From: Mesostigma viride
Lineage: Eukaryota; Streptophyta; Mesostigmatophyceae; Mesostigmatales; Mesostigmataceae
Assembly: GCA_009746045.1 (NCBI GenBank)
Contig: RPFO01000744.1
Coordinates: forward strand, 991,635 to 1,055,634
Reading direction: 5' to 3'
DNA: 64,000 nt
Part shown: piece after piece, positions 1-64,000 of the stretch
How positions within the stretch are numbered: the stretch's first letter is position 1
How the letters are laid out: each line of letters begins with the position of its first letter
Translations under genes and position numbers: made by a program
The notes under the pieces: generated by a model
Told to the model about the DNA's origin: nothing
Database searches by the model: none
Seen by the model: only the letters and a program-made list of their open reading frames with translations

Positions 1-115
1 CGGCAACACTCCTTGAAGAAGGCGGAGGTCAGGGGGTCCACCTCCAAACATCATATTTATGGTACCCAATCATCACTAGATGGTTCCCATGTGCATTGGA
101 ACTGATACTCACTAG

Positions 116-961
116 CTAAAGTCTGTTTTTCAGGCTTTTGGACGTGCGAGTCCCCTTAAGCTGTGCCGCGATGGTGGAGGTGGTGGAGGTGGCGTGGTGC
201 TTGAGCAGGTCCGCCCAGGTCTGGGTGGGAGGGGCGTCGTCGCCTGGGCCAGCGGGGGCGGGCTTGGCGGCAATGTCCTTCACCGCCTGGGCGGTGATGC
301 CGGCGGTGTTCTGCATGCACTCGATGGCGATGGCGGAGTCCTTGAGGCGCTGGTCGATGTGGAGATCGAAGCTGGGCCTTGAGGGCGGCGGTGGAGGTGG
401 AGGTGACAGTGGAGGTGGAGGCGAGGAGGGTGGAGGTGGAGGTGGAGGTGGCGGTGGTGGAAATGTGAGGGAGCTCAGCAGCTAGCGTGCCTCCCATTGC
501 CGCCACATCTGTGGCAAAAAATCACGTGCTGCTCGAAAGCTTCCTGAAGGAGGGTGCGGATGATGGCTTCGGTGGCGAAGGTGGGTGGTGGTGGTGGGGA
601 AGCCCAGCCATCTCGATCGGCGTCGGAGCGCCCGAGGAGGGAGCAGAGTGCGAAGCGCTGGAGCCGGGGGCGATTCATGCGGAGAACTTTTGGGAGATCC
701 TCGGCAGTGTCGAAAGGCTGGCCACTTGGCCAGCGGCCGCGGTTGTGGGAGATGAGGTGCGAGCACAGGGCTACAAGCGAGGCGTGCGTGCCGAAAAACA
801 CGTCTTCCATGAAGGCTCCTGGGCGGCGAGCTAGTCCAGTAGCCATGTGCGTTGATGTCACAGGCGATCTCGTCCCAGTGCGGCTCGGCAGGGCGACTGC
901 GCTTGGGCTCAGGCGATGCAGATGGCCATGCAGGCAAGCCCGGGCCGGGCTGGGCGATCAC
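116..961 (-). CDS. Hypothetical protein, weakly supported, broken frames
   Basis: I do not recognise this. On the minus strand three overlapping open stretches read like protein in turn: the upstream one (about 861-475) contains a segment around PRLQRFALCSLLGRSD and a final CHRCGGNG; the middle is a Ser/Thr run made by the GGN repeat; the last (316-116) contains QAVKDIAAKPAPAGPGDD and ends KSLKNRL. The frames differ, so introns or frameshifts would be needed to join them. GC-rich composition keeps all six frames open by chance, and the plus strand gives Gly-rich runs over the same bases. No domain is visible. It could equally be non-coding GC-rich sequence. Confidence 0.22.
381..462. repeat. 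GGN/GGAGGT triplet repeat
   Basis: Imperfect GGT/GGA trinucleotide run, broken once near 404-410. It would read as poly-Gly on plus and Ser/Thr-rich on minus. Confidence 0.85.
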
Positions 962-1646
962 CAGTGCGCGGCTATAGTGTCACCGCTGCCTTCCGGACCT
1001 GAGGGCGAAGCTGCAGACGTATTTTCATTGCTTAACGCATTCGCCAGGCTGCGTTGCGCAGATGAGCGTTTGCTGGTCATATATTGCGTAACAGCTTCGG
1101 AAAATTATATCAGTGTGTGCGTCTAGCTTAGAAAGACGAAGCGATTGTGATATTCACAGCCGAATTCGGTGCCCAAACGTGAAAGTTATGAGCTCCGCTG
1201 TCAGCCATGGCTACCTCGTGGCTCGTCCGGCTCGTGGCGTGCACGTCTTGGGAGCACATGTAGTATGGAATGGATGGTGCAAGCTATCTAGGTCCTAGTT
1301 ACAGGGTTGTGGGCACCGCGGCCCGAATCGCTATGAATGCCATACGCGGTCACACACGGAGCCCCCACAGACTTTGGGGTGGTCTCCTTCATGCATCACT
1401 AAATTCATTGCATGCCATCTATCCTTGCGTAACCATCTGCCTCCATATTACAGACATTTGAACCAGGAGGCTGCCCGGGTGTGAGCCCGTCACGTCTAGT
1501 GTAGTGCTCACATGTCCATGCCGAGTCTATCACGAAAAGTCCACGGGTGCACTGGCGGCCCTGCCGCGCGCGGCCTGGGGCACGCCAGGTGAGGACATAT
1601 CGCCCACGCTGGGCGGGTTTGGTGCCAGCTAGTCTATCTGATGTGT
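962..1646. other. No recognisable gene
   Basis: Mixed-composition sequence with only short open frames. I see no domain, repeat array or element end in it. Part of it may be the 3' tail of the LINE that follows on the minus strand. Confidence 0.5.
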
Positions 1647-2690
1647 CTATACCTGATCTGTGCGGGCCAGGTGCCCGGCTAGGCCTAGGCGCCTGTGCCT
1701 AATAATGTGGGAAACATAGTGCAAATCAGCGTACAAATCCTCATTACTAATGTGCAAACCAAAGGGGATGTTAAGGGCCTTGCGCAGCATCTTGGTGACG
1801 TTTCCGTCGAGTCGTTGCTCCAGCTCCTGCGTCAGTGTCCAGGTCTCGGCGCCGTAGGTCAGGATCGTCAGAAGGACGACCTTGAAGAGCTTGACGATCC
1901 GGGGTAGGGCGGGGTTGCTCCGGCCACCAGCGGCGGTGGTCATGATGGAGTTGCGCCCACGTGATGCCGATCCGTGTCGTCAGGTCGTCCTCGCAGTCGG
2001 GAAGCCAACTGCCGAGCAGCTTGAAGCGACCTGAAGTAGGCCGGGTAGTTGACCTCGGTGTTGTCTAATTAAGAGGCGGAGTGTGGGTGGGCTGGGGCCC
2101 TGCCATGCCCGGAGGGCCAAGGCCTCCGTTTTGGTGCTGATTTCAAGACCAACCGCGCGAGCCTCGAGCGCCAGGCAGTCCAGCCAAAGTTGGGCAGACT
2201 CCGGCTTCTCGATGAGCGTGATGTCGTCGGCATAAATGAGGTCAGCTAGTAAATTCTGCTTGTTAGTCGGCCCCCCTTCCCCAAGCTCGTTCGTGATCGC
2301 TAGGCCAGGGGCACGGCCTGCAATGCTAGCAAAGCGAGCACGTGCCTGGCGCATAACATAATCCACTACAATAATAAACAGGTACGGCGACAGGACGCAA
2401 CCCTGCCACACGCCGGTCTGCAGTGGGCATGGCGGGGTAAAGCCATGTTGAGTGCGCACCGAAGTGGTCGACCCCTCATACAGCGTGCGGATGACGGTAG
2501 TAATCAGGGGGGTGGGGACGCGAGCGCAAGCAAGGACAGCCCATAGAGCGTCCCAGAGGACAGAATCAAAAGCCTTGATGAAGTCGACGAAGATCAGGAT
2601 GGCGGAAAATTCACCAGCTTGCAGGAGAGCGATTTCCTCGAAGAGGCGACGCGCGACGAAGATGGCCATGACGGTGTTGCGCCCAGGGTT
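1647..2690 (-). pseudogene. 5'-truncated LINE reverse transcriptase
   Basis: Minus-strand relic of a non-LTR retrotransposon. The first block (2669-2050) carries RT motifs in order: a DFIKAFDS palm motif, the VWQGCVLSPYLF motif and a YADD catalytic box. The reading then shifts frame near 2040 (giving LLGSWLPDCEDDLTTRIG) and again near 1945, where the C-terminal block 1943-1647 contains LTYGAETWTLT and IIRHRRLGLAGHLAR, typical of the post-RT region of APE-class LINEs. There is no endonuclease or ORF1, because homology stops near 2690 towards the 5' end, as expected from 5' truncation during target-primed reverse transcription. It is not functional. It lies just outside the E1 boundary. Confidence 0.88.
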
Positions 2691-3078
2691 ACGTAACCCT
2701 TACGTTTTGGTTTACGCGGGATTGCTCGTCTCCTGCCAAAGCTAAAGCTACTAAAGCTTGAGCTTCTGCAAAAACTCTCTATTGGCCCAACCATGCTCTT
2801 GCACTGATTGTACAGTAGGGGGTTATGAGGGCTTGCATGCCGAATGCCGACATGACACGAACTCGCAAGAGGGTCTAGAGAGGAGGGGTGACATCCAGCC
2901 AAGGGCCGTCCGCGGTCACAAAACCACCACCGCCGGCCAAAAAGGCCGGGCCCGCGGTCCAATCGTCACATGATGACGCGTGGACCGCAACCAGCACCCA
3001 ACGCTGCTGGTACCACGGCCGGGTAGCGGCGTCCAAGACCGGCCGTGGAGCCCGCCACCGGCAAGCCCGAGAGCCGGC

Positions 3079-3794
3079 TGTAGCGTGCCGGCTAGGGTCG
3101 AACCTAGTGAGCACGAGAAAGTTTGGCAAAAGAAATATGGTATAAAAAGATACGTGCAAAAGAGATAGATACCTAGGGTGGTTTGAAGTCCATACCTTCC
3201 GGCACATCTCTGCATGTGTATACGAGGTTGCCGACAGTCGATATCTAGAGCAATATTGGTGACATTGGGATATATATCGATGGATGTGTGTCCGATGGCA
3301 TAACGTAACGATGGTTACCACGGACATGGTTAGAGGTCGATCAGCCCTATGTTCGACCCGTAGCTCGGCACACTACAATGAACTTCAGGCCGTAACTTAG
3401 TGACGGGTGAATTTGGGCCACACGAGTGGATCAGCCAGCTGGTGCCGAGTGCCGACCTATAGTGGCACTCAGTGCTTGGCATAAAGGCGTGCGAGGACGA
3501 TGCACAAGACAGTCGTTCGTCAATCGCCGACTCACCCACCTCAGTTAATCTGAGCTACGAATCTATTCCTTTTAATACAATCATGTCCAACACATATCCT
3601 TGTACAACTGCAATTGCAAGAACCCAAGAAGGTAATCGTTATAATGCCTCTGGGCCTACGCTGTGATGACAGCAAGTAGCCCATAGCTTAGTGATTCCCC
3701 TTCCTACTCAGACAGGCAACAAACCGGGACGATGGTCCCGTAGATAGAAACGATCTTTCCCAACGTGCCTGGCCGATGGGTTTGGCACGTTACA
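3079..3794 (+). repeat. Gypsy 5' LTR
   Basis: 716 bp, TG...CA, repeated at 41001-41696 plus 49793-49806. A TATA-like box TATAAAAA lies at 3141-3148. The small ORFs in it recur in the other LTR and are not genes. Confidence 0.9.
3141..3148 (+). promoter_or_regulatory. TATA-like box in gypsy 5' LTR
   Basis: TATAAAAA about 60 bp into the LTR, conserved at 41063-41070 in the 3' LTR. It is the plausible U3 promoter, though close to the LTR edge. Confidence 0.4.
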
Positions 3795-3795
3795 C

Positions 3796-3807
3796 TGGTA
3801 TCTTAAG
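3796..3807 (+). other. Gypsy primer-binding site
   Basis: TGGTATC begins one base after the LTR and matches the start of the common initiator-tRNA-Met PBS (TGGTATCAGAGC). The match then fades into the tandem repeat. Confidence 0.6.
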
Positions 3808-4106
3808 CCGATGGGCTCAAAGTAATGGTTTCCATGTCTTAAGCCGATGGGCTCAAAGTAATGGTTGTCATTATCGAGCCGATGGGCTTAATATAATGAT
3901 TGTTATGTCTTAAGCCGATGGGCTCAATGTAATGGTTGTAATGTCATAAGCCGATGGGCTTAATATAATGATTGTCATATCTTAAGCCGATGGGCTCAAT
4001 ATAATGATTGTCATGTCTTAAGCCGATGGGCTCAATGTGATGGTTGTCATGTCATAAGCCGATGGGCTCAAAATATTGGTTGTCATGTCATATGCCGATG
4101 GGCAAG
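3803..4106 (+). repeat. Tandem repeat, about 36 bp unit
   Basis: About nine imperfect copies of a unit centred on TAAGCCGATGGGCTCA, in the gypsy leader. GCCGATGGG also occurs at the LTR edge where E2 inserted. Confidence 0.9.
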
Positions 4107-4595
4107 GACATTAGGCCATAAGTTGGGAATATGGTTGTGGCTTGACCTATACCTTTCATAAGTTATACTGCATTTTGATTTAGATGCAACCCTATTCAGG
4201 GTCCTAAACTTTGTAACATTATAAAATAAAACATTAGACCTTCTTTTAGCCGTGTATAAGGTGACCACGTACTAAGAGTAGGTCTAGGATTACTAATACT
4301 ACTAGGATTACTAATAATAATAGTACAAGTTGACCAGGAATCAAGAGTGGTTCTAGTAGGACTACTAGTAGTACTAAGTGCTATAAAGGTGAGTGTGTGT
4401 GTGTGTGGACTTGTCTAATAAGGGGTGGGTAGTTGGGGTGTGGTGACCCGTGACCCCGGCAGCCGGCCTCGAGTGCTGGACCTAAACACCTAATAGACTA
4501 GCACATCCAAAATCACACGGTACGAGTAGCACTTTGAAAACGATGGCGCACCGCGAGTTAATGCCTGTCAGAGCTTCCCTCGGATGACGATATAG
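4107..4595 (+). other. Gypsy leader, no gene seen
   Basis: A/T-richer sequence with ACTAATA/ACTAGGATTA repeats around 4285-4380 and a short GT run near 4393-4405. No gag, protease or RT motif is present where they would normally lie. Confidence 0.5.
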
Positions 4596-5230
4596 ATGTC
4601 CGGACGCGACGCTCGGGTCGTAGGCTCGCTCAACAACATGTACCATTGGACGATAGTCCGAGCACCCGTCCCGATGGGGGCGTGGGCCGTCCCGATGGGG
4701 GCGTGGTCCAAGATCATCATAGTCAGCCGGATGCAGCATCTGTCCCAGTTCGCCCCCTTTCGCATTCAATATGTGAAGGGGGAGGACAAAGTTGTCCCGG
4801 ACGCGCTTTCCCGCCGCGCAGACGATCAGTTCTATGAGGACTAGGATGTGCTGCACACCGTTTGTGTGCCCACCATGGGTCCAGCTGTCCCGCCGTATGG
4901 CGTGTCGGACGGATCGTTGACCTCAAGGTTCCTCTTCCATGAGCACCATACCACCCCTGACGTTTTGGCCCCTTGGCCCCGCGACGAGCACGAGGACGCG
5001 CCCACCCCGATGGGGGGGGAGGGGTCCCATCACCGGATCCCTCTCAGCCATGCGGTCCCACCAGTAGGCGGCTTTAGCCTCACACCACTTGGCGAGCCCC
5101 TTCTTGTCGACAGAAACTTCAGCTCCGTTGCGGACATCAATGCGCTCACGCGAACCATGGCTAGGCGAGTCACGACCTCGCAACCAGGCGACACCACCAT
5201 TCGCCAGGATCGAGCTGGTGTCCAAAAACC
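4596..5230 (+). pseudogene. Gypsy RNase H tail and start of integrase leader
   Basis: The segment 4740-4842 reads FAPFRIQYVKGEDKVVPDAL then SRR. This is the hallmark end of Ty3/gypsy RNase H (F-x-I-x-Y-x-x-G-x-x-N/D-x-V-x-D-A-L-S-R). Upstream of it the RNase H core, RT and protease are missing; 4596-4740 looks rearranged, with a duplicated CCCGATGGGGGCGTGG block. After a TAG near 4842 another open stretch runs to about 5230, reading into SKNQMSSFEDI where the LINE inserted; the same words, SSYEDI, recur on the far side at 17010. It belongs to the same pol as the integrase at 17039-18531. Confidence 0.75.
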
Positions 5231-5252
5231 AAATGTCCTCATTTGAGGACAT

Positions 5253-6528
5253 AGTCCTCGTTTGAGACGGGGGGGGTCAGGGGCGCGGTTTTGGCGCCAA
5301 AGTTGGTCCTAAGGATCCCTGGTGGGTTTTGGCGCGAAACTGGGATAGGTACTGAGCGCGCCAAGCCCCCGGGGTCGACAGGGGCCGACCGTACCTGGAA
5401 AATATGAGGCGAGGAAAAGTACCTACAACAGCAAGAACGTTGCAATGTAATCGAGTATTTTGTCGAGTGACGGCTATGGGGTCGTGCCAGTTCTGAGGCT
5501 TGCCTGAACGTTATAGGCCATTATTTTGCCCCGAATGAAGACAGAACTTTAGATCATCATCTAGTAATTTCGAAGATGCTGCTTTTGACGTGCAGGTGCT
5601 TTGTATATGTCGAAAATATTGTTCATGAACGGATTTTGGCATCGTTGAAGAAAATCTGGAAGCTGCGTGGATGGCATGATAGGTCAGTATACAGTTCGGT
5701 TTTACAATTTCTTTTTCCGCCCAGTAGCTGCGGATATCGCGAGTATGGGTTATGGTACGCTTCTGGGCTAATGGGCGACCCGGGCAACAGAGGGACCTGG
5801 GCAGTTAGATGGGTCAAAGAGTCTCCATTTTTCGTCGTGATATCGCAGTCACGCCTGGCGAAAACCAGGGCGAGCGCGAGCCATATTTTTCTTTTGCCGC
5901 AAGGCTGGGTGCTTCCCACGCGTCACCGTCCTTTAATATATATTTCTTGAGCTGTCCCGCGCAGCTGGCGGCCTGGGCGCACGTCAAGAACAAGGTTCCG
6001 GATGTCATCCGCAACCGCATGGTTCTAAATAAGCGTGTCAAGAGTATCGTAGCTTATAACTCCCGCAGACTTTATGATTCCGGTTCTTTTCAATGCCCAA
6101 CGTCGTGGTTGTGATTACGCCTATGCCCGGGGAACTTCAAGGAAGTTTGCTGGGCAATGCTTTCTTTTCCCGTGGTGTCACTGAAAAGGTAAACGGCCTA
6201 GCGTTGTCAAAACAGCAGCAAGTCGAAGTCACTGTGCTTAGTTGCAATGTGGTAGTTTGATTTTACACACATACTGCCTTGTTGCTGAAAACTTTTTCAA
6301 GGTCTGCTGGGATGTTGCCCATATGTTTCTAACGCTTTAACTCATGTCCAAGTGAACTAGACTGGCTTGGAAACTTGAGCTTGTGATGCTTACATTGTGC
6401 TTGTATTGCTATTTGTGCCTCTTTGCAGTATCTGCTTCATATATAATTGTATAATCATATATAATTGTATAAGTTTGAGTGATTTCACTCTGCTGTAAGT
6501 AATTATATTTTTTCCGGCCAGCACGGCG
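5253..6528 (+). other. LINE 5' region, no gene identified
   Basis: Begins with a poly-G stretch (5268-5280). It contains only short open frames on either strand and no recognisable domain or APE endonuclease motif. It becomes AT-rich just before the long ORF (6430-6510). Probably the 5' UTR. Confidence 0.45.
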
Positions 6529-8425
6529 GTGGCCACTGACCTGCGTCCTCCTGTGCTTGAGGGGTCCCTGGCGGCTCTCCTCCCTGAGGCTGTGGGACAC
6601 CCTGCGGCGACTCCTGTGGTGGGCCCCTGGTCGGCCGCGCTTGGGTCCCACGACTTCTCCGTTTGGCCCCCCACCAACATTGCGGGCGTCAGCGCGCTCC
6701 GGCACGCCACGTTCTCTTGGCTGTACTGCCCCTTGCTGTTGGACGCTGTCGGCTTGCACGCGGCGTTTCCTACGCTCCCACGGCCCCCTGAATTTAGTGC
6801 CCTTGTGGTTCGTGTCCGGCACATGCTGCAGGCAGCCTCCCCCCCTGTCCTTGCCTCCACGCTTTGGGGGTTTGTCCTCGAGGACTACCATGCCGGCGGC
6901 CGCCTGCCTTGGCACCTGCCCGCGGTGCGCCAAGAATGGCTCCTGAATCTGGACGCTCAAGTGGCGCAGGCGGTGGTGCTCTTTGCTACAGGGCTTGCCG
7001 TGCAGGCCCAGCAGGCCGCCCGTGCGACATATCTCGCTGGGGGGGCCACCGACCACGCCTTGCTCGATCGCCCTCAGCTGCACACGTTTCTTGCCTCTGC
7101 CGGGCCCGGCTCGGCCGGCCTTGTTGCGCAGGCCCACGGGCGCTTGACTACGGCGGTCACCCCAGCGCAAGCCGCCCGCCTGCGCGTTGACTTCGGGGCT
7201 CCTGTCACCGTGCACGCCGGCGACCTGGTTCTGTACGATGCGGGGGGGGGCGTGTTCTTGAGCTGAGCGCGGGTGCGGCCGTGCCCGCCATCTTGCACGA
7301 TGTGCTCGAGCTTGCGGGCATCCCCCATGTCTGGCACCCTGCTGGTCCGCGCCGCCGTCTTCTCTCCGCCGATGAGATCGCCCGACTGCCGAGCTGGGAG
7401 CTGGGGTGGGACGCGGCGCCCGCCCACTACGGGCCGGCCCACTTGGTGGATGTCACTGCCAGCGGCCCCTCCTGCCCCATCTGCTTGGACCTGCCTCGCC
7501 CTGGTGACGGTCTCTGCCGCCTCCCTGCTTGCGGCCACGTCTTCCATCACGCTTGCATCGCCACGAGCTTGCACGCGACCTCCGCCACCTGCCCCCTTTG
7601 CCGGGCCGCGGTCCTTTCCCCCTTGCCTCCTGGCGTTCTCCCGCTGGGGCCCTCGCCCGTGTCCGTGCGCCGCCAGTTCCACGCGCCTGCCCCGCCACCT
7701 GCCTCCCCTGTGCGTGGTCGTGGGTCGCGCGCCGGCTTGGCTGCCTCCTCCAGCGCCCCCCTCCCGGCCGTGGGGGCCGTCCCCGCGCCGGTCTTGTCCT
7801 CGGCTGCCACGAGCCCTGCTGACCGCCCGGCGGCCGGCCCCGGCCTGGGTTCCGCTGCAGCTGTAGTTCCTCTGGCTGAGGGTGCTCCCGACCCCTCCCC
7901 CTCTCGACCCGGGCCGGCCCCACCGGGTGGGCGCACCCCCTCAGATGGCTTCCATTATTGCCAAGTCGATGGTCCCCTTGGTGACCCGTGTGGCGCGCGC
8001 CTGCCCAACCGGAATTCGTTGCTGGTGCACATTCGGGCTTCCCACCCCCACATCACGGAGGCCGCCATGCGCGCCATGGACTGCTACCGCTGCCCGGCAG
8101 CCCATTGCCAGCGGATCTTTTCGATCCACGGGCGGTACCAGCATGAGCGGCAGTGCCGCCGCCAAACCCCCCAGAACGGCCTGCCCGGCGGCCCGGCGGC
8201 CGCACCGGCCTCCCGGTCCGGGGCGGCCCCTCGGTCGGCCCCTGCCCCTCCACCGGCATCGCAGGGTACGAGCGATCCGGGGGACCTCTCGGCAGGCTGG
8301 GCATTCCTGGCCACGCTCCCTTTTGCCGCCTGTGCGCGCAACCCTTGCATGACGCTCCCGGACGTCCCTCACCGCGCCCGGAGCTTGTTTACGCGGTGCG
8401 CCCTGCTTTCCCTGGCCCGGATGCA
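6529..8425 (+). pseudogene. LINE polyprotein N-terminus: RING-H2 plus two C2H2 fingers
   Basis: Residues start in an Ala/Leu-rich region of unknown fold (6529-7254). A frameshift in the G-run at 7241-7250 moves the reading into VLELSAGAAVPAILHDV. A RING-H2 finger follows (about 7472-7604): CPIC, then CGHVFHHAC, then CPLC, a complete C3H2C3 ligand set, the hallmark of E3 ubiquitin ligases. After a Pro/Ala-rich linker come two C2H2-like fingers (about 7948-8050 and 8083-8160, the latter CPAAHCQRIF...H...C), as in R2-class LINEs where they bind target DNA. The reading is cut after LLSLARM by a copia insertion at 8426 and resumes exactly at 13490. A RING in a LINE is unusual; whether it ligates ubiquitin is unknown. 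Confidence 0.75.
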
Positions 8426-8868
8426 AGTTAATAAACGAGTGGACCTCTCAATGCTCAATGGCCTAACGCATGTGTTTATTACAATAAATCACAAGCCCCG
8501 CACCCAACGTGCACAAGGGCATTTAGCATTGTCGACAAGCAACGCTCTGCCTGGCTGCCACGTCTGGAGCAGCCGACAGTGGCCGTTGGGCTCTGTGGTG
8601 CAGCCTGAGTGGCGCGACGCCACTGCTAGACTCTCAGGACCTTAGTCCAACATCCGACACCTCAATGTCAGTCCCGAGTGGGTACTGGCGACGCCGTACC
8701 GCCAATCCTACTTGGGTACTGGCGTCCGTCACCAGGACTCGGCTATCGAATAGTCTAGCCTGCCGAATCACATATAGCCGGGACTTCTGACCGAGCCTAC
8801 ACGTGCGAAACCCCAGAAAGCACATTGCTATCTGGTACTTAGCCTATGTCCACGACTAGAGGCTAACT
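8426..8868 (-). repeat. Copia 3' LTR
   Basis: Direct repeat of 13047-13489; 443 bp. A 63-codon open frame inside it (8825-8634) recurs in the other copy and is an LTR shadow. Confidence 0.92.
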
Positions 8869-9233
8869 CCAGTTTTATTCTTTTTTTTTTTTTTTTTTTT
8901 TAAGGCATCAGTGCTGCACCTCCAGTTTTTATTCCTTTTTGTTTTTTTCAGGTACTTGGCAATATCATGAATAAGACATTGGTACAGGAAAACTCATATC
9001 AGACCACAATGGACGTTGTGAATTAAAGCGCCCACAGACCCCATTGCCTTTAAATCTGACAGTGTCTTTGAGGTTTCTGAACCTAGGATCCCCTGTTTGT
9101 ACAAGTCAGTGGAGTGATGAGTGGCTATGGAAAAACCAGGGGGCACATCAAGAAATTATTATGTTTGTTGCCAAGTTGCCACCAGCTGGGAAAGACCATA
9201 GTCTGCACCATTAGTCTGGAGTGCCCTATTTCA
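8869..9233 (-). other. Copia 3' non-coding region with A-rich tract
   Basis: On minus, a long A-run (plus T-run 8878-8901) followed by GAATAAAACTGG abuts the LTR. This may act as the plus-strand primer in place of a classic polypurine tract. No gene is seen. Confidence 0.5.
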
Positions 9234-12200
9234 TCATCCATTTGTCTGACTAGACAGATAGGGATTCATTGCATCACACAGAAGCTGGTACTGGGTTGCT
9301 GCTAATGACGGAATCTTGGTCAATGCGTCAGCCAGGTTCTCCTCGTCTGGCAGATGCTGCCAGCTGGAAAAATAGCTTGTTTCCTGTTTCAAAATCACCC
9401 AGTCCAGATCAGTATGCACAGCAGCAGTCACAGATTTCTTGTTAAGGAAACTAATGACTGACTGACTGTCAGTGTGTAAGTGAGCATGCACATCAGCCTT
9501 GCTGCCAGCCTGAGTTTGCAACCAGGTTAGTATGTGCTGAAGGGATCGAGCATGCTGCACAGCAGACACCACCGCACGGCACTCAGCAGAGTTACTGCCA
9601 ACAGCTTTTCTGCGATGCAATCTGCTGTACCACGACACCATGGACATATAGTCTCCCTTGTTGGTAAGGAAGAACACCCCAGCCTCCCTGGCATCCATTT
9701 TTGTTATGACCCTACTCTCCATGGAGCTGTCCATCAGACAGTTAATGTGAATATCTTCCATGAGGTTGAGTGGATGAATGACAAGGGAAGGTCCAGCCTT
9801 TAGTAGCTTCTGGAGATCCTTAGGTTTCATGGTTTGTAATACTGTGTCATCAATCCTGCTGACCACTGCCAGATGAGGTGCACAGATAGCACTCAGCCAC
9901 CCTAATTTTCCTTTGACAGTAGCACACATGTGAGCAGGAATGCACGGAATATCAAGCAGCTCTAGGCATTCTTCTAAGTACTGGGCAGGCGGGGATAGAG
10001 TACACACCCACTGTTCCTGTTGCTCTTCCAGTGCTAGCATTATGCCACAGAACTGTAGGGGTTCTGGCCCCAGCTCTGTCTGCTTTCCAATCTCATATGA
10101 CTGCTGAACCTGCTGAATGAACTTGTCAACTTCAGCTCTTGGTCCACAAATCAGTTGGTCATCACCATGCCACACAAACAGGAGCAAGCCAGAGGGTGTG
10201 GGCACAGCAAAGAGACAAGGGTCCAGATCATCATAAGTGGCATTAAGTTTCTTGAACACCTCTTCTGCTGATTTTCTGAAGATAGTGGGAGCACTTTGCA
10301 AACCTTCCACCCCTAGATTTAGGAGTAGATATGGCTCATCAATATCATGTGCCCATGCAGCAGGGGTGGGAACCACATAGACCTGACCCTTCCACACATC
10401 TTGCGCTTTATCAGGGTCCCCTCTAAGGAAAGCCCTTTTGATATCAGTAGCTTTGCAGGCATAATCTTGGCCAGCATTGAGATGGTGGAGGAAGACAGAG
10501 AGCAGTATCCTGAGGGATGTTTGCTGCAGCCCAGGAGTGTAGAGTTCACCCTTGGACAGTTTTGACATGCCTTTTAATTCTGTCACACATGGCCTAGCAT
10601 GATATATAGGTGAGCCTACTGGCTGTGCCTTGTGTTTTAGCACAAACTTGAGTCTCAACTTTTTGGCACCTTCTGGAATTTCCCAGACAGGAGTGACAGG
10701 TGGCTTATAGTCAGGATGCTTAGGGTTTGGCAGCACCCACTCTTCGCGGGCTTGGTGCCTAATGGCTTGGATCCATTTTTGAAACCCTTTTTGTGTTTTG
10801 CATTGTTGGATTAGAGCATCATAGTTGTGAGGAGAGTGCATGGCTAAGTCCCACTTTCCAACCCCAAAGGACTGCGGGTGTGGCCTTTGATTGTGCACCT
10901 TTTTCTCTAGGTCAGGGATTTCACCTGGCCCATATTTGATGTTAATGGCCTTGATATAGGCATCTAATCCATGAACCAGTTGGGACAATGGAATCTTGTA
11001 GTGATCCAAGGGAATGGCTCCTACCCCAGTCACACGCAGCTGGCTAGCAGTGATGGTGACACCTGGGTAAGAGATAAAGGGTTCTCCCAACAAAGCATTG
11101 CCCATGTACCCTTCCACTACCTGGAAAGGTGTCTGGATGCCAAGTATGGGGATCATTACTTGACCCAACACATCTAAGGTTGTTTTGCCTGAAAAATCTT
11201 GCACCTGTGTCCATGGTGAGGGTGCAAGTTGCAGACCAGGAATGGCTTGTGCACTGATCACACTGACCTGTGCCTGAGTGTCCACAGCTAGGATGCAGGA
11301 TTCCTGGCTATAATCGGAGCACACAGCAGAGACCTTGGCCAAACCTGAGGCTTGTTTAGCCTTGCTCTTGTGAGCCTTATGCAGAGCTGCCAGGGCTTTT
11401 TCTAGCTTGGATTTGAACTCAGCTGGATTGCCTTTGTTTTGCTCTGGTACCTCATGCCTGGTTGAACTCTGCCCAGAGGGACTTACACCAGGTTGTGGGG
11501 TGACACGTACCTCACTGAGGGGTGGAGGAATGACAGAGGGTGTGGTAGTGCCATCATCAGCTCCTGGTGTTGGAATGCTGGGTGGTTCTGCTTGCTCACC
11601 AGAGTTAAGGAGGGAATCCATGTTCAAGGACTCTTCCCCTGGCACGTCTGCCAAAGGAGGGAAATACTTCTTAACTCTATGACTGCTCACCCTGTGTTTT
11701 CTCCCTGTTTCCAAACTTCGAATATCCATATTTTTTCCTTTTTTGGTCATTCTTAGAACAGTGCACGGACCATACCACATGCCTGTCTTGCCATGTTTGG
11801 TTTCTTTGAAATATAGGACTTGTTCACCCAGTTGGAATACTGTTCTGGGGTGTGTTATGTCCTTTTCAGCTAGCTTATCAGCCACTTTAGCTCTTACTGT
11901 GTTATACAGAGCTAATACCTCTGGAGGGTACACACCTGCCTGTAAGCCAATGGGAAGGATTTCCCCCCATGGTGCATGCAACACAGGTCTAAGGTTAAGT
12001 GTAGCACAGATTTCACTGCACCACAGTGCACCCTTGGTGACACGGCCCTGCAGCACCCTTGGTGACACGGCCCCTCCAACCACCCTTTGGCTCAAATCAG
12101 TGCCAGGGGTGGGGAGGGTATGTGCAGGGAGTGCAGGCGTTTCTGTTGCCTGCATCTTCTCCTGCAGCTTGGTCAGCTGCAACAGGAGGGAATTGAGTTG

Positions 12201-12527
12201 GTCCGCTGTTAGCGTGACCCCCTCGTCCCCCTGTGCAACAACCAGCTCATTGAAGAGGCGCTCATGGAGCACCTCTCCAGCTTGCATGGCAGCCAGCTGC
12301 TTTTCAGCAGTCATGTTGCGGGCCGCTGTCTTTTTGCGGTCCCGCTCTTGCTGTGCAAGACGGCGTGCCTCTACAAACTGGGCGGCGGCCTGTTCGACCG
12401 CCTGATTGAGTGGATTCATCTCAATCTCCCCATCAGAAACCCCTGGGGAGAGGGTGACCTCGTCATCAGACAGCTGAATGCTGCCGATGACGGGTCCTGG
12501 GACCTTCTTGGTCCGCATTTTGAACAT
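9234..12527 (-). CDS. pol: Copia polyprotein: integrase C-terminus, retropepsin, RT, RNase H
   Basis: 1097 residues, no stop. Order: acidic/coiled-coil N-terminus (to about 130); integrase C-terminal region (about 165-300, CSEICATLNLRP through KKYFPPLADVPGEE); linker; retropepsin-like domain (about 405-510, LAVDTQAQVSVIS and later NALLGEPFIS); copia RT (KLRLKFVLKHKA, TDIKRAFLRGD, catalytic box VWHGDDQ instead of YVDD); RNase H (CLMDSSMES, SNSAECRAVV, HTDSQS, LPDEENLADALTK). The integrase zinc finger and catalytic core are absent, apparently deleted near residue 160. Retropepsin lies after integrase, unlike canonical copia (gag-PR-INT-RT-RH), and its active site reads DTQA rather than DTGA. 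The related copy at 50.2-54.4 kb supports the gag-INT adjacency. Confidence 0.88.
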   Translation of the reverse strand: MFKMRTKKVPGPVIGSIQLSDDEVTLSPGVSDGEIEMNPLNQAVEQAAAQFVEARRLAQQERDRKKTAARNMTAEKQLAAMQAGEVLHERLFNELVVAQGDEGVTLTADQLNSLLLQLTKLQEKMQATETPALPAHTLPTPGTDLSQRVVGGAVSPRVLQGRVTKGALWCSEICATLNLRPVLHAPWGEILPIGLQAGVYPPEVLALYNTVRAKVADKLAEKDITHPRTVFQLGEQVLYFKETKHGKTGMWYGPCTVLRMTKKGKNMDIRSLETGRKHRVSSHRVKKYFPPLADVPGEESLNMDSLLNSGEQAEPPSIPTPGADDGTTTPSVIPPPLSEVRVTPQPGVSPSGQSSTRHEVPEQNKGNPAEFKSKLEKALAALHKAHKSKAKQASGLAKVSAVCSDYSQESCILAVDTQAQVSVISAQAIPGLQLAPSPWTQVQDFSGKTTLDVLGQVMIPILGIQTPFQVVEGYMGNALLGEPFISYPGVTITASQLRVTGVGAIPLDHYKIPLSQLVHGLDAYIKAINIKYGPGEIPDLEKKVHNQRPHPQSFGVGKWDLAMHSPHNYDALIQQCKTQKGFQKWIQAIRHQAREEWVLPNPKHPDYKPPVTPVWEIPEGAKKLRLKFVLKHKAQPVGSPIYHARPCVTELKGMSKLSKGELYTPGLQQTSLRILLSVFLHHLNAGQDYACKATDIKRAFLRGDPDKAQDVWKGQVYVVPTPAAWAHDIDEPYLLLNLGVEGLQSAPTIFRKSAEEVFKKLNATYDDLDPCLFAVPTPSGLLLFVWHGDDQLICGPRAEVDKFIQQVQQSYEIGKQTELGPEPLQFCGIMLALEEQQEQWVCTLSPPAQYLEECLELLDIPCIPAHMCATVKGKLGWLSAICAPHLAVVSRIDDTVLQTMKPKDLQKLLKAGPSLVIHPLNLMEDIHINCLMDSSMESRVITKMDAREAGVFFLTNKGDYMSMVSWYSRLHRRKAVGSNSAECRAVVSAVQHARSLQHILTWLQTQAGSKADVHAHLHTDSQSVISFLNKKSVTAAVHTDLDWVILKQETSYFSSWQHLPDEENLADALTKIPSLAATQYQLLCDAMNPYLSSQTNG

Positions 12528-12541
12528 GTATGCGTCCCTCT

Positions 12542-13015
12542 TCAGCTTCCTCTCGTACCCCCCGCTTTCTGAGCGGATGAGGGGACGATCGGCACCCCCG
12601 CTTGTTCTCCACCGCTTTTGGCTATTCCGCCCTCCTCCTGAGGAGGTTGGGACGGTGCCTTAGCGGGGAGGTCAGCGGGGCTTGCCTGAGGGCCGGGGGA
12701 CCGCATACTGCTTACGGATTTTTGCGAGCTAGCTGGGCTAGAAAAAACAGATTTTTCGGCCTGTTCGGCCAAGGAGGTTACCTGTTTTTGCAGGGCTGCC
12801 AGCTGCCGCTCTTGGGCGGCTGCCTTGACGCTTTGCTGAGCCATTGCTGTCGCTAGCTGCCTAGCCACTAGCTGTTCCTGCTCCGCCTGCGCCCTTCTTG
12901 CTTTTTTAATTTTCTTGGCCGCAGCCTTCTCCTCTACTGTTGGCACCGTCTGCCAGCCAGCATCATCTATCCGCTTCTTTTTGAATTTCAGGCCTGGCAT
13001 AATAGGATCTCCCAT
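12542..13015 (-). CDS. Copia first ORF, coiled-coil gag-like
   Basis: 157 residues starting MGDPIMPGLKFKKK just inside the 5' LTR. A Lys/Ala/Glu/Gln-rich stretch (about 28-85: AAAKKIKKARRAQAEQEQ, then QERQLAALQKQV) predicts a coiled coil. A Ser/Pro-rich tail ends KAGGTRGS. It lies 15 nt upstream of the long polyprotein in another frame, so the two were probably one reading separated by a frameshift. No zinc knuckle remains here, unlike the 51-52 kb relative. Its position fits a gag N-terminus. Confidence 0.6.
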   Translation of the reverse strand: MGDPIMPGLKFKKKRIDDAGWQTVPTVEEKAAAKKIKKARRAQAEQEQLVARQLATAMAQQSVKAAAQERQLAALQKQVTSLAEQAEKSVFSSPASSQKSVSSMRSPGPQASPADLPAKAPSQPPQEEGGIAKSGGEQAGVPIVPSSAQKAGGTRGS

Positions 13016-13046
13016 GATTTTGTCTATGGTAAACGACTTTAATTCA

Positions 13047-13489
13047 AGTTAATAAACGAGTGGACCTCTCAATGCTCAATGGCCTAACGCATGTGTTTAT
13101 TACAATAAATCACAAGCCCCGCACCCAACGTGCACAAGGGCATTTAGCATTGTCGACAAGCAACGCTCTGCCTGGCTGCCACGTCTGGAGCAGCCGACAG
13201 TGGCCGTTGGGCTCTGTGGTGCAGCCTGAGTGGCGCGACGCCACTGCTAGACTCTCAGGACCTTAGTCCAACATCCGACACCTCAATGTCAGTCCCGAGT
13301 GGGTACTGGCGACGCCGTACCGCCAATCCTACTTGGGTACTGGCGTCCGTCACCAGGACTCGGCTATCGAATAGTCTAGCCTGCCGAATCACATATAGCC
13401 GGGACTTCTGACCGAGCCTACACGTGCGAAACCCCAGAAAGCACATTGCTATCTGGTACTTAGCCTATGTCCACGACTAGAGGCTAACT
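13047..13489 (-). repeat. Copia 5' LTR
   Basis: Second copy of the 443-bp LTR. Sequence just inside on minus (TGAATTAAAG) does not match the initiator-Met PBS, so the primer tRNA is unknown. Confidence 0.92.
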
Positions 13490-16281
13490 ATGCATAGTCA
13501 CCCTCTCGACGAACTCGGCCACAAGCTGTTTCTCGTCACCCCCCGGCTCCTCTTAGCGCCGTTGGAGCGGGGCGTGCGTGGCGTACAGGGTGCGGTCATC
13601 GCTCGCTGCCGGCGGTTCCTCCTCGGGGATTGGGAAGGGCTGTGGGCGCTGCAGCCTCCGGCCTCCACCCGGGTGTCGGGGGCCGCCTCCTTTGCCCGGG
13701 TGGAGGCTGACGTCATGCGGTTGGTGAAGGTAGGTGAATTGAGCCGGGCCATGCAAAAGCTTGAACTGACCGCGTTGGCTCCCTCCACTCCCCCGATCGA
13801 CCCTGCAGGCTTTGCGCGACCTTCACCCCGACGAACCGGCCTTTGCGGTGCCCGCCCCGGCCACCCCCCCGCCCCCGCCTATTGTCCTGGACCTGGACAT
13901 CTTCACGGCTGTGCTGAAGGATCTGCCGAACGCCTCCTCCACCGGCCCCTCAGGCTGGCGCTACGAGCACCTCTCCGTGATGGCGGGCCATGGCGGGGCG
14001 ACCGCACTCTTTGAGGCTGCTGCCGACTTGGCCGCGGGGTCCCTGGCCCCCGCGGCGCGCCCTTGGCTGGCTGGGGCACGCCTCATTGCCCTCCTGAAAG
14101 ACGACGTCCCCCCGCCTGCTGGCCGCGTTCGTCCCATTGCTTGCGGCGAGGTCCTACGCAAGCTGGTGAGTAAGGTCATTTGTCGCCAAAAGGCCCCCGA
14201 GTTTCGCGCCTACTTCTGCCCCAACCGGAGTGATACTGAGGAGTCCGTCGCGGGCCAGCTTGGCGTCGCCACCAAAGGGGGCAGCGACATCATCGTGCAC
14301 ACAGTTCAGGCCTACCTCGAGACGCATCCGACCCATGTGGCGCTGAAGGTGGATTGCCACAATGCGTTCAATGCTGTCACCAAGGCTAGCATCTTTGAGG
14401 CCGTCGGCGAGGCGTTCCCTGACCTTCTTGCGTGGACAGCAGCCTGCTACGGCGAACCCACTCAACTCTCCTTCCTCATGGAGGATGGGACGTTCGCCGA
14501 CATCGCTTCCCGCACGGGAACCCAGCAAGGTGACCCCCTCGGCCCCTTTTACCTGTCTGCCCCGCTGCACAAGGCTCTCCAAGGTGTCCACGCTGCGCAC
14601 CCGGATGTCGTGCTCCTCGCCTATATGGACGATATCCATGCCCTTGGCCCGGCCGACGCTGTGGTTGCCGCCCTGGCTGCCCTTGAAGTGGCCATGGCGG
14701 CCATCAACCTTCGGCTCACCCTCCCCAAGTGTGCAGTCTTTTCGCCCCAGGGGGACTGCTCTGGCTTCCCCGCGGCTATCCCGGGGGCATTGGCGCGGGC
14801 GCGTGGTTTCTCGTGCCTGGGCGTCCCTGTGGGTGACCCTGACTACGTCGAAGAGGAGCTCCGGGCCACCGTGGAACAGCGCACCCATGTCCTCGAGACT
14901 TGGGCGCGCCTCAAGGACCCCCAGACCAAAGGGCTCCTCCTGTGGTTTTGCGCCCACCCGGCCGCGGGTGGTTCACTGGCTCCGTGGCGCTCCCCCCCAC
15001 TTGGTGCGGCTTGCCGCGGAAGGCCATGACGAGCGCATTCAGGCCGCCTTGCAGGTGCTCCTCCCCGGCCCTAGCCTGCCAGCTCACTCCATGCGCTTGG
15101 CCACCCTCCCCTGCCGCATGGGCGGGTGTGGGCTCACCCGCGCCGCCCGCCTCGCCCCCGCCGCCTTCCTTGGCTCTGTTGCTCAGGCCTGGGCGGAGAT
15201 CCGCCGGTTGGTCCCCAGCGCCGTCAGCGCCATGATTCCCGACTTGGTCACCCCATCCCCCTTCCCCTTTGTGCAGGCTGTGCAGGATTCTTACCTCGGG
15301 ATCCAGCAGGCTTGCGACCTCGTCCGCCCCGCTCAGGCCGTCCACCGTCGCCTGCCCCGGGGCACGCCCGGCGTGTCCACTGTCGTCAGTCCTAGTGTCT
15401 TCCCTGCCTGCGTTCATGAAAAACAACAAAAGACCTACGCGGGTATACTACACTGTGCCGACTGGATGGGTCTGCATGCGAGCTTGAACGATCAGGGGAA
15501 GGCTTGGCTTCACTCCGTTTCCCTTGAGGGGAGCGTGGGGTCCGCATTCCTGCGCGCCCTCCCCATGAGCCCTTTGTTCACACTGGTTCCGGCCCTTTAC
15601 GCCATCGCTCTCCGCCACCAGCTCTTTGCCCCGCAACCTCTCATCACGGCGGGTGCGTCCTGCGGCAGCTGCGGGCTTGCTCTGGATACTACTGGGACGC
15701 ACTACATCGCGTGCATGGGTGGCCAGCAGAACCAGAACTGGTTCCTCTATCTCCATACCGCTCTCCTCCGGGTGGTGTGTGCCATGGTTCGGTCGGTCTT
15801 TCCCCACTCCACCATCAAGTGCGAGGACGCGGATGGGGCCGCCCTCTACTGACCCAACCATCGCCCCGACATTACCGTGCTTGACTACGACGGGCAGGGT
15901 TGCCACCTGCTCATCGATGTCTCCGTGGCTCGGCCGCTTTCCGGTCGCCACATCCTCCGGGCGGCTGTGGATGCCGGCGCTGCTGCCGCTGTGGCTGAGC
16001 GCGACAAGTTTGCCTCCTACGGCAATGTGGGGCCCCACCGGGTCATCCCCTTTGTCCTTGAGGAGTTCGGGGCCATGGGCCCCAAGACAGCGGAGTTTTT
16101 CCACGAGTGCTGCCAGCGCCGTGAAGACCGCCTCGACCTCGAGGGTCAGACCGCCCCGTGGTCGGCCCGCACGTGGTCCTCGTATTGGCGGCAGCGTCTG
16201 TCACTCGCCCTCACTCGCACCGTGGCTGATGTGTTATTCCGCCGCACCCGGGCCGACTTTGTCGCGACCCATGCGGTCTAG
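13490..16281 (+). pseudogene. LINE polyprotein C-terminus: RT, zinc knuckle, REL endonuclease
   Basis: Continues the reading cut at 8425, starting HSHPLDELGHKLF. A frameshift near 13790 leads into RT (13812-15029): SSTGPSGWRYEHL, RPIACGEVLRKL, LKVDCHNAFNAV, the GTQQGDPLGPF motif and the catalytic AYMDD (near 14620). A second frameshift near 14955 continues into a thumb/linker. A knuckle CGSCGLALDTTGTHYIAC (about 15661-15714) precedes a TGA at 15850. The same frame then reads RPDITVLDYDG...LLIDVSV, the PD...D pattern of the R2-type restriction-like endonuclease, ending at 16281. Knuckle plus endonuclease after RT defines REL-class LINEs (R2, NeSL, RandI/Dualen). This copy cannot make an intact protein. 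Confidence 0.82.
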
Positions 16282-17004
16282 ATCCCTTCCAGGCCTGCAT
16301 GGTGGGCCGGCAGCGCTGTTGCTGCGTGTAGTTTTGTGATGTATAGTTAGTTGTACCTTGTGCCGCTGGCGTGATCCTTGGATGTCTGTGTCAGATTACT
16401 ATTAATTTCTTCAGGGTTATTCTCCCAGTTATCGGGTTTTTCCTTATGTTGCATGCCTATCTCACCTCCGTAATCTATCATTCTCAATGAATATATAATT
16501 GAAGGCTTCAGCATCATTGTCGAGCACCGTGGTGGTAGCCAAGCCTCCAATAACGATCATGGACCTAACCTTGGCAAGTATTTGCTTCTTATTTCATTCT
16601 TTGGACTGAGCTAGCTTTGAGCTAGCTTTACACCTGCTATTTGGCCTGCACCATGGTCCATGGCTGCCAGTTACATTTTGTGCCCCCCCCCGGCAGGCTG
16701 CAGGGTCTAGGATAGCAAGGGTGTAACGTAGACATGTTGTGGGCACCCTGGCTGGGTGCATTTTCAGGACCAGCCATGACCTGGCCCTGCCTTCTTTCTG
16801 GGCATAGTGTTGACTTGAGTGCTTGTTGGTCACTCGCGTAGCGACCCCCCTGCATTCATAAATCGTAAACCATTATACAATGAGCATATTTCATGGATGT
16901 TAAGCATTGCTACTCTTGAACATATCATAAATGAACATGGTTCCATGCCGTGCCCATGGATGTGTTGAAATGTGTGAGTTATTACAAATGGTATCCATGC
17001 TTAA
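16282..17004 (+). other. LINE 3' region, no gene seen
   Basis: Lower-GC sequence after the endonuclease stop, with only short open frames. It runs to the second copy of the 22-bp direct repeat; no poly-A or simple tail. Confidence 0.5.
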
Positions 17005-17038
17005 AAATGTCCTCATATGAGGACATTTTCTTGGTGAT

Positions 17039-18533
17039 TAGACACTGGACGACTTGGAAAAGCTGCCCGTACCCGAAGGCAACACGGACAGCTTTAAGAT
17101 AACGTCCGACTTGGAGCGCATCGTCAGTAGGTTCACGGTGACCGAACCCGAGGCGCAGGCAGCCATTGCCGCGCACCCGCAGCAGATGAACGGACTCCCC
17201 TGCAAGTTCCAAGACGGGTTCCTGTACGTGATGATGGGACCCGGGGATCAATGGCGGCTGTATATACCGCCCATCGCTAGAGCCGCGCTCTTGCATGAGC
17301 TCCACGGCTCTCCCTTGGGAGGTCATCAGGGCACCCATCGGGTCCTAAGCCACCTGCGACGGCTATTCTTCTGGCCTGGCATGAAGCAGGAGGCACTGGA
17401 AGATGTGCGCTCATGCCATTCGTGCCAATTGATGAAGCCGCGCAACACCGGGTCGCAGGCCACCCCCCACTCATCACCTGATCCGCTGCAACCTTGGGAT
17501 AGCCTGATGATGGACTTTGTTGGTCCATTCAAAAGGACCCCGTCGGGTAACGAGCAGATTTTGGTGTTCCTCGATCGGTTGACCCGCAGGTGCCATCTGG
17601 TGCCTTGTCCCCTGACACTCACCGCGCAGGATTGCGTCCGACTAGAGCTACCTAGACAATGTCTTCAAGTACCATGGGCTGAGTCGCCAGTTTATCTCCG
17701 ACCGCGACAAGCTGTTCACTGCCACGTTTTGGCAAGAGTTCTTCGGACCCCTGGGCACCAAGGTCTCCCTCGGGACCGCATACCACAGCTCCTCTACGAA
17801 TCTGGTAGAACGACTTAACCGGGTAGTGGAGGAGACCATGCGCCACTACATCAAGGGGCGAGGCGACAACTGGGATGAGTTCACTGGGTTTGTCGAGTTT
17901 GCCCTTAACAACTCGTCCCAGGCTGCCCACGGCTATACGCCATTTTTCCTGGACACAGGACAGCACCCCCTCACCCCAGCCGAAATGCTGGCCAGCCATG
18001 CAGATGCCCAGCAAGGACGCAATCATACGCACGACGGTGCGAGGTGTGAGGGAGATGCTTGAGCACATGAAGCAGGCACAGGAAAGTGCGGTTTTGGGAT
18101 ACCAAGCCACACGAGACAAACGCCTGGCGCGCTTGAGAGCCGCGATTGATGCTCGCACGCCCGCGATGGAAATCGGGGACTTGGTCCTCGTGGAGGGTCC
18201 TCAACTAGGTCGTTTCGCCTAGAAGGTGGAGGATCGAAGGGCTTAAGACCAAGTTGAAGCCAATCTTCCTCGGCCCGTACCCGGTGGTGGACAAGTTCAA
18301 GGACTCCATGTTCCGGGTAGACGTGCCCTCCACTTGGCAGGTGCAGAATAACACGTTCCACAGTGACCAATTAAAACTGTACCACAAGAGCACGTTCCCG
18401 GGTAGGGTAGACGCCCCTGCGCCGCTAGAACACAACCGAGAGACGGGAGAGGTAGAGAATGCTCAAGGTGGAGGCCATTGTGGGCCACCGCGATCAGAAG
18501 CGAGGTAGGGGCATGGTGCGCAAGTACCGCGTA
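17039..18533 (+). pseudogene. Gypsy integrase, GPY/F and start of chromodomain
   Basis: Integrase zinc finger (about 17290-17450): HELHGSPLGGHQGTHRVL, then CHSCQLMK, the H-H-C-C set. Catalytic core: MMDFVGPF (first Asp), after a frameshift near 17645 FISDRDKLF (second Asp), and NLVERLNRVVEE (Glu), so all three acidic residues are present. A GPY/F module follows at 18254-18400 (FLGPYPVVDKF, FHSDQLKLYHKS). Then a chromodomain starts, VEAIVGHRDQKRGRGMVRKY then RVQ, and is cut by the pogo insertion at the TA 18532-18533. Sequence after the right-hand TA (38253) resumes WKFSLSEADP in the same frame. The chromodomain targets chromovirus integration. At least three single-base frameshifts. Confidence 0.87.
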
Positions 18534-18573
18534 CAGTACCAACCCGCGGTAACGCAACTAGTTACGCAACAAA
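18534..18573 (+). repeat. Pogo-like left TIR
   Basis: 40-bp perfect inverted match to 38213-38252; starts CAGTACCAACCCGCGG after TA. The CAGT start is common in Tc1/pogo ends. Confidence 0.93.
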
Positions 18574-19354
18574 TCAAAAAAAATTAAATGACGTATTTAT
18601 ATGAAGGAAGTGTAGGGCTATCCAACGCCACCTTCCGTTGCGTAAAAGCTTATGTCTACAGAAAGATACGGGGTCAGGAAGAATCGCCATAGCCAGTTCC
18701 GCAAGTGGCACTCACCGATTTTGCGGTTCCGCAACGAGGGAGAAACGCAACAAACATGGGGTACCCTCGATGTAGGGGCCAATAATGAACTGACGCGTTG
18801 CGGTTAAAAAGGATGCGGCGGAAGTCAGAAGTCTGAAATTCGATCCTCAGTTATTTACGTCTGGCTTCCTCGTATTTACGAAAGGTGCGTAAGGGCTGCC
18901 ACCGGTACGTACAGCCGCCATGCCATATCGACGTGTTAAAATTTGGCATACACGCCAAAATTAATTTTGCCCGACAGGCTCATGAAATATAATGTGTTCG
19001 CTTGGACTGTTTATATGTACTGAAAGCATAGCATCATTGACGATGGCTTGTGCGAAATTCGCACATTATGTACAGTAAAGTATAAATCGTGGACGTGCAT
19101 AACGTGTACCAAAAAATGTGGACGCGGTGTATGTCATTCATCGTGAACGTGTACCCTCGTCCGGCGCACGCATTACATACACGTGTACGTAAGACAGGAC
19201 AACAGATATCTATGTATGAACTATCTCCTTATCTTAGCTTCTAATTTAATTTATAGAAGTGGGGATAAACAGTGTGCAGCGCATGCCTTTCACGTACTTA
19301 AATACATGTCTACCCTTAGGCGCTCTTATCTGACACTTTTCCGCATAATATGAT
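18574..19354. other. Pogo left subterminal region, no gene
   Basis: Repeated GTTGCG/CGCAAC words (near 18638, 18697, 18731, 18744, 18797) resemble the TIR interior. AT-rich beyond 18950. Only short open frames. Confidence 0.55.
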
Positions 19355-20085
19355 AACTGCCTGTACATGTAAGTGGGTGCACACGGGTGTAGTACACTCC
19401 GGGTGTACACGGGTGTACACGCCGGGTGCACTTCGGTCTACTGCCACACGCTAAGGCGCTTTTGTATGCACTGTATGTGGTGGCGTGATCCACAACGTCG
19501 TTGTGGGTCACGCTACACTTCGGCCCACCGCCACGCCTAAGTGTCGGCGCTTGCATACTGTACATATGTTATGTAGTGGCGTGATCCACAACGTCGTTGT
19601 GGGTCACGCTACACTTCGGCCCACCGCCACGCTCAAGTGTCGGCGCTTGCATACTGTACATATGTTATGTAGTGGCGTGATCCACAACGTCGTTGTGGGT
19701 CACGCCACTACATACAGTGCATACAGTGCCTTAGCGTGTGGCAGTAGACCGAAGTGCACCCGGCGTGTACACCCGTGTACACCCGGAGTGTACACCCGTG
19801 TGCACCCGGGAGTGCAGACCGAAGTGGAGCGTGACCCACAACGACGTTGTGGGTCACGCTACACTTCGGCCCACCGCCACGCTCAAGTGTCGGCGCTTGC
19901 ATACTGTACATATGTTATGTAGTGGCGTGATCCACAACGTCGTTGTGGGTCACGCCACTACATACAGTGCATACAGTGCCTTAGCGTGTGGCAGTAGACC
20001 GAAGTGCACCCGGCGTGTACACCCGTGTACACCCGGAGTGTACACCCGTGTGCACCCACTTACACTTGTACATGTACAGGCAGTG
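19355..20085. repeat. Compound inverted-repeat block, GTGTACACCCGG family
   Basis: Outer arms are inverted: CTGCCTGTACATGTAAGTGG on the left, its complement with a short extra on the right. Inside are several near-perfect hairpins built on GCGTGACCCACAACG plus its complement (for example near 19486, 19572, 19678, 19829), and direct copies of ACACTTCGGCCCACCGCCAC. Related copies lie at 31376-31697 and 35423-35560, all inside the pogo-like element. Open frames over it are shadows. Confidence 0.85.
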
Positions 20086-20206
20086 CCGAGCGCCGAGCAG
20101 CCGACTTTCAGGTGAACCGCCCAAAGCAATTGAACATAATGCATGGAGCGATAATGTACGCCCAAAACCAAAACCTAGAGGAAGCATTTTCGCGCACAAG
20201 CGCGAA

Positions 20207-20214
20207 TATATAAA
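20207..20214 (+). promoter_or_regulatory. TATA-like box upstream of oxygenase gene
   Basis: TATATAAA about 110 bp before the ATG at 20325, in an otherwise non-coding AT-rich leader. Inferred from position only. Confidence 0.35.
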
Positions 20215-20324
20215 ACATCAAATATTTACTGATACTGCATTCATTATCTACTTAGTCATACCACAAAAAAAAAAAATACCACGCGGGTTGTCAGACAGAC
20301 ATACCAGTACATACATTGTACATA

Positions 20325-20426
20325 ATGGCGTCTGTAGAGCCACCAGATCCTGCGAAGGAGCTAAATCGCAAACTCAATGCCAACGCCCGGCGAGCTACGT
20401 ACGTGGCTAAGCGGATTAAAGAAATG
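20325..20426 (+). pseudogene. 2OG/Fe(II) oxygenase gene, 5' piece
   Basis: First 34 codons, starting MASVEPPDPAKELNRKLNA and ending RIKEM, interrupted by the copia LTR at 20427. The reading resumes at 24982 after the second AAATG target copy, giving KEM then GKDAW without a frame change. The ATG is the first in its frame after the TATA-like box. Before the insertion the gene was a single uninterrupted ORF of 322 codons. The segment is hydrophilic and probably helical, with no signal peptide. Confidence 0.75.
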
Positions 20427-21256
20427 TGTTTGGATTGGGAGAGGAGACTAATGGGTTTTACACAATGCCTTGTGCTTGGCCTTGCTACCCACACACCTTG
20501 CAGGTGCTGAAAGAAAGAGAGGTTGAAGACAATTTACGTGGAAGAATAAATGGCTTTATTAGAATATAATAGTTGGAGAAGAGCTTGAATGGAGGTTGAA
20601 TGGAGGTCGAATGGAGGTCGAATGGAGGTACCTGCCCTTAGGGGGCAGTTTCCTTTTATAACTTTTAGGCTAGGAAGGATGACATCAGCAATGACATCAT
20701 CACAGAAGCTTGTAGAAACATCCTAGCATATTCCTAGCATATTCCCAGCATATTCTCAGTATATTCCAGGAATATTCCTGGCATATTCTTAGAACATTCC
20801 TAGAACATTCTAGACATGATCCAATGAGCTGGCATAATAGCTAGATGCCAAGTGTCTACGTAATAATGTGCCACATAACATGATTAATAAAGTGACACAT
20901 CTCTTCTCCTTGGAGTGACAAGTGTCATGCAATGAGTCTACCCACTTGTCATCATGTAAGTCATAACATGTGTCATCATGAGCTTCCAACACTTGTCAGC
21001 TCATGGACCAAACACTTGTCCAATAGGCCATAGCACCACTTGTCAATCAAATACGTGATGCTACTAGGCTGACTCAGGTTACAAGTCATCCATGTCCAAG
21101 TATAGGACTATGGCACATGAATATTGATCAGCTCATTGAGCCTGTTCCATCTAGCTCATCATAGCTATCAAATTCCCAGTCCATATGGAATAAATCCAAC
21201 AAGAAATAAATCAGGCTGGGATATATTGTGGCCAGGTGGATATAATATCCCTAACA
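20427..21256 (-). repeat. TR-GAG copia 3' LTR
   Basis: 830 bp; contains short ATTCC(T/C)AGCATATTCC repeats (about 20700-20810). Near-identical to 24149-24976. Confidence 0.93.
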
Positions 21257-22330
21257 CCCCCCTTAGCCACATGGGCACAAAGCAAAAGATGACTGGGTAG
21301 GTGGAATCTCAACACCCCCCTTAACCACATGCTCGTAGCATGCCGTCCAGTTGCTAGCATGGTGCAACTGAAAATGAAGATGCCGTCCTCGTGAAACGCT
21401 TGAAGCTCCAACATGCGGTCATGAGCCGCACTACCGCCACTGATCCGTCCCCCCCGGCAACGCGAATGAGTGTCCTACCATAGCAGCAACGCACTAGCTG
21501 CCCATCCTGGATGGCTGATACCCAACCCTTAGTTGGAAAAAGTGCTCTAGATGCTACATTCCCCCCTCACTCAAAGCGGCTGCCCATGGACACAATAGGG
21601 GCACACAGTCCCACACATATAATACGGCAACACATGCCAACAAAGAAAGTCCCTATGAGCTAACCCAAACGGTATAGAGGTAGGGTAACGGCAACAACAC
21701 GTGCTGTACACACACGGAGCAACATAACATACGCCATCTCACAAATAAATGACACCAACATCACGTTTTACGCCAAATAAACGGGGTGAGCAAACAAACA
21801 TATTGGCAACAAATGCCACACAAACAAGGTACAATACAACCTTCAACACAAAACACAGTGGCCATAACAGATAAACACGCTTCATAGCAAAGAAAACAGG
21901 ACGTGCAAAACATTACCGCCACAAAGGCGAACACAAGTAACGATTACTTGGTCACGATTCACAAATCAGTGCCCGAGAGTAAACATTACGTCCGACATTA
22001 CAGGCTATGCCGAAATGCACAGCCGAATTCGACACAAAGGACGTAAGCATTTGCATACAAGCAATGCTCTCAGCACAAAACAAAATAACACACGCGTCAC
22101 AGGCACTTTAACTTACGAAAACAAGTCGTAGACGACGATACAACGGCGCTTCACTACGCCGCAGACAGTGCCACAAATAGCGTGCAAAAACTCTGGATAT
22201 ACACTCCAGGTACGTAGAAAACGTCTCGTGGGAACAATACCAAAATGCGTGGGCCATTGCCACTGAACGCATGGCAAAATAAACACATAATTGCTGGAAG
22301 AACACAAAGAAAGAACCAGAAAACGCACGC
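21257..22330 (-). other. Non-coding interior of copia element
   Basis: Purine tract at the LTR edge, then AC-rich sequence with no convincing ORF and no integrase or RT motif in any frame. It takes the place of the missing pol domains. Confidence 0.55.
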
Positions 22331-23272
22331 TTACGGCGCCTCACAATTTCCAGCAAACACGACACAAAAGTCGACATACAAGTTCATTTCCCACAGACAA
22401 AACATTAGGGCAACCTTGAGAGTGGGGTCTGTGCATCCTGGGCGACAATTTCCAAGGGTCGTTGCAGCTAGCGCAGTTGCAAATGCCATGGCCTGGCCGA
22501 ACACCGTAAACTGACCGACGTGATACCTTGGCAGCATTTTGCACCTGAGTTGACCGTTGGTGCTTGACGCACTTTGGCTGACAGGTCGCTGTCCACGTCG
22601 TTGTCGGCTCGCTCGAGGCCTCGCGCCAGCACCGGACTTGGCAGTCCAGGACTTGGAAAAATTTGGCAGCTTGGTCGATTTCGCCCTCGCGTCACGAATT
22701 TGTTCCCCCTCAGTTAGGCTGGCAGCGTTCGAGCGCCGCGCCTTTGGTCTGGTCGCCGGACTTTGGTTACTAGCACCAGTATCACCTGGTATGCTGGCGG
22801 CGACAACGCGCTCCGCCTGCACTGGGCTGTTCTGGACCGCGGTTTCTGGAAGTACTTCAGCGTCTGACACGGACTTCTCCATTGCGCTGGAAACTTCTCG
22901 AATTGGCGTGAACTTCCACTGGGCCGGCGCAGAGTATATAAAGCCACGCAGTGTGCGAGTAATGCCCAGTAGGCCGCCCCCGATCCCGCATACACGGGCA
23001 AGCATGGCCAGTATGACCGTTAGGCCCACGGCCAGCCACTCCGCCGCGTGTCCCGAGGCACGTGAGATGCTGCGCTCGCTGCTCGCCATTTTCTGCCCTT
23101 GACAGGCAGCGTCGTTCTTGAAGCTCGTCGCCGACGATTTCAGCTCTGGGATGGCGTCCATCGCTGCGTCCGCACCGTGCGCGGGCAAAAAGTAGGTGTT
23201 GTTCCTCGTCCGATGCTGCAGTGCCTGCTGTCCAGCACAGCAACCCGCTGGCGAGGTCGACCTTGTGGCCAT
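22331..23272 (-). CDS. Copia interior ORF, unknown, one probable membrane segment
   Basis: I do not recognise this protein. The open frame overlaps the end of the gag-protease frame and continues from its VDLASG region as QHRTRNNTYFLP, the start of a copia pre-integrase segment, but then diverges. A hydrophobic stretch (about residues 78-105: WLAVGLTVILAMLARVCGIG) predicts one membrane segment. A basic Arg/Ser-rich region follows, then a second hydrophobic tail near the end. No integrase HHCC or catalytic residues are seen. It may be filler or captured sequence carried by the non-autonomous element, or a chance frame in GC-rich DNA. Confidence 0.35.
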   Translation of the reverse strand: MATRSTSPAGCCAGQQALQHRTRNNTYFLPAHGADAAMDAIPELKSSATSFKNDAACQGQKMASSERSISRASGHAAEWLAVGLTVILAMLARVCGIGGGLLGITRTLRGFIYSAPAQWKFTPIREVSSAMEKSVSDAEVLPETAVQNSPVQAERVVAASIPGDTGASNQSPATRPKARRSNAASLTEGEQIRDARAKSTKLPNFSKSWTAKSGAGARPRASRQRRGQRPVSQSASSTNGQLRCKMLPRYHVGQFTVFGQAMAFATALAATTLGNCRPGCTDPTLKVALMFCLWEMNLYVDFCVVFAGNCEAP

Positions 23273-24083
23273 CCTTGACGAGCTGGCCGACTGATAGAAG
23301 TCGGGTGCTCAGCCTGGGAACGAGCAGCGCGTTTTGGAGGTGCACGTCCGCGTCCTGACCCGGCAGCTTCAGTTTGACAGTCCCGATGGCTGTCGCCTTC
23401 AGTTGGCCGCCTGAGCCGGCGATTTCCCTGTCATGAGGGTGCAGGCACACGAAGTCCGACGGGCATGGCGTCATGTGACAGCTCGCTGCGGAATCCAGCA
23501 CCCAGCTGGTCGGTGCTTTCTTTTCATACTGCGTGAGTGCAGCAGCATCCGACGGCGATGGCGACTCGGCGATGGTGGCGAAGACGAAGCCGGACCGCTC
23601 CGCAGCCTCCTCGGTGATACGCGCCTCGCTGGCACCTGGTGAGTGCTCCTTTCTCGCTTGGTTCCGTCGCGTTGCCTTGTTCTTGCGTTCTTGCTTCAGC
23701 TCCGGATGCTTCTCCCAGCACTGGGTGTCCACGTGCCCGGCCTTCTTGCAGTAATTGCACCGCCTCTTTCCTCCACTTTTCTTCGTAGTAGTGTGGAAAA
23801 CCTGGCCGTTAGGGGAGCCCTCCTTCTTTGCTTGAGCAGAACGCCTTCCGTGCAGTAGCTCCTCCGCCTCCAGCAGCGCAGTCTTGACCTCCTTTAGCGA
23901 ATCCTCCTCTCCAGTTAGGACCTTGACCAGGTCACAATAGGCCGATGCTAAGGCCTTCAACACAGCCTTGATTTCTTCCCATTTCCTCAGAGACCGCCCA
24001 TCAAACGTTGTGATGGACTTGCTTGTTGCCCGGAATTGCTTGTAGCACGCTTCCTTGGTAGCCATGGTGTCTTCAGTCGCCAA
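22857..24083 (-). CDS. gag: Copia gag and protease
   Basis: 408-codon frame. Residues 1-100 are a helical gag core (YKQFRATSKSITTFDGRSL, KVLTGEEDSLKEVKTALLEA). The CCHC knuckle at about 110-123 is CNYCKKAGHVDTQC, which packages RNA. The copia protease begins with SWVLDSAASCHMTP (about 191-204); the canonical DSGAS is DSAAS here. A pre-integrase block LLSVGQLVKDGHKVDLASG follows, after which the frame is no longer protein-like. It starts 66 bp inside the 5' LTR. The translated product could supply particles, but copying needs an autonomous partner. Confidence 0.83.
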   Translation of the reverse strand: MATEDTMATKEACYKQFRATSKSITTFDGRSLRKWEEIKAVLKALASAYCDLVKVLTGEEDSLKEVKTALLEAEELLHGRRSAQAKKEGSPNGQVFHTTTKKSGGKRRCNYCKKAGHVDTQCWEKHPELKQERKNKATRRNQARKEHSPGASEARITEEAAERSGFVFATIAESPSPSDAAALTQYEKKAPTSWVLDSAASCHMTPCPSDFVCLHPHDREIAGSGGQLKATAIGTVKLKLPGQDADVHLQNALLVPRLSTRLLSVGQLVKDGHKVDLASGLLCWTAGTAASDEEQHLLFARARCGRSDGRHPRAEIVGDELQERRCLSRAENGEQRAQHLTCLGTRGGVAGRGPNGHTGHACPCMRDRGRPTGHYSHTAWLYILCAGPVEVHANSRSFQRNGEVRVRR

Positions 24084-24148
24084 TGGAACTGGATGTCTCT
24101 GGGTTCACAGTGGTCTTCTTGTTCCTCAGTAACAAACCTCCGATACCA

Positions 24149-24976
24149 TGTTTGGATTGGGAGAGGAGACTAATGGGTTTTACACAATGCCTTGTGCTTG
24201 GCCTTGCTACCCACACACCTTGCAGGTGCTGAAAGAAAGAGAGGTTGAAGACAATTTACGTGGAAGAATAAATGGCTTTATTAGAATATAATAGTTGGAG
24301 AAGAGCTTGAATGGAGGTTGAATGGAGGTGAATGGAGGTGAATGGAGGTACCTGCCCTTAGGGGGCAGTTTCCTTTTATACCTTTTAGGCTAGGAAGGAT
24401 GACATCAGCAATGACATCATCACAGAAGCTTGTAGAAACATCCTAGCATATTCCTAGCATATTCCCAGCATATTCTCAGTATATTCCAGGAATATTCCTG
24501 GCATATTCTTAGAACATTCCTAGAACATTCTAGACATGATCCAATGAGCTGGCATAATAGCTAGATGCCAAGTGTCTACGTAATAATGTGCCACATAACA
24601 TGATTAATAAAGTGACACATCTCTTCTCCTTGGAGTGACAAGTGTCATGCAATGAGTCTACCCACTTGTCATCATGTAAGTCATAACATGTGTCATCATG
24701 AGCTTCCAACACTTGTCAGCTCATGGACCAAACACTTGTCCAATAGGCCATAGCACCACTTGTCAATCAAATACGTGATGCTACTAGGCTGACTCAGGGT
24801 ACAAGTCATCCATGTCCAAGTATAGGACTATGGCACATGAATATTGATCAGCTCATTGAGCCTGTTCCATCTAGCTCATCATAGCTATCAAATTCCCAGT
24901 CCATATGGAATAAATCCAACAAGAAATAAATCAGGCTGGGATATATTGTGGCCAGGTGGATATAATATCCCTAACA
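24149..24976 (-). repeat. TR-GAG copia 5' LTR
   Basis: 828 bp, followed on minus by the PBS. The open frame running from this LTR into 24982 is an accident of insertion; the real start of the downstream gene is at 20325. Confidence 0.93.
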
Positions 24977-25848
24977 AAATGGGCAAAGACGCCTGGCTGG
25001 AGCAGCGCAGAGAAGCCCGGAAGAAGGAGTACGCAGCAGAATCGGCTGCTGTGAAGGCCGAGGAGCCGTGGGCAGTAGCGAAGCGGGATTGCGATAACGC
25101 CCAGCGGCGCTTCTTGTACCGCAACAAAGAAGTGGTGCAGACGCTGTGCAGGCAACGAGCCGCCTTGTCACCCATGGATTCGGTTGCGCATGAGGCCCAA
25201 ATTGCTCTTGGGACGAGCGGCTTATTTAGGACATCAGGTCTTGTGATGCCATCAGAATTGGCCCTGCTTCGTGAAATGTCTCAGCCTGGAAATACGGTCT
25301 ATGAGCCGATCTTCAACGCGCTAACTTACAACAAGAAAACTCGCGCATTCGTGACAAATTCTGGTGACAAGCACCGATGGATGGGCTTCGTGCCCTTCGA
25401 TCAGGGTGACCCGGCGCGTAGGATCGCAAATCGTCTGGTGCGTGTCCTGATGGGCCCGGACGGCAAGCATTTCCCAGTGAAGGGCTACTTTCTGTGGAGC
25501 AAGGCGGGATGCGAAGAGCAGCCCGCCCATTCGGACTACACGCGATACCCGGGAGCATGGGATGTGAACTGCCCCGTGTCGGTCATAGTGGCCCCCTTCG
25601 CTGGCACATCGTTTGTGTACTGGGAGAACAGTATACTGTACCCAGGCCTGGACAACATGAGCTCCCGCCCTGACGTCAAGAAGAAGACGTTAGTGTTGGA
25701 GGCCGGCGATGTCTTGGTGTGGCACGGGGCGCTTGTGCACGCGGGAGCGGCGTACAAGGAAAGGGATAACTTTCGTTTTTTCTTCTACGCCCCGGCACAG
25801 GGTGAGAAGGGGCTCGTGAAGGACGCGGTGAACCCCGTCCTCGTTTAG
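24977..25848 (+). pseudogene. 2OG/Fe(II) oxygenase gene, main piece
   Basis: Carries residues 35-322 of the interrupted protein. Residues 35-110 are charged and helical. The catalytic double-stranded beta-helix follows. Visible ligands are His217 and Asp219 in PAHSDYTRYPG, distal His287 in GALVHAGAAY, and Arg299 in NFRFFFYAP, the spacing expected for H-x-D...H...R (iron, then 2-oxoglutarate). Known members hydroxylate or oxidise proteins, lipids or nucleic-acid bases; substrate cannot be told here. TET/JBP base oxidases occur with KDZ transposons in fungi, which makes a base substrate worth testing. The active-site residues are intact, so only the copia insertion breaks the gene. Confidence 0.72.
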
Positions 25849-27167
25849 GATTGGCTAGTGTCATGCACTTGTTGTACGGTCCTGGCTGACTGCTACATGT
25901 CAGAACAATATACAAGCATCCTGCATTGAGTAGGATACAACATTACCTGTCCACACAGTGTTTGGTTGGACACTGATTACACGTGACCTGCTGAGCAAAT
26001 AGTGTCCGTGGGCTTTGGTTTTCCTGCTGCTGTAATAAATAAAGCTTAAGTCCTCCAAGTGTTCTAAATTTAATGTTTCTACATGGTCAATAGCAAGGAG
26101 CAAGTAGGATGCATTGCGGGGTTGAGTTGAAATTGATACAACAATAGATCGAGAATGTTGTTATAGCATGGTAAGGGAGACAACTATTAAGTGAGACAAC
26201 CTTGTACATGGGTTGTATCACTTACTGCATAGAATAGACAACTATATATTAAAAAATATAATTACTTGGAGCAGATTGAAGGCACCTACACATAACCACA
26301 GCTAAAGCCAACATGAGATACCACGACAAAACTACAAGCCAGGACAACTATATATTGTAAACAATATGTAGGGAATAGTAAATACTTTGATGTTTTCAGT
26401 GAGGAGTTTTTGAATGGGTATTGGGTACCTTAGGCATTCGTATGGCAAGGTAGGGAAACTTGAGTCTGTTTTTAGGGTAGTGCAATGTGGTAGTTTGTTT
26501 GCTGGGCCACTAAAACCCCTTGAGTGTGACCTTCATGAATCCAGGGTAGGGTAAGGGTTGGTTAGGGTATGTACATAGTGGTGGGTATTGTAAGGTAGGT
26601 CTTGAGCTCCTTGAGCACTTGTGACCTTCATGAATCCAGGGTAGGGTCAGGGTTGTAACTATAGAGATACTCACTTAAAAGACTGTGACATTCAAGAAAC
26701 CAGGGTATGGAAATGCGAGTTGTTTGGGGTTGTTTGACTGGCGTACATTACCATAGTTGTCTAACTTAATAGTGGCACGGGATGATGTTATTGCTACTAC
26801 TACTATAGTAATACTCCTAAATTATTGTCATGTGTATAGGGTTTGGGTCTGGTGGTGTGCCCTTTGGCATCCGGGGTGCATGTACATTTACATGAGTGAG
26901 CATTTGCATGGTACATTTGCATGGTGAATGCACTGGACATTTATTAAAAAGGAGGAAATAAACTGAATAGCCGTTGAGTGGAAATGGCTATGGACATGAA
27001 TCCAAAACCACATTGTTGGCATTGCAACATGTATGCTGTGCTGCAGCACTATGTTCTGTTTAGGACATCAAACAGCATTACATCAGAATAAGACATCAAA
27101 AGTGTGTCATGACAGGATCTCTCTCCTCACATTGAGGATAGACAGTTGTACAAGTATGGCACGGGCC
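25849..27167. other. Intergenic, short imperfect repeats
   Basis: AT-rich spacer between convergent genes. Three imperfect copies of a GTGAC(C/A)TTCA..AA(T/A)CCAGGGTA word occur at about 26527, 26621 and 26685. No coding region seen. Confidence 0.55.
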
Positions 27168-28812
27168 TCAGGCACCAAACACCAGCCACTTGAGGGCATA
27201 GTTGAAATCCGTCTGCTTGGTAAGGGTGTCATGCACAGCCTCCTCGCCCTCCTCCTCCGGGTCCCACAGGACGTTGAACGACCAGCCTGCCGTTGTCTTC
27301 TTGGGCAGCGGCTCGACACGGACCGAGTTGCGTGGCGGTGTGTTGGCGATGGTACCGTAGTACCACTTCCAGTAGGGCTTGCCGTCATCCCCCTCCACAT
27401 CCCACAGCTGGCAGATGCGCCTGCCAACCATGGACTCAGGGGTCAGCTGAGAGAGGTGCAACACCTGGGCGGCCAGCAGCTCGGACGCCACAGGTGGGTC
27501 GATCTTCTTATCCTGCATGCGCTTGTACGCACCCTCCTTGTACGCATGCGGGTCGTCCTTGTTGGCATGCGGGTCCCACTTGATGATGACGCGAGCCTTC
27601 TTCGTGGGTGACGCCTTCTTCTTGGGCGACGCCTTGGAGGAGGTGGCGGGGCCCGCCTTGGTGGTGGTGAGGCCAGCCTTGGTGGTGGCGGGGCCCGCCT
27701 TGGTGGTGGTGGGGCCCGCCTTGGTGACGGTGGGGCCCGCCTTGGTGACGGTGGGGCCCGCCTTGGTGACGGTGGGGCCCGCCTTGGTGACGGTGGGCGC
27801 CGAGTGAACCGGTGGGAGGACGTCTGTCTCGTCAATGAACGGTGCCACCTCCTCGGAATCCTCGAACGTTGACAGGCGTTTCATTTCGTACCGCCTCTTG
27901 AATGGCACCTGCACCTTGTCACCATGATGTGTCACAGTGGGGGGGGATGGCTCGTCATCGTCCTCGTCGTCGCAGAGGTCGTCCTCGTCGTAGTCCTCGT
28001 CACTGTCCTCGGCATATGACACCTGCACGCAGTGAGGTGAGGTAAAGCAGCAGCAATGATGATGTCTGTCATGCGTGTACGGGCAAGAAAACCAGCACGG
28101 AGACTGTGTACGCTGGACTAGGGAACCCCATGCATACTAAAATGGGTCACAAAAGTACCGCTACCTTAAGGGTTACACACTCACAACTCCTACATTGCAA
28201 ACAATAACAAGCAAGGGACAATCTGACAAGCATGGACATACCTTCTTGCGAGCCGCACGCGTGCGCTTGCGTGGGGGCACGGCAGCTTCGCCATCTGGGC
28301 GGGCATTGGAGGTGGTCGCGGCCTCCACCACAGGGGTCGGGACAGCTGGCGCCGTCTTTGTGTTGTTGGTGGATGAGCCCGCACGCCCCCTCTGCTTCTT
28401 GGTGGGCGGGCCACCTTGGGCAGCATTGTGGGCGGCCAGCGTCTTCTTGCTGCCCCATACGCGGCACTCCTCGGGGGGTTTGTAGCCCACCACCCCCCTC
28501 TCACCTGCTGCATCTGACGCAGGGGGGGGGGGCAACCCAGTTGGGGTCGACCTCGAAAACGGTGCCTTCAGCGGGCATGGAATCTGGACCGGGCGTGTTG
28601 GCCAGGGGCACCCGCAAGGAAGCAGCCTCAACCTGTTACATACATACAAGGCAAACACACACACACACGGTGCGAGGCAGGCCAACACGCAAAAAGTCAG
28701 CTAAAGGGATTGTGCGGACAGGACAAGTATCAGTTGGTTTGCCAAGTTGGCGAAGTCAGCCAGTGGTCCACACATTGCAAAGGCACACCAGCTGAGTTCT
28801 TTTGACATGGTG
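27168..28812 (-). CDS. Transposase gene, C-terminal extension exons
   Basis: Probable 3' exons of the transposase. One exon (about 28645-28250) encodes VEAASLRVPLANTPGPDSMP, then after a G/C-run frameshift VVGYKPPEECRVWGSKKTL and a basic tail PPRKRTRAARKK (possible nuclear signal). A GT donor follows. The last exon opens after TGCAG near 28026: acidic EDSDEDYDEDDLCDDEDDDE, then 21-bp coding repeats GPTVTKA/GPTTTKA (about eight), a Lys-rich region, and a terminal 90 residues with CQLWDVEGDDGKPYWKWYYG and FNVLWDPEEEGEE. That end resembles a small beta-barrel reader (Tudor/Agenet-like), but this is a guess. Ends WLVFGA at 27168. Linkage rests on GT-AG signals and shared strand. Confidence 0.55.
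27651..27800 (-). repeat. Coding 21-bp minisatellite
   Basis: About eight units encoding GPTVTKA and variants on minus; the first four are nearly identical at DNA level. Confidence 0.88.
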
Positions 28813-30765
28813 TCAGAGGATTGATGAAAATGCTCGACTACGCGAGTTATTAGCAGCCTGACTTACCGCATCAGCGTTGGGAGTGACCGCCAGTTCCTCG
28901 TCAGTTGGGCGTGGGACCTCGTATTTCGTGAAGCCCTCGGGGCAGACGAGTGCGTCGCGCTTCGGATCCCGCTGGAGGCTGACGGCACAGCCGGTCTGCG
29001 TCCAGCCCTTCATGATGGTCAGCCTGCCCTCAGGCCCGCAGAGGCGGATCCAGGCGATAGCCACGGCATTCTGGATGATGATCCGCGTCTCGGAGGCGTT
29101 GGGCGGGTCAAGCCCTGGCATCGCGGGCCCTCGCGTCCATTATGCGGGTGACCTCCGCGTCAAACCAGCGCTTGAACACGGCATTGATGCAGCAGTCATT
29201 TGGCTGCCACAAGTGGGTCATGTTGCCCGGCCCATACCAAGGCAACACCCCCATATCCCGGAGGGCTTTCCGAAAGGCGTCGGAGACCTGCATGCACCGA
29301 TCCACCGCAGCACCAAAACACCCAGGCATTGGAAACGACACATAAAAAAAAGAGAATATTAGTCTCCGGCATCATCATCACCACATGCCTTGCAGCCAAC
29401 ATGCACATGCACTGAAACGAAACAAGCCAAAGAAAATTGGGGTAATAAGGAAGGAAACACATGCCCACCTGAACAGCGAGGTTGTCCAAGAACAAGAGGA
29501 CGTCACGCTTGCCGTACTTGGCGTAGACTTCTTCAAAAAGGCTTCAAACAGTTGCAACCACACCTCCGGGGCGTGGTCGCTGAACCAGGCGGAGGCCTGA
29601 AAGGTGACAACCGCCTCAGGCATGTACTGGTTGGTCTCGTAAGCCATACGAGCCACGTTCTTACCCGCGCCGGGGAAGATGATGAGGGGGGGGGCATGTC
29701 AGCCAGCCAGTTCTCGTCAAAGGGGGAGTGGGGGGCGGTGGTCAGGCAAACGGTAACTGCCCGGTGCTTGTAATCCACCTTCTTGGTGCCCATGTTCACG
29801 TGGGACGCCCCTTTCTCCGCGAAGCACTTGCCCTTCATGTTCCTCAAGGCAAGGCCCACCTGGTCCATGTTAAACCGAAACGTGCCGGTAGCGGGGCCGA
29901 TGGGGAAACGCCCCCAATATGGGTCCCTGAGCGCCCTCAAGCCGCTGTTCAAACCGGCGACGATGAGCCCGGAATGAAACTGCTGCAACGCGGGCAACGC
30001 CTCCTCCATGGTGACATTGCGGTGGTTGCTCGCCATCCGCGTGACAAGGCCCCGTCGGCACGCGAACTCGCGGGCCCACGTGTCGGAGTACGCAAAGCCC
30101 ATCCCCGCGTCGGGTAATGTTTAGCCATCAAGATCTTGGCCTGTGCTTTGACGACGCTGCAATACGATTGGGAAAAACAGGCACGCAAGCAATGAGAGGG
30201 CGACAATCAGCAAGCTTTTGCGCTCCTTCGAATGTTCACCAAATACACATGCCGCTGTTTAAAGACAGAAACTACCCATCAGTGTTTTCAGCAAAACGAA
30301 GAACAAGGAAAGCATGCAAACTTACGCAAGCACAGGGGCTCTCTTCTGGCTGACGATCCAGTCCCTCAAATCCGCCTCCATTAATGGAAAGCGGCCTTCT
30401 CGTTGTTTGCCGGGCACCAACCCTCGGCCCGAGTGGTTTTTCAGGTTTGGGTCATCAGCCATGGCACGGATCTTCGCCTTCGTCTCAGATTCCAGCCACC
30501 GGCAGACGGTCGAAGTGCTCACTCCATATTGCTTGGCGACGGCCGACGGCGTGGTAGTTCCCTGTTCGATACACGTGACTGCGACAACTTTCTGCTTCGC
30601 GCTCACGAGCGTGACCAGCTTTGTCTTGGGTGGCTCCAGGATGGGCGCCGCCTTGTCGTCAGCGGTGGGCAAAACATTGTCACTATTGGCCGGAACGCGC
30701 GCGCACAGCTGCGGCTGTCTCCGCCGTGGTTTAGCCCCACTTTCTTTGCCTGTGAAGTTAGTCAT
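28813..30765 (-). CDS. Pogo/Tigger-like transposase, HTH and DDD core
   Basis: Exon 1 (30765-30326): basic N-terminus, a helix-turn-helix (KQKVVAVTCIEQ...AVAKQYGVSTSTVCRWLE) and a CENP-B/Tc5-type second HTH (GRFPLMEADLRDWIVSQKRA). Intron 30325-30157 (GTAAGT...CAG). Exon 2 holds FNMDQVGLA (first Asp) and, after three single-base shifts (near 30108, 29690, 29545), LLFLDNLAVQ (second Asp). Intron 29468-29288. Exon 3 reads VSDAFRKALRDMGVLPWYG, then THLWQPNDCCINAVFKRWF (third Asp), the DDE_1 signature of pogo/CENP-B relatives. A frameshift near 29115 leads to a C-terminal block ending TPNADA at a GTAAGT donor. It would cut and rejoin the element at TA sites. Frameshifts make this copy doubtful. 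Confidence 0.85.
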
Positions 30766-30992
30766 GGGGCGTGGCTATGGCGCCAGCCCTCGTGGTGGGC
30801 ACACGTGTACAGTATGGATGGTGCGCACACTTGGGTTGTGCGCAGGTCAGGTTGGTGGTGGATGTGCCACAGGACGACCGATGCTCTTTTTTATATGCAA
30901 ATTTGGGCGCCAAACTCAATTTGCACCGACTTTGCCAGATATTTGCCGACCTACACGTGGCTGAGTTGACGTTTCGCGGGCATCGGACGCGC

Positions 30993-31015
30993 GGGTTAGT
31001 CAGTGTTGCGAATCT
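30993..31015. repeat. 23-bp direct repeat, left copy
   Basis: Starts GGGTTAGTCAGTGTTGCG; the same 23 bases occur at 35317-35339. The pair brackets the USP-like gene and the tandem repeats. Confidence 0.8.
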
Positions 31016-31050
31016 GACCATTCGCAAATCGGCGTCGGGCCTGGATCTGG

Positions 31051-31370
31051 CGCCTCGCAATTTGAAATTGCCGTCTCATTAGGTACGCAATCTACCGACT
31101 TGCGTACATAAGTAGTACTGTAGGACGGCGCAAGGGCGCAAGTGCGCACTTGTCGCGCCTCGCAATTTGAAAATTGCCGTCTCATTAGGTACGCAATCTA
31201 CCGACTTGCGTACATAAGTAGTACTGTAGGACGGCGCAAGGGCGCAAGTGCGCACTTGTCGCGCCTCGCAATTTGAAAATTGCGTCTCATTAGGTACGCA
31301 ATCTACCGACTTGCGTACATAAGGAGTACTGTAGGACGGCGCAAGGGGGCCAGTGCGCAACTTGTCGCGC
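31051..31370. repeat. Three tandem units of about 105 bp
   Basis: Units start CGCCTCGCAATTTGAAA at about 31051, 31156 and 31262 and are nearly identical. Each holds TACGCAATC...GACTTGCGTA, a small inverted repeat. They lie between the divergent transposase and USP-like genes, so they could be regulatory or transposase-binding. Confidence 0.9.
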
Positions 31371-31375
31371 CTCTT

Positions 31376-31697
31376 CACCGTGTACACCCGGCATGTATAC
31401 CCGGAGTGTACACCCGGAGTGTACACCCGTGTGCACCCGGGAGTGCAGACCGAAGTGGAGCGTGACCCACAACGACGTTGTGGGTCACGCTACACTTCGG
31501 CCCACCGCCACGCTCAAGTGTCGGCGCTTGCATACTGTACATATGTTATGTAGTGGCGTGATCCACAACGTCGTTGTGGGTCACGCCACTACATACAGTG
31601 CATACAGGGCCTTAGCGTGTGGCAGTAGACCGAAGTGCACCCGGCGTGTACACCTGTGTACACCCGGAGTGTACACCCGTGTGCACCCACTTACAGG
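31376..31697. repeat. Second copy of GTGTACACCCGG hairpin repeat
   Basis: Matches part of 19355-20085, including the GCGTGACCCACAACG hairpins and the ACCCACTTACA end. Confidence 0.87.
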
Positions 31698-31776
31698 CGG
31701 ACTTGAGGATGAATTACCATCCTTGAAAAAATGATGTTTTGACGTAGGTGGTCGGAAAGTTGCACGAACGGCAGCG

Positions 31777-33837
31777 ATGGCAGACGGCTTGGCTACGTCG
31801 GCGGAGAGAGTGAAGGACACACTGGCCACCATGCGCTCGACATTGCGTGAGCCGGTAAGTACAGTAGACGGTTACGCAGTTGGCGGGTATAATTTCATGT
31901 TACGCGGCTGGGCATATTACGGAGACAAGGTCGTTGTCCCTGGCGTTATGCAGGCAGGTGATGCGTGGCCGGGCGCCATGCCCTTTTTGTTTTTTTTGGG
32001 CCAACATGCACCTGATGCTTTTCGTCGGTTGTTGACAACCCAATCTGGTGGCTGGCATCCATGCTTTGGACGTACGCGGGCCGGGATGCACGTGCACGGA
32101 GCGCAGGTGAACAATTGCAAGACACCGAATGACTTCGTCAGTCTGTCCAGAGATTTTGAGGGCTCTCCCGTTGAGAGGCTCGTCGTTACCTTACACACGA
32201 AACAGGAGTTACACAGGCGCAAGGATGACCTGAAGAAGCTGGCTGGCGATACGTGGGACGTCAACGCATGCACGGCCGCCGTAAGGTTTTCCCTGTAATG
32301 TAGCTACAATGTTGTTGCTTTCTGTTGGATGCATTGCAGGTAGAATGCTAGGCCTTGAACCAACCGGCCGAGGCACATGGGTGACGTCTCTGAATTTGTG
32401 GCATGGGGTGTTCCTGGTTTCATGCTGCTTCAATGTACATGGATGCCGTTTGTACGCAGCATCGACGACTGAATGAGCACCAGAATAAGCGCGCTGCAAA
32501 GGTGTGGCCTGTCAAGAGTGAGCGCGATGCAAAGCTGCGGAAGCTTGGAGCCTCAACATCGTCTGCTGATGAGCAGAAAGAGGCTGAAGGTGCAGCGCCG
32601 GTTGCGTCTGGGGGTAATACACGGCAACCAGCGACGCAGGGTCAGCTCGCAGTCCTTCCCCCGCCCCTAACCTCCGCCTCCCCCCCAATGCCGTCCTTGG
32701 CTCTCTCAGGGGGCTTATCAAGCCTCCCACATGCGGACAGTGCTGCCCGTGCTGGCTACGAGGTAGCAAATGAGGCGCAACATCTGCTTCGAGCTGCGCT
32801 AGAGGCTTTGCAAGGCGTGACAGCAAGTGCGGCGCCATCCTTAAAGACCCCGTTGCAGCGGGTAATCTGGCGCAGGCAGTCGTGACCAACCAGATACTCG
32901 CGCAGGTAGGGCTCCTGTTATTTTGCACTGAGTTTACCTGTTTATCGGGTTGTTTGTTGTGTTCAAGCAGTAACGTCTTATCTGAGCATCTCCATTGTTA
33001 GGATGTCCACGGCCTTGGCACACCGGGCTTATTTACAGCAATAATCTGCCTGGTGATGTGTGTGATCGGCACTGTGTGTTGCAGCTCATGCGCGTGGCAT
33101 CAGCAGCCAATCGGGGCAGCGGGGACGAGGCCGCCACGGCGGTGGTGGGCGGGGGCAGCGGGGACGAGGCCGCCACGCCGGTGGTGGGCGGGGGCAGCGG
33201 GGGTGAGGCCGCCACGGCGCCGGTGGGCGGGGGCAGCGGGGACGAGGCCGCCACGCCGGTGGTGGGCGGGGGCAGCGGGGGTGAGGCCGCCACGGCGGTG
33301 GTGGGCGGGGGCAGCGGGATGAGGCCGCCACGGCGGTGGTGGGCGGGGGCAGCGGGGACGAGGCCGCCACGCCGGTGGTGGGCGGGGGCAGCGGGGGTGA
33401 GGCCGCCACGGCGCCGGTGGGCGGGGGCAGCGGGGACGAGGCCGCCACGCCGGTGGTGGGCGGGGGCAGCGGGGGTGAGGCCGCCACGGCGGTGGTGGGC
33501 GGGGGCAGCCGGGATGAGGCCGCCACGGCGGTGGTGGGCGGGGGCAGCGGGATGAGGCCGCCACGGCGGTGGTGGGCGGGGGCAGCGGGGACGAGGCCGC
33601 CACGCCGGTGGTGGGCGGGGGCAGCGGGGGTGAGGCCGCCACGGCGCCGGTGGGCGGGGGCAGCGGGGACGAGGCCGCCACGCCGGTGGTGGGCGGGGGC
33701 AGCGGGGGTGAGGCCGCCACGGCGGTGGTGGGCGGGGGCAGCCGGGATGAGGCCGCCACGGCGGTGCATGGTGGGCGGGGGCAGCGGGGGTGAGGCCGCG
33801 GGCAGCGGGGGCGGGGTCGCGGCCAGCAATGATGGGT
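31777..33837 (+). CDS. Cargo gene with USP-like domain: N-terminal exons and repeat region
   Basis: Exon 1 (31777-32280): MADGLATSAERVKDTLATMR, then a domain with GGYNFMLRGWAYYGDKVVVPG and HPCFGRTRAGMHVHGAQVN that I do not recognise. A GTAAGG donor at 32281 and an acceptor at 32457-32459 join in phase to exon 2 (32460-32905), which is Lys/Ala-rich then Ser/Pro-rich (HRRLNEHQNKRAAKVWPVK) and reads, after one frameshift, NLAQAVVTNQILAQ to a GTAGGG donor. From 33085 (after TTGCAG) the product is LMRVASAANR followed by a 13-residue repeat region. The linear order leads directly into the protease domain at 33838-35074, so I infer a single gene. Confidence 0.55.
33108..33800 (+). repeat. Coding minisatellite, 39-bp unit with higher-order period
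   Basis: About 17 units of 39 bp encoding SGDEAATAVVGGG and variants (SGGEAATAPVGGG and others). Variants recur in the same order every six units, so the array grew by block duplication. Two units lack a base and shift frame. Pro/Arg-rich minus-strand frames over it are artefacts. Confidence 0.93.
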
Positions 33838-35074
33838 GGACAGTTTCTGAAGATGCGGAGGAGGTGGACAGTGCTGAGAAGCGCCCAACCGAGGAGCAGG
33901 CACGTACGGGGCCTCACGCATTCATAGACGTGGATGCTGAGGCGGATGCGGCTGAGGCTGCGGCTGAGGCTGCGGCTGCGGCTGCGGGGGGAAGCGAAAG
34001 CGAAAACCAAGGGATCCCGCGCCACTGAAGGTGGTGGGTGATGATGCCCCGTGCACGCCTTGCCAGCAGGGTGCCAGGTTTATGGCGGAGCAAGACTTGG
34101 TCGTAACAGGCGAGCATCAACGCGTTATGAAAAACGAAGGCAACAGTTGCTTCTTAGATGCAGCAGTTGACGTGATTTTTTTTACCATCTTGTTTGTCTT
34201 GCAAACACTTGGCGCCCCAGGACTGTCATTCCTCGTGACACGTCCGCCTGGTCTGCCACATACCCCGGATATTTGCCGGATCGGCTGGATTCTCATGAAA
34301 TTGATGTTCTACCGGAGTGCTGGTAGGCTGGACATGATGACTAAATGGCGGAACATGCTGTTTGATCAGCTTTCCAAAGTCGCCCGGGTGCGTGAGCTGC
34401 CGATTAAAGTGGGAGGAATGGGGTCCGTCCATGAAGCATTGTCGGTACTTCTTGTACATTTGAAGGGGTGCCAGCCTACCTTTACACCCTACAAGTGTGT
34501 CGCACGCGCTTCGGAAAAAGAAGATTGTGAACCCCCGCATCCAATCGACCTACGGCGGGGGCACAGTTCCGTACTGGCACGCCTCATGGACAACGCCGGT
34601 TTGTTGGCCAACATGCGGGCTGTCTGCCTGGAAGGCTATATAAGCATCCACCAAGTCGCACGGTGTAAAAGCTTGGGACCGGAACCGTGCCTGAGGCAGC
34701 GTGTCTTTAAAGGCAACCCCGCATACCTGGTGTTTACCAAGCTCCATGGGCTGAAGCGTACCCCCTTGGACGAGTACAGTGGGCCTCCTTTGCCCGTCGC
34801 TTTCAATGTGGAAATTAATGTGGATGAAGACGGTGCCATGTCTAAACGCACAGTGGACCTGCGCCTTGCAATTCTCATGCGAGCGTATTATAAGCACTGG
34901 ACCACATTGGTGCCTGCAAGCACTGACCCCACCAGGTGGTGCGACAAGTGGGTGGAGTATGATGACCTTTTGGAAACCGTCCAGCCACGTGGTCGTCTGA
35001 GTGATGTCGTCCAGCAGTTGACCGGCTGCATGTATGGAGCGGTGTACCGTGTGATTACGCCATGCCAGAACTAA
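33838..35074 (+). CDS. USP-like (C19) cysteine protease domain
   Basis: After the minisatellite: acidic SEDAEEVDSAEKRPTEEQ, an EAAAEAA tract, then, past a frameshift in the G6 run near 33990, basic KRKRKPRDPAPLK (nuclear-signal-like). The catalytic domain (34031-35074) has a Cys box KNEGNSCFLDAAVDV (Cys codon 34148-34150) and, about 250 residues on, a His box YYKHWTTLVP (His codon 34895-34897) followed by WVEYDDLLE (Asp). The order Cys-first, His-last fits ubiquitin-specific proteases and excludes Ulp1, which is His-first. USPs remove ubiquitin; insertions between the boxes make the fold assignment tentative. It ends in a TAA at 35072. It could protect the transposase or alter chromatin, but that is speculation. 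Confidence 0.6.
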
Positions 35075-35316
35075 CCGAGTGCAGTGTCAATCATGCTCCA
35101 CGGCTCCCCACCGGGACTCCGCGTAGTTAATTAAGTAATGCCAATAAATGTGAATGGTGAGGACAACTTAATATCAACTTGTCATCGAGTACTGACCGCG
35201 TACATGTGTCTCCCATGCACATGCTGACAGGTTTACTGGGGATTAGCGTGCACTTTAGGTTAGTCAGTCAGTCAGTTTATTCCCACGCCGGTTATCCGAC
35301 AGAGTTATATTAAGGG

Positions 35317-35339
35317 GGTTAGTCAGTGTTGCGAATCTC
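35317..35339. repeat. 23-bp direct repeat, right copy
   Basis: Exact copy of 30993-31015 in the same orientation. Confidence 0.8.
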
Positions 35340-35422
35340 GCCTCCTAAGTCCTACGATAATCTTAGTTAATACTCGTACATTATTACAACTAGGTACTGG
35401 TGAACTTATGAACTTTCTACAG

Positions 35423-35560
35423 AATACACCCGGCGTGTACACCCGTGTACACCCGGAGTGTACACCCGTGTGTACCCGGGAGTGCACTGCGAAGTGGAGC
35501 GTGACCCACAACGACGTTGTGGATCACGCCACCACATACATATGTACAGTACATACTTGT
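35423..35560. repeat. Third copy of GTGTACACCCGG hairpin repeat
   Basis: Short copy with ACACCCGGCGTGTACACCCG and the GCGTGACCCACAACG hairpin, diverged at the right side. Confidence 0.85.
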
Positions 35561-36862
35561 ACTAGCGCCGACACTTGGTTAAACATACATGAACATTAAT
35601 ACTTGTGACATGATTAGAATTAATATAATGGTAACCCCTTCTTTGCTGGGTAAATAATAATAGTTAGTAACTTGGGCTGGACAAGCATGGTTAAGGTAAT
35701 GGCAACATGACTTGCCTAAAGCATTGTTGTTCACTTTGTCTTGACCACCATGGTAAGGGTACATGGTAACATCACTTGGCGTGTATCAAATGGTGACTTG
35801 GGCTTGACAACCATAGCTAGTGTAGATGGTACCATCACTTGGCTTGATTTATTAAGTTAGACAACTAACTTGATAAACATTGGAGGCCTGAGGTTGAGTT
35901 CCATGGTTATGGTAGGGGTAATACCAGCATCACTACCCTAACTCATTAATTGAGTGATGTTTAATTGAGTATGTTAGTGGGAGCATGTACAATGTGATTT
36001 TAATTTTAAATTTAATTAAATTATAACATGCCTCCGCTGGGGGGCCATGTAGCACATATTCCAGTGGGGGGTGGGGGTGGGTGGAAGCTGAACCGCGGGG
36101 CCCAAAGGGGGCCATCTATTCTAATCTACTCTAAACCTTTCTAGCCTTGCGCTTGCCCCGCCCTGTGGTGGGGGGTTTGCCCACAGGGGCAGGCTCATGT
36201 GCCAAGACAATGTCTTGCCACAATGTGATATGACTTCCACTATGAGTATAAAAGTCCTCATGGCATCGGGAAGGAGGGTTAAGGCGAGACATGGGGCCCC
36301 CAGCAATATGACCGCCCGTGCATGCAATGCAGCCTACAAACTAATGTTTCACTTAATACAAACTAATGCACAGTCAACCTAAACTATACTAGTACGATGA
36401 AAGGCTAGACACCCCGGGCCCCACGACGGAGGGCACGGCTAGCCCGCCGGCTAGCACGGCTAGATGTAGCATGTTCCTTCCAATATGAACCTAAATCTCC
36501 TGCATCAAGTATATAGCAGTCATTCACTTTATATACATGCATGCTGTAGCGAGCAAATAAGTGGACAACTGAAAGGGGTCAACCAATTTAATTGCAAAGC
36601 CGTAGTATGTCTGCAAGCAAGCCTGCCTTTAGATAAGGAGAGTTGGGTCTTATGATACCAGGCTTCCTAACACTCTAGCAACGATGGAAGTTTATGTTCA
36701 TCATGGCACTACATCCATGTAAGTACCGTACTGTAGGTTGTCTCCACATATCGCTGATCAATTCTACTTGTGTTGGAAAGGTTTTTCCATCAGAATAATG
36801 TATGCACACACTTTGGTGGGTCACAGAAGGGTTAGCATGACATGCGTCCAGCCAAGGTTGTT

Positions 36863-37852
36863 TCACTTAGCACATTCTCCATCGCCACATCCCTTTGCGG
36901 CAAAATCGTCCACCGGCACAGCCCCTGGCGCCACAGCCACTGGCGGCTCAGCCATTTGCGCCACAGCCACTTCCGGCACAGCCACTGGCGCCACAGCCAC
37001 TTGTGGCACGGCCACTTGCACCACAGCCACTTGAGATGATGCCACTGGCGCCACATCCTCGAGAGCCGCATCCACTCCCGGCACAGCCACTGGCGCCACA
37101 GCCACTTGCGCCACATCCACTTGCGGCAAAGCCTCCTGTGGCACAGCCACTTGCGGCACAGACGCTTGCTGCACAGGGTTCTCTTCCTTGTAGTTGGCCC
37201 TTCGCCAGACGTCCACGCTACGGCGGGCATTGGCAATCAACTCGCACTTGCCTTCGTGATTAAGCAAAAAGTGCCGTGCTTGACATTCCGAGGAGCAATA
37301 AGTTGCGTCCATGCAATCCCGGCATACCTTCAGATCGACGCCAGCGCCACCATTGAAACACTTGACGCAACGACCACCCTCGGACGGCTTCTCGTCATAA
37401 TAGAACAAAACCCCGTCGCAGTCACCCGGAGTTCCCTGCGCGGTGACGGGGAAAGACGCCGCGACTAAGACGCCGTCGTTGTCGCGCTCCGTAAATCGCA
37501 CAAACACGTCGTAGCGAGACGAAGACTGGCGAGGAATGCCTGCGAGATAAGCGGCAACGCTCGTGCCTGCAAATTCTGCCAACAGGGCGTTTGCGGAGAC
37601 GAAGCGCAGGGGGACGGCAGTAAATGCCTCCGACAGGTACTCAACAGGAAAACGCGCCTCCAAAAGCAGCACCGTCTCCTCCGAAAGATTCTTCAACTTC
37701 TTCTCGGTGTTCATCTGGATCGTTACGTTGGGCACGGCCGAAATGCAGCCGCGAAATGTTTGTAGATATTCGTAAAAATCATAAATGACGACGTCTCTCG
37801 CCGCCGCCATTTCACGACGCTCCGGCAGCACTGTCAGCCGGGAATATCTCAA
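36863..37852 (-). CDS. MYND zinc-finger protein with Val/Ala/Pro repeats
   Basis: 329 codons; an internal Met (MAAARDVVIYDFYEYL, at 37810) may be the true start. Residues 20-160 form an unrecognised alpha/beta region. A MYND finger spans about 162-203: C162-x2-C165, C177-x2-C180, YCSSECQ (C186, C190), H199 and C203, the full ligand set. MYND fingers usually bind proline-rich partners in chromatin or signalling complexes. Residues 228-315 are a degenerate repeat of PQVAVP/VAVAPVAVP units, at DNA level a 15-18 bp minisatellite. It ends GCGDGECAK. The ORF is unbroken, the only clean cargo gene of the pogo-like element. Confidence 0.8.
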   Translation of the reverse strand: MRYSRLTVLPERREMAAARDVVIYDFYEYLQTFRGCISAVPNVTIQMNTEKKLKNLSEETVLLLEARFPVEYLSEAFTAVPLRFVSANALLAEFAGTSVAAYLAGIPRQSSSRYDVFVRFTERDNDGVLVAASFPVTAQGTPGDCDGVLFYYDEKPSEGGRCVKCFNGGAGVDLKVCRDCMDATYCSSECQARHFLLNHEGKCELIANARRSVDVWRRANYKEENPVQQASVPQVAVPQEALPQVDVAQVAVAPVAVPGVDAALEDVAPVASSQVAVVQVAVPQVAVAPVAVPEVAVAQMAEPPVAVAPGAVPVDDFAAKGCGDGECAK

Positions 37853-38212
37853 TGGCGATTCCTTCCATCTGCTTCATAATACCACGAAACCAGCTTTTAG
37901 AGCAAAAGTTATGGATGGATTGTGAAGTTCGAAGTGAGACGATGCCTGTGAATATACATGCGCACGCAGACCTCGCCACCTTGGAAATAAAACAGTCAAG
38001 ACGCCAACCCATGCAATATGTATGTAGGGGGCTCCTCTTTACGTTCTGTACTTCTGTACGTACTTTACGTGTTGGGCCGGTGGTCAGCTCGTAACAAGTC
38101 AGTCAGTCTGTCTCGTGCGGAACTTCAAGTACAGAATTCGCCACCACTTTGGGCCGTATCGGTCCTTGGTAGTTACGCAACAAACATTCGAACGGTCGCC
38201 GTGGAAAGTACC
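37853..38212. other. Pogo right subterminal region
   Basis: No gene. Contains an extra inverted copy of the TIR interior (GTTACGCAACAAAC at 38172-38185) and lies upstream of the MYND gene, so it probably holds its promoter. Confidence 0.5.
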
Positions 38213-38252
38213 TTTGTTGCGTAACTAGTTGCGTTACCGCGGGTTGGTACTG
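38213..38252 (-). repeat. Pogo-like right TIR
   Basis: Perfect 40-bp complement of 18534-18573, followed by TA and the continuation of the gypsy chromodomain. Confidence 0.93.
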
Positions 38253-38254
38253 TA

Positions 38255-38329
38255 CAATGGAAGTTCAGCCTGTCGGAGGCAGACCCCATGCCCGACTTCA
38301 AGCACATCCCCAACGTAACAAGAGCATGA
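38255..38329 (+). pseudogene. End of gypsy chromodomain reading
   Basis: Continues from 18533 across the TA in the same frame: WKFSLSEADPMPDFKHIPNV then TRA and TGA at 38327-38329. The stop overlaps the ATG of the next ORF (ATGA). Confidence 0.7.
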
Positions 38330-39093
38330 AGCCGCGAGACATCCAGGAGTGGGCTAGGCTGGTGAACAAAGCCGTCACATTCTGGTCGAATTACCACAAC
38401 TGGGATCTGTCCACCAAGGACTTGATCGACTTGATCATCACCCAGGCCATGGACATCTCAGTTACGCGGCTGCTCCACTGCGACAGCATCGCGGCACAGT
38501 CCTACCCCAAGGATATCCACGAGCTGATGGAACGAATTCAGCAGAAGCTCGTCCCACCAGACGCTGAGTTCCAGGATTGCATCGCCTTTGGCGCATTCCG
38601 ACAGGGTGACATGCCCTACCGCGAGTTTGAGGTGGAATTTGACGAGATGGCGAATCGCCTAATGGATGTGTCGGGCCACGAGTACAAGATCCGCCTCATG
38701 GAGGCCATCCACCTTGATCTGCAGCTCGAGGCTAGGAAGAAGTTCGCAGACACCCCGTGGCATCTGTGGGACATGTCCAAGGTCAAAGCATATCTCCTCA
38801 CTACAGCCGACGACCACATGGCTAGTAGGACTGCACGCTCGACGCGACGCGGTACTGACGCGTCGAATCCTGCAGACGAAGGCGACCACGCGGAGGAATC
38901 CCCAGCTGAGTAGGAGCAAGATGAGGACGAGATCGACGACGAGCAGAATGACTCTCAGGTCAATGCTCTACTCAACACCCGCAGCTGGCACATGCGGTGC
39001 TTCTATTGCCAGGAGATCGGTCACATGAAGCGCAACTGCCCAAAGTTGAGGAGAGGAGCAGGCACGCCCGGTGACATGTCAGCAAACTATTGA
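38326..39093 (+). pseudogene. gag: Gypsy gag with CCHC knuckle, located after pol
   Basis: Starts MKPRDIQEWARLVNKAVTFW, overlapping the chromodomain stop by ATGA. The body matches the Retrotrans_gag pattern (FGAFRQGDMPYREFEVEFDE, YKIRLMEAIHLDLQLEARKK). An in-frame TAG at 38911 interrupts it, after which the same frame gives an acidic linker and the knuckle CFYCQEIGHMKRNC (39000-39041), ending at 39093. Gag normally precedes pol; here it follows the chromodomain on the same strand within one pair of LTRs, and the usual place after the 5' LTR has no gag. An alternative is that an old recombination joined two element fragments. Confidence 0.72.
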
Positions 39094-40987
39094 CCATGAT
39101 CATGTGGACCCCTAGCTTTGCATTGCGGTTTGATACTCAGCCAACCTTTCTTCGGGAACGAACCAACCTGTTCCCTTCTTCCCTGGCAGGATGCTGCCAG
39201 GCTAAGGCCAGGCATGTAGGTCTGCCGCATAGTCGGCAACCATTCCGAAATGCTGCGGCCGGGAGGTCTGACACTGATTCACCACGTGGCATGTCTGCCG
39301 ACCAAACCCCCGTTTCCTTTTTTATAGCCGTGGCAGCCTCTGCTCGATGTTGTGTTTGGCCGTGAGGTCGAGGATGATTCCTTCGTGTGCATGGCATGCA
39401 CAATGGCTTGCCGCAACTTAGGTATTGCTGCTAACGCCTATATACTAATATCGCATTGATACATTTGACTGAGTGACTAATCCCTAGTGTGTCGCGTGGG
39501 CGCGACAAATCTGTCGACATCATACACTGTAGTACTGTCTCCAGATCCATTTAGGGGGGGGGGAGGAGTCCGACAAGGTTATGATGAAACGACATCAAGT
39601 GAAGGGCCAGTTCAGGTGTCAGAACATAGTACTTGACAAATCTGTCTGGTACTAGTTGTCTTTTCCTTTTCCCTGCACTGCTGCATGGCCAGCGATGGCT
39701 GCCCTCAGCAGTTGGCATCATTCCAGAGGTTACTATATGTGGAGTCTTATTGTCTTTTTCAGCTGTGCATGGTCTAAGTTGTTATAGTTATGCTGAGTTG
39801 CTGTCTCCCTTCTTTCTCTTGGGGCAGGCTTCTCGCCACCCCGAGAGTCAGCCTGACTTTTGTTTGTATGCCATGCTTCTGCACGACCACAAGCGCAACC
39901 AACCCATGCACACAATCTTGCAGGTTTGAGTGGCGCCCATCATGCACTCTTCGTCGCTGAACGCTGATTTCCCGGTCGCTGAACACGGGACGCTACATCA
40001 AGTAATCAATTCAGCGGTGCACGGTCTGACTGCACCATCAACATGCGGTTATTCCCCGATATGACCGAGCTGCACGCTATCAACACAGCCACCGGTTCAC
40101 GTACGGCTTCTCCTGATTCAGTTGACAATTCAGACGACAACAACTCCAAGCAACTGTGATACGTATCGTCACGATTTCAGCATATTCTGATTTCAGCATA
40201 TACGTCAAGTAACTGATCATCATCAAGCTAGTCTGGCGCATTACGCATAAGGCCAGACATCCCAGCAGCGGTCAGGACTACCTGGCAGCCTCACAAGTGC
40301 CTGACATCACAATGGATGTCTTCAATCCACGTACCAAATGGACCGGCACGATCAACGGCTATTATAGGCTTGCCGGATCCACCCTCTACTATGAACGATG
40401 AGCGGATATAAGCTGCTCTCAAGGAACGGGTATGGGACTGTTCATGAATCTGGTGTAACCCAGGGCGGATGCCTGAAATCATATAGGCTGAAGCTTGAGG
40501 CCTGGCGGGACCAGCTCATGAACGCTCCTATAGCCCTATGTTCCATCTCAGGGCTCTAGGCCCGACCGAGGGATTCCTCGGTAGAATAGGAGGGCCTTAC
40601 GCCCGCCCGGGTTCTTCGGCCCGGTAGATAGTTAGGGCCAAGGTCTTAGAGCTGGACACTTGGGCGACCTAAGGAAACAAATCCTGCCGGGACAGGTCTA
40701 TCCGTGGGGAGAGTCCCTATTCGAGCGCGGCCCCCCTCCGATCGCTAGTGCCCAGGATCGTGCCCCCGATCGCTGTGGCTAGGATCGTGCGCGCCTGCCG
40801 TCCGATCGTGCCCCCGATCGTGCGCGCCCGCCTCGAATCGCTGTATAGGGTGGGCTCCAGCGGATACCCGGCTTGATGCGTGACTAAGGGAAGCCTAGGG
40901 AGAACGCAACGAGGCCAAGGTCTGGATAGCGCATGAGCCAAACTATTTGTACCCTTCGCTTGAAGGGAGTGGGCTCCCTTCCCCGAT
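39094..40987 (+). other. Gypsy 3' internal region, no gene
   Basis: Nearly 1.9 kb with only short frames. GATCG(T/C)..CCCGATCG repeats occur at 40735-40850, and the paired words CTTACGCCCGCCCGGG/GGCCCGGTAGA lie near 40600. No RT or protease was found here either. Confidence 0.5.
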
Positions 40988-41000
40988 GGGGGGGGAGGAG
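40988..41000 (+). other. Gypsy polypurine tract
   Basis: GGGGGGGGAGGAG immediately before the 3' LTR; primes plus-strand DNA in LTR elements. Confidence 0.75.
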
Positions 41001-41696
41001 TGTAGCGTGCCGGCTAGGGTCGAACCTAGTGAGCACGAGAAAGTTTGGCAAAAGAAATATGGTATAAAAAGATACGTGCAAAAGAGATAGATACCTAGGG
41101 TGGTTTGAAGTCCATACCTTCCGGCACATCTCTGCATGTGTATACGAGGGTGCCGACAGTCGATATCTAGAGCAATATTGGTGACATTGGGATATATATC
41201 GATGGATGTGTGTCCGATGGCATAACGTAACGATGGTTACCACGGACATGGTTAGAGGTCGATCAGCCCTATGTTCGACCCGTAGCTCGGCACACTACAA
41301 TGAACTTCAGGCCGTAACTTAGTGACGGGTGAATTTGGGCCACACGAGTGGATCAGCCAGCTGGTGCCGAGTGCCGACCTAGTGGCACTGCTTGGCATAA
41401 AGGCGTGCGAGGACGATGCACAAGACAGTCGTTCGTCAATCGCCGACTCACCCACCTCAGTTAATCTGAGCTACGAATCTATTCCTTTTAATACAATCAT
41501 GTCCAACACATATCCTTGTACAACTGCAATTGCAAGAACCCAAGAAGGTAATCGTTATAATGCCTCTGGGCCTACGCTGTGATGACAGCAAGTAGCCCAT
41601 AGCTTAGTGATTCCCCTTCCTACTCAGACAGGCAACAAACCGGGACGATGGTCCCGTAGATAGAAACGATCTTTCCCAACGTGCCTGGCCGATGGG
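41001..41696 (+). repeat. Gypsy 3' LTR, first part
   Basis: Near-identical to 3079-3780; cut at CCGATGGG by E2. The last 22 bp of this LTR (including the duplicated target) are at 49785-49806. Confidence 0.9.
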
Positions 41697-41928
41697 AGGA
41701 GCGGTGACATACAGCCATGCTATTTGGGGGCCCAATACCGCCACCGCCAGGTCGAAATGTCCGGCCCCCATATTGAACTCAGGGTTCAATGCCAACCGCC
41801 GGAATGAAACTTGCTGGCCCCCAGTATGCTAGCGCCTCCCTGGGGCGCCGCCACCGGTGCGCCGACAGCCGGCCCCCATATGCCCCCCCCCAACGCGCTG
41901 AATTCGTGTTCACACTAGGAGCCGGGTG

Positions 41929-42300
41929 TTGACAAAGTGTGACAATGCTTGACATGTCAGGTTGATAAAGTGTGACAAAGTGTGACAAAGTGTGACATGT
42001 GGTGTGACAAAGTGTGACAAAAGCTATACAAATGTTGACAAAACCATGACATATCAGGTCGATTTTACAAGACAATTCTTGACAAATTATCAAGGTGAAA
42101 GTGTCAAAAAATGTCACACATTGTCAACGTCACGCATTGTCAACATGAGAGTGAGATTTTATCACATTTTATCACACCACAATTAGTGACATTTGTGCAC
42201 ATTTATCACAACACAAACGTTGATATATCACAGACAATCCTGAAAATTTATCAGGACTATAAAACAGACAAAAAGTGACAAAAAGTGACAAAAAGTGACA
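41929..42300. repeat. Left subterminal TGACAAAGTGTGACA repeats
   Basis: Many copies of TGACAAAGTG/TGACA with AT-rich spacers; the complement family lies at 48950-49275. Likely transposase-binding region. Confidence 0.75.
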
Positions 42301-43049
42301 AAAACCAGTGAAATTTTTCTTTTTATTACAAAATAAGCATTACTTAATGCTGACAGCAACAACGATTGTCTCGTAGGCAAAGTTCGGACGGCAGCCCATT
42401 GCGTTGCGTGCAGCCCGTTGTGAGCATGACTTCCACGGAAAGCTCTAAATGCTTGCAAAGAATTTGCAGGCAGCCGCCCGTTGGGTATATTGTGTGCAGC
42501 CGTCATTTGCGGATGTCATTTTGATTAAAAGCTCTCGACTCTCCTGTAAAACACAGAAAAAAGATGCAGAGGTGGAAATAACATCAATGTATACATGGTT
42601 GTTGTCAGTTGTGCAACATTAAAGAGGCAGATTACGTTAAAAAACCTGTACAAAAACTTCCCTCTCTTGCTGCAAATGCAAAGAAGAAAGCACTGATCTA
42701 TTTGGAACAAAAAAGGTAGCTGCAGGCAAACATACACTGCGCAAAGAAAACACCTCATCACACAGATTCAAAGACAAACCTGAGCAACCCGTGCATGGAC
42801 CCTAGACGAGTCCGCCGGCTACGTCGATGACGACGATGGTGAGGATGCATATGGCACCAGAACAGCCGAGACTTCCTGCAGAAGAAAAACAAAAATTATG
42901 AATGTTTATTCGTAGTCAATAACAAATTTATTACGGTATCCATTGTGTACGAAATTTGGAGCATATGTTATGTTAATCGATTAGCTGCGCAAGCACACTT
43001 CCTTAAGAGGGCATAACGATTGCAAGGTGCTTAAAACCCACCACAAGGA
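42301..43049. other. CACTA-like interior, no clear gene
   Basis: AT-rich sequence with short frames only. The part 42885-43049 has a diverged second copy at about 43945-44130, so it belongs to the higher-order repeat. Confidence 0.5.
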
Positions 43050-44950
43050 ATTATAAAGCTGCCCCACCTGCCCCCCATGACAAGGAAAAACTAACCCATT
43101 TGCCTACCCCCATGACGCGGAATAATCTCCCCCCCATACCTGTCCCCCATGACAAGGAACAAGCCCCCCTGCCTGCCCCCCATGACAAGGATTAAACCCC
43201 CCTGCCTGCCCCCCATGACAACGATTAACGCCCCCCGCCTGGCCCCCAATACAAGGAATAATTACGCCCCCTACCTGCCCCGGGCATGACAAGGAATCAT
43301 TGACCCCCCCTGCCTGCCCCCCACGACAAGGAACAACTAACCCCCGCTACCTGCCCCCCACGACAAGGAATCATTGCCCCCCCCTGTCTGCCCCCCGTGA
43401 CAAGGAATAATTAACACTCCCTGCCTGCCCCCCACGACAAGAATCATCCCCTCCCCTGCCTGCCCCCCACGACAAGAATCATCCCCCCCCTGCCTGCCCC
43501 ACATAACAAGGAACACTTGACGCCCCCTACATGCCCCCCACGACAAGGAATCATTGCCCCCCCCTGCATGTCCCCCATGACAAGGATCAACTACCCCCCC
43601 TGCCTGCCTAATTACAAGGAAAAATTACCCACGCAGCCTGCCCCCCATGTGACAAGGATTAGCCCCCTCTGCCTGAACCCCCATGACAAGGGATAATTAC
43701 CCCCCCCCCGCCTGCCCCCCATGACAAGGAGTTACCCCCCCCCTGCCTGCCCCCCATGACAATGAATCATTACCCCCCCTGCCTGCACCACATTACAAGG
43801 AATAATTAAGCCCCGGCCCCTGCCTGCCCCCCATGAAAAGGCAATCAACCCCCCCTGCCTGCCCCCCATGACAAGGAGTAACCCCCACCCCTGCCTGCCC
43901 CCCATGAAAAGGCAATCAACCCTCCCTGTCCGCAACAAGACAAATGTAAAAGAAAAACAAAAATGATGAATGTTTGAAAGTAGTCGCCAACAGAAATATA
44001 ACGCGGTCCATTGCTACAAGATTTAGAGCATATGCTCTGTTAATCATGTAGCTACAAAATCGCCATTTCGTAAGGGAGGACAACTGACTGTGAGGTGCTT
44101 TCAATCCCATGACAAGAAATTTTTAAGCTTTTCTGCATGCCCCCATGACAAGGAATAATTAACCTGTCCTGCCTGCCCCCATGGCAAGGAAAAATTATTA
44201 CCCCCGCCTTCTCCCACCCCACGACAGGAAATCATTTACCTCCCCTGCCTTCCCCTCATGACAAGGAATAAGAAACCCGTCCTGCCTGCCCCCCATGGAC
44301 ACAAGGAATCGTTAACCCCCCCTGCCTTCCCCCACCCCATGACAGGGAATCATTAACCCCCCCTGCCTTCGCCCACCCCACTACAGGGTATCATGAGCCC
44401 CCCCTGCCGTCCCCTCATGACAAGAACAATTAACCCGTCCTGCCTGCCCCCCATGACAAGGAATAAATGTATATGCAATGCGCCTGCCCCCCATGACAAG
44501 GAATAAGTAACCCGTCCTGCCTGCCTCCCATGACAAGGAGTGATTAACCCGTTCTGCCTGTCACCATAAAAAGGAATAATTCACCCGCCCTGCCTGCCCC
44601 CAAGACAAGGAATTACTAACCCGTCCCGCCTGCCCCCATGACAAGGAATAATTAACAGGTCCAGCCTGCCCCCCATGACACGGAATAATTGACCCGTCCT
44701 GCCTGCCCCCATGACAAGGAATAAGTGACCCGTCCTGCCTGCCCCCATGACAAGGAATTATTAACCCGTCCTGCCTGCCCCTAATGACAAGGAATAATTA
44801 ACCCGCCCTGCCTGCCCCCATGAAAAGGAACAATTAACCCGTCCTGCCTGCCCCCCATGACAAGGAATAATTAACTTGTCCTGCCTGCCCCCATGACAAG
44901 GAATAAGTAACCCGTCCTGTATGCCCCCATGACAAGGAATAATCCTCACC
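43050..44950. repeat. Long minisatellite, CCTGCCTGCCCCCCATGACAAGG units
   Basis: About 45 imperfect units of roughly 35-45 bp built on CCTGCCTGCCCC, CATGACAAGGAAT and AATTAACCC. It is broken at 43930-44105 by a copy of the 42885-43049 spacer, showing duplication of a block of about 1 kb. Frames across it are artefacts. Confidence 0.92.
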
Positions 44951-45301
44951 CCTCGGCAAAAATGCCAGGTAAAGGGAGTTAAAAACAACAGGAGGCACTG
45001 CATGCGATTCCACCTACAGCACGGTGATATCCTTAGTATAGACCCTATGTATGGGATCGTAACCACTACTCACCACAAGTCTCAAGCAGGAGCCAGTCTC
45101 AGCCATTCGCGGGTAGGCCGCATGCCCGTCCGACGGTGTCAGTCACCCGCAAGTACACGCGCAAAATGGAAGAGGAAACGGCAACACAAATGTATACATA
45201 TGATGACGAGCACGGAAAGCACCATGGTAATGAAAGCATTCAGAGAATACACATTAAAATCTCTGAAATACGTGGCAAGCTTTACCCGCAACGAAACGGC
45301 C

Positions 45302-46638
45302 CTACACATTCGAGCACGGGATGCTAACTATATTCGTGTTGTTAGTTAAACCGTACGACAAAAATTCGCTGACCGTGGTGCCGTTGAAGGAGCTTGGCGC
45401 GCTCCAGACGTCCTGTTCGAGCTGCGTTACAGCGTAAAGAGCTGCTTGGCTCAGGACTGCACACGTTTCTCCCTCAATGGCTACCACCATGTCCTAGCTC
45501 AGCATACATACATCGACAGTGCACCTACATCGTTACTGATAGCGGTTGCTGAAGAAATCACATCACTTCGAGGGCCTGCAACATCTCTTATTGCACAATC
45601 TTGGATGGCGCTCACTGCTTACATAGAACTTCGGTGAGTGGCCCCGTTGCTCGAGCCCTCTCTGCCCGGCGGCCGGCGCTAGCCCCAAGCACTAACCGTA
45701 GACATGGTTTTTCCTGCGCGCAACACCTACTTCTGCCTTCGTTGAACGCTGGCCTTTGGCGCAAACTTTGAATTTTGGGAAAGGATGCTGACGGGCAACT
45801 GTTGCGCAATGCAGTTTTTCCGGGTACGGCCGCTCCCTGAATGGTACGGCGATCAAGGACGCGATTACGCCAGCAGCAAGCGATCCCAACCAAGCGATAC
45901 TGTAGAGTGACGACTGTTTCTCTACCACTGGTAAATACTCGTCATAAGTACTTTTACTTAATTTACTGGACGTCATCTGATGGCTGTCGGATGACTGGCA
46001 TGGCCAGGGCATGGCCACAAACTTACGGACCGCCGATAAGAGTCAGCAGACTGACAGACGGCCGCAAATGCGTGGACAATACTAATAGACGACGCCAACT
46101 ATCGTCTTGCGCAAAGTCTTGCAAGCTTGTGCAAGTGATTCCCGTGGTGGCGACTTGCGACTTGCGCGGGTGTTCCCGTTGAAGCTAAACGATGACAAAC
46201 GAAAGACGTGCTTGTGCTCCAAGGAAAAGCTTGTGGCCGGGGAAGGTGGAAGACGGAAGCTACGCCAAGGCTCGCAGCCAAGGTGGGAATTACATGCTGT
46301 GACTTTTTCAGCAATGGCGGTATGGTAGGAACGAATAACTACATATAAGGAATAGGATCATAGACTCACTGATGACCGTCATGATTTTCTTAGCAATTAA
46401 ATCGCCGTCCTTGATGAAATTTATCTAGCTAGCTCGGAGGGCCAGAAGAAGCCATCGGGGGAGAAACACAGCCAGGATCTAGAATTAAGTTGTCATCGAT
46501 CTGTTCGCTGGTAGGCACAGCGCCATTCGGACATCCAGAAGCTAACCCACTCTTAACCGTTTGAGGTGAGTAAGTAATTCTTCGTCCGAAATACTGACAG
46601 TCTTGCATCGACTTGAACACGCCGTACGCACGTGACAT
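45302..46638 (-). CDS. Possible captured exons, unknown
   Basis: I do not recognise a family. On minus, several short open stretches read like exons: 46638-46429 (MSRAYGVFKSMQDCQYFGRR...ILDPGCVSPP), about 45960-45780 with a hydrophobic segment YSIAWLGSLAAGVIASLIAV, and 45490-45310 (ETCAVLSQAALYAVTQLEQD). Frames differ and no clean ATG-to-stop gene can be assembled without guessing splice sites. CACTA elements are known to capture host gene fragments, which would explain it. It could also be chance. Confidence 0.25.
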
Positions 46639-48949
<2,311 letters not shown>

Positions 48950-49275
48950 CGTGTTGACATTTTGTCATGTTGACATTTGTTGACATTTTTCTTGCGTTTG
49001 GCCTGCGTTTGTAAACGTCTTGACATTTGTTGACAAATCACCTTGGCTTGTCAGTGTTTTGACATTTGTTGACATCAACATAAAGTTGACATGTCAACGA
49101 TTGTCAACGTTTTGTCAACATTGTCAACATTCTGTCAAGTTTTGTCAAGCTGTTGACATTTTTTTGTCTAGTTTTGTCACACTTTGTCACACTTTGTCAA
49201 CAATTTGTCAACAAGTTGTCACACTTTGTCAACAAGTTGACAATTGTTGACAAAAATTTGTCACACTTTGTCAAC
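48950..49275. repeat. Right subterminal TTGTCAACA repeats
   Basis: Dense TTGACA/TTGTCA words, inverted relative to the left cluster, running into the 33-bp TIR. Confidence 0.75.
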
Positions 49276-49290
49276 ACCCGGCTCCTAGTG

Positions 49291-49770
49291 CAGTGACCAG
49301 ATCCCACTTTGATCCGGGAGCAAAATGATTGGCTGTACGTTACGAACAAAAAACGAAATTTTAGTATAAGTTCCGCAGCGCTTGCTGAATTTGCCCCCTT
49401 TCCAAGGCCCGCTGACGTTTGGGACGCACTGATTGTCGTAATAATGTAACCCTTTGAGGGTGACGTCCGCTTGGCACTCAACCATGCTGGAATAATCCGG
49501 AACAAAATGTGTGCACGTATTCCTATGCCCCCTTATCAACGCCGCTTATTCCTAGTGCAGCTGGAAACACCCGCCGAAGTCCAAACACTGCAGACGAGCA
49601 CTTGCCACGTGGCAAATCCTCTTTGGCAGTAGGCTCGCCATATGGGGGCCATGACCACCCGCCGGCAGGCTATTTCAGCCGCAGCCCCTATATTTATTTA
49701 GGGGCCGGACCAATGCAGCCACCAGCAGCCTTGGGGCCAGACCCTAGTACCCGTGAAATTTTGGCTGGGC
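49291..49770. other. E2 right arm
   Basis: No gene. CACGTGGCA near 49603, AGGGGCCGG near 49699 and CCCGTGAAATTTTGGCTGGG before the TIR match the E3 right arm in style. Confidence 0.6.
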
Positions 49771-49784
49771 ATGTCACCGCTCCT

Positions 49785-49806
49785 CCGATGGGTTTGGCAC
49801 GTTACA
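49785..49806 (+). repeat. Gypsy 3' LTR, last part
   Basis: CCGATGGGTTTGGCACGTTA then CA: second TSD copy plus the LTR end, followed by the gypsy TSD CCGGC. Confidence 0.9.
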
Positions 49807-49811
49807 CCGGC

Positions 49812-50238
49812 ACCATGGTTACCTAGCAGTGCGAGGCAGCATTCCTACTGCCTACTACAGGCCGGATAGTACCACTTCAGTATACTAATACTTGCATCTC
49901 TCCGTACTCCAGTATTCTGCCACTGGCTGACGTGGCAACAACCCTCAACTGAAACAAACCCACATGTGCACACGTGGCATGCGCCTGATGGCGGTGTCAA
50001 GTGACTTTGCACTGCCGCACGTGGCGGCCACTAGGAAAACCCACGTGGCAGGCACAGGTACATAACCTCCAACTTTATCCACGTGGCATGCTTCTACTGG
50101 TCCATAGGCGGCTACCACGGTCCTGAGCCAACCCGGCGTGACGTGCAGCCCTGGTCTATGAACATATTCAGTTACACGTGGCAGATCATGATTTCTACTG
50201 GGCTGCAGTAAACTGAACCACGGACGGTCATTCCGTGA
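49812..50238. other. E1 right-arm or copia flank with CACGTGGC words
   Basis: No gene. At least six CACGTGGC motifs between 49930 and 50190. It may include the 3' LTR of the copia-like fragment, but I find no matching second LTR at 54.4-55.0 kb. Confidence 0.45.
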
Positions 50239-51237
50239 TCACCTAGAGTTATGCTCAGCAAATTTATTCCTGGGGACAACAGGATCTGCTGCTTCGCGTG
50301 GCTGTTTCTGAGATGAGGGAGGAGCGACCTGCTGCTCATCCAGTGCACGTTCCTCCTGCCCAGTTGGACCAGTGGGCTGTGGTGGGGCTGCACCACTGAG
50401 GAACACAGGAGCGTCTATGGTTGTGTTGCTTGCATCAGCTATGTCCCTAGCCAATTCACTGGGTGAGACCAACCCACCAGACTGAGGCTCTGAATCCATG
50501 TCCAAGAATTCTACCCCTGACACGTCTGCCAAAGGAGGGTAATAAAGCTTCAGTCTATGCTTGCCAACCATTCGCTCTCTGTGATGCTGAATAGTCACCG
50601 TGTCACCTGTTTCTGACAACCTGATGATTTCAGCTGGACCATGCCATCTACCAGAGTGGGCTTTATTCCCTTCCCCCTCCCTATAGTAGAGTACCTGATC
50701 CCCCACTTCAAACACAGGCCTGGCATTACTTTTATCCTTTTTTGCCAGCAACTTGGCCAAGTGTTGCCTTTGCGTGTTGTAGTGGTCTAGTACCTCCTGA
50801 GAGTAGCTGCCTGATTGCAGGCCAATTGATGTGATTTCACCAAAAGGAGAAGACATGAGGGGCTTGGTGTTCAGAGTTCTGCACACCTCAGCTGCCCACG
50901 CTGTCCTATCAGCATAGCTCCCAGACTCTGCTGTCCTGGACTCATTTTTCTTTATGAGGTCCCTGATAGCACGCATGGTACGTTCAATCATCCCCTGGCG
51001 TTCATGATCTTGAGCCCCAGCAATGTCTATCTTGGGCAGATCAGGATAATCTTGTATCCACGTGAACTGCTGATCCAGCATTAATTTTTCCTGAGGATGA
51101 TACCGTGCTAGTGCAATCAGCAGGGCTCTGTGCAGTTGTTCATTGGCCATGCCTGGCAATGGTTCTATCACCACAAACCTAGACCAGGCATCTTTTAGGA
51201 CCAAGTAATACACCGTGTCCTTCACCACGTGTATCAC
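50239..51237 (-). pseudogene. Copia-like integrase core and C-terminus
   Basis: Continues the gag-integrase reading after a frameshift near 51240. Catalytic residues: Asp in GADVIHVVKD, Asp in KLMLDQQFTWIQ, Glu in GMIERTMRAIRD. The C-terminal part (DKSNARPVFEVGDQVLYYRE, RWHGPAEIIRLSE, LKLYYPPLADVSGVEFLDMD) is clearly related to residues 165-300 of the 9234-12527 polyprotein. It ends at 50239 soon after VVPRNKFAEHNSR, where the other copy goes on to retropepsin. PR, RT and RNase H are missing. Confidence 0.8.
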
Positions 51238-52579
51238 ATCCGGCCCCTACTAGCTTTCCTCTAGCCAGTGGTGGGGTGGCCACATGCCATCTCTTGGGTT
51301 TAGGTGCATGCAGTTGGCACGCTTCACAGTGCTTCCTGACATGCCTGCACATCTGCTCCAGGTCACGGCCATCAATTTTGTTGGCCAGCCTTTCTGCCAC
51401 TGCCTCATGCCCCATTGCCTTGTGTAGCTGTTGGGCTAACCTGGCATAGGAGATAACCTTATCTGCTGCTGCATCTAAGGAGGCTATAGTGGGATCTTGG
51501 GCCACCTGTGCTAACGTCATGTCATAAGCCAGGTCCCAATCCACGTCCTCACTGTCAGGCAACACAGAGCAAATAGAAGGTACACGGCCATTTAGAAACC
51601 AGGGTACAGGAGACTTACAGTCGTCCTGAGTGCTGGCTTGTTTTGTGGGGCGCCCCGTCGAGGCTCCCTTCCTGGGCTTTTTGCAGCGTCCCCCTGCAGG
51701 TAACGGGTGGCGGGGCTCCCAGCAACCTGGGCACACATCCACATCAGATCCAAGTTCGGGTTTGCCCTTCCAGCAATCATCCCTCTCATGCCCCTTGCAT
51801 GAGCACCTGGTGCAGTACAGGGTGGAGTCATGAGGCTTACCTTTCTGACTAGGCCCCTGGGAGGGCCCGGCCTTACTGCCTGGGTTCCCCTTTCCCCCCT
51901 TGTCTGATTTCCCCTGCTGCTTGGATGACCCCCCTGCCTTCTTACCTTGCTGGGGACCCTTGAACACCGCCTTGACCTGAGCTACCACCTCCTTGATGAG
52001 CTTCTTCCTGCTAGGACCTGCACCGTCCTGACCTCCCCCCCCTTGGACCTTGTTAACCTTGGGTTCCTTGACAGTTGAGAAGGGTTCTAGGCTCTGCTGA
52101 ATGAACAACATGGCCCCCCTAAAATCATCCCACTTGTCTTTAAGGCCAGCCAGCAGAACTGCATTGGTGTTCTTGTCCAGCTCAGCTTTGGTGAGCCACT
52201 GATGGATCAGGTACTTAGAGTTGAGTTTCTTCAACTCCTCGTCCCTGTCTATGTACAGGACATACTGTTTGTTGTCACGTACGTAGTCAGACTTGTTGAC
52301 TTTGTACGAGGCCAACCAGTTGAACCCCTTGAGCGCCTGCAGGTGTTCCCCCTTGGTCAACAGCCCTTTTAGGTCTGCTATGAATTCTGTGAAGATTTGC
52401 ACCTCCTCTGCCCCAGGTGTGCTGGCCCTCCTCTCATACATCTGTACCATCTGTTTTATGCTGGGTGCAGATTGGTGGATCGTGTTAGACACCCTAAGAG
52501 CAGGAAACCAATCACGGATGTTATCATGGGACCAGGAGTGTTCTATCTTGAAAAGAAACTCAAGTGCATCCTCCTGCAC
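51179..52579 (-). pseudogene. gag: Copia-like gag with CCHC knuckle and integrase zinc finger
   Basis: Gag core (LEFLFKIEHSWSHDNIRDWF, LIHQWLTKAELDKNTNAVLL, LKDKWDDFRGAMLFI), a Lys/Gly-rich basic region, the knuckle CTRCSCKGHERDDC (about residues 259-272), a second Cys cluster VCPGCWEPRHP, then the integrase HHCC finger LHKAMGHEAVAERL...HCEACQLH (about 390-430). No protease motif lies between knuckle and integrase, where canonical copia has it. The frame ends just after KLVGAGCDT and the integrase continues at 51237 in another frame. The upstream frame overlaps it with a single-base shift near 52590. Confidence 0.82.
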
Positions 52580-54042
52580 AAATCCCCCTCAGCTAGACCT
52601 GGGAAGGTAATCCTATCTTCCCTACGGGATGCATCAAACCTGGGTCGCTGTGGTACAGCGACAGCCGCTGATGGTTGAGGTTGCTGCTGCTGCTGCTGCT
52701 GCTGCGGTTGCTGTTGCTGGTGCTGCCGCTGCTGCTGCTGCTGCTGCTGCTGTTGATGCTGTGGCTGCTGCTGCTGCTGGGTTGTCGCTCCAGCGTTGCT
52801 GCCGCCCGCCATACCCCCGGTGTTTGAGGGTGCCCCGCCCCCTGGTGCTCCCCCGTCCTTCCCCTCGTCACCATCCTCCTCTGGATGCGACCGCTGGGGC
52901 GTAGACGATGGTCCACACCCCGCCTGCCACTTTCCTTGGCGTACCCGCTTGGCGGCCCTCAGCAGTTGCTCCACTGCCTCTGCTGCCCGCGCCCGCTTGG
53001 TCGGGTTGGTCTCCGCTGCGTCCAGCTCCTGGTGGAGTAGTGCAGCGATGCGGTCCAGCTCCAAGTCCGTGTCGGTCTGCAAAGTGGTTTTGGGTGTGGG
53101 GGGTGGGGGGTGGGGTGTGTCTGCACCAGCGCGTACACGCTCACGCGCGTTTAACAAAGCCGCTCCTCGCTGGGCCCTTGCTGGCTGTGGGGTGCGCATG
53201 AAGTCCAGTACCGCGTCCTCGGGCAGCGGCTCATGTGGCGCCAGACCACGCTCAAAACGGATGGCGTCTCCGAATTCGCCCTGCAGAGCCCAGGTCCTAG
53301 CCGCCTCCTGATACCGGCGTAGAGCCCTCTCCTCCTTCCGCATGCGCCTGTCGAGGGCACGTGCGTTCCGCCTGCTCTTCCTTGCCAGCCTGGCCTCCTG
53401 CTCCCTCCTCGCCGGGCCCACCATTGCTGCCAGTGCCGCCTCCGACCTCTTCGTGGCCGCGTCCAGACGCGCCTGATGACGCCGGGTCTTCTCCGTCGCC
53501 TCGTGCGCCTTCGCACGAAGTCGCCGCAGCGCCCGATGCTGCACCTCCCTGGCTGCACGCTCCCTAGCCAAACTGTTTTCCGCCATGGACCGCACCATCG
53601 CCCGCTTCGCCTTCCGCTGGCAATGCCTGGTGTACTCGATCTTGGCCAGTCGCTCGGCCTCGACCATAGCCGGGTCCATCAGAACCAGCACCTCACCCTG
53701 ATCTCCTGGCTGCATCTCCACCGAGGAGTCTGTCTCCTGCAATACATCCCCAGCCCTGCGCCGAAAGTTGCGCGCTGTGCGCCTGTGCGCAAAGGTGAAG
53801 AGCTCGACGTTCTTCTTGCGGAGAACGTAGGGGGGCGCCTCGCGCGCACCTTCCGCGCGCAGGCCTGCCCTGGCCACGCGATCCCGCTCCTGCTGCCGCT
53901 CCGCGAGCACCCGGGCTGTCCTGTCTATCTCAGTCTCCGCCCGCAGCTGAGCCTCGCGCTGAGCCTCCAGCTCGCGCTGCTGCTCCACCTCTCTGCGGAG
54001 CTGGGCCTCCTGCCGAAGGCGCTCTGCCTCCCGGCGGAGCAT
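52543..54042 (-). CDS. Copia-like N-terminal coiled-coil and polyQ protein
   Basis: 499 codons, extremely rich in Arg/Glu/Ala/Gln: long helical heptad-like runs (LRREAERLRQEAQLRREVEQ, residues 350 on EAVEQLLRAAKRVRQG), then Pro/Gly-rich linker and a poly-Gln/His tract (about residues 425-465). Acidic-basic patterning predicts long coiled coil throughout. It joins by single-base shifts to the start piece upstream and to gag downstream, so the three appear to be one polyprotein. Retroelement gag N-termini of this length and charge are unusual. The ORF1 of the other copia copy is a short version of the same kind. Confidence 0.65.
   Translation of the reverse strand: MLRREAERLRQEAQLRREVEQQRELEAQREAQLRAETEIDRTARVLAERQQERDRVARAGLRAEGAREAPPYVLRKKNVELFTFAHRRTARNFRRRAGDVLQETDSSVEMQPGDQGEVLVLMDPAMVEAERLAKIEYTRHCQRKAKRAMVRSMAENSLARERAAREVQHRALRRLRAKAHEATEKTRRHQARLDAATKRSEAALAAMVGPARREQEARLARKSRRNARALDRRMRKEERALRRYQEAARTWALQGEFGDAIRFERGLAPHEPLPEDAVLDFMRTPQPARAQRGAALLNARERVRAGADTPHPPPPTPKTTLQTDTDLELDRIAALLHQELDAAETNPTKRARAAEAVEQLLRAAKRVRQGKWQAGCGPSSTPQRSHPEEDGDEGKDGGAPGGGAPSNTGGMAGGSNAGATTQQQQQPQHQQQQQQQQQRQHQQQQPQQQQQQQQPQPSAAVAVPQRPRFDASRREDRITFPGLAEGDLCRRMHLSFFSR
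52680..52784. repeat. CTG/CAG repeat encoding poly-Gln
   Basis: Interrupted (CTG)n on plus, reading Gln with some His on minus. Confidence 0.92.
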
Positions 54043-54083
54043 CGCCTCTCTCTGCTCCCTGTCCTCAGGCAGCTCAAGATCGA

Positions 54084-54413
54084 CTAGGTCTTCGTCCTCG
54101 TCGTATCCATCCGACGGGATATCCCCAGCACCTGCACCAACCTCCCCGGCCCCGTAACCAGCTCGGGTGCCGTGGGCTGCCCTTCAGCCGGTGGTGCGTT
54201 GGGACGCCAGACATTGTATATCGGCGGCTTCGCCGCCAGCTGATCCAGGTACCGCGGGTCCTCGTCCGAAGACGAGCGACCACTGCCGGCATCGCTGCCA
54301 GCGTGATCACCCCTACCCTGCCGGCCCCGCACTGCCGCCCGGTAGTCCAAATCTCCGGACGATGGGGACAGGCTTGACTCCGAAGAGCCCTCGCGATCAG
54401 AAACGTTCGACAT
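54084..54413 (-). CDS. Copia-like polyprotein start piece
   Basis: Begins MSNVSDREGSSESSLSPSSG at 54413, Ser/Gly/Asp-rich and disordered, with PPIYNVWRPNAPPAEGQPTA. After a frameshift near 54130 the neighbouring frame reads GYDEDEDLVDLELPEDREQR into the coiled-coil ORF. A TATA-like TTTTTATACT lies about 35 bp upstream on minus. Probably the true N-terminus of the gag-like protein. Confidence 0.5.
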   Translation of the reverse strand: MSNVSDREGSSESSLSPSSGDLDYRAAVRGRQGRGDHAGSDAGSGRSSSDEDPRYLDQLAAKPPIYNVWRPNAPPAEGQPTAPELVTGPGRLVQVLGISRRMDTTRTKT

Positions 54414-55032
54414 TTTAAAAGAATAGAGTAGTATAAAAACTGTGAGAGTTTTTATAAATGCAAGTTATGGCACTCGTGCAATGGATGCGAACGTGTGTTG
54501 GATTATGCAATGGCTGGCATATATCAATCCATGCAAGCTTGCCAACCTGGCTTGCATGGGCACGTAGGTTAGGGTAACCTAGCTATCCTGCACTAGTGCT
54601 ACCCAATGAGGTGCTGGCTCCGTCCAGCTAGATCTACTCCAGCTAGGACTGATACGATGCCCACAGGCACCGACTGCCTAACAGCACTAGGTGGATGGTC
54701 CTGGACCTCCCCTAGGACCTCCGTACAGGACTAGCACTGCAACCACCTTGTGGTCTGCATCACAGCTCATAAACCCTACCACGTGAATACCCACGTGCGT
54801 GTGCCCTACATATCTCAGTGCTAATATCTAGCACCCACGTGCCCAATATGGCACGTGCGGATCTGAACCCTAGTAGAGATATGTCCAGTGTACTACACCA
54901 CCGTCCATGTCCGTATCCCACTTGGGAGACGGGGACAACGCCACGTGTACTGATAGTCTAGGCCTGAAGCCCTAGAATAACTCCTAGGGCCCACCGCAAA
55001 CCGCCACCGGCAAGTTTTTGACACTCCGAAAC
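54414..55032. other. Upstream of copia-like ORF, no gene
   Basis: Could hold a 5' LTR of the copia-like fragment. Contains CACGTG words (54781-54870) but no repeat of 49812-50238 that I can see. Confidence 0.4.
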
Positions 55033-55757
55033 CAGGGGGGGTGTCCAAAAACAAGAAAATTTACACGACGCTGGATTCGAGTAGATCTCGCGAAAACAAG
55101 CATGTTTGCCACTGGTCGCAACCCCAGGGGGTCTCTAGGTTAGAAGTTACAGAGCCTCAAAAACCGTCAACAAAGCGGGTAAGTAGGTAGGGTGCCGGGC
55201 CGATATGGGTTTTTTACAACAAAACACTTGGAATTCTTCTAGCTCCCTGTATGGTCGGAATTTTGAAACGGTTTGACGGACAAACTGATAGCACTTGGCG
55301 AGTTGAACCCAAATATGCAGTCAAAATTTTGGCAGGTGCCATATAGAGGGGGGGGGGTTTGCCCGCAAGATGGTGCTGCCCCTAGGCACTACGGAAGTAT
55401 GCTGCCGTCTGCCACCACTACAAGGCTTCGGCTATCCATGAGCGCCGTGCCGTGCCATGAGTATCGCGTCGCGCCGGTCAATGACCCATTTAAGAAAACC
55501 GGAATTTTCCCATACACCACTAATATGCTCAAATGGTAGAGCTCGCGGAGCTGATCATTTTGCTCCCTAGGTCTACCCCTACCGCTATAGTACTGATAAC
55601 CCCGGCCGGCCCTTGGGACCTCAAGGTTCACTGAGTTTCAGTTGCTAGCGGGTATGATAGCGCCTACGTCAGCTACTAGGTAGGTAGGGTCCAAGGGCCA
55701 ACTTTTGGAAAATTTCAGCGTATGTGTCTGATATTTTTCTTTCGGACACCCCCCCTG
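55033..55757. mobile_element. hAT-like MITE
   Basis: 725 bp with a perfect 14-bp TIR, CAGGGGGGGTGTCC at 55033-55046 and its complement at 55744-55757. CAGGG-type ends suit hAT. An 8-bp TSD is expected, but flanks TCCGAAAC and CTCAAACC do not match well. No transposase. Confidence 0.62.
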
Positions 55758-55893
55758 CTCAAACCCCGCGGTTAACCATGGGCCCCGCGAACTGAAAATC
55801 CACCACCGTCAGCCCCTGGGCCAACCCTCGACCGACTCTGGTACCGCGGTTCCAGGAAGTTTTGCCCGGGCATGTCACCCCTCCTGTCTGGAG

Positions 55894-56412
55894 TATGGAG
55901 CCTGGACCATCGACTCCGGCGCGGCGTGCGCCGTGCCACTGGCCACCCTTTGTTCAGATGACGCCAAATCAGCGAGGGATTTGTTCGCCAAATCAGCCAG
56001 GGATCTGGTCTGCTGAATTCGTTGATAATTTCGCCGTACAGATTCATGATGTGCATGGATACCTGACGACGAATCCGAAGCCGCCAACCTTGCAAAACCT
56101 CAAGGGCAAAAGACGTGCCACAATGGGAGTCACAAACTGTAAAAAACTACCGTACTCGTGAAGGTGGCGACTATTGTAGCGACTGGCGAGGCAGAGGTCC
56201 CAGGTCAATCCACGATCTGTGTAGATTCTGCTAGATTCTAGAAGACCATAAATGTTTTGATTTTTGACTGCGTTGAGTTGAGTTGCGTTTCTTCAGTGGC
56301 TCCAGGGTGGCTCCCATGTGCGGTGTGGGATCCAACTGACTGACCTTGTGGCTCCACTAATGTATTTCGGACTGCGTTCACTATCTACTGTACTCTCAAC
56401 CTGGTCGGTCAG
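55894..56412. other. Spacer between E1 and E3; possible minus-strand coding
   Basis: A minus-strand frame (56087-55886) reads QRIQQTRSLADLANKSLADL and then VQAPYSRQ into the E1 target. Across the E1 insertion site, sequence at 2872-2843 would continue it in frame to a stop. This may be a remnant of the DNA E1 inserted into. No domain seen. Confidence 0.3.
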
Positions 56413-56948
56413 GTCGGAATAGGAGGGGTGACATTGTCACATTGAGCCAAGCTAAATAGGGGCCGGATCCTGCAGCCGCCGGTCCAGAATGTCTGGCCCC
56501 TATTTCCATACTAGGGGCCCGTGCAGCTACCGGCACCAATTCTAGCTACTGTAGCCCCCATCTTTTCGGCCCCTATAGGGGAGATTCCAGGGGCCGAATT
56601 TTTATGCAGCCGCCAGCCCTAGATTTCGGGCCCCCATATTGTACAGCAGGCGCGGCATGCCGCATCATGCCACGTGGCGTCCCATCTTGCCATGCCCCGG
56701 ATGCCAGCTATGTACGGGCCTACGGATGCCTACACAAAAAAACTGTGTCGGCATCCGTCCTCACGCCGCGCCGCGCTATACTGTCATGCAGTCTGCAGAT
56801 GTCTTGCGGCCAGTTCAGTTCAGTTCAGTTTAGTTGGAATCCCACGCCGGTCATATCCAACAGAGATAGTTTGGCGACGTAAGTAGCTCGGATGGTAACC
56901 TTACTAGGGTACTGTGATATGTCTTGCCCAGTAATTGCCTGTCGCCGG

Positions 56949-57584
56949 CGACGCAGTGAGATACGCCAAGCCTGGCTATGGTGGCCCTGACGGCGGACGA
57001 GATAGCACCTTACGTAGTAATCTAAACGCGAAACAAAGGGCAGATTCGGATTCAGCACGAAAAGGTACGTCTAGCCATCTCTTTTGAGGGGCGGAAAAGC
57101 TAGCCGTCACTTGAAACGTGTGGGTAGAAGGAGCAGGCCTTACGAAATTCGTAAGTCCGCCCCTCGCCTCACTGTTTCTAGTGACGGCTACCCCATTATG
57201 GCATTTGGTCAGTGAGCCACGGCTCGGATTCGAAAACCCATCGGCAGGATGGACTTGGCCTGGGCCCCTCCACCTGGGTGGGCGAGTAGTCTCCTTGGAG
57301 CGTGACCTCCTGTACCCTCGGTTACCCTTTCACCGGCGCAATGACTATGGAATAGTTATCGCCACACTAGGTGATCCGCGATCACCAAGACACCTCCATA
57401 ACGACTTTTCTCAATACCTGCTGCCATTACCCAAACGTGGGTGTAATGCAGCCTTTCCAATCGCTTTGGTTCTGCTCACAGCACACTGCACAGTAGGTCT
57501 CTCTTTCAATGACTATCTCACGCCCACGCCCTGTTCATGTTGTGCCGTGTCTTTCACCTTTCGCAGGTCCAACCTCACCTCGCC
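56949..57584 (+). other. LINE 5' region
   Basis: An open frame of 174 codons runs through 57118-57642 in another register but lacks any ORF1-type domain. Probably 5' UTR and internal promoter. No separate ORF1 (RNA-binding) protein is seen. Confidence 0.45.
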
Positions 57585-58519
57585 ATGGGGACCTACACGG
57601 AACCTACCCGGCCTGGTCCGCTGGAGCCCTGCAATGACATGAGTCAACTAACACTGGTATCGTGGAATGTCAGGGGGCTGAACACATACGGGTCACACAC
57701 ACCAGGGCAGGGACAGCGAATACCTCGCACACGAGAATTAGCAAATGCATTACACAACTTGCTCGAGCGTTACGTGGGCCCCTCGCATGAAATTTGGATA
57801 GGACTGCAGGAACATAAAATCCAAGAAGCTGCCACACGCACAGCCCTTAGAGCTGCTAGAGCACTTGCACCTAGGACAGTTCACCGTTGGGCATGGGCAC
57901 GCGGTACACAAGGGGGCACTGCCCTCATTCAATACCGTAAACCTCCCAACCCTACGCTGACATGCCAGGACTGGGCTATAGCTACCGACACAGCGGCGGC
58001 TAGATGGCAGGGCCGTTGGACGCGGCAGTCTATTACATGGGCAGGAAATAAGGGATACATTATTAGTGTATATGCCCCAACCGAGCCAACGGATCAAGCC
58101 TCATTCTACCCTTCCCTTTCAAAATGGCCGCTGACCTTATCTCACAGGGGTTCGAAATTGTGTTGATGGGCGATTTCAATATAGACCTGGATGAACACCC
58201 CCCTATACGCACAGCGGCCTTCAGTAAACAGATCATGGACCTGAACTTACAGGATGTCATCCGCTCACGAGACCACGGGCCCACTTGGCTGGCCACACGT
58301 TTAAATGTACGCACTACTCGTCGTCTTGATAAAATCTACATCACACCCGCATGGGCGGACCTAGTTTGCTACGCATCGGTCGACCGTTCTGTTAATTTTT
58401 CTGATCACTACCCACTCATCGTTACCCTTGCCCATCACACCAACTCCGCCCGGGGCCCCGGCATTCCCCGCTTAAACAAACACCTACTCGCGGACGATAA
58501 GTACTACTTGAGATCATGA
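57585..58519 (+). pseudogene. LINE APE endonuclease
   Basis: Starts at ATG 57585 or 57639 (MSQLTLVSWNVRGLN). Apurinic-endonuclease-like motifs: SWNVRGLN (Asn), IGLQEHKIQ (Glu), then after a one-base loss near 58121 MGDFNIDLD (Asp-Asn), TWLATRLNVRTTRRLDKIYI and SDHYPLIV (Asp-His). These are the metal and phosphate ligands that nick target DNA for primed reverse transcription. The frame ends at 58519. In an intact relative this is the N-terminal part of one EN-RT protein. Confidence 0.85.
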
Positions 58520-59222
58520 CACGCTGGCAGTCGTGGAGAGCCAGCAAGGGTAGCTACACCGACTGCTGCAGCTGGATGCAGGAGGGCCTAGCTAACATTC
58601 TAGAATTTTCCCAACTGTATTCACAAAATATCCGCCGCCAGAAAGGACAGGACTATCGGTACTACCAACGCATAGTGAATAAACTCCAAGCGAAGCCTAC
58701 CCTGTATCAATCGGAACTAACAAAACTTCAAAGAGCTCAGACCGAACTGACAAACTACGTTTCGAGCGTCACACATTAGCACTAGACTCAGAAAATCTGT
58801 GGTGGCACCAGGTAGGAGAAAGAATGACCAAAGAGTTCTTTGCTCTGATTCCTACCCCTAAAGCTCACTCCTCTATCACGGAAATCCAAGACGAACACGG
58901 CAGCCACCGAGACATCACCTCCATACTACAGAGTGGTCACCGTTACTACTCAGCTCTCTTTCTAAACGAACCCCATCCTGACTCATCTGCCGCCATGCAA
59001 AAAATCCTACATGCCATTCCCCGTCGCCTTACACCAGCTCAACAGCAGGAACTCGATCAAATCCCCTCCATGGAAGAGGCCACCACAGCTATGGAACACA
59101 TCAAAACCGGTAGCGCCCCCGGGGTCGACGGTCTGCCTATTGAATTCTGGAAAACGTTCTGGTCCCTTCTACACATAGATTTTACGAATGTATTCTTGAA
59201 ATTTGGCGGCACGGTAAGGTGA
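58516..59222 (+). pseudogene. LINE linker and RT N-terminus
   Basis: Two frames: 58516-58779 (YSQNIRRQKGQDYRYYQRIV, basic helical linker) and 58824-59222 (EFFALIPTPKAHSSITEIQD, then GSAPGVDGLPIEFWKTFWSL, the conserved RT-0/1 region). Each junction is one base short of the continuous reading. Confidence 0.8.
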
Positions 59223-62041
59223 GCGGCAGATGGGCTGAATCTGCGCTTATCTTACTGTACAAAAAAGGAGACAAGACTCTATGGAAAAACTACCGCCCAA
59301 TCCGTCTCCTTACGGTAGCGTACAAAATCATCAGTAAAATAATCCAACGACGCTTATACACCGTCCTAGACTTCCTCATTGGTCCGGAGCAAGTGGGCTT
59401 TAGGGCCAATCTCCACATCAACGACAGCATTACCCTCATCATGGACATTGTGGAAAAAGCCTGGCGCGACGATATAGAGGGTTTCATATTGTTCTGGGAT
59501 TTTGAAAAAGCCTTTGACCGTATGTGCTGGGAATACCTAGAACACATTCTAACCGCACTAGGATTTGGCCCACAACTCATGACCGTCATTATGGGTATGA
59601 TCAAATCCCTGGCTTGGTATTTACTAATAGACGGACACAAGTCAGCGACCGGCGCTAGCTCACGATCGCTACCACAAGGAGATTGCATGTCCCCTATTCT
59701 ATTTCTCCTGGCCCACGCAGGACTCTACTGGCTACACCAGAACGATCCTCGCATTCGGGGCTTCCCGACAGGTAACGGTAAAGGTATATTCCAAACGGCT
59801 TATGTGGATGACACAACAAATGTTTGTATCTCTCTGCCTGAAGTGCATGCTGTCATGGATAATATCACTACCTATTCTGTTGCCACACAACAACGATGCA
59901 ATGTGCTCAAGTCCACGGGACTGCATATCGGCAAAACCAACACCCTACGCTACGCCCTCCCCAACCTGGCTGTGACCTGGGTCAAGCCGGGGGATCACCA
60001 CCTTTTGCACAATTGTCCCATCGGCTGCACACCCGAGGGACGCTTGGCTGAACAACGTTCTTTCATGTATGATGAAACCAACCACGTGGGCAAGCTTGCA
60101 GGCGTTCTCCTTACCGCAGGGCGCTGGGGGGCCGTCCACCGCATGAGCCTACGAGGGCGAACCCTGATCGTCAACCAACTGTTGTTCTCTAAGGTCTTGT
60201 ATTATTGCCAAGCACACCCACCCAATGATGCCACCACACAGCTCATCCAACGCCTTGGCAGCAATTTTGTCTGGAAACAGAAAGGCTTAATCTCCCACAC
60301 GGTCCACGGATGGATCAACAGAGAGATGTCCTTCATGTCATGGGTGCACGGGGGCCTCGGGCTCCACAACATACAATGGCGTCTGTGGTCGCTGTATGCT
60401 AAACAAGTGATATCCGTTTTTATGGGAGTTAACACACACCCTGGCTGCATGCTTGCACGTGAAACGCTAGCCTCTCTTTCCACCCATGCTAGTGGCACCT
60501 CGTGGCAACTGGGGGCGGGCATACTGGGCAGCACCCTTATTTCGTACAAAGGACTCCCATGGTACTGGCAGCGCATATGGACAGGTTACAATAAGCTCAA
60601 GCCGGGTCGCCTAGTCTTTCCTACTACTCGAGAGGAGGTGGCACGGCAGCCACTCTTTTTTAATGACTTAATCACAGACGCTACTAACAAGCCCCTCGGC
60701 ACTCTCCACGGACACAACCCGTATGATGGCTTTCTGCGCGCGTCACCGCCGATTGTCAGGGTGCTGGACCTCTACCTGGGGCACGGCGCTGCGTATCGAC
60801 GGCTCAGCTACGACGAGGTCAGCACTTGGGTCTCCCACATGCCCTCCCTGCAAGCGTGGCAAACTCTTATAAGTGCGATACCAGCTGCGTGGCATGCATT
60901 GATGACTGCCCCACGCAAGCCAATTATAACCGGCGACTGGGTTAGCTTCTACGCCGACGGAGTCACGCCTGCGTGCAAGGGTTTAGTCGTGACGGTTCTG
61001 CCACATGAGGGGCTCCAACTACAACTGCTGGAAGCTATTTCTGGCCACAATGGGTGTCTGTATCAACTATCCACCTTATATGCGTACACGCCAGCTTCCC
61101 AGTGTCACCGCATACGCGTAGTCCCATGGTCTGTGCCAAGATCTTGCATGATCCAGCCGGACCCATTATCCCCGGTTGAGAGCATTACATGGCTACACGT
61201 GGGCAACACACGGCTCGATCTACTACATCTGGACCCGGTTGAATTTGGATGGGTCTTAACCAAGGGGGACATCAGAACCAGCAAATGTATCTTTGAGTAC
61301 ACCGCAGATTGGGGTTATGATATCTTGTTGCATACGTACCATCAGCCCCATCCGGGCCGAGCCCGCTGGGGAATACATTGGCCGGGCTACACTTGGGTTA
61401 AGATGATTACCCTGGCGGTAGACCACCCTCTCGTGGACCGCAGGGCCACTGATGTACAACATCTTTTGATGCATAGGGCGATAGGGGTCTGCGCTACGCT
61501 CCACGAGCGTTTTGGTCATGATGCATCATGCCTGTGCACGCACCCTAGTGAAACCATTGAGCACAGGTTTCTTTACTGTAATCTCCCTGGGGTTTGGACG
61601 TGGCTCATTAACATCTGGGCCGCATGGACGGCATCGCCACCCACTCTCCCAATTAGCGTGCGTACCATCATTTTCGGTATTGCTGGCACACCAGGGACCG
61701 AGCTTTCAGTTTCCCAAGCAGAATGGATATGGCTACGCACTACTATGCTATACGCGATCTGGACCATACGCAACGAGACAGTCTTTAAGGTCCGCGAGGA
61801 GTATACCCGCGGCGGCGTAGTCCGGCGCTTTATATACCTATGGAATGCGGCTATGCGCCGCTACTGGCTGTTAGCTCAGGAACAACACAGGGTGTGGGAC
61901 CCAGGGCCCAATAACGACAAGCCCAGCCCGCTCCAGCTTTTTCATGATCTACTGGGCCGTAATCAGGTATTCACCAGTATGCCTCATGGCGACATTACTC
62001 AGGTCCAATGGCTTCCCTGGTCTAATAACGCGCCCTATTAG
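59219..62041 (+). CDS. LINE reverse transcriptase, thumb and zf-RVT tail
   Basis: 940 codons open. RT motifs in order: ALILLYKKGDKTLWKNYRPI, FWDFEKAFDRMCWEYL (first catalytic Asp), SLPQGDCMSPILFLLAHAGL, then TAYVDDTTNV (catalytic YVDD). Then the thumb and a long connector. Near the C-terminus CLCTHPSETIEHRFLYC is the zf-RVT knuckle, followed by WIWLRTTMLYAIWTIRNETV, a pattern common in plant and algal L1-like elements. It lacks its own N-terminus because of the upstream frameshift at about 59215. It ends at 62041, 130 bp before the A-run. Confidence 0.9.
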   Translation: MSGRWAESALILLYKKGDKTLWKNYRPIRLLTVAYKIISKIIQRRLYTVLDFLIGPEQVGFRANLHINDSITLIMDIVEKAWRDDIEGFILFWDFEKAFDRMCWEYLEHILTALGFGPQLMTVIMGMIKSLAWYLLIDGHKSATGASSRSLPQGDCMSPILFLLAHAGLYWLHQNDPRIRGFPTGNGKGIFQTAYVDDTTNVCISLPEVHAVMDNITTYSVATQQRCNVLKSTGLHIGKTNTLRYALPNLAVTWVKPGDHHLLHNCPIGCTPEGRLAEQRSFMYDETNHVGKLAGVLLTAGRWGAVHRMSLRGRTLIVNQLLFSKVLYYCQAHPPNDATTQLIQRLGSNFVWKQKGLISHTVHGWINREMSFMSWVHGGLGLHNIQWRLWSLYAKQVISVFMGVNTHPGCMLARETLASLSTHASGTSWQLGAGILGSTLISYKGLPWYWQRIWTGYNKLKPGRLVFPTTREEVARQPLFFNDLITDATNKPLGTLHGHNPYDGFLRASPPIVRVLDLYLGHGAAYRRLSYDEVSTWVSHMPSLQAWQTLISAIPAAWHALMTAPRKPIITGDWVSFYADGVTPACKGLVVTVLPHEGLQLQLLEAISGHNGCLYQLSTLYAYTPASQCHRIRVVPWSVPRSCMIQPDPLSPVESITWLHVGNTRLDLLHLDPVEFGWVLTKGDIRTSKCIFEYTADWGYDILLHTYHQPHPGRARWGIHWPGYTWVKMITLAVDHPLVDRRATDVQHLLMHRAIGVCATLHERFGHDASCLCTHPSETIEHRFLYCNLPGVWTWLINIWAAWTASPPTLPISVRTIIFGIAGTPGTELSVSQAEWIWLRTTMLYAIWTIRNETVFKVREEYTRGGVVRRFIYLWNAAMRRYWLLAQEQHRVWDPGPNNDKPSPLQLFHDLLGRNQVFTSMPHGDITQVQWLPWSNNAPY

Positions 62042-62439
62042 CCTTTCACCTGTCACCGCCACACCGGCACGTGTGTGTGCCCACCTTCATTAGGATTCGC
62101 TGATACTCATTTCCCCTCTCACCTCTTTGGTCCATAATTGGCTAATAAAATATACCCATTTCCCCGAAAAAAATTGCCTGTCGCCGGAGAGGCATGCCGG
62201 CATCAAGCCACGTGGCGCCTCATCTTGCCACGTGGTGCCGCATCTTGCCACGTGGTGCCGCAGCTCGGCCACGTAGCGCTGCGCTACTGGGGGCCAGTAA
62301 TACGGGGCCACCGCCGCCGACCCTCGTTTTACTCGCCAGCCCCTATTTCAATTCAGGGGCCGGCGCTTACCGCAGCAGTCAGGCCCTTGGACGGGCCCCT
62401 AGTATCCAGGAAATTTTGCCTGGAGATGTCACCCCTCCT

Positions 62440-62668
62440 GTCGGAATACATACCCGACCGGGAGTTGCAGCGCAATGGATGTTTTACGAGTTGCAGGATT
62501 CAAATGAAACAAATGGCCAAAGATACACTTGTGCGTGCCCAGCAAAAATACCCTTGACCTAAAAGAATAAAAAAACATCGTAAAGGATGAAGGCACTATG
62601 CAACGTAACCACGTCAATTTTTTCAATAAACAGCTACTACTAAATTCAATATATTGCCGAATATTAGC
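62440..62668 (+). other. Sequence between E3 and the last gene
   Basis: Includes the second TSD copy of E3 and an AT-rich stretch (62560-62660) that may be the promoter/5' UTR of the gene that follows. No motif certain. Confidence 0.4.
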
Positions 62669-63573
62669 ATGACGGAAGGGGCAGCAATTGCGACGTTATT
62701 GAAGAAAAGCACGACCGTTGAAAGGGCATCTATCGACAAACGTGACACGGATAGCCTATCAAAGGTTTGGATTAATTTTTGGTCGCTTAGGGCCTCAATT
62801 AGCCGCAGAGCACCGTCAGCATCGGTAGCTCGCGGCCATTCCGGATCCTATGCAGGCACGTCCTTGCAGTACTCCACCAGCGATTTGCCCGACATTGCCG
62901 ACAGCTCCACACGTTCGTGTGGCCCGTTATACCAAGATTCAGTCGAACCGGATGGCGCTCCTTTTTCCCACCCGTTTATTGTCAATGATGCCTCTAGTCA
63001 ATCCCCTTGGGTCAATGATCACAGTTCACGTCGCGAGCCCCGCGGACCGGGCGCCTCTATAATGTCGCAAGCGACAGATTATGTCGCAGTGGCCCCCGCA
63101 GCCCCTGGAAATGTAGAGGGAGCAGCCTATCACAGCCTGATCGGTGGTCTAAGGGAGCGGTATAGGGGAATTTTGATGCGACGTACCAACTACGTAAATC
63201 TGCTGAGTTTTGTTTTCTTCACGGCCTTTTATGCCGCCATCCTGTTCTGCCAGCGTCGAGCATTTCTCGGCTACGACATTCACAAAAGCCTGACGTACTT
63301 GCTTCCTGGCGATGGCAACGGTGGCGTGGTTACCGAATTTCGGAGCATGCTGGCCATCCATACGTGGCTGGAGACAACAGTGAACGAGACATGGATCGAT
63401 CCCGACTGCGGCACTGGCGTGTGTGATATCCCAGTAGAAGAGTTGGCGTACGGCCGTTTTGGCTGTCAGGAGGACTGTGGCTGGCGGGAGGACCTGCTGC
63501 ACATTTTTATTGACCTCAGTTACAAGTTTGGCACCGAGAGTGCTCGAACGTCGTCACTGTGGAATATCTGCAG
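62669..63573 (+). CDS. Membrane protein, first exon, partial
   Basis: ATG at 62669 (MTEGAAIATLLKKSTTVERA). Residues 1-165 are hydrophilic and Ser/Pro-rich, probably cytosolic. RTNYVNLLSFVFFTAFYAAI then LFCQ is one membrane helix. After it come CGTGVCDIPVEELAYGRFGC then QEDCG, a Cys-paired motif that suits an extracellular loop, and EDLLHIFIDLSYKFGTES. A CAG|GTTGGT donor at 63573 ends the exon; the frame continues uselessly to 63664, so further exons lie outside. The layout (one helix then a large Cys-containing loop) recalls polycystin-type channels and other algal multi-pass proteins, but I cannot assign it. It may be a real host gene. Confidence 0.6.
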
Positions 63574-64000
63574 GTTGGTAAACAGGATCAATGCGCAACG
63601 TACGCGTGCTTGTTTCAATATTTACAAGTACAGTAGTTTACAGATAAAATTAATACACTTTTAAAAGCGACGCGGCATCTACTTATCCCATATGTGCTTC
63701 AAGCGATAATGTAGGGAGCATCTGATACAGTAGTGAATTGAATGCTTGAGTGATATGGACTTTGTTTTGTTTACTAGCCAGCTTGGATGAGTTGCTTTTG
63801 GTCAGTTATCTACCTCTGAACAGGCTGAGTAGCTTAGAATGCCATGAAATTTTAATATCAATAAATATATTGTATTCAGATGGTGAGTATAAACAGCAGG
63901 TTTATCAAAATCCCATCTTCAAAGCCAATCTTCTTTTTGGCCATTGTAGCTCAGCCTGTTCTTAGTGTTTTGTGTAAGCATGTATGTGCATGTGACACAA
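63574..64000 (+). other. Probable intron of the membrane-protein gene
   Basis: AT-rich, starts with a GT donor, no coding sequence seen to the window end. Confidence 0.45.

Follow-up and report, generated by a model that had tools for sequence, protein, structure and literature searches.

A probable family of giant, cargo-bearing pogo-superfamily transposons in Mesostigma viride

The pogo/Tc1-mariner type is the textbook minimal transposon, and pogo-type elements usually span a few thousand bases and carry their own transposase alone. In the 64,000-nucleotide stretch of Mesostigma viride DNA analysed here (the window), however, 19,719 bp (18534-38252) lie between perfect 40-bp terminal inverted repeats (TIRs), and an earlier note had proposed that this is one pogo-like transposon carrying oxygenase, USP-like protease and MYND genes. 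Can an element of this type hold such genes and still move as a unit? Our comparisons suggest that it can: the window element very probably belongs to a young family of giant cut-and-paste transposons of the pogo superfamily, present in many copies and mobile as a unit.

The boundaries of the element were assigned by repeat comparison, genome pattern search, reading of the flanks and empty sites:

18532..18533 (no strand), TA target duplication, left (flank reading and empty sites)
18534..18573 (+), left TIR, 40 bp, starting CAGT (repeat comparison, genome pattern search)
38213..38252 (-), right TIR, 40 bp (repeat comparison, genome pattern search)
38253..38254 (no strand), TA target duplication, right (flank reading and empty sites)

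The perfect inverted repeats extend over 18531-18573 and 38213-38255, that is, 43 bp with the flanking GTA/TAC, of which 40 bp belong to the element proper. When the TIR pattern was searched against the genome with at most two mismatches, 174 matches were obtained, compared with none for the reversed control. Of 43 distinct flanks, most of them fetched with a TA-containing pattern, 41 have TA before the TIR, as do seven of the eight flanks retrieved by a pattern without TA. The host site is a gypsy chromodomain: the element's flanks, once joined, read in frame ...VEAIVGHRDQKRGRGMVRKYRVQWKFSLSEAD... and match Pfam Chromo weakly (E 0.0028, below the cut-off). This joined 187-bp sequence is intact, at 90-99% identity, in at least 14 other gypsy copies that span the insertion point without interruption (13 cover positions 1-187 and one covers 1-186; 40 of 54 candidates were scored, which makes the count a lower bound). 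The perfect TIRs with TA on both sides and the chromodomain rejoined across one TA, both claimed previously from the window alone, are therefore borne out, and the empty TA sites that the earlier note proposed to look for exist.

The length of the window copy is not that of the element itself, because an LTR element is nested in the oxygenase-like gene:

20325..20426 (+), oxygenase-like gene, first 34 codons, severed by copia (N-terminus as in P0001)
20427..24976 (-), nested copia-type LTR element, outside the core (Pol_BBD match; LTRs 20427-21256 and 24149-24976)
24982..25848 (+), oxygenase-like gene, remainder, with an HxD...H...R motif (short PhyH match, conserved motif)

The copia element (4,550 bp in all) has LTRs that are 99.5% identical and a target duplication AAATG, entered the window copy at codon 34 of the oxygenase-like gene and is not present in the copy at C168. 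Of the 19.7-kb transposon described earlier, the TIR-bounded unit is real, but its length is inflated by this insertion; 19.7 kb is ruled out as the intrinsic size, and the core element is about 15-16 kb. The reading frame upstream of 24979 is likewise ruled out as oxygenase, its first 46 codons being copia LTR.

Membership of the pogo superfamily was assessed on the transposase:

27171..28136 (-), probable C-terminal extension of the transposase gene (tblastn 5e-18, 37.5% over 120 residues; a similar stretch follows the C998 transposase)
28867..30765 (-), pogo-type transposase, helix-turn-helix (HTH) then DDE_1, DD35D, frame broken here (predicted exons 30765-30326, 30156-29469, 29287-28867)

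The exon-joined protein matches PF03184 (DDE_1) with E 2.3e-8 and 34.2 bits against a cut-off of 22, confirming the transposase class named in the earlier note; at C998, a divergent locus elsewhere in the genome, the same domain scores 22.7 bits against that cut-off. The HTH falls just under the Pfam cut-offs (CENP-B_N, 20.9 versus 21.2; HTH_23, 24.4 versus 24.6). Both lineages have the catalytic triad DD35D, with a spacing inside the DDxD range for pogo elements in the accessible portion of PMC7386202. By its DDE_1 domain, DD35D triad and TA duplication, the element probably belongs to the pogo superfamily. A 68-nt GT-AG stretch that would bridge a C-run in the transposase was considered as an intron and dropped, since in the C998 relative the reading frame continues across the equivalent segment. 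A protein search found no transposase homologs outside Mesostigma.

The same set of genes recurs between TIRs elsewhere in the genome. The matches listed form 31 gene clusters, of which 11 are bounded by both TIRs, contain five genes in fixed order (oxygenase-like, transposase, a 173-residue protein of unassigned function, protease-like and MYND, some split or with stops) and span 15.9-50.9 kb; these are C168, C302, C557, C1568, C1635, C1661, C1679, C1702, C1746, C1934 and C2034 (the window). At C1984 both TIRs are likewise present, with four of the genes. Every close transposase copy among these matches has at least one cargo gene in its cluster (24/24); seven of the 31 clusters hold cargo without transposase, which contig ends account for only in part. 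Over long blocks C168, C302 and C1568 are 96-99.8% identical to the window element, nested insertions were found in the long copies that were read, and the copies are young, differing at about 0.15% of sites in the gene-free stretches adjoining the protease-like gene. Shorter relatives are also frequent: 25 of the 30 paired ends listed span 4,951-7,239 bp, and in eight short or medium-length TIR elements that were read (four of 5.2-7.2 kb, four of 11.5-19.6 kb) no transposase or cargo was found. Non-autonomous relatives commonly lack the genes of their element. The element gave no match to viral contigs and none in Rfam, and PDB searches returned nothing relevant. The genome search thus supports the giant, cargo-bearing pogo/Tc1-mariner lineage that had been proposed. 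The earlier note's counter-case, that TIR-bounded copies never hold the cargo or that the cargo always has ends of its own, does not apply to the long copies, although many short TIR copies do lack cargo.

These observations are consistent with a scheme in which the DD35D transposase would recognize the 40-bp TIRs, excise the element and join it to TA; the same enzyme would also mobilize the shorter, non-autonomous relatives that share the ends but have neither transposase nor cargo. What the other genes contribute depends on what they encode. The three cargo genes named previously do lie between the ends, but a fourth gene also belongs with them:

31777..32298 (+), 173-residue protein, function unassigned (22 full-length, stop-free matches at 98-100%, one degraded at 69%)
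33113..33799 (+), 39-bp repeats in tandem, preceding the protease-like frame (array varies between copies)
34082..35074 (+), cysteine-protease-like gene, USP-like by motif, locally hypervariable (motif and copy comparison)
36866..37810 (-), MYND zinc-finger gene with repetitive tail (zf-MYND match)

The MYND finger is confirmed, at 28.1 bits against a zf-MYND cut-off of 22.7, in agreement with the earlier note. For the oxygenase-like protein, the evidence consists of a PhyH match only 23 residues long (22.8 bits; cut-off 22) and of HxD...H...R, presumably the motif of a 2OG-Fe(II) oxygenase, which all four compared sequences share, even where identity falls to 32-34%. Tet_JBP was not among the Pfam matches of P0001 up to E 5, the AlphaFold model (pLDDT 39.5) is too low in confidence for fold comparison, and no homologs were found outside Mesostigma. 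The 2OG/Fe(II) oxygenase of the earlier note accordingly keeps its conserved motif and short domain match, with a name that is motif-based and a gene that is split by copia. In four protease-like sequences, N17, C22, H271, W289 and D293 are invariant, and we tentatively take the N/C, H and D residues to be the Cys box, His box and Asp of a USP (C19). The Cys-box/His-box reading stands on these residues but gains nothing from domain searches, which yielded no match to UCH or any other Pfam domain up to E 5 and no relevant PDB match up to E 10; the predicted structure (AlphaFold, pLDDT 38.6) is again too low for fold comparison, and a protein search found no homologs outside Mesostigma.

We propose, as a tentative reading given somewhat less than an even chance, that the oxygenase-like, protease-like and MYND proteins provide accessory functions, either by acting against the silencing marks of the host (erasing or blocking them) or by aiding the transposase. 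Three observations point this way: well-preserved copies repeatedly contain the cargo, the MYND coding sequence shows constraint, and a divergent relative also pairs MYND with transposase. Some of the cargo resembles proteins that act on chromatin or ubiquitin and could counter silencing, as the earlier note had suggested, the enzyme classes being assigned by motif. Alternatively, an ordinary pogo element may have captured a chromosomal block once, leaving the cargo as inert baggage that is copied along with no role in transposition. The copies are young and near-identical, such that co-inheritance alone would hold the genes together, and ratios of synonymous to nonsynonymous sites are near neutral in the protease-like gene (5:26, p 0.23) and 1:5 between copies of the oxygenase-like gene, so that purifying selection is shown for neither; copia also breaks the oxygenase-like gene in the window, and cargo genes are split or stopped in some other copies. 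By contrast, the MYND coding sequence varies at 13 of 966 sites versus 18 of 421 in its own non-coding flank (19 copies, Fisher p 0.0013) and is thus constrained relative to that flank, and 22 of 23 close MYND matches are stop-free. Moreover, at C998, where the transposase is only 49-52% identical to the window family in its main parts, a MYND gene (42% identical; zf-MYND score 27.4) lies upstream of the transposase on the same strand, the arrangement of the window element. The MYND-transposase link therefore appears older than the window family. Genome searches found no oxygenase-like or protease-like relative at C998, and among the cargo genes it is for MYND alone that the comparison indicates a long-standing link. 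Relatives of both other genes, however, occur in further multi-copy groups, as expected of recurrent cargo (for the oxygenase part alone, 117 of 117 candidates in the genome search were scored). We consider capture as inert baggage rather unlikely.

Unexpectedly, the protease-like gene is locally hypervariable between copies, with clusters at codons 16-21, 102-108, 157-159 and 219-230. It has 31 variable sites in 987, compared with 5 in 3,263 in the adjoining gene-free stretches (Fisher 1.7e-15), making it about 20 times as variable between copies as adjoining DNA; its synonymous sites are likewise raised (p 2.3e-4), and its identity to the window is lower than that of a neighbouring 771-bp stretch in 18 of 19 copies and higher in one. 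A formal claim of dN above dS was dropped: the codon-level count of 1:27 looked extreme, but the site-level count (5:26, p 0.23) does not reject neutrality, which leaves hypervariability as the finding. On the strength of the variable-site counts, the raised synonymous sites and the 18 less identical copies, this diversity across near-identical copies might reflect gene exchange with diversifying or balancing selection (a host-factor arms race or copy recognition), in a giant streptophyte pogo lineage equipped with a counter-silencing kit of oxygenase, ubiquitin-type protease and MYND reader; as the site-level count is compatible with neutrality, we regard this reading as doubtful.

Whether the large copies move at present is a separate matter. 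The transposase frame of the window copy is interrupted, and of the 24 close clusters, 22 have stops in the match to transposase residues ~292-382 (the frame stays open across it in one C2 match, and C1934 is mixed); present autonomy is therefore unproven. The large copies could accordingly be immobile now, moved at present or formerly by one or a few intact copies or by a related transposase, a dying giant beside a living short derivative. The greater number of short end pairs than of complete large copies (25 versus 11-12 among the matches listed) agrees with this, but the youth of the copies, at about 0.15% difference, speaks against it, and the frame breaks are possibly homopolymer errors; the published assembly is PacBio with Illumina polishing, according to the consulted part of PMC6947507. 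On balance we judge this account improbable. An assembly chimera, or unrelated repeats caught between two TIRs by chance, is rejected as extremely improbable, even in a genome full of nested repeats and with a copia inside the window copy, given the five genes that 11 loci share in identical order between the TIRs, the 96-99.8% identity of the copies read and the exact empty sites.

If the preferred reading, a giant family mobile as a unit, is right, the pogo/Tc1-mariner type can become a giant multi-gene element and still move with very short ends. A TIR-type giant transposon, from close to the root of the plant lineage, would then join those treated in the available text of the review PMC6431247. 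As 5-methylcytosine occurs in M. viride, according to the same part of PMC6947507, a transposon oxygenase would be directly testable there as an eraser of silencing marks, and the hypervariable protease-like gene would offer a handle on the cargo's interaction partner. Among the best-ranked titles and abstracts, which covered few subscription papers, no giant pogo element and no Mesostigma pogo element was found.

Comparison with known systems places the element as follows. The pogo superfamily (Tigger, Fot, Passer, Lemi) is given in the accessible portion of PMC7386202 as 1.20-5.20 kb with one or two open reading frames encoding transposases, a reported range rather than a criterion of descent; the Mesostigma element shares its DDE_1 domain, DDxD spacing and TA target duplication, but has a core of about 15-16 kb, reaches 50.9 kb and carries four further genes. 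DNA transposons with a dioxygenase gene occur in several transposon lineages, and escape from methylation silencing has been proposed for them (PMC12730594, in excerpt). Ours likewise are DNA transposons with an oxygenase gene whose relatives fall into several multi-copy groups, whereas pogo and mariner go unmentioned in that excerpt and the Mesostigma oxygenase lacks a Tet_JBP match and occurs alongside protease-like and MYND genes. The VANDAL and Kaonashi MULEs of plants, with VANC anti-silencing and an Ulp1 protease domain (extracts of PMC13317346 and PMC6446971), are similarly plant-lineage DNA transposons with an added ubiquitin-like-protease domain and, for VANC, a described anti-silencing activity; they are Mutator-superfamily elements with another transposase and other ends and with Ulp1 instead of a USP-like motif, and those extracts mention neither oxygenase nor MYND. 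The 2019 review of giant transposons treats, in its available text, Helitrons, Polintons, Teratorn and Terminons, with no mention of mariner or pogo (PMC6431247). Like Starships and the other giant eukaryotic transposons, the Mesostigma elements are multi-gene mobile units of tens of kilobases; Starships, however, are classed by a tyrosine recombinase, whereas in Mesostigma a DDE transposase lies between TIRs that are flanked by a TA duplication.

The window contains all three features described in the earlier note: inverted repeats, TA duplicated on either side, and flanks that rejoin the gypsy chromodomain in frame. The joined, empty TA site was recovered uninterrupted in at least 14 other places (90–99% identity; 40 of 54 candidates scored), and the insertion point and TA duplication of the window copy are therefore demonstrated; this unit was inserted at a TA site. 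A genome pattern search returned 174 matches to the terminal inverted repeat (TIR) at up to 2 mismatches, versus 0 for the reversed control. TA precedes the TIR in 41 of 43 distinct flanks, mostly from loci fetched with a TA-containing pattern; among the 8 flanks fetched without TA in the pattern, 7 carry TA and 1 carries CA. The six bases outward of the TA are not conserved across the 43 flanks.

From left to right, the window element carries an oxygenase-like gene (+), a transposase (−), a gene for a 173-aa unknown protein (+), a protease-like gene (+) and a MYND gene (−). The transposase has a DDE_1 domain (E 2.3e-8) with DD35D triad spacing, and its HTH resembles CENP-B_N with a score slightly under the cut-off. 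A divergent transposase on contig C998 is followed by a stretch similar (5e-18) to the frame downstream of the window transposase, which makes that frame a probable C-terminal extension of the window gene. The previously reported size of 19.7 kb holds from end to end (19,719 bp), but 4,550 bp of this length belong to a nested copia element, which interrupts the oxygenase-like gene after codon 34. Without that insertion, which is absent from the 15,884-bp copy on contig C168, the window element would measure ~15.2 kb.

Features in and beside the window element
20325, + strand: start of the oxygenase-like gene
20427–24976: nested copia-type LTR element, 4,550 bp; ~830-bp LTRs 99.5% identical; target duplication AAATG; LTR type with many genome copies
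27171–28136: frame downstream of the transposase, probably its extension
33113–33799: 39-bp minisatellite preceding the protease-like frame, ~17.6 copies
36866–37831, − strand: MYND frame
43067–44940, outside the element: long C-rich minisatellite, units of 36–145 bp

The 39-bp array varies among element copies; in some, it may code for an N-terminal repeat rich in Gly and Ser.

The five-gene unit has been amplified between the same ends. In the 439.9-Mb assembly (2,243 contigs), gene matches were merged with TIR positions and genes less than 45 kb apart were chained, giving 31 clusters. The cargo-bearing, TIR-bounded unit proposed in the earlier note recurs: at least 11 of the 31 clusters are bounded at both ends and contain the full set of five genes in identical order, where end pairings are lower bounds from the matches listed and the full set means genes detected, several of them being split by insertions or containing stops (for example, the oxygenase-like genes of C302 and C1568 and the protease-like genes of C557 and C1635).

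Copies with both ends, by contig
C168: five genes, 15,884 bp
C302: five genes, 35,563 bp
C557: five genes, 43,616 bp
C1568: five genes, 32,238 bp
C1635: five genes, 17,975 bp
C1661: five genes, 28,116 bp
C1679: five genes, 20,345 bp
C1702: five genes, 19,935 bp
C1746: five genes, 39,701 bp
C1934: five genes, 50,934 bp
C2034 (window): five genes, 19,719 bp
C1984: four genes, 33,802 bp

Long blocks of the three other copies that were read (C168, C302 and C1568) align at 96–99.8%. Cargo, one gene or more, is present in all 24 clusters that hold a close transposase copy; this count excludes weaker transposase places on C998, C1713 and C1813, and no adjoining cargo match was seen at the latter two. 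Cargo occurs without transposase in seven clusters (C1212, C1260, C1324, two on C1579, C1910 and C2207), those on C1260 and C1910 lying at contig starts. The C1579 pair (5897918–5903561 and 5999689–6005348) repeats the oxygenase-like, 173-aa and protease-like genes ~102 kb apart, with no transposase, no MYND gene and no TIRs among the matches listed, and looks like a duplicated fragment. A copy at C2:1963163–1972780 has inverted duplicated parts (two protease-like genes, two 173-aa genes and two transposase first exons), either a real fold-back or an assembly error.

The large unit is also associated with shorter derivatives. A left end is paired with another right-end type at least 30 times, 25 pairs spanning 4,951–7,239 bp and 5 spanning 11.5–28.5 kb. 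Eight such elements were read (four of 5.2–7.2 kb and four of 11.5–19.6 kb, one without its last ~0.2 kb). They have in common with the large element the left ~560–680 bp, in blocks at 85–98%, and the right ~223 bp at 94–97%; at the right end their last TIR bases are CAAT, versus CAAA in large elements, and their CTAA left end is also found in most large copies. No transposase or cargo was detected in the eight by tblastn, and they look like non-autonomous passengers.

The association of MYND gene and transposase predates the giant family. A transposase relative on C998 (1519838–1522755; 49–52% identity in its main parts) lies ~4 kb from an upstream MYND relative on the same strand (1515212–1515802; 42% identity), arranged as in the window element. 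This is the only link shown to be older, since no protease-like relative was found there among the matches listed, and no oxygenase-like one in the oxygenase-part search.

Besides the family, the search with the oxygenase part alone returned an inverted pair at C1324:3598796–3601819 (73–74% identity), loci at C1967:1099927 and C2078:325565 (~34%), and several multi-copy groups, each of nearly uniform score. One group has ~20 places (35–36% along almost the full protein), one has six (32%), and two more have ~12 each (37–38% and 33–34% over the C-terminal part). Examples are C490:10189, C1047:101, C1635:208571, C1663:42953, C1475:96606 and C14:412879. The protease-like search gave at least 94 matches; those beyond the family are mostly at 25–46% (for example, C335:4003574, C1391:1175863, C1824:526045 and C1:8414622); some diverged genes lie within very long open frames and some occur as several equal-scoring copies. 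The spread of copies with equal scores across many contigs suggests that both genes are carried by other repeats too, and the oxygenase-like groups are perhaps cargo of other transposon families.

The enzyme names are predictions from sequence. 'Oxygenase' is based on a PhyH match spanning 23 residues and an HxD...H...R pattern, which we take to be an oxygenase motif and which is invariant in relatives at 32–34% identity; by Pfam, the protein is not TET/JBP. It matches three M. viride gene models at 97, 90 and 76% identity (97–98% over aligned residues), and none beyond these was found at E ≤ 1e-3. The putative 'USP-like' assignment is based on Asn/Cys, His, Trp and Asp positions conserved in relatives at 34–46%, presumably a USP-like motif; this protein gave no domain match and no PDB match.

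The MYND frame is under constraint, with 13 of 966 sites variable versus 18 of 421 in the non-coding flank (p 0.0013; 19 right-end copies, 66 flank sites past the stop left out); 4 of the 13 fall inside a single 10-bp span in the repetitive tail. The protease-like gene is hypervariable among copies. In the window, C168, C302 and C1568 copies, 31 of its 987 sites vary, versus 5 of 3,263 in five nearby stretches to which no gene is assigned (p 1.7e-15; three stretches from only 2–3 copies) and 16 of 3,288 in other coding stretches (p 3.7e-10; some from 2–3 copies). The two gene-free stretches with all four copies have 2 variable sites in 1,012. Synonymous sites alone exceed the gene-free level (p 2.3e-4), the site-level synonymous:nonsynonymous ratio of 5:26 does not differ significantly from the expected 23%, and changes cluster at codons 16–21, 102–108, 157–159 and 219–230. 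Across the genome, identity to the window is lower for the gene than for its 771-bp neighbour in 18 of 19 copies and higher in 1 (rounded percentages; copies scored full length for both stretches, from 20 with a full-length protease-like match besides the window). Rather than age, this pattern indicates either exchange with diverged alleles or paralogs, or selection of a diversifying or balancing kind. Repeat copies can become homogenised or mixed in a polished short-read/long-read assembly, a caveat on this variability.

The window transposase frame has several breaks, some not common to C168, C302 and C1568. Stops interrupt the match to residues ~292–382 in 22 of the 24 close clusters, one C2 match being open throughout and C1934 mixed; they reflect either decay or homopolymer error. 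From knowledge of the family, the DDE transposase would act on the TIRs by cut-and-paste. Tentatively, the cargo might support the element against silencing or assist transposition.

For a pogo chassis, such a size and such a gene combination, no precedent was found in the literature searched. In the available part of one survey, pogo elements measure 1.20–5.20 kb with one or two ORFs (PMC7386202), in contrast to 15.9–50.9 kb and five genes here, and mariner and pogo are unmentioned in the available part of a review of giant eukaryotic transposons (PMC6431247). TET/JBP oxygenases are carried by DNA transposons from many fungal lineages, with neither pogo nor mariner named among them in the text available (PMC12730594); the oxygenase-like protein here has no Tet_JBP match in Pfam. 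Plant VANDAL MULEs, as far as the accessible text describes them, encode anti-silencing VANC and Ulp1-domain proteins (PMC13317346). Precedents thus exist for transposons that carry an oxygenase or a ubiquitin-like protease, and the occurrence of cargo relatives in several multi-copy groups resembles the recurrence of TET/JBP genes in fungal transposons.
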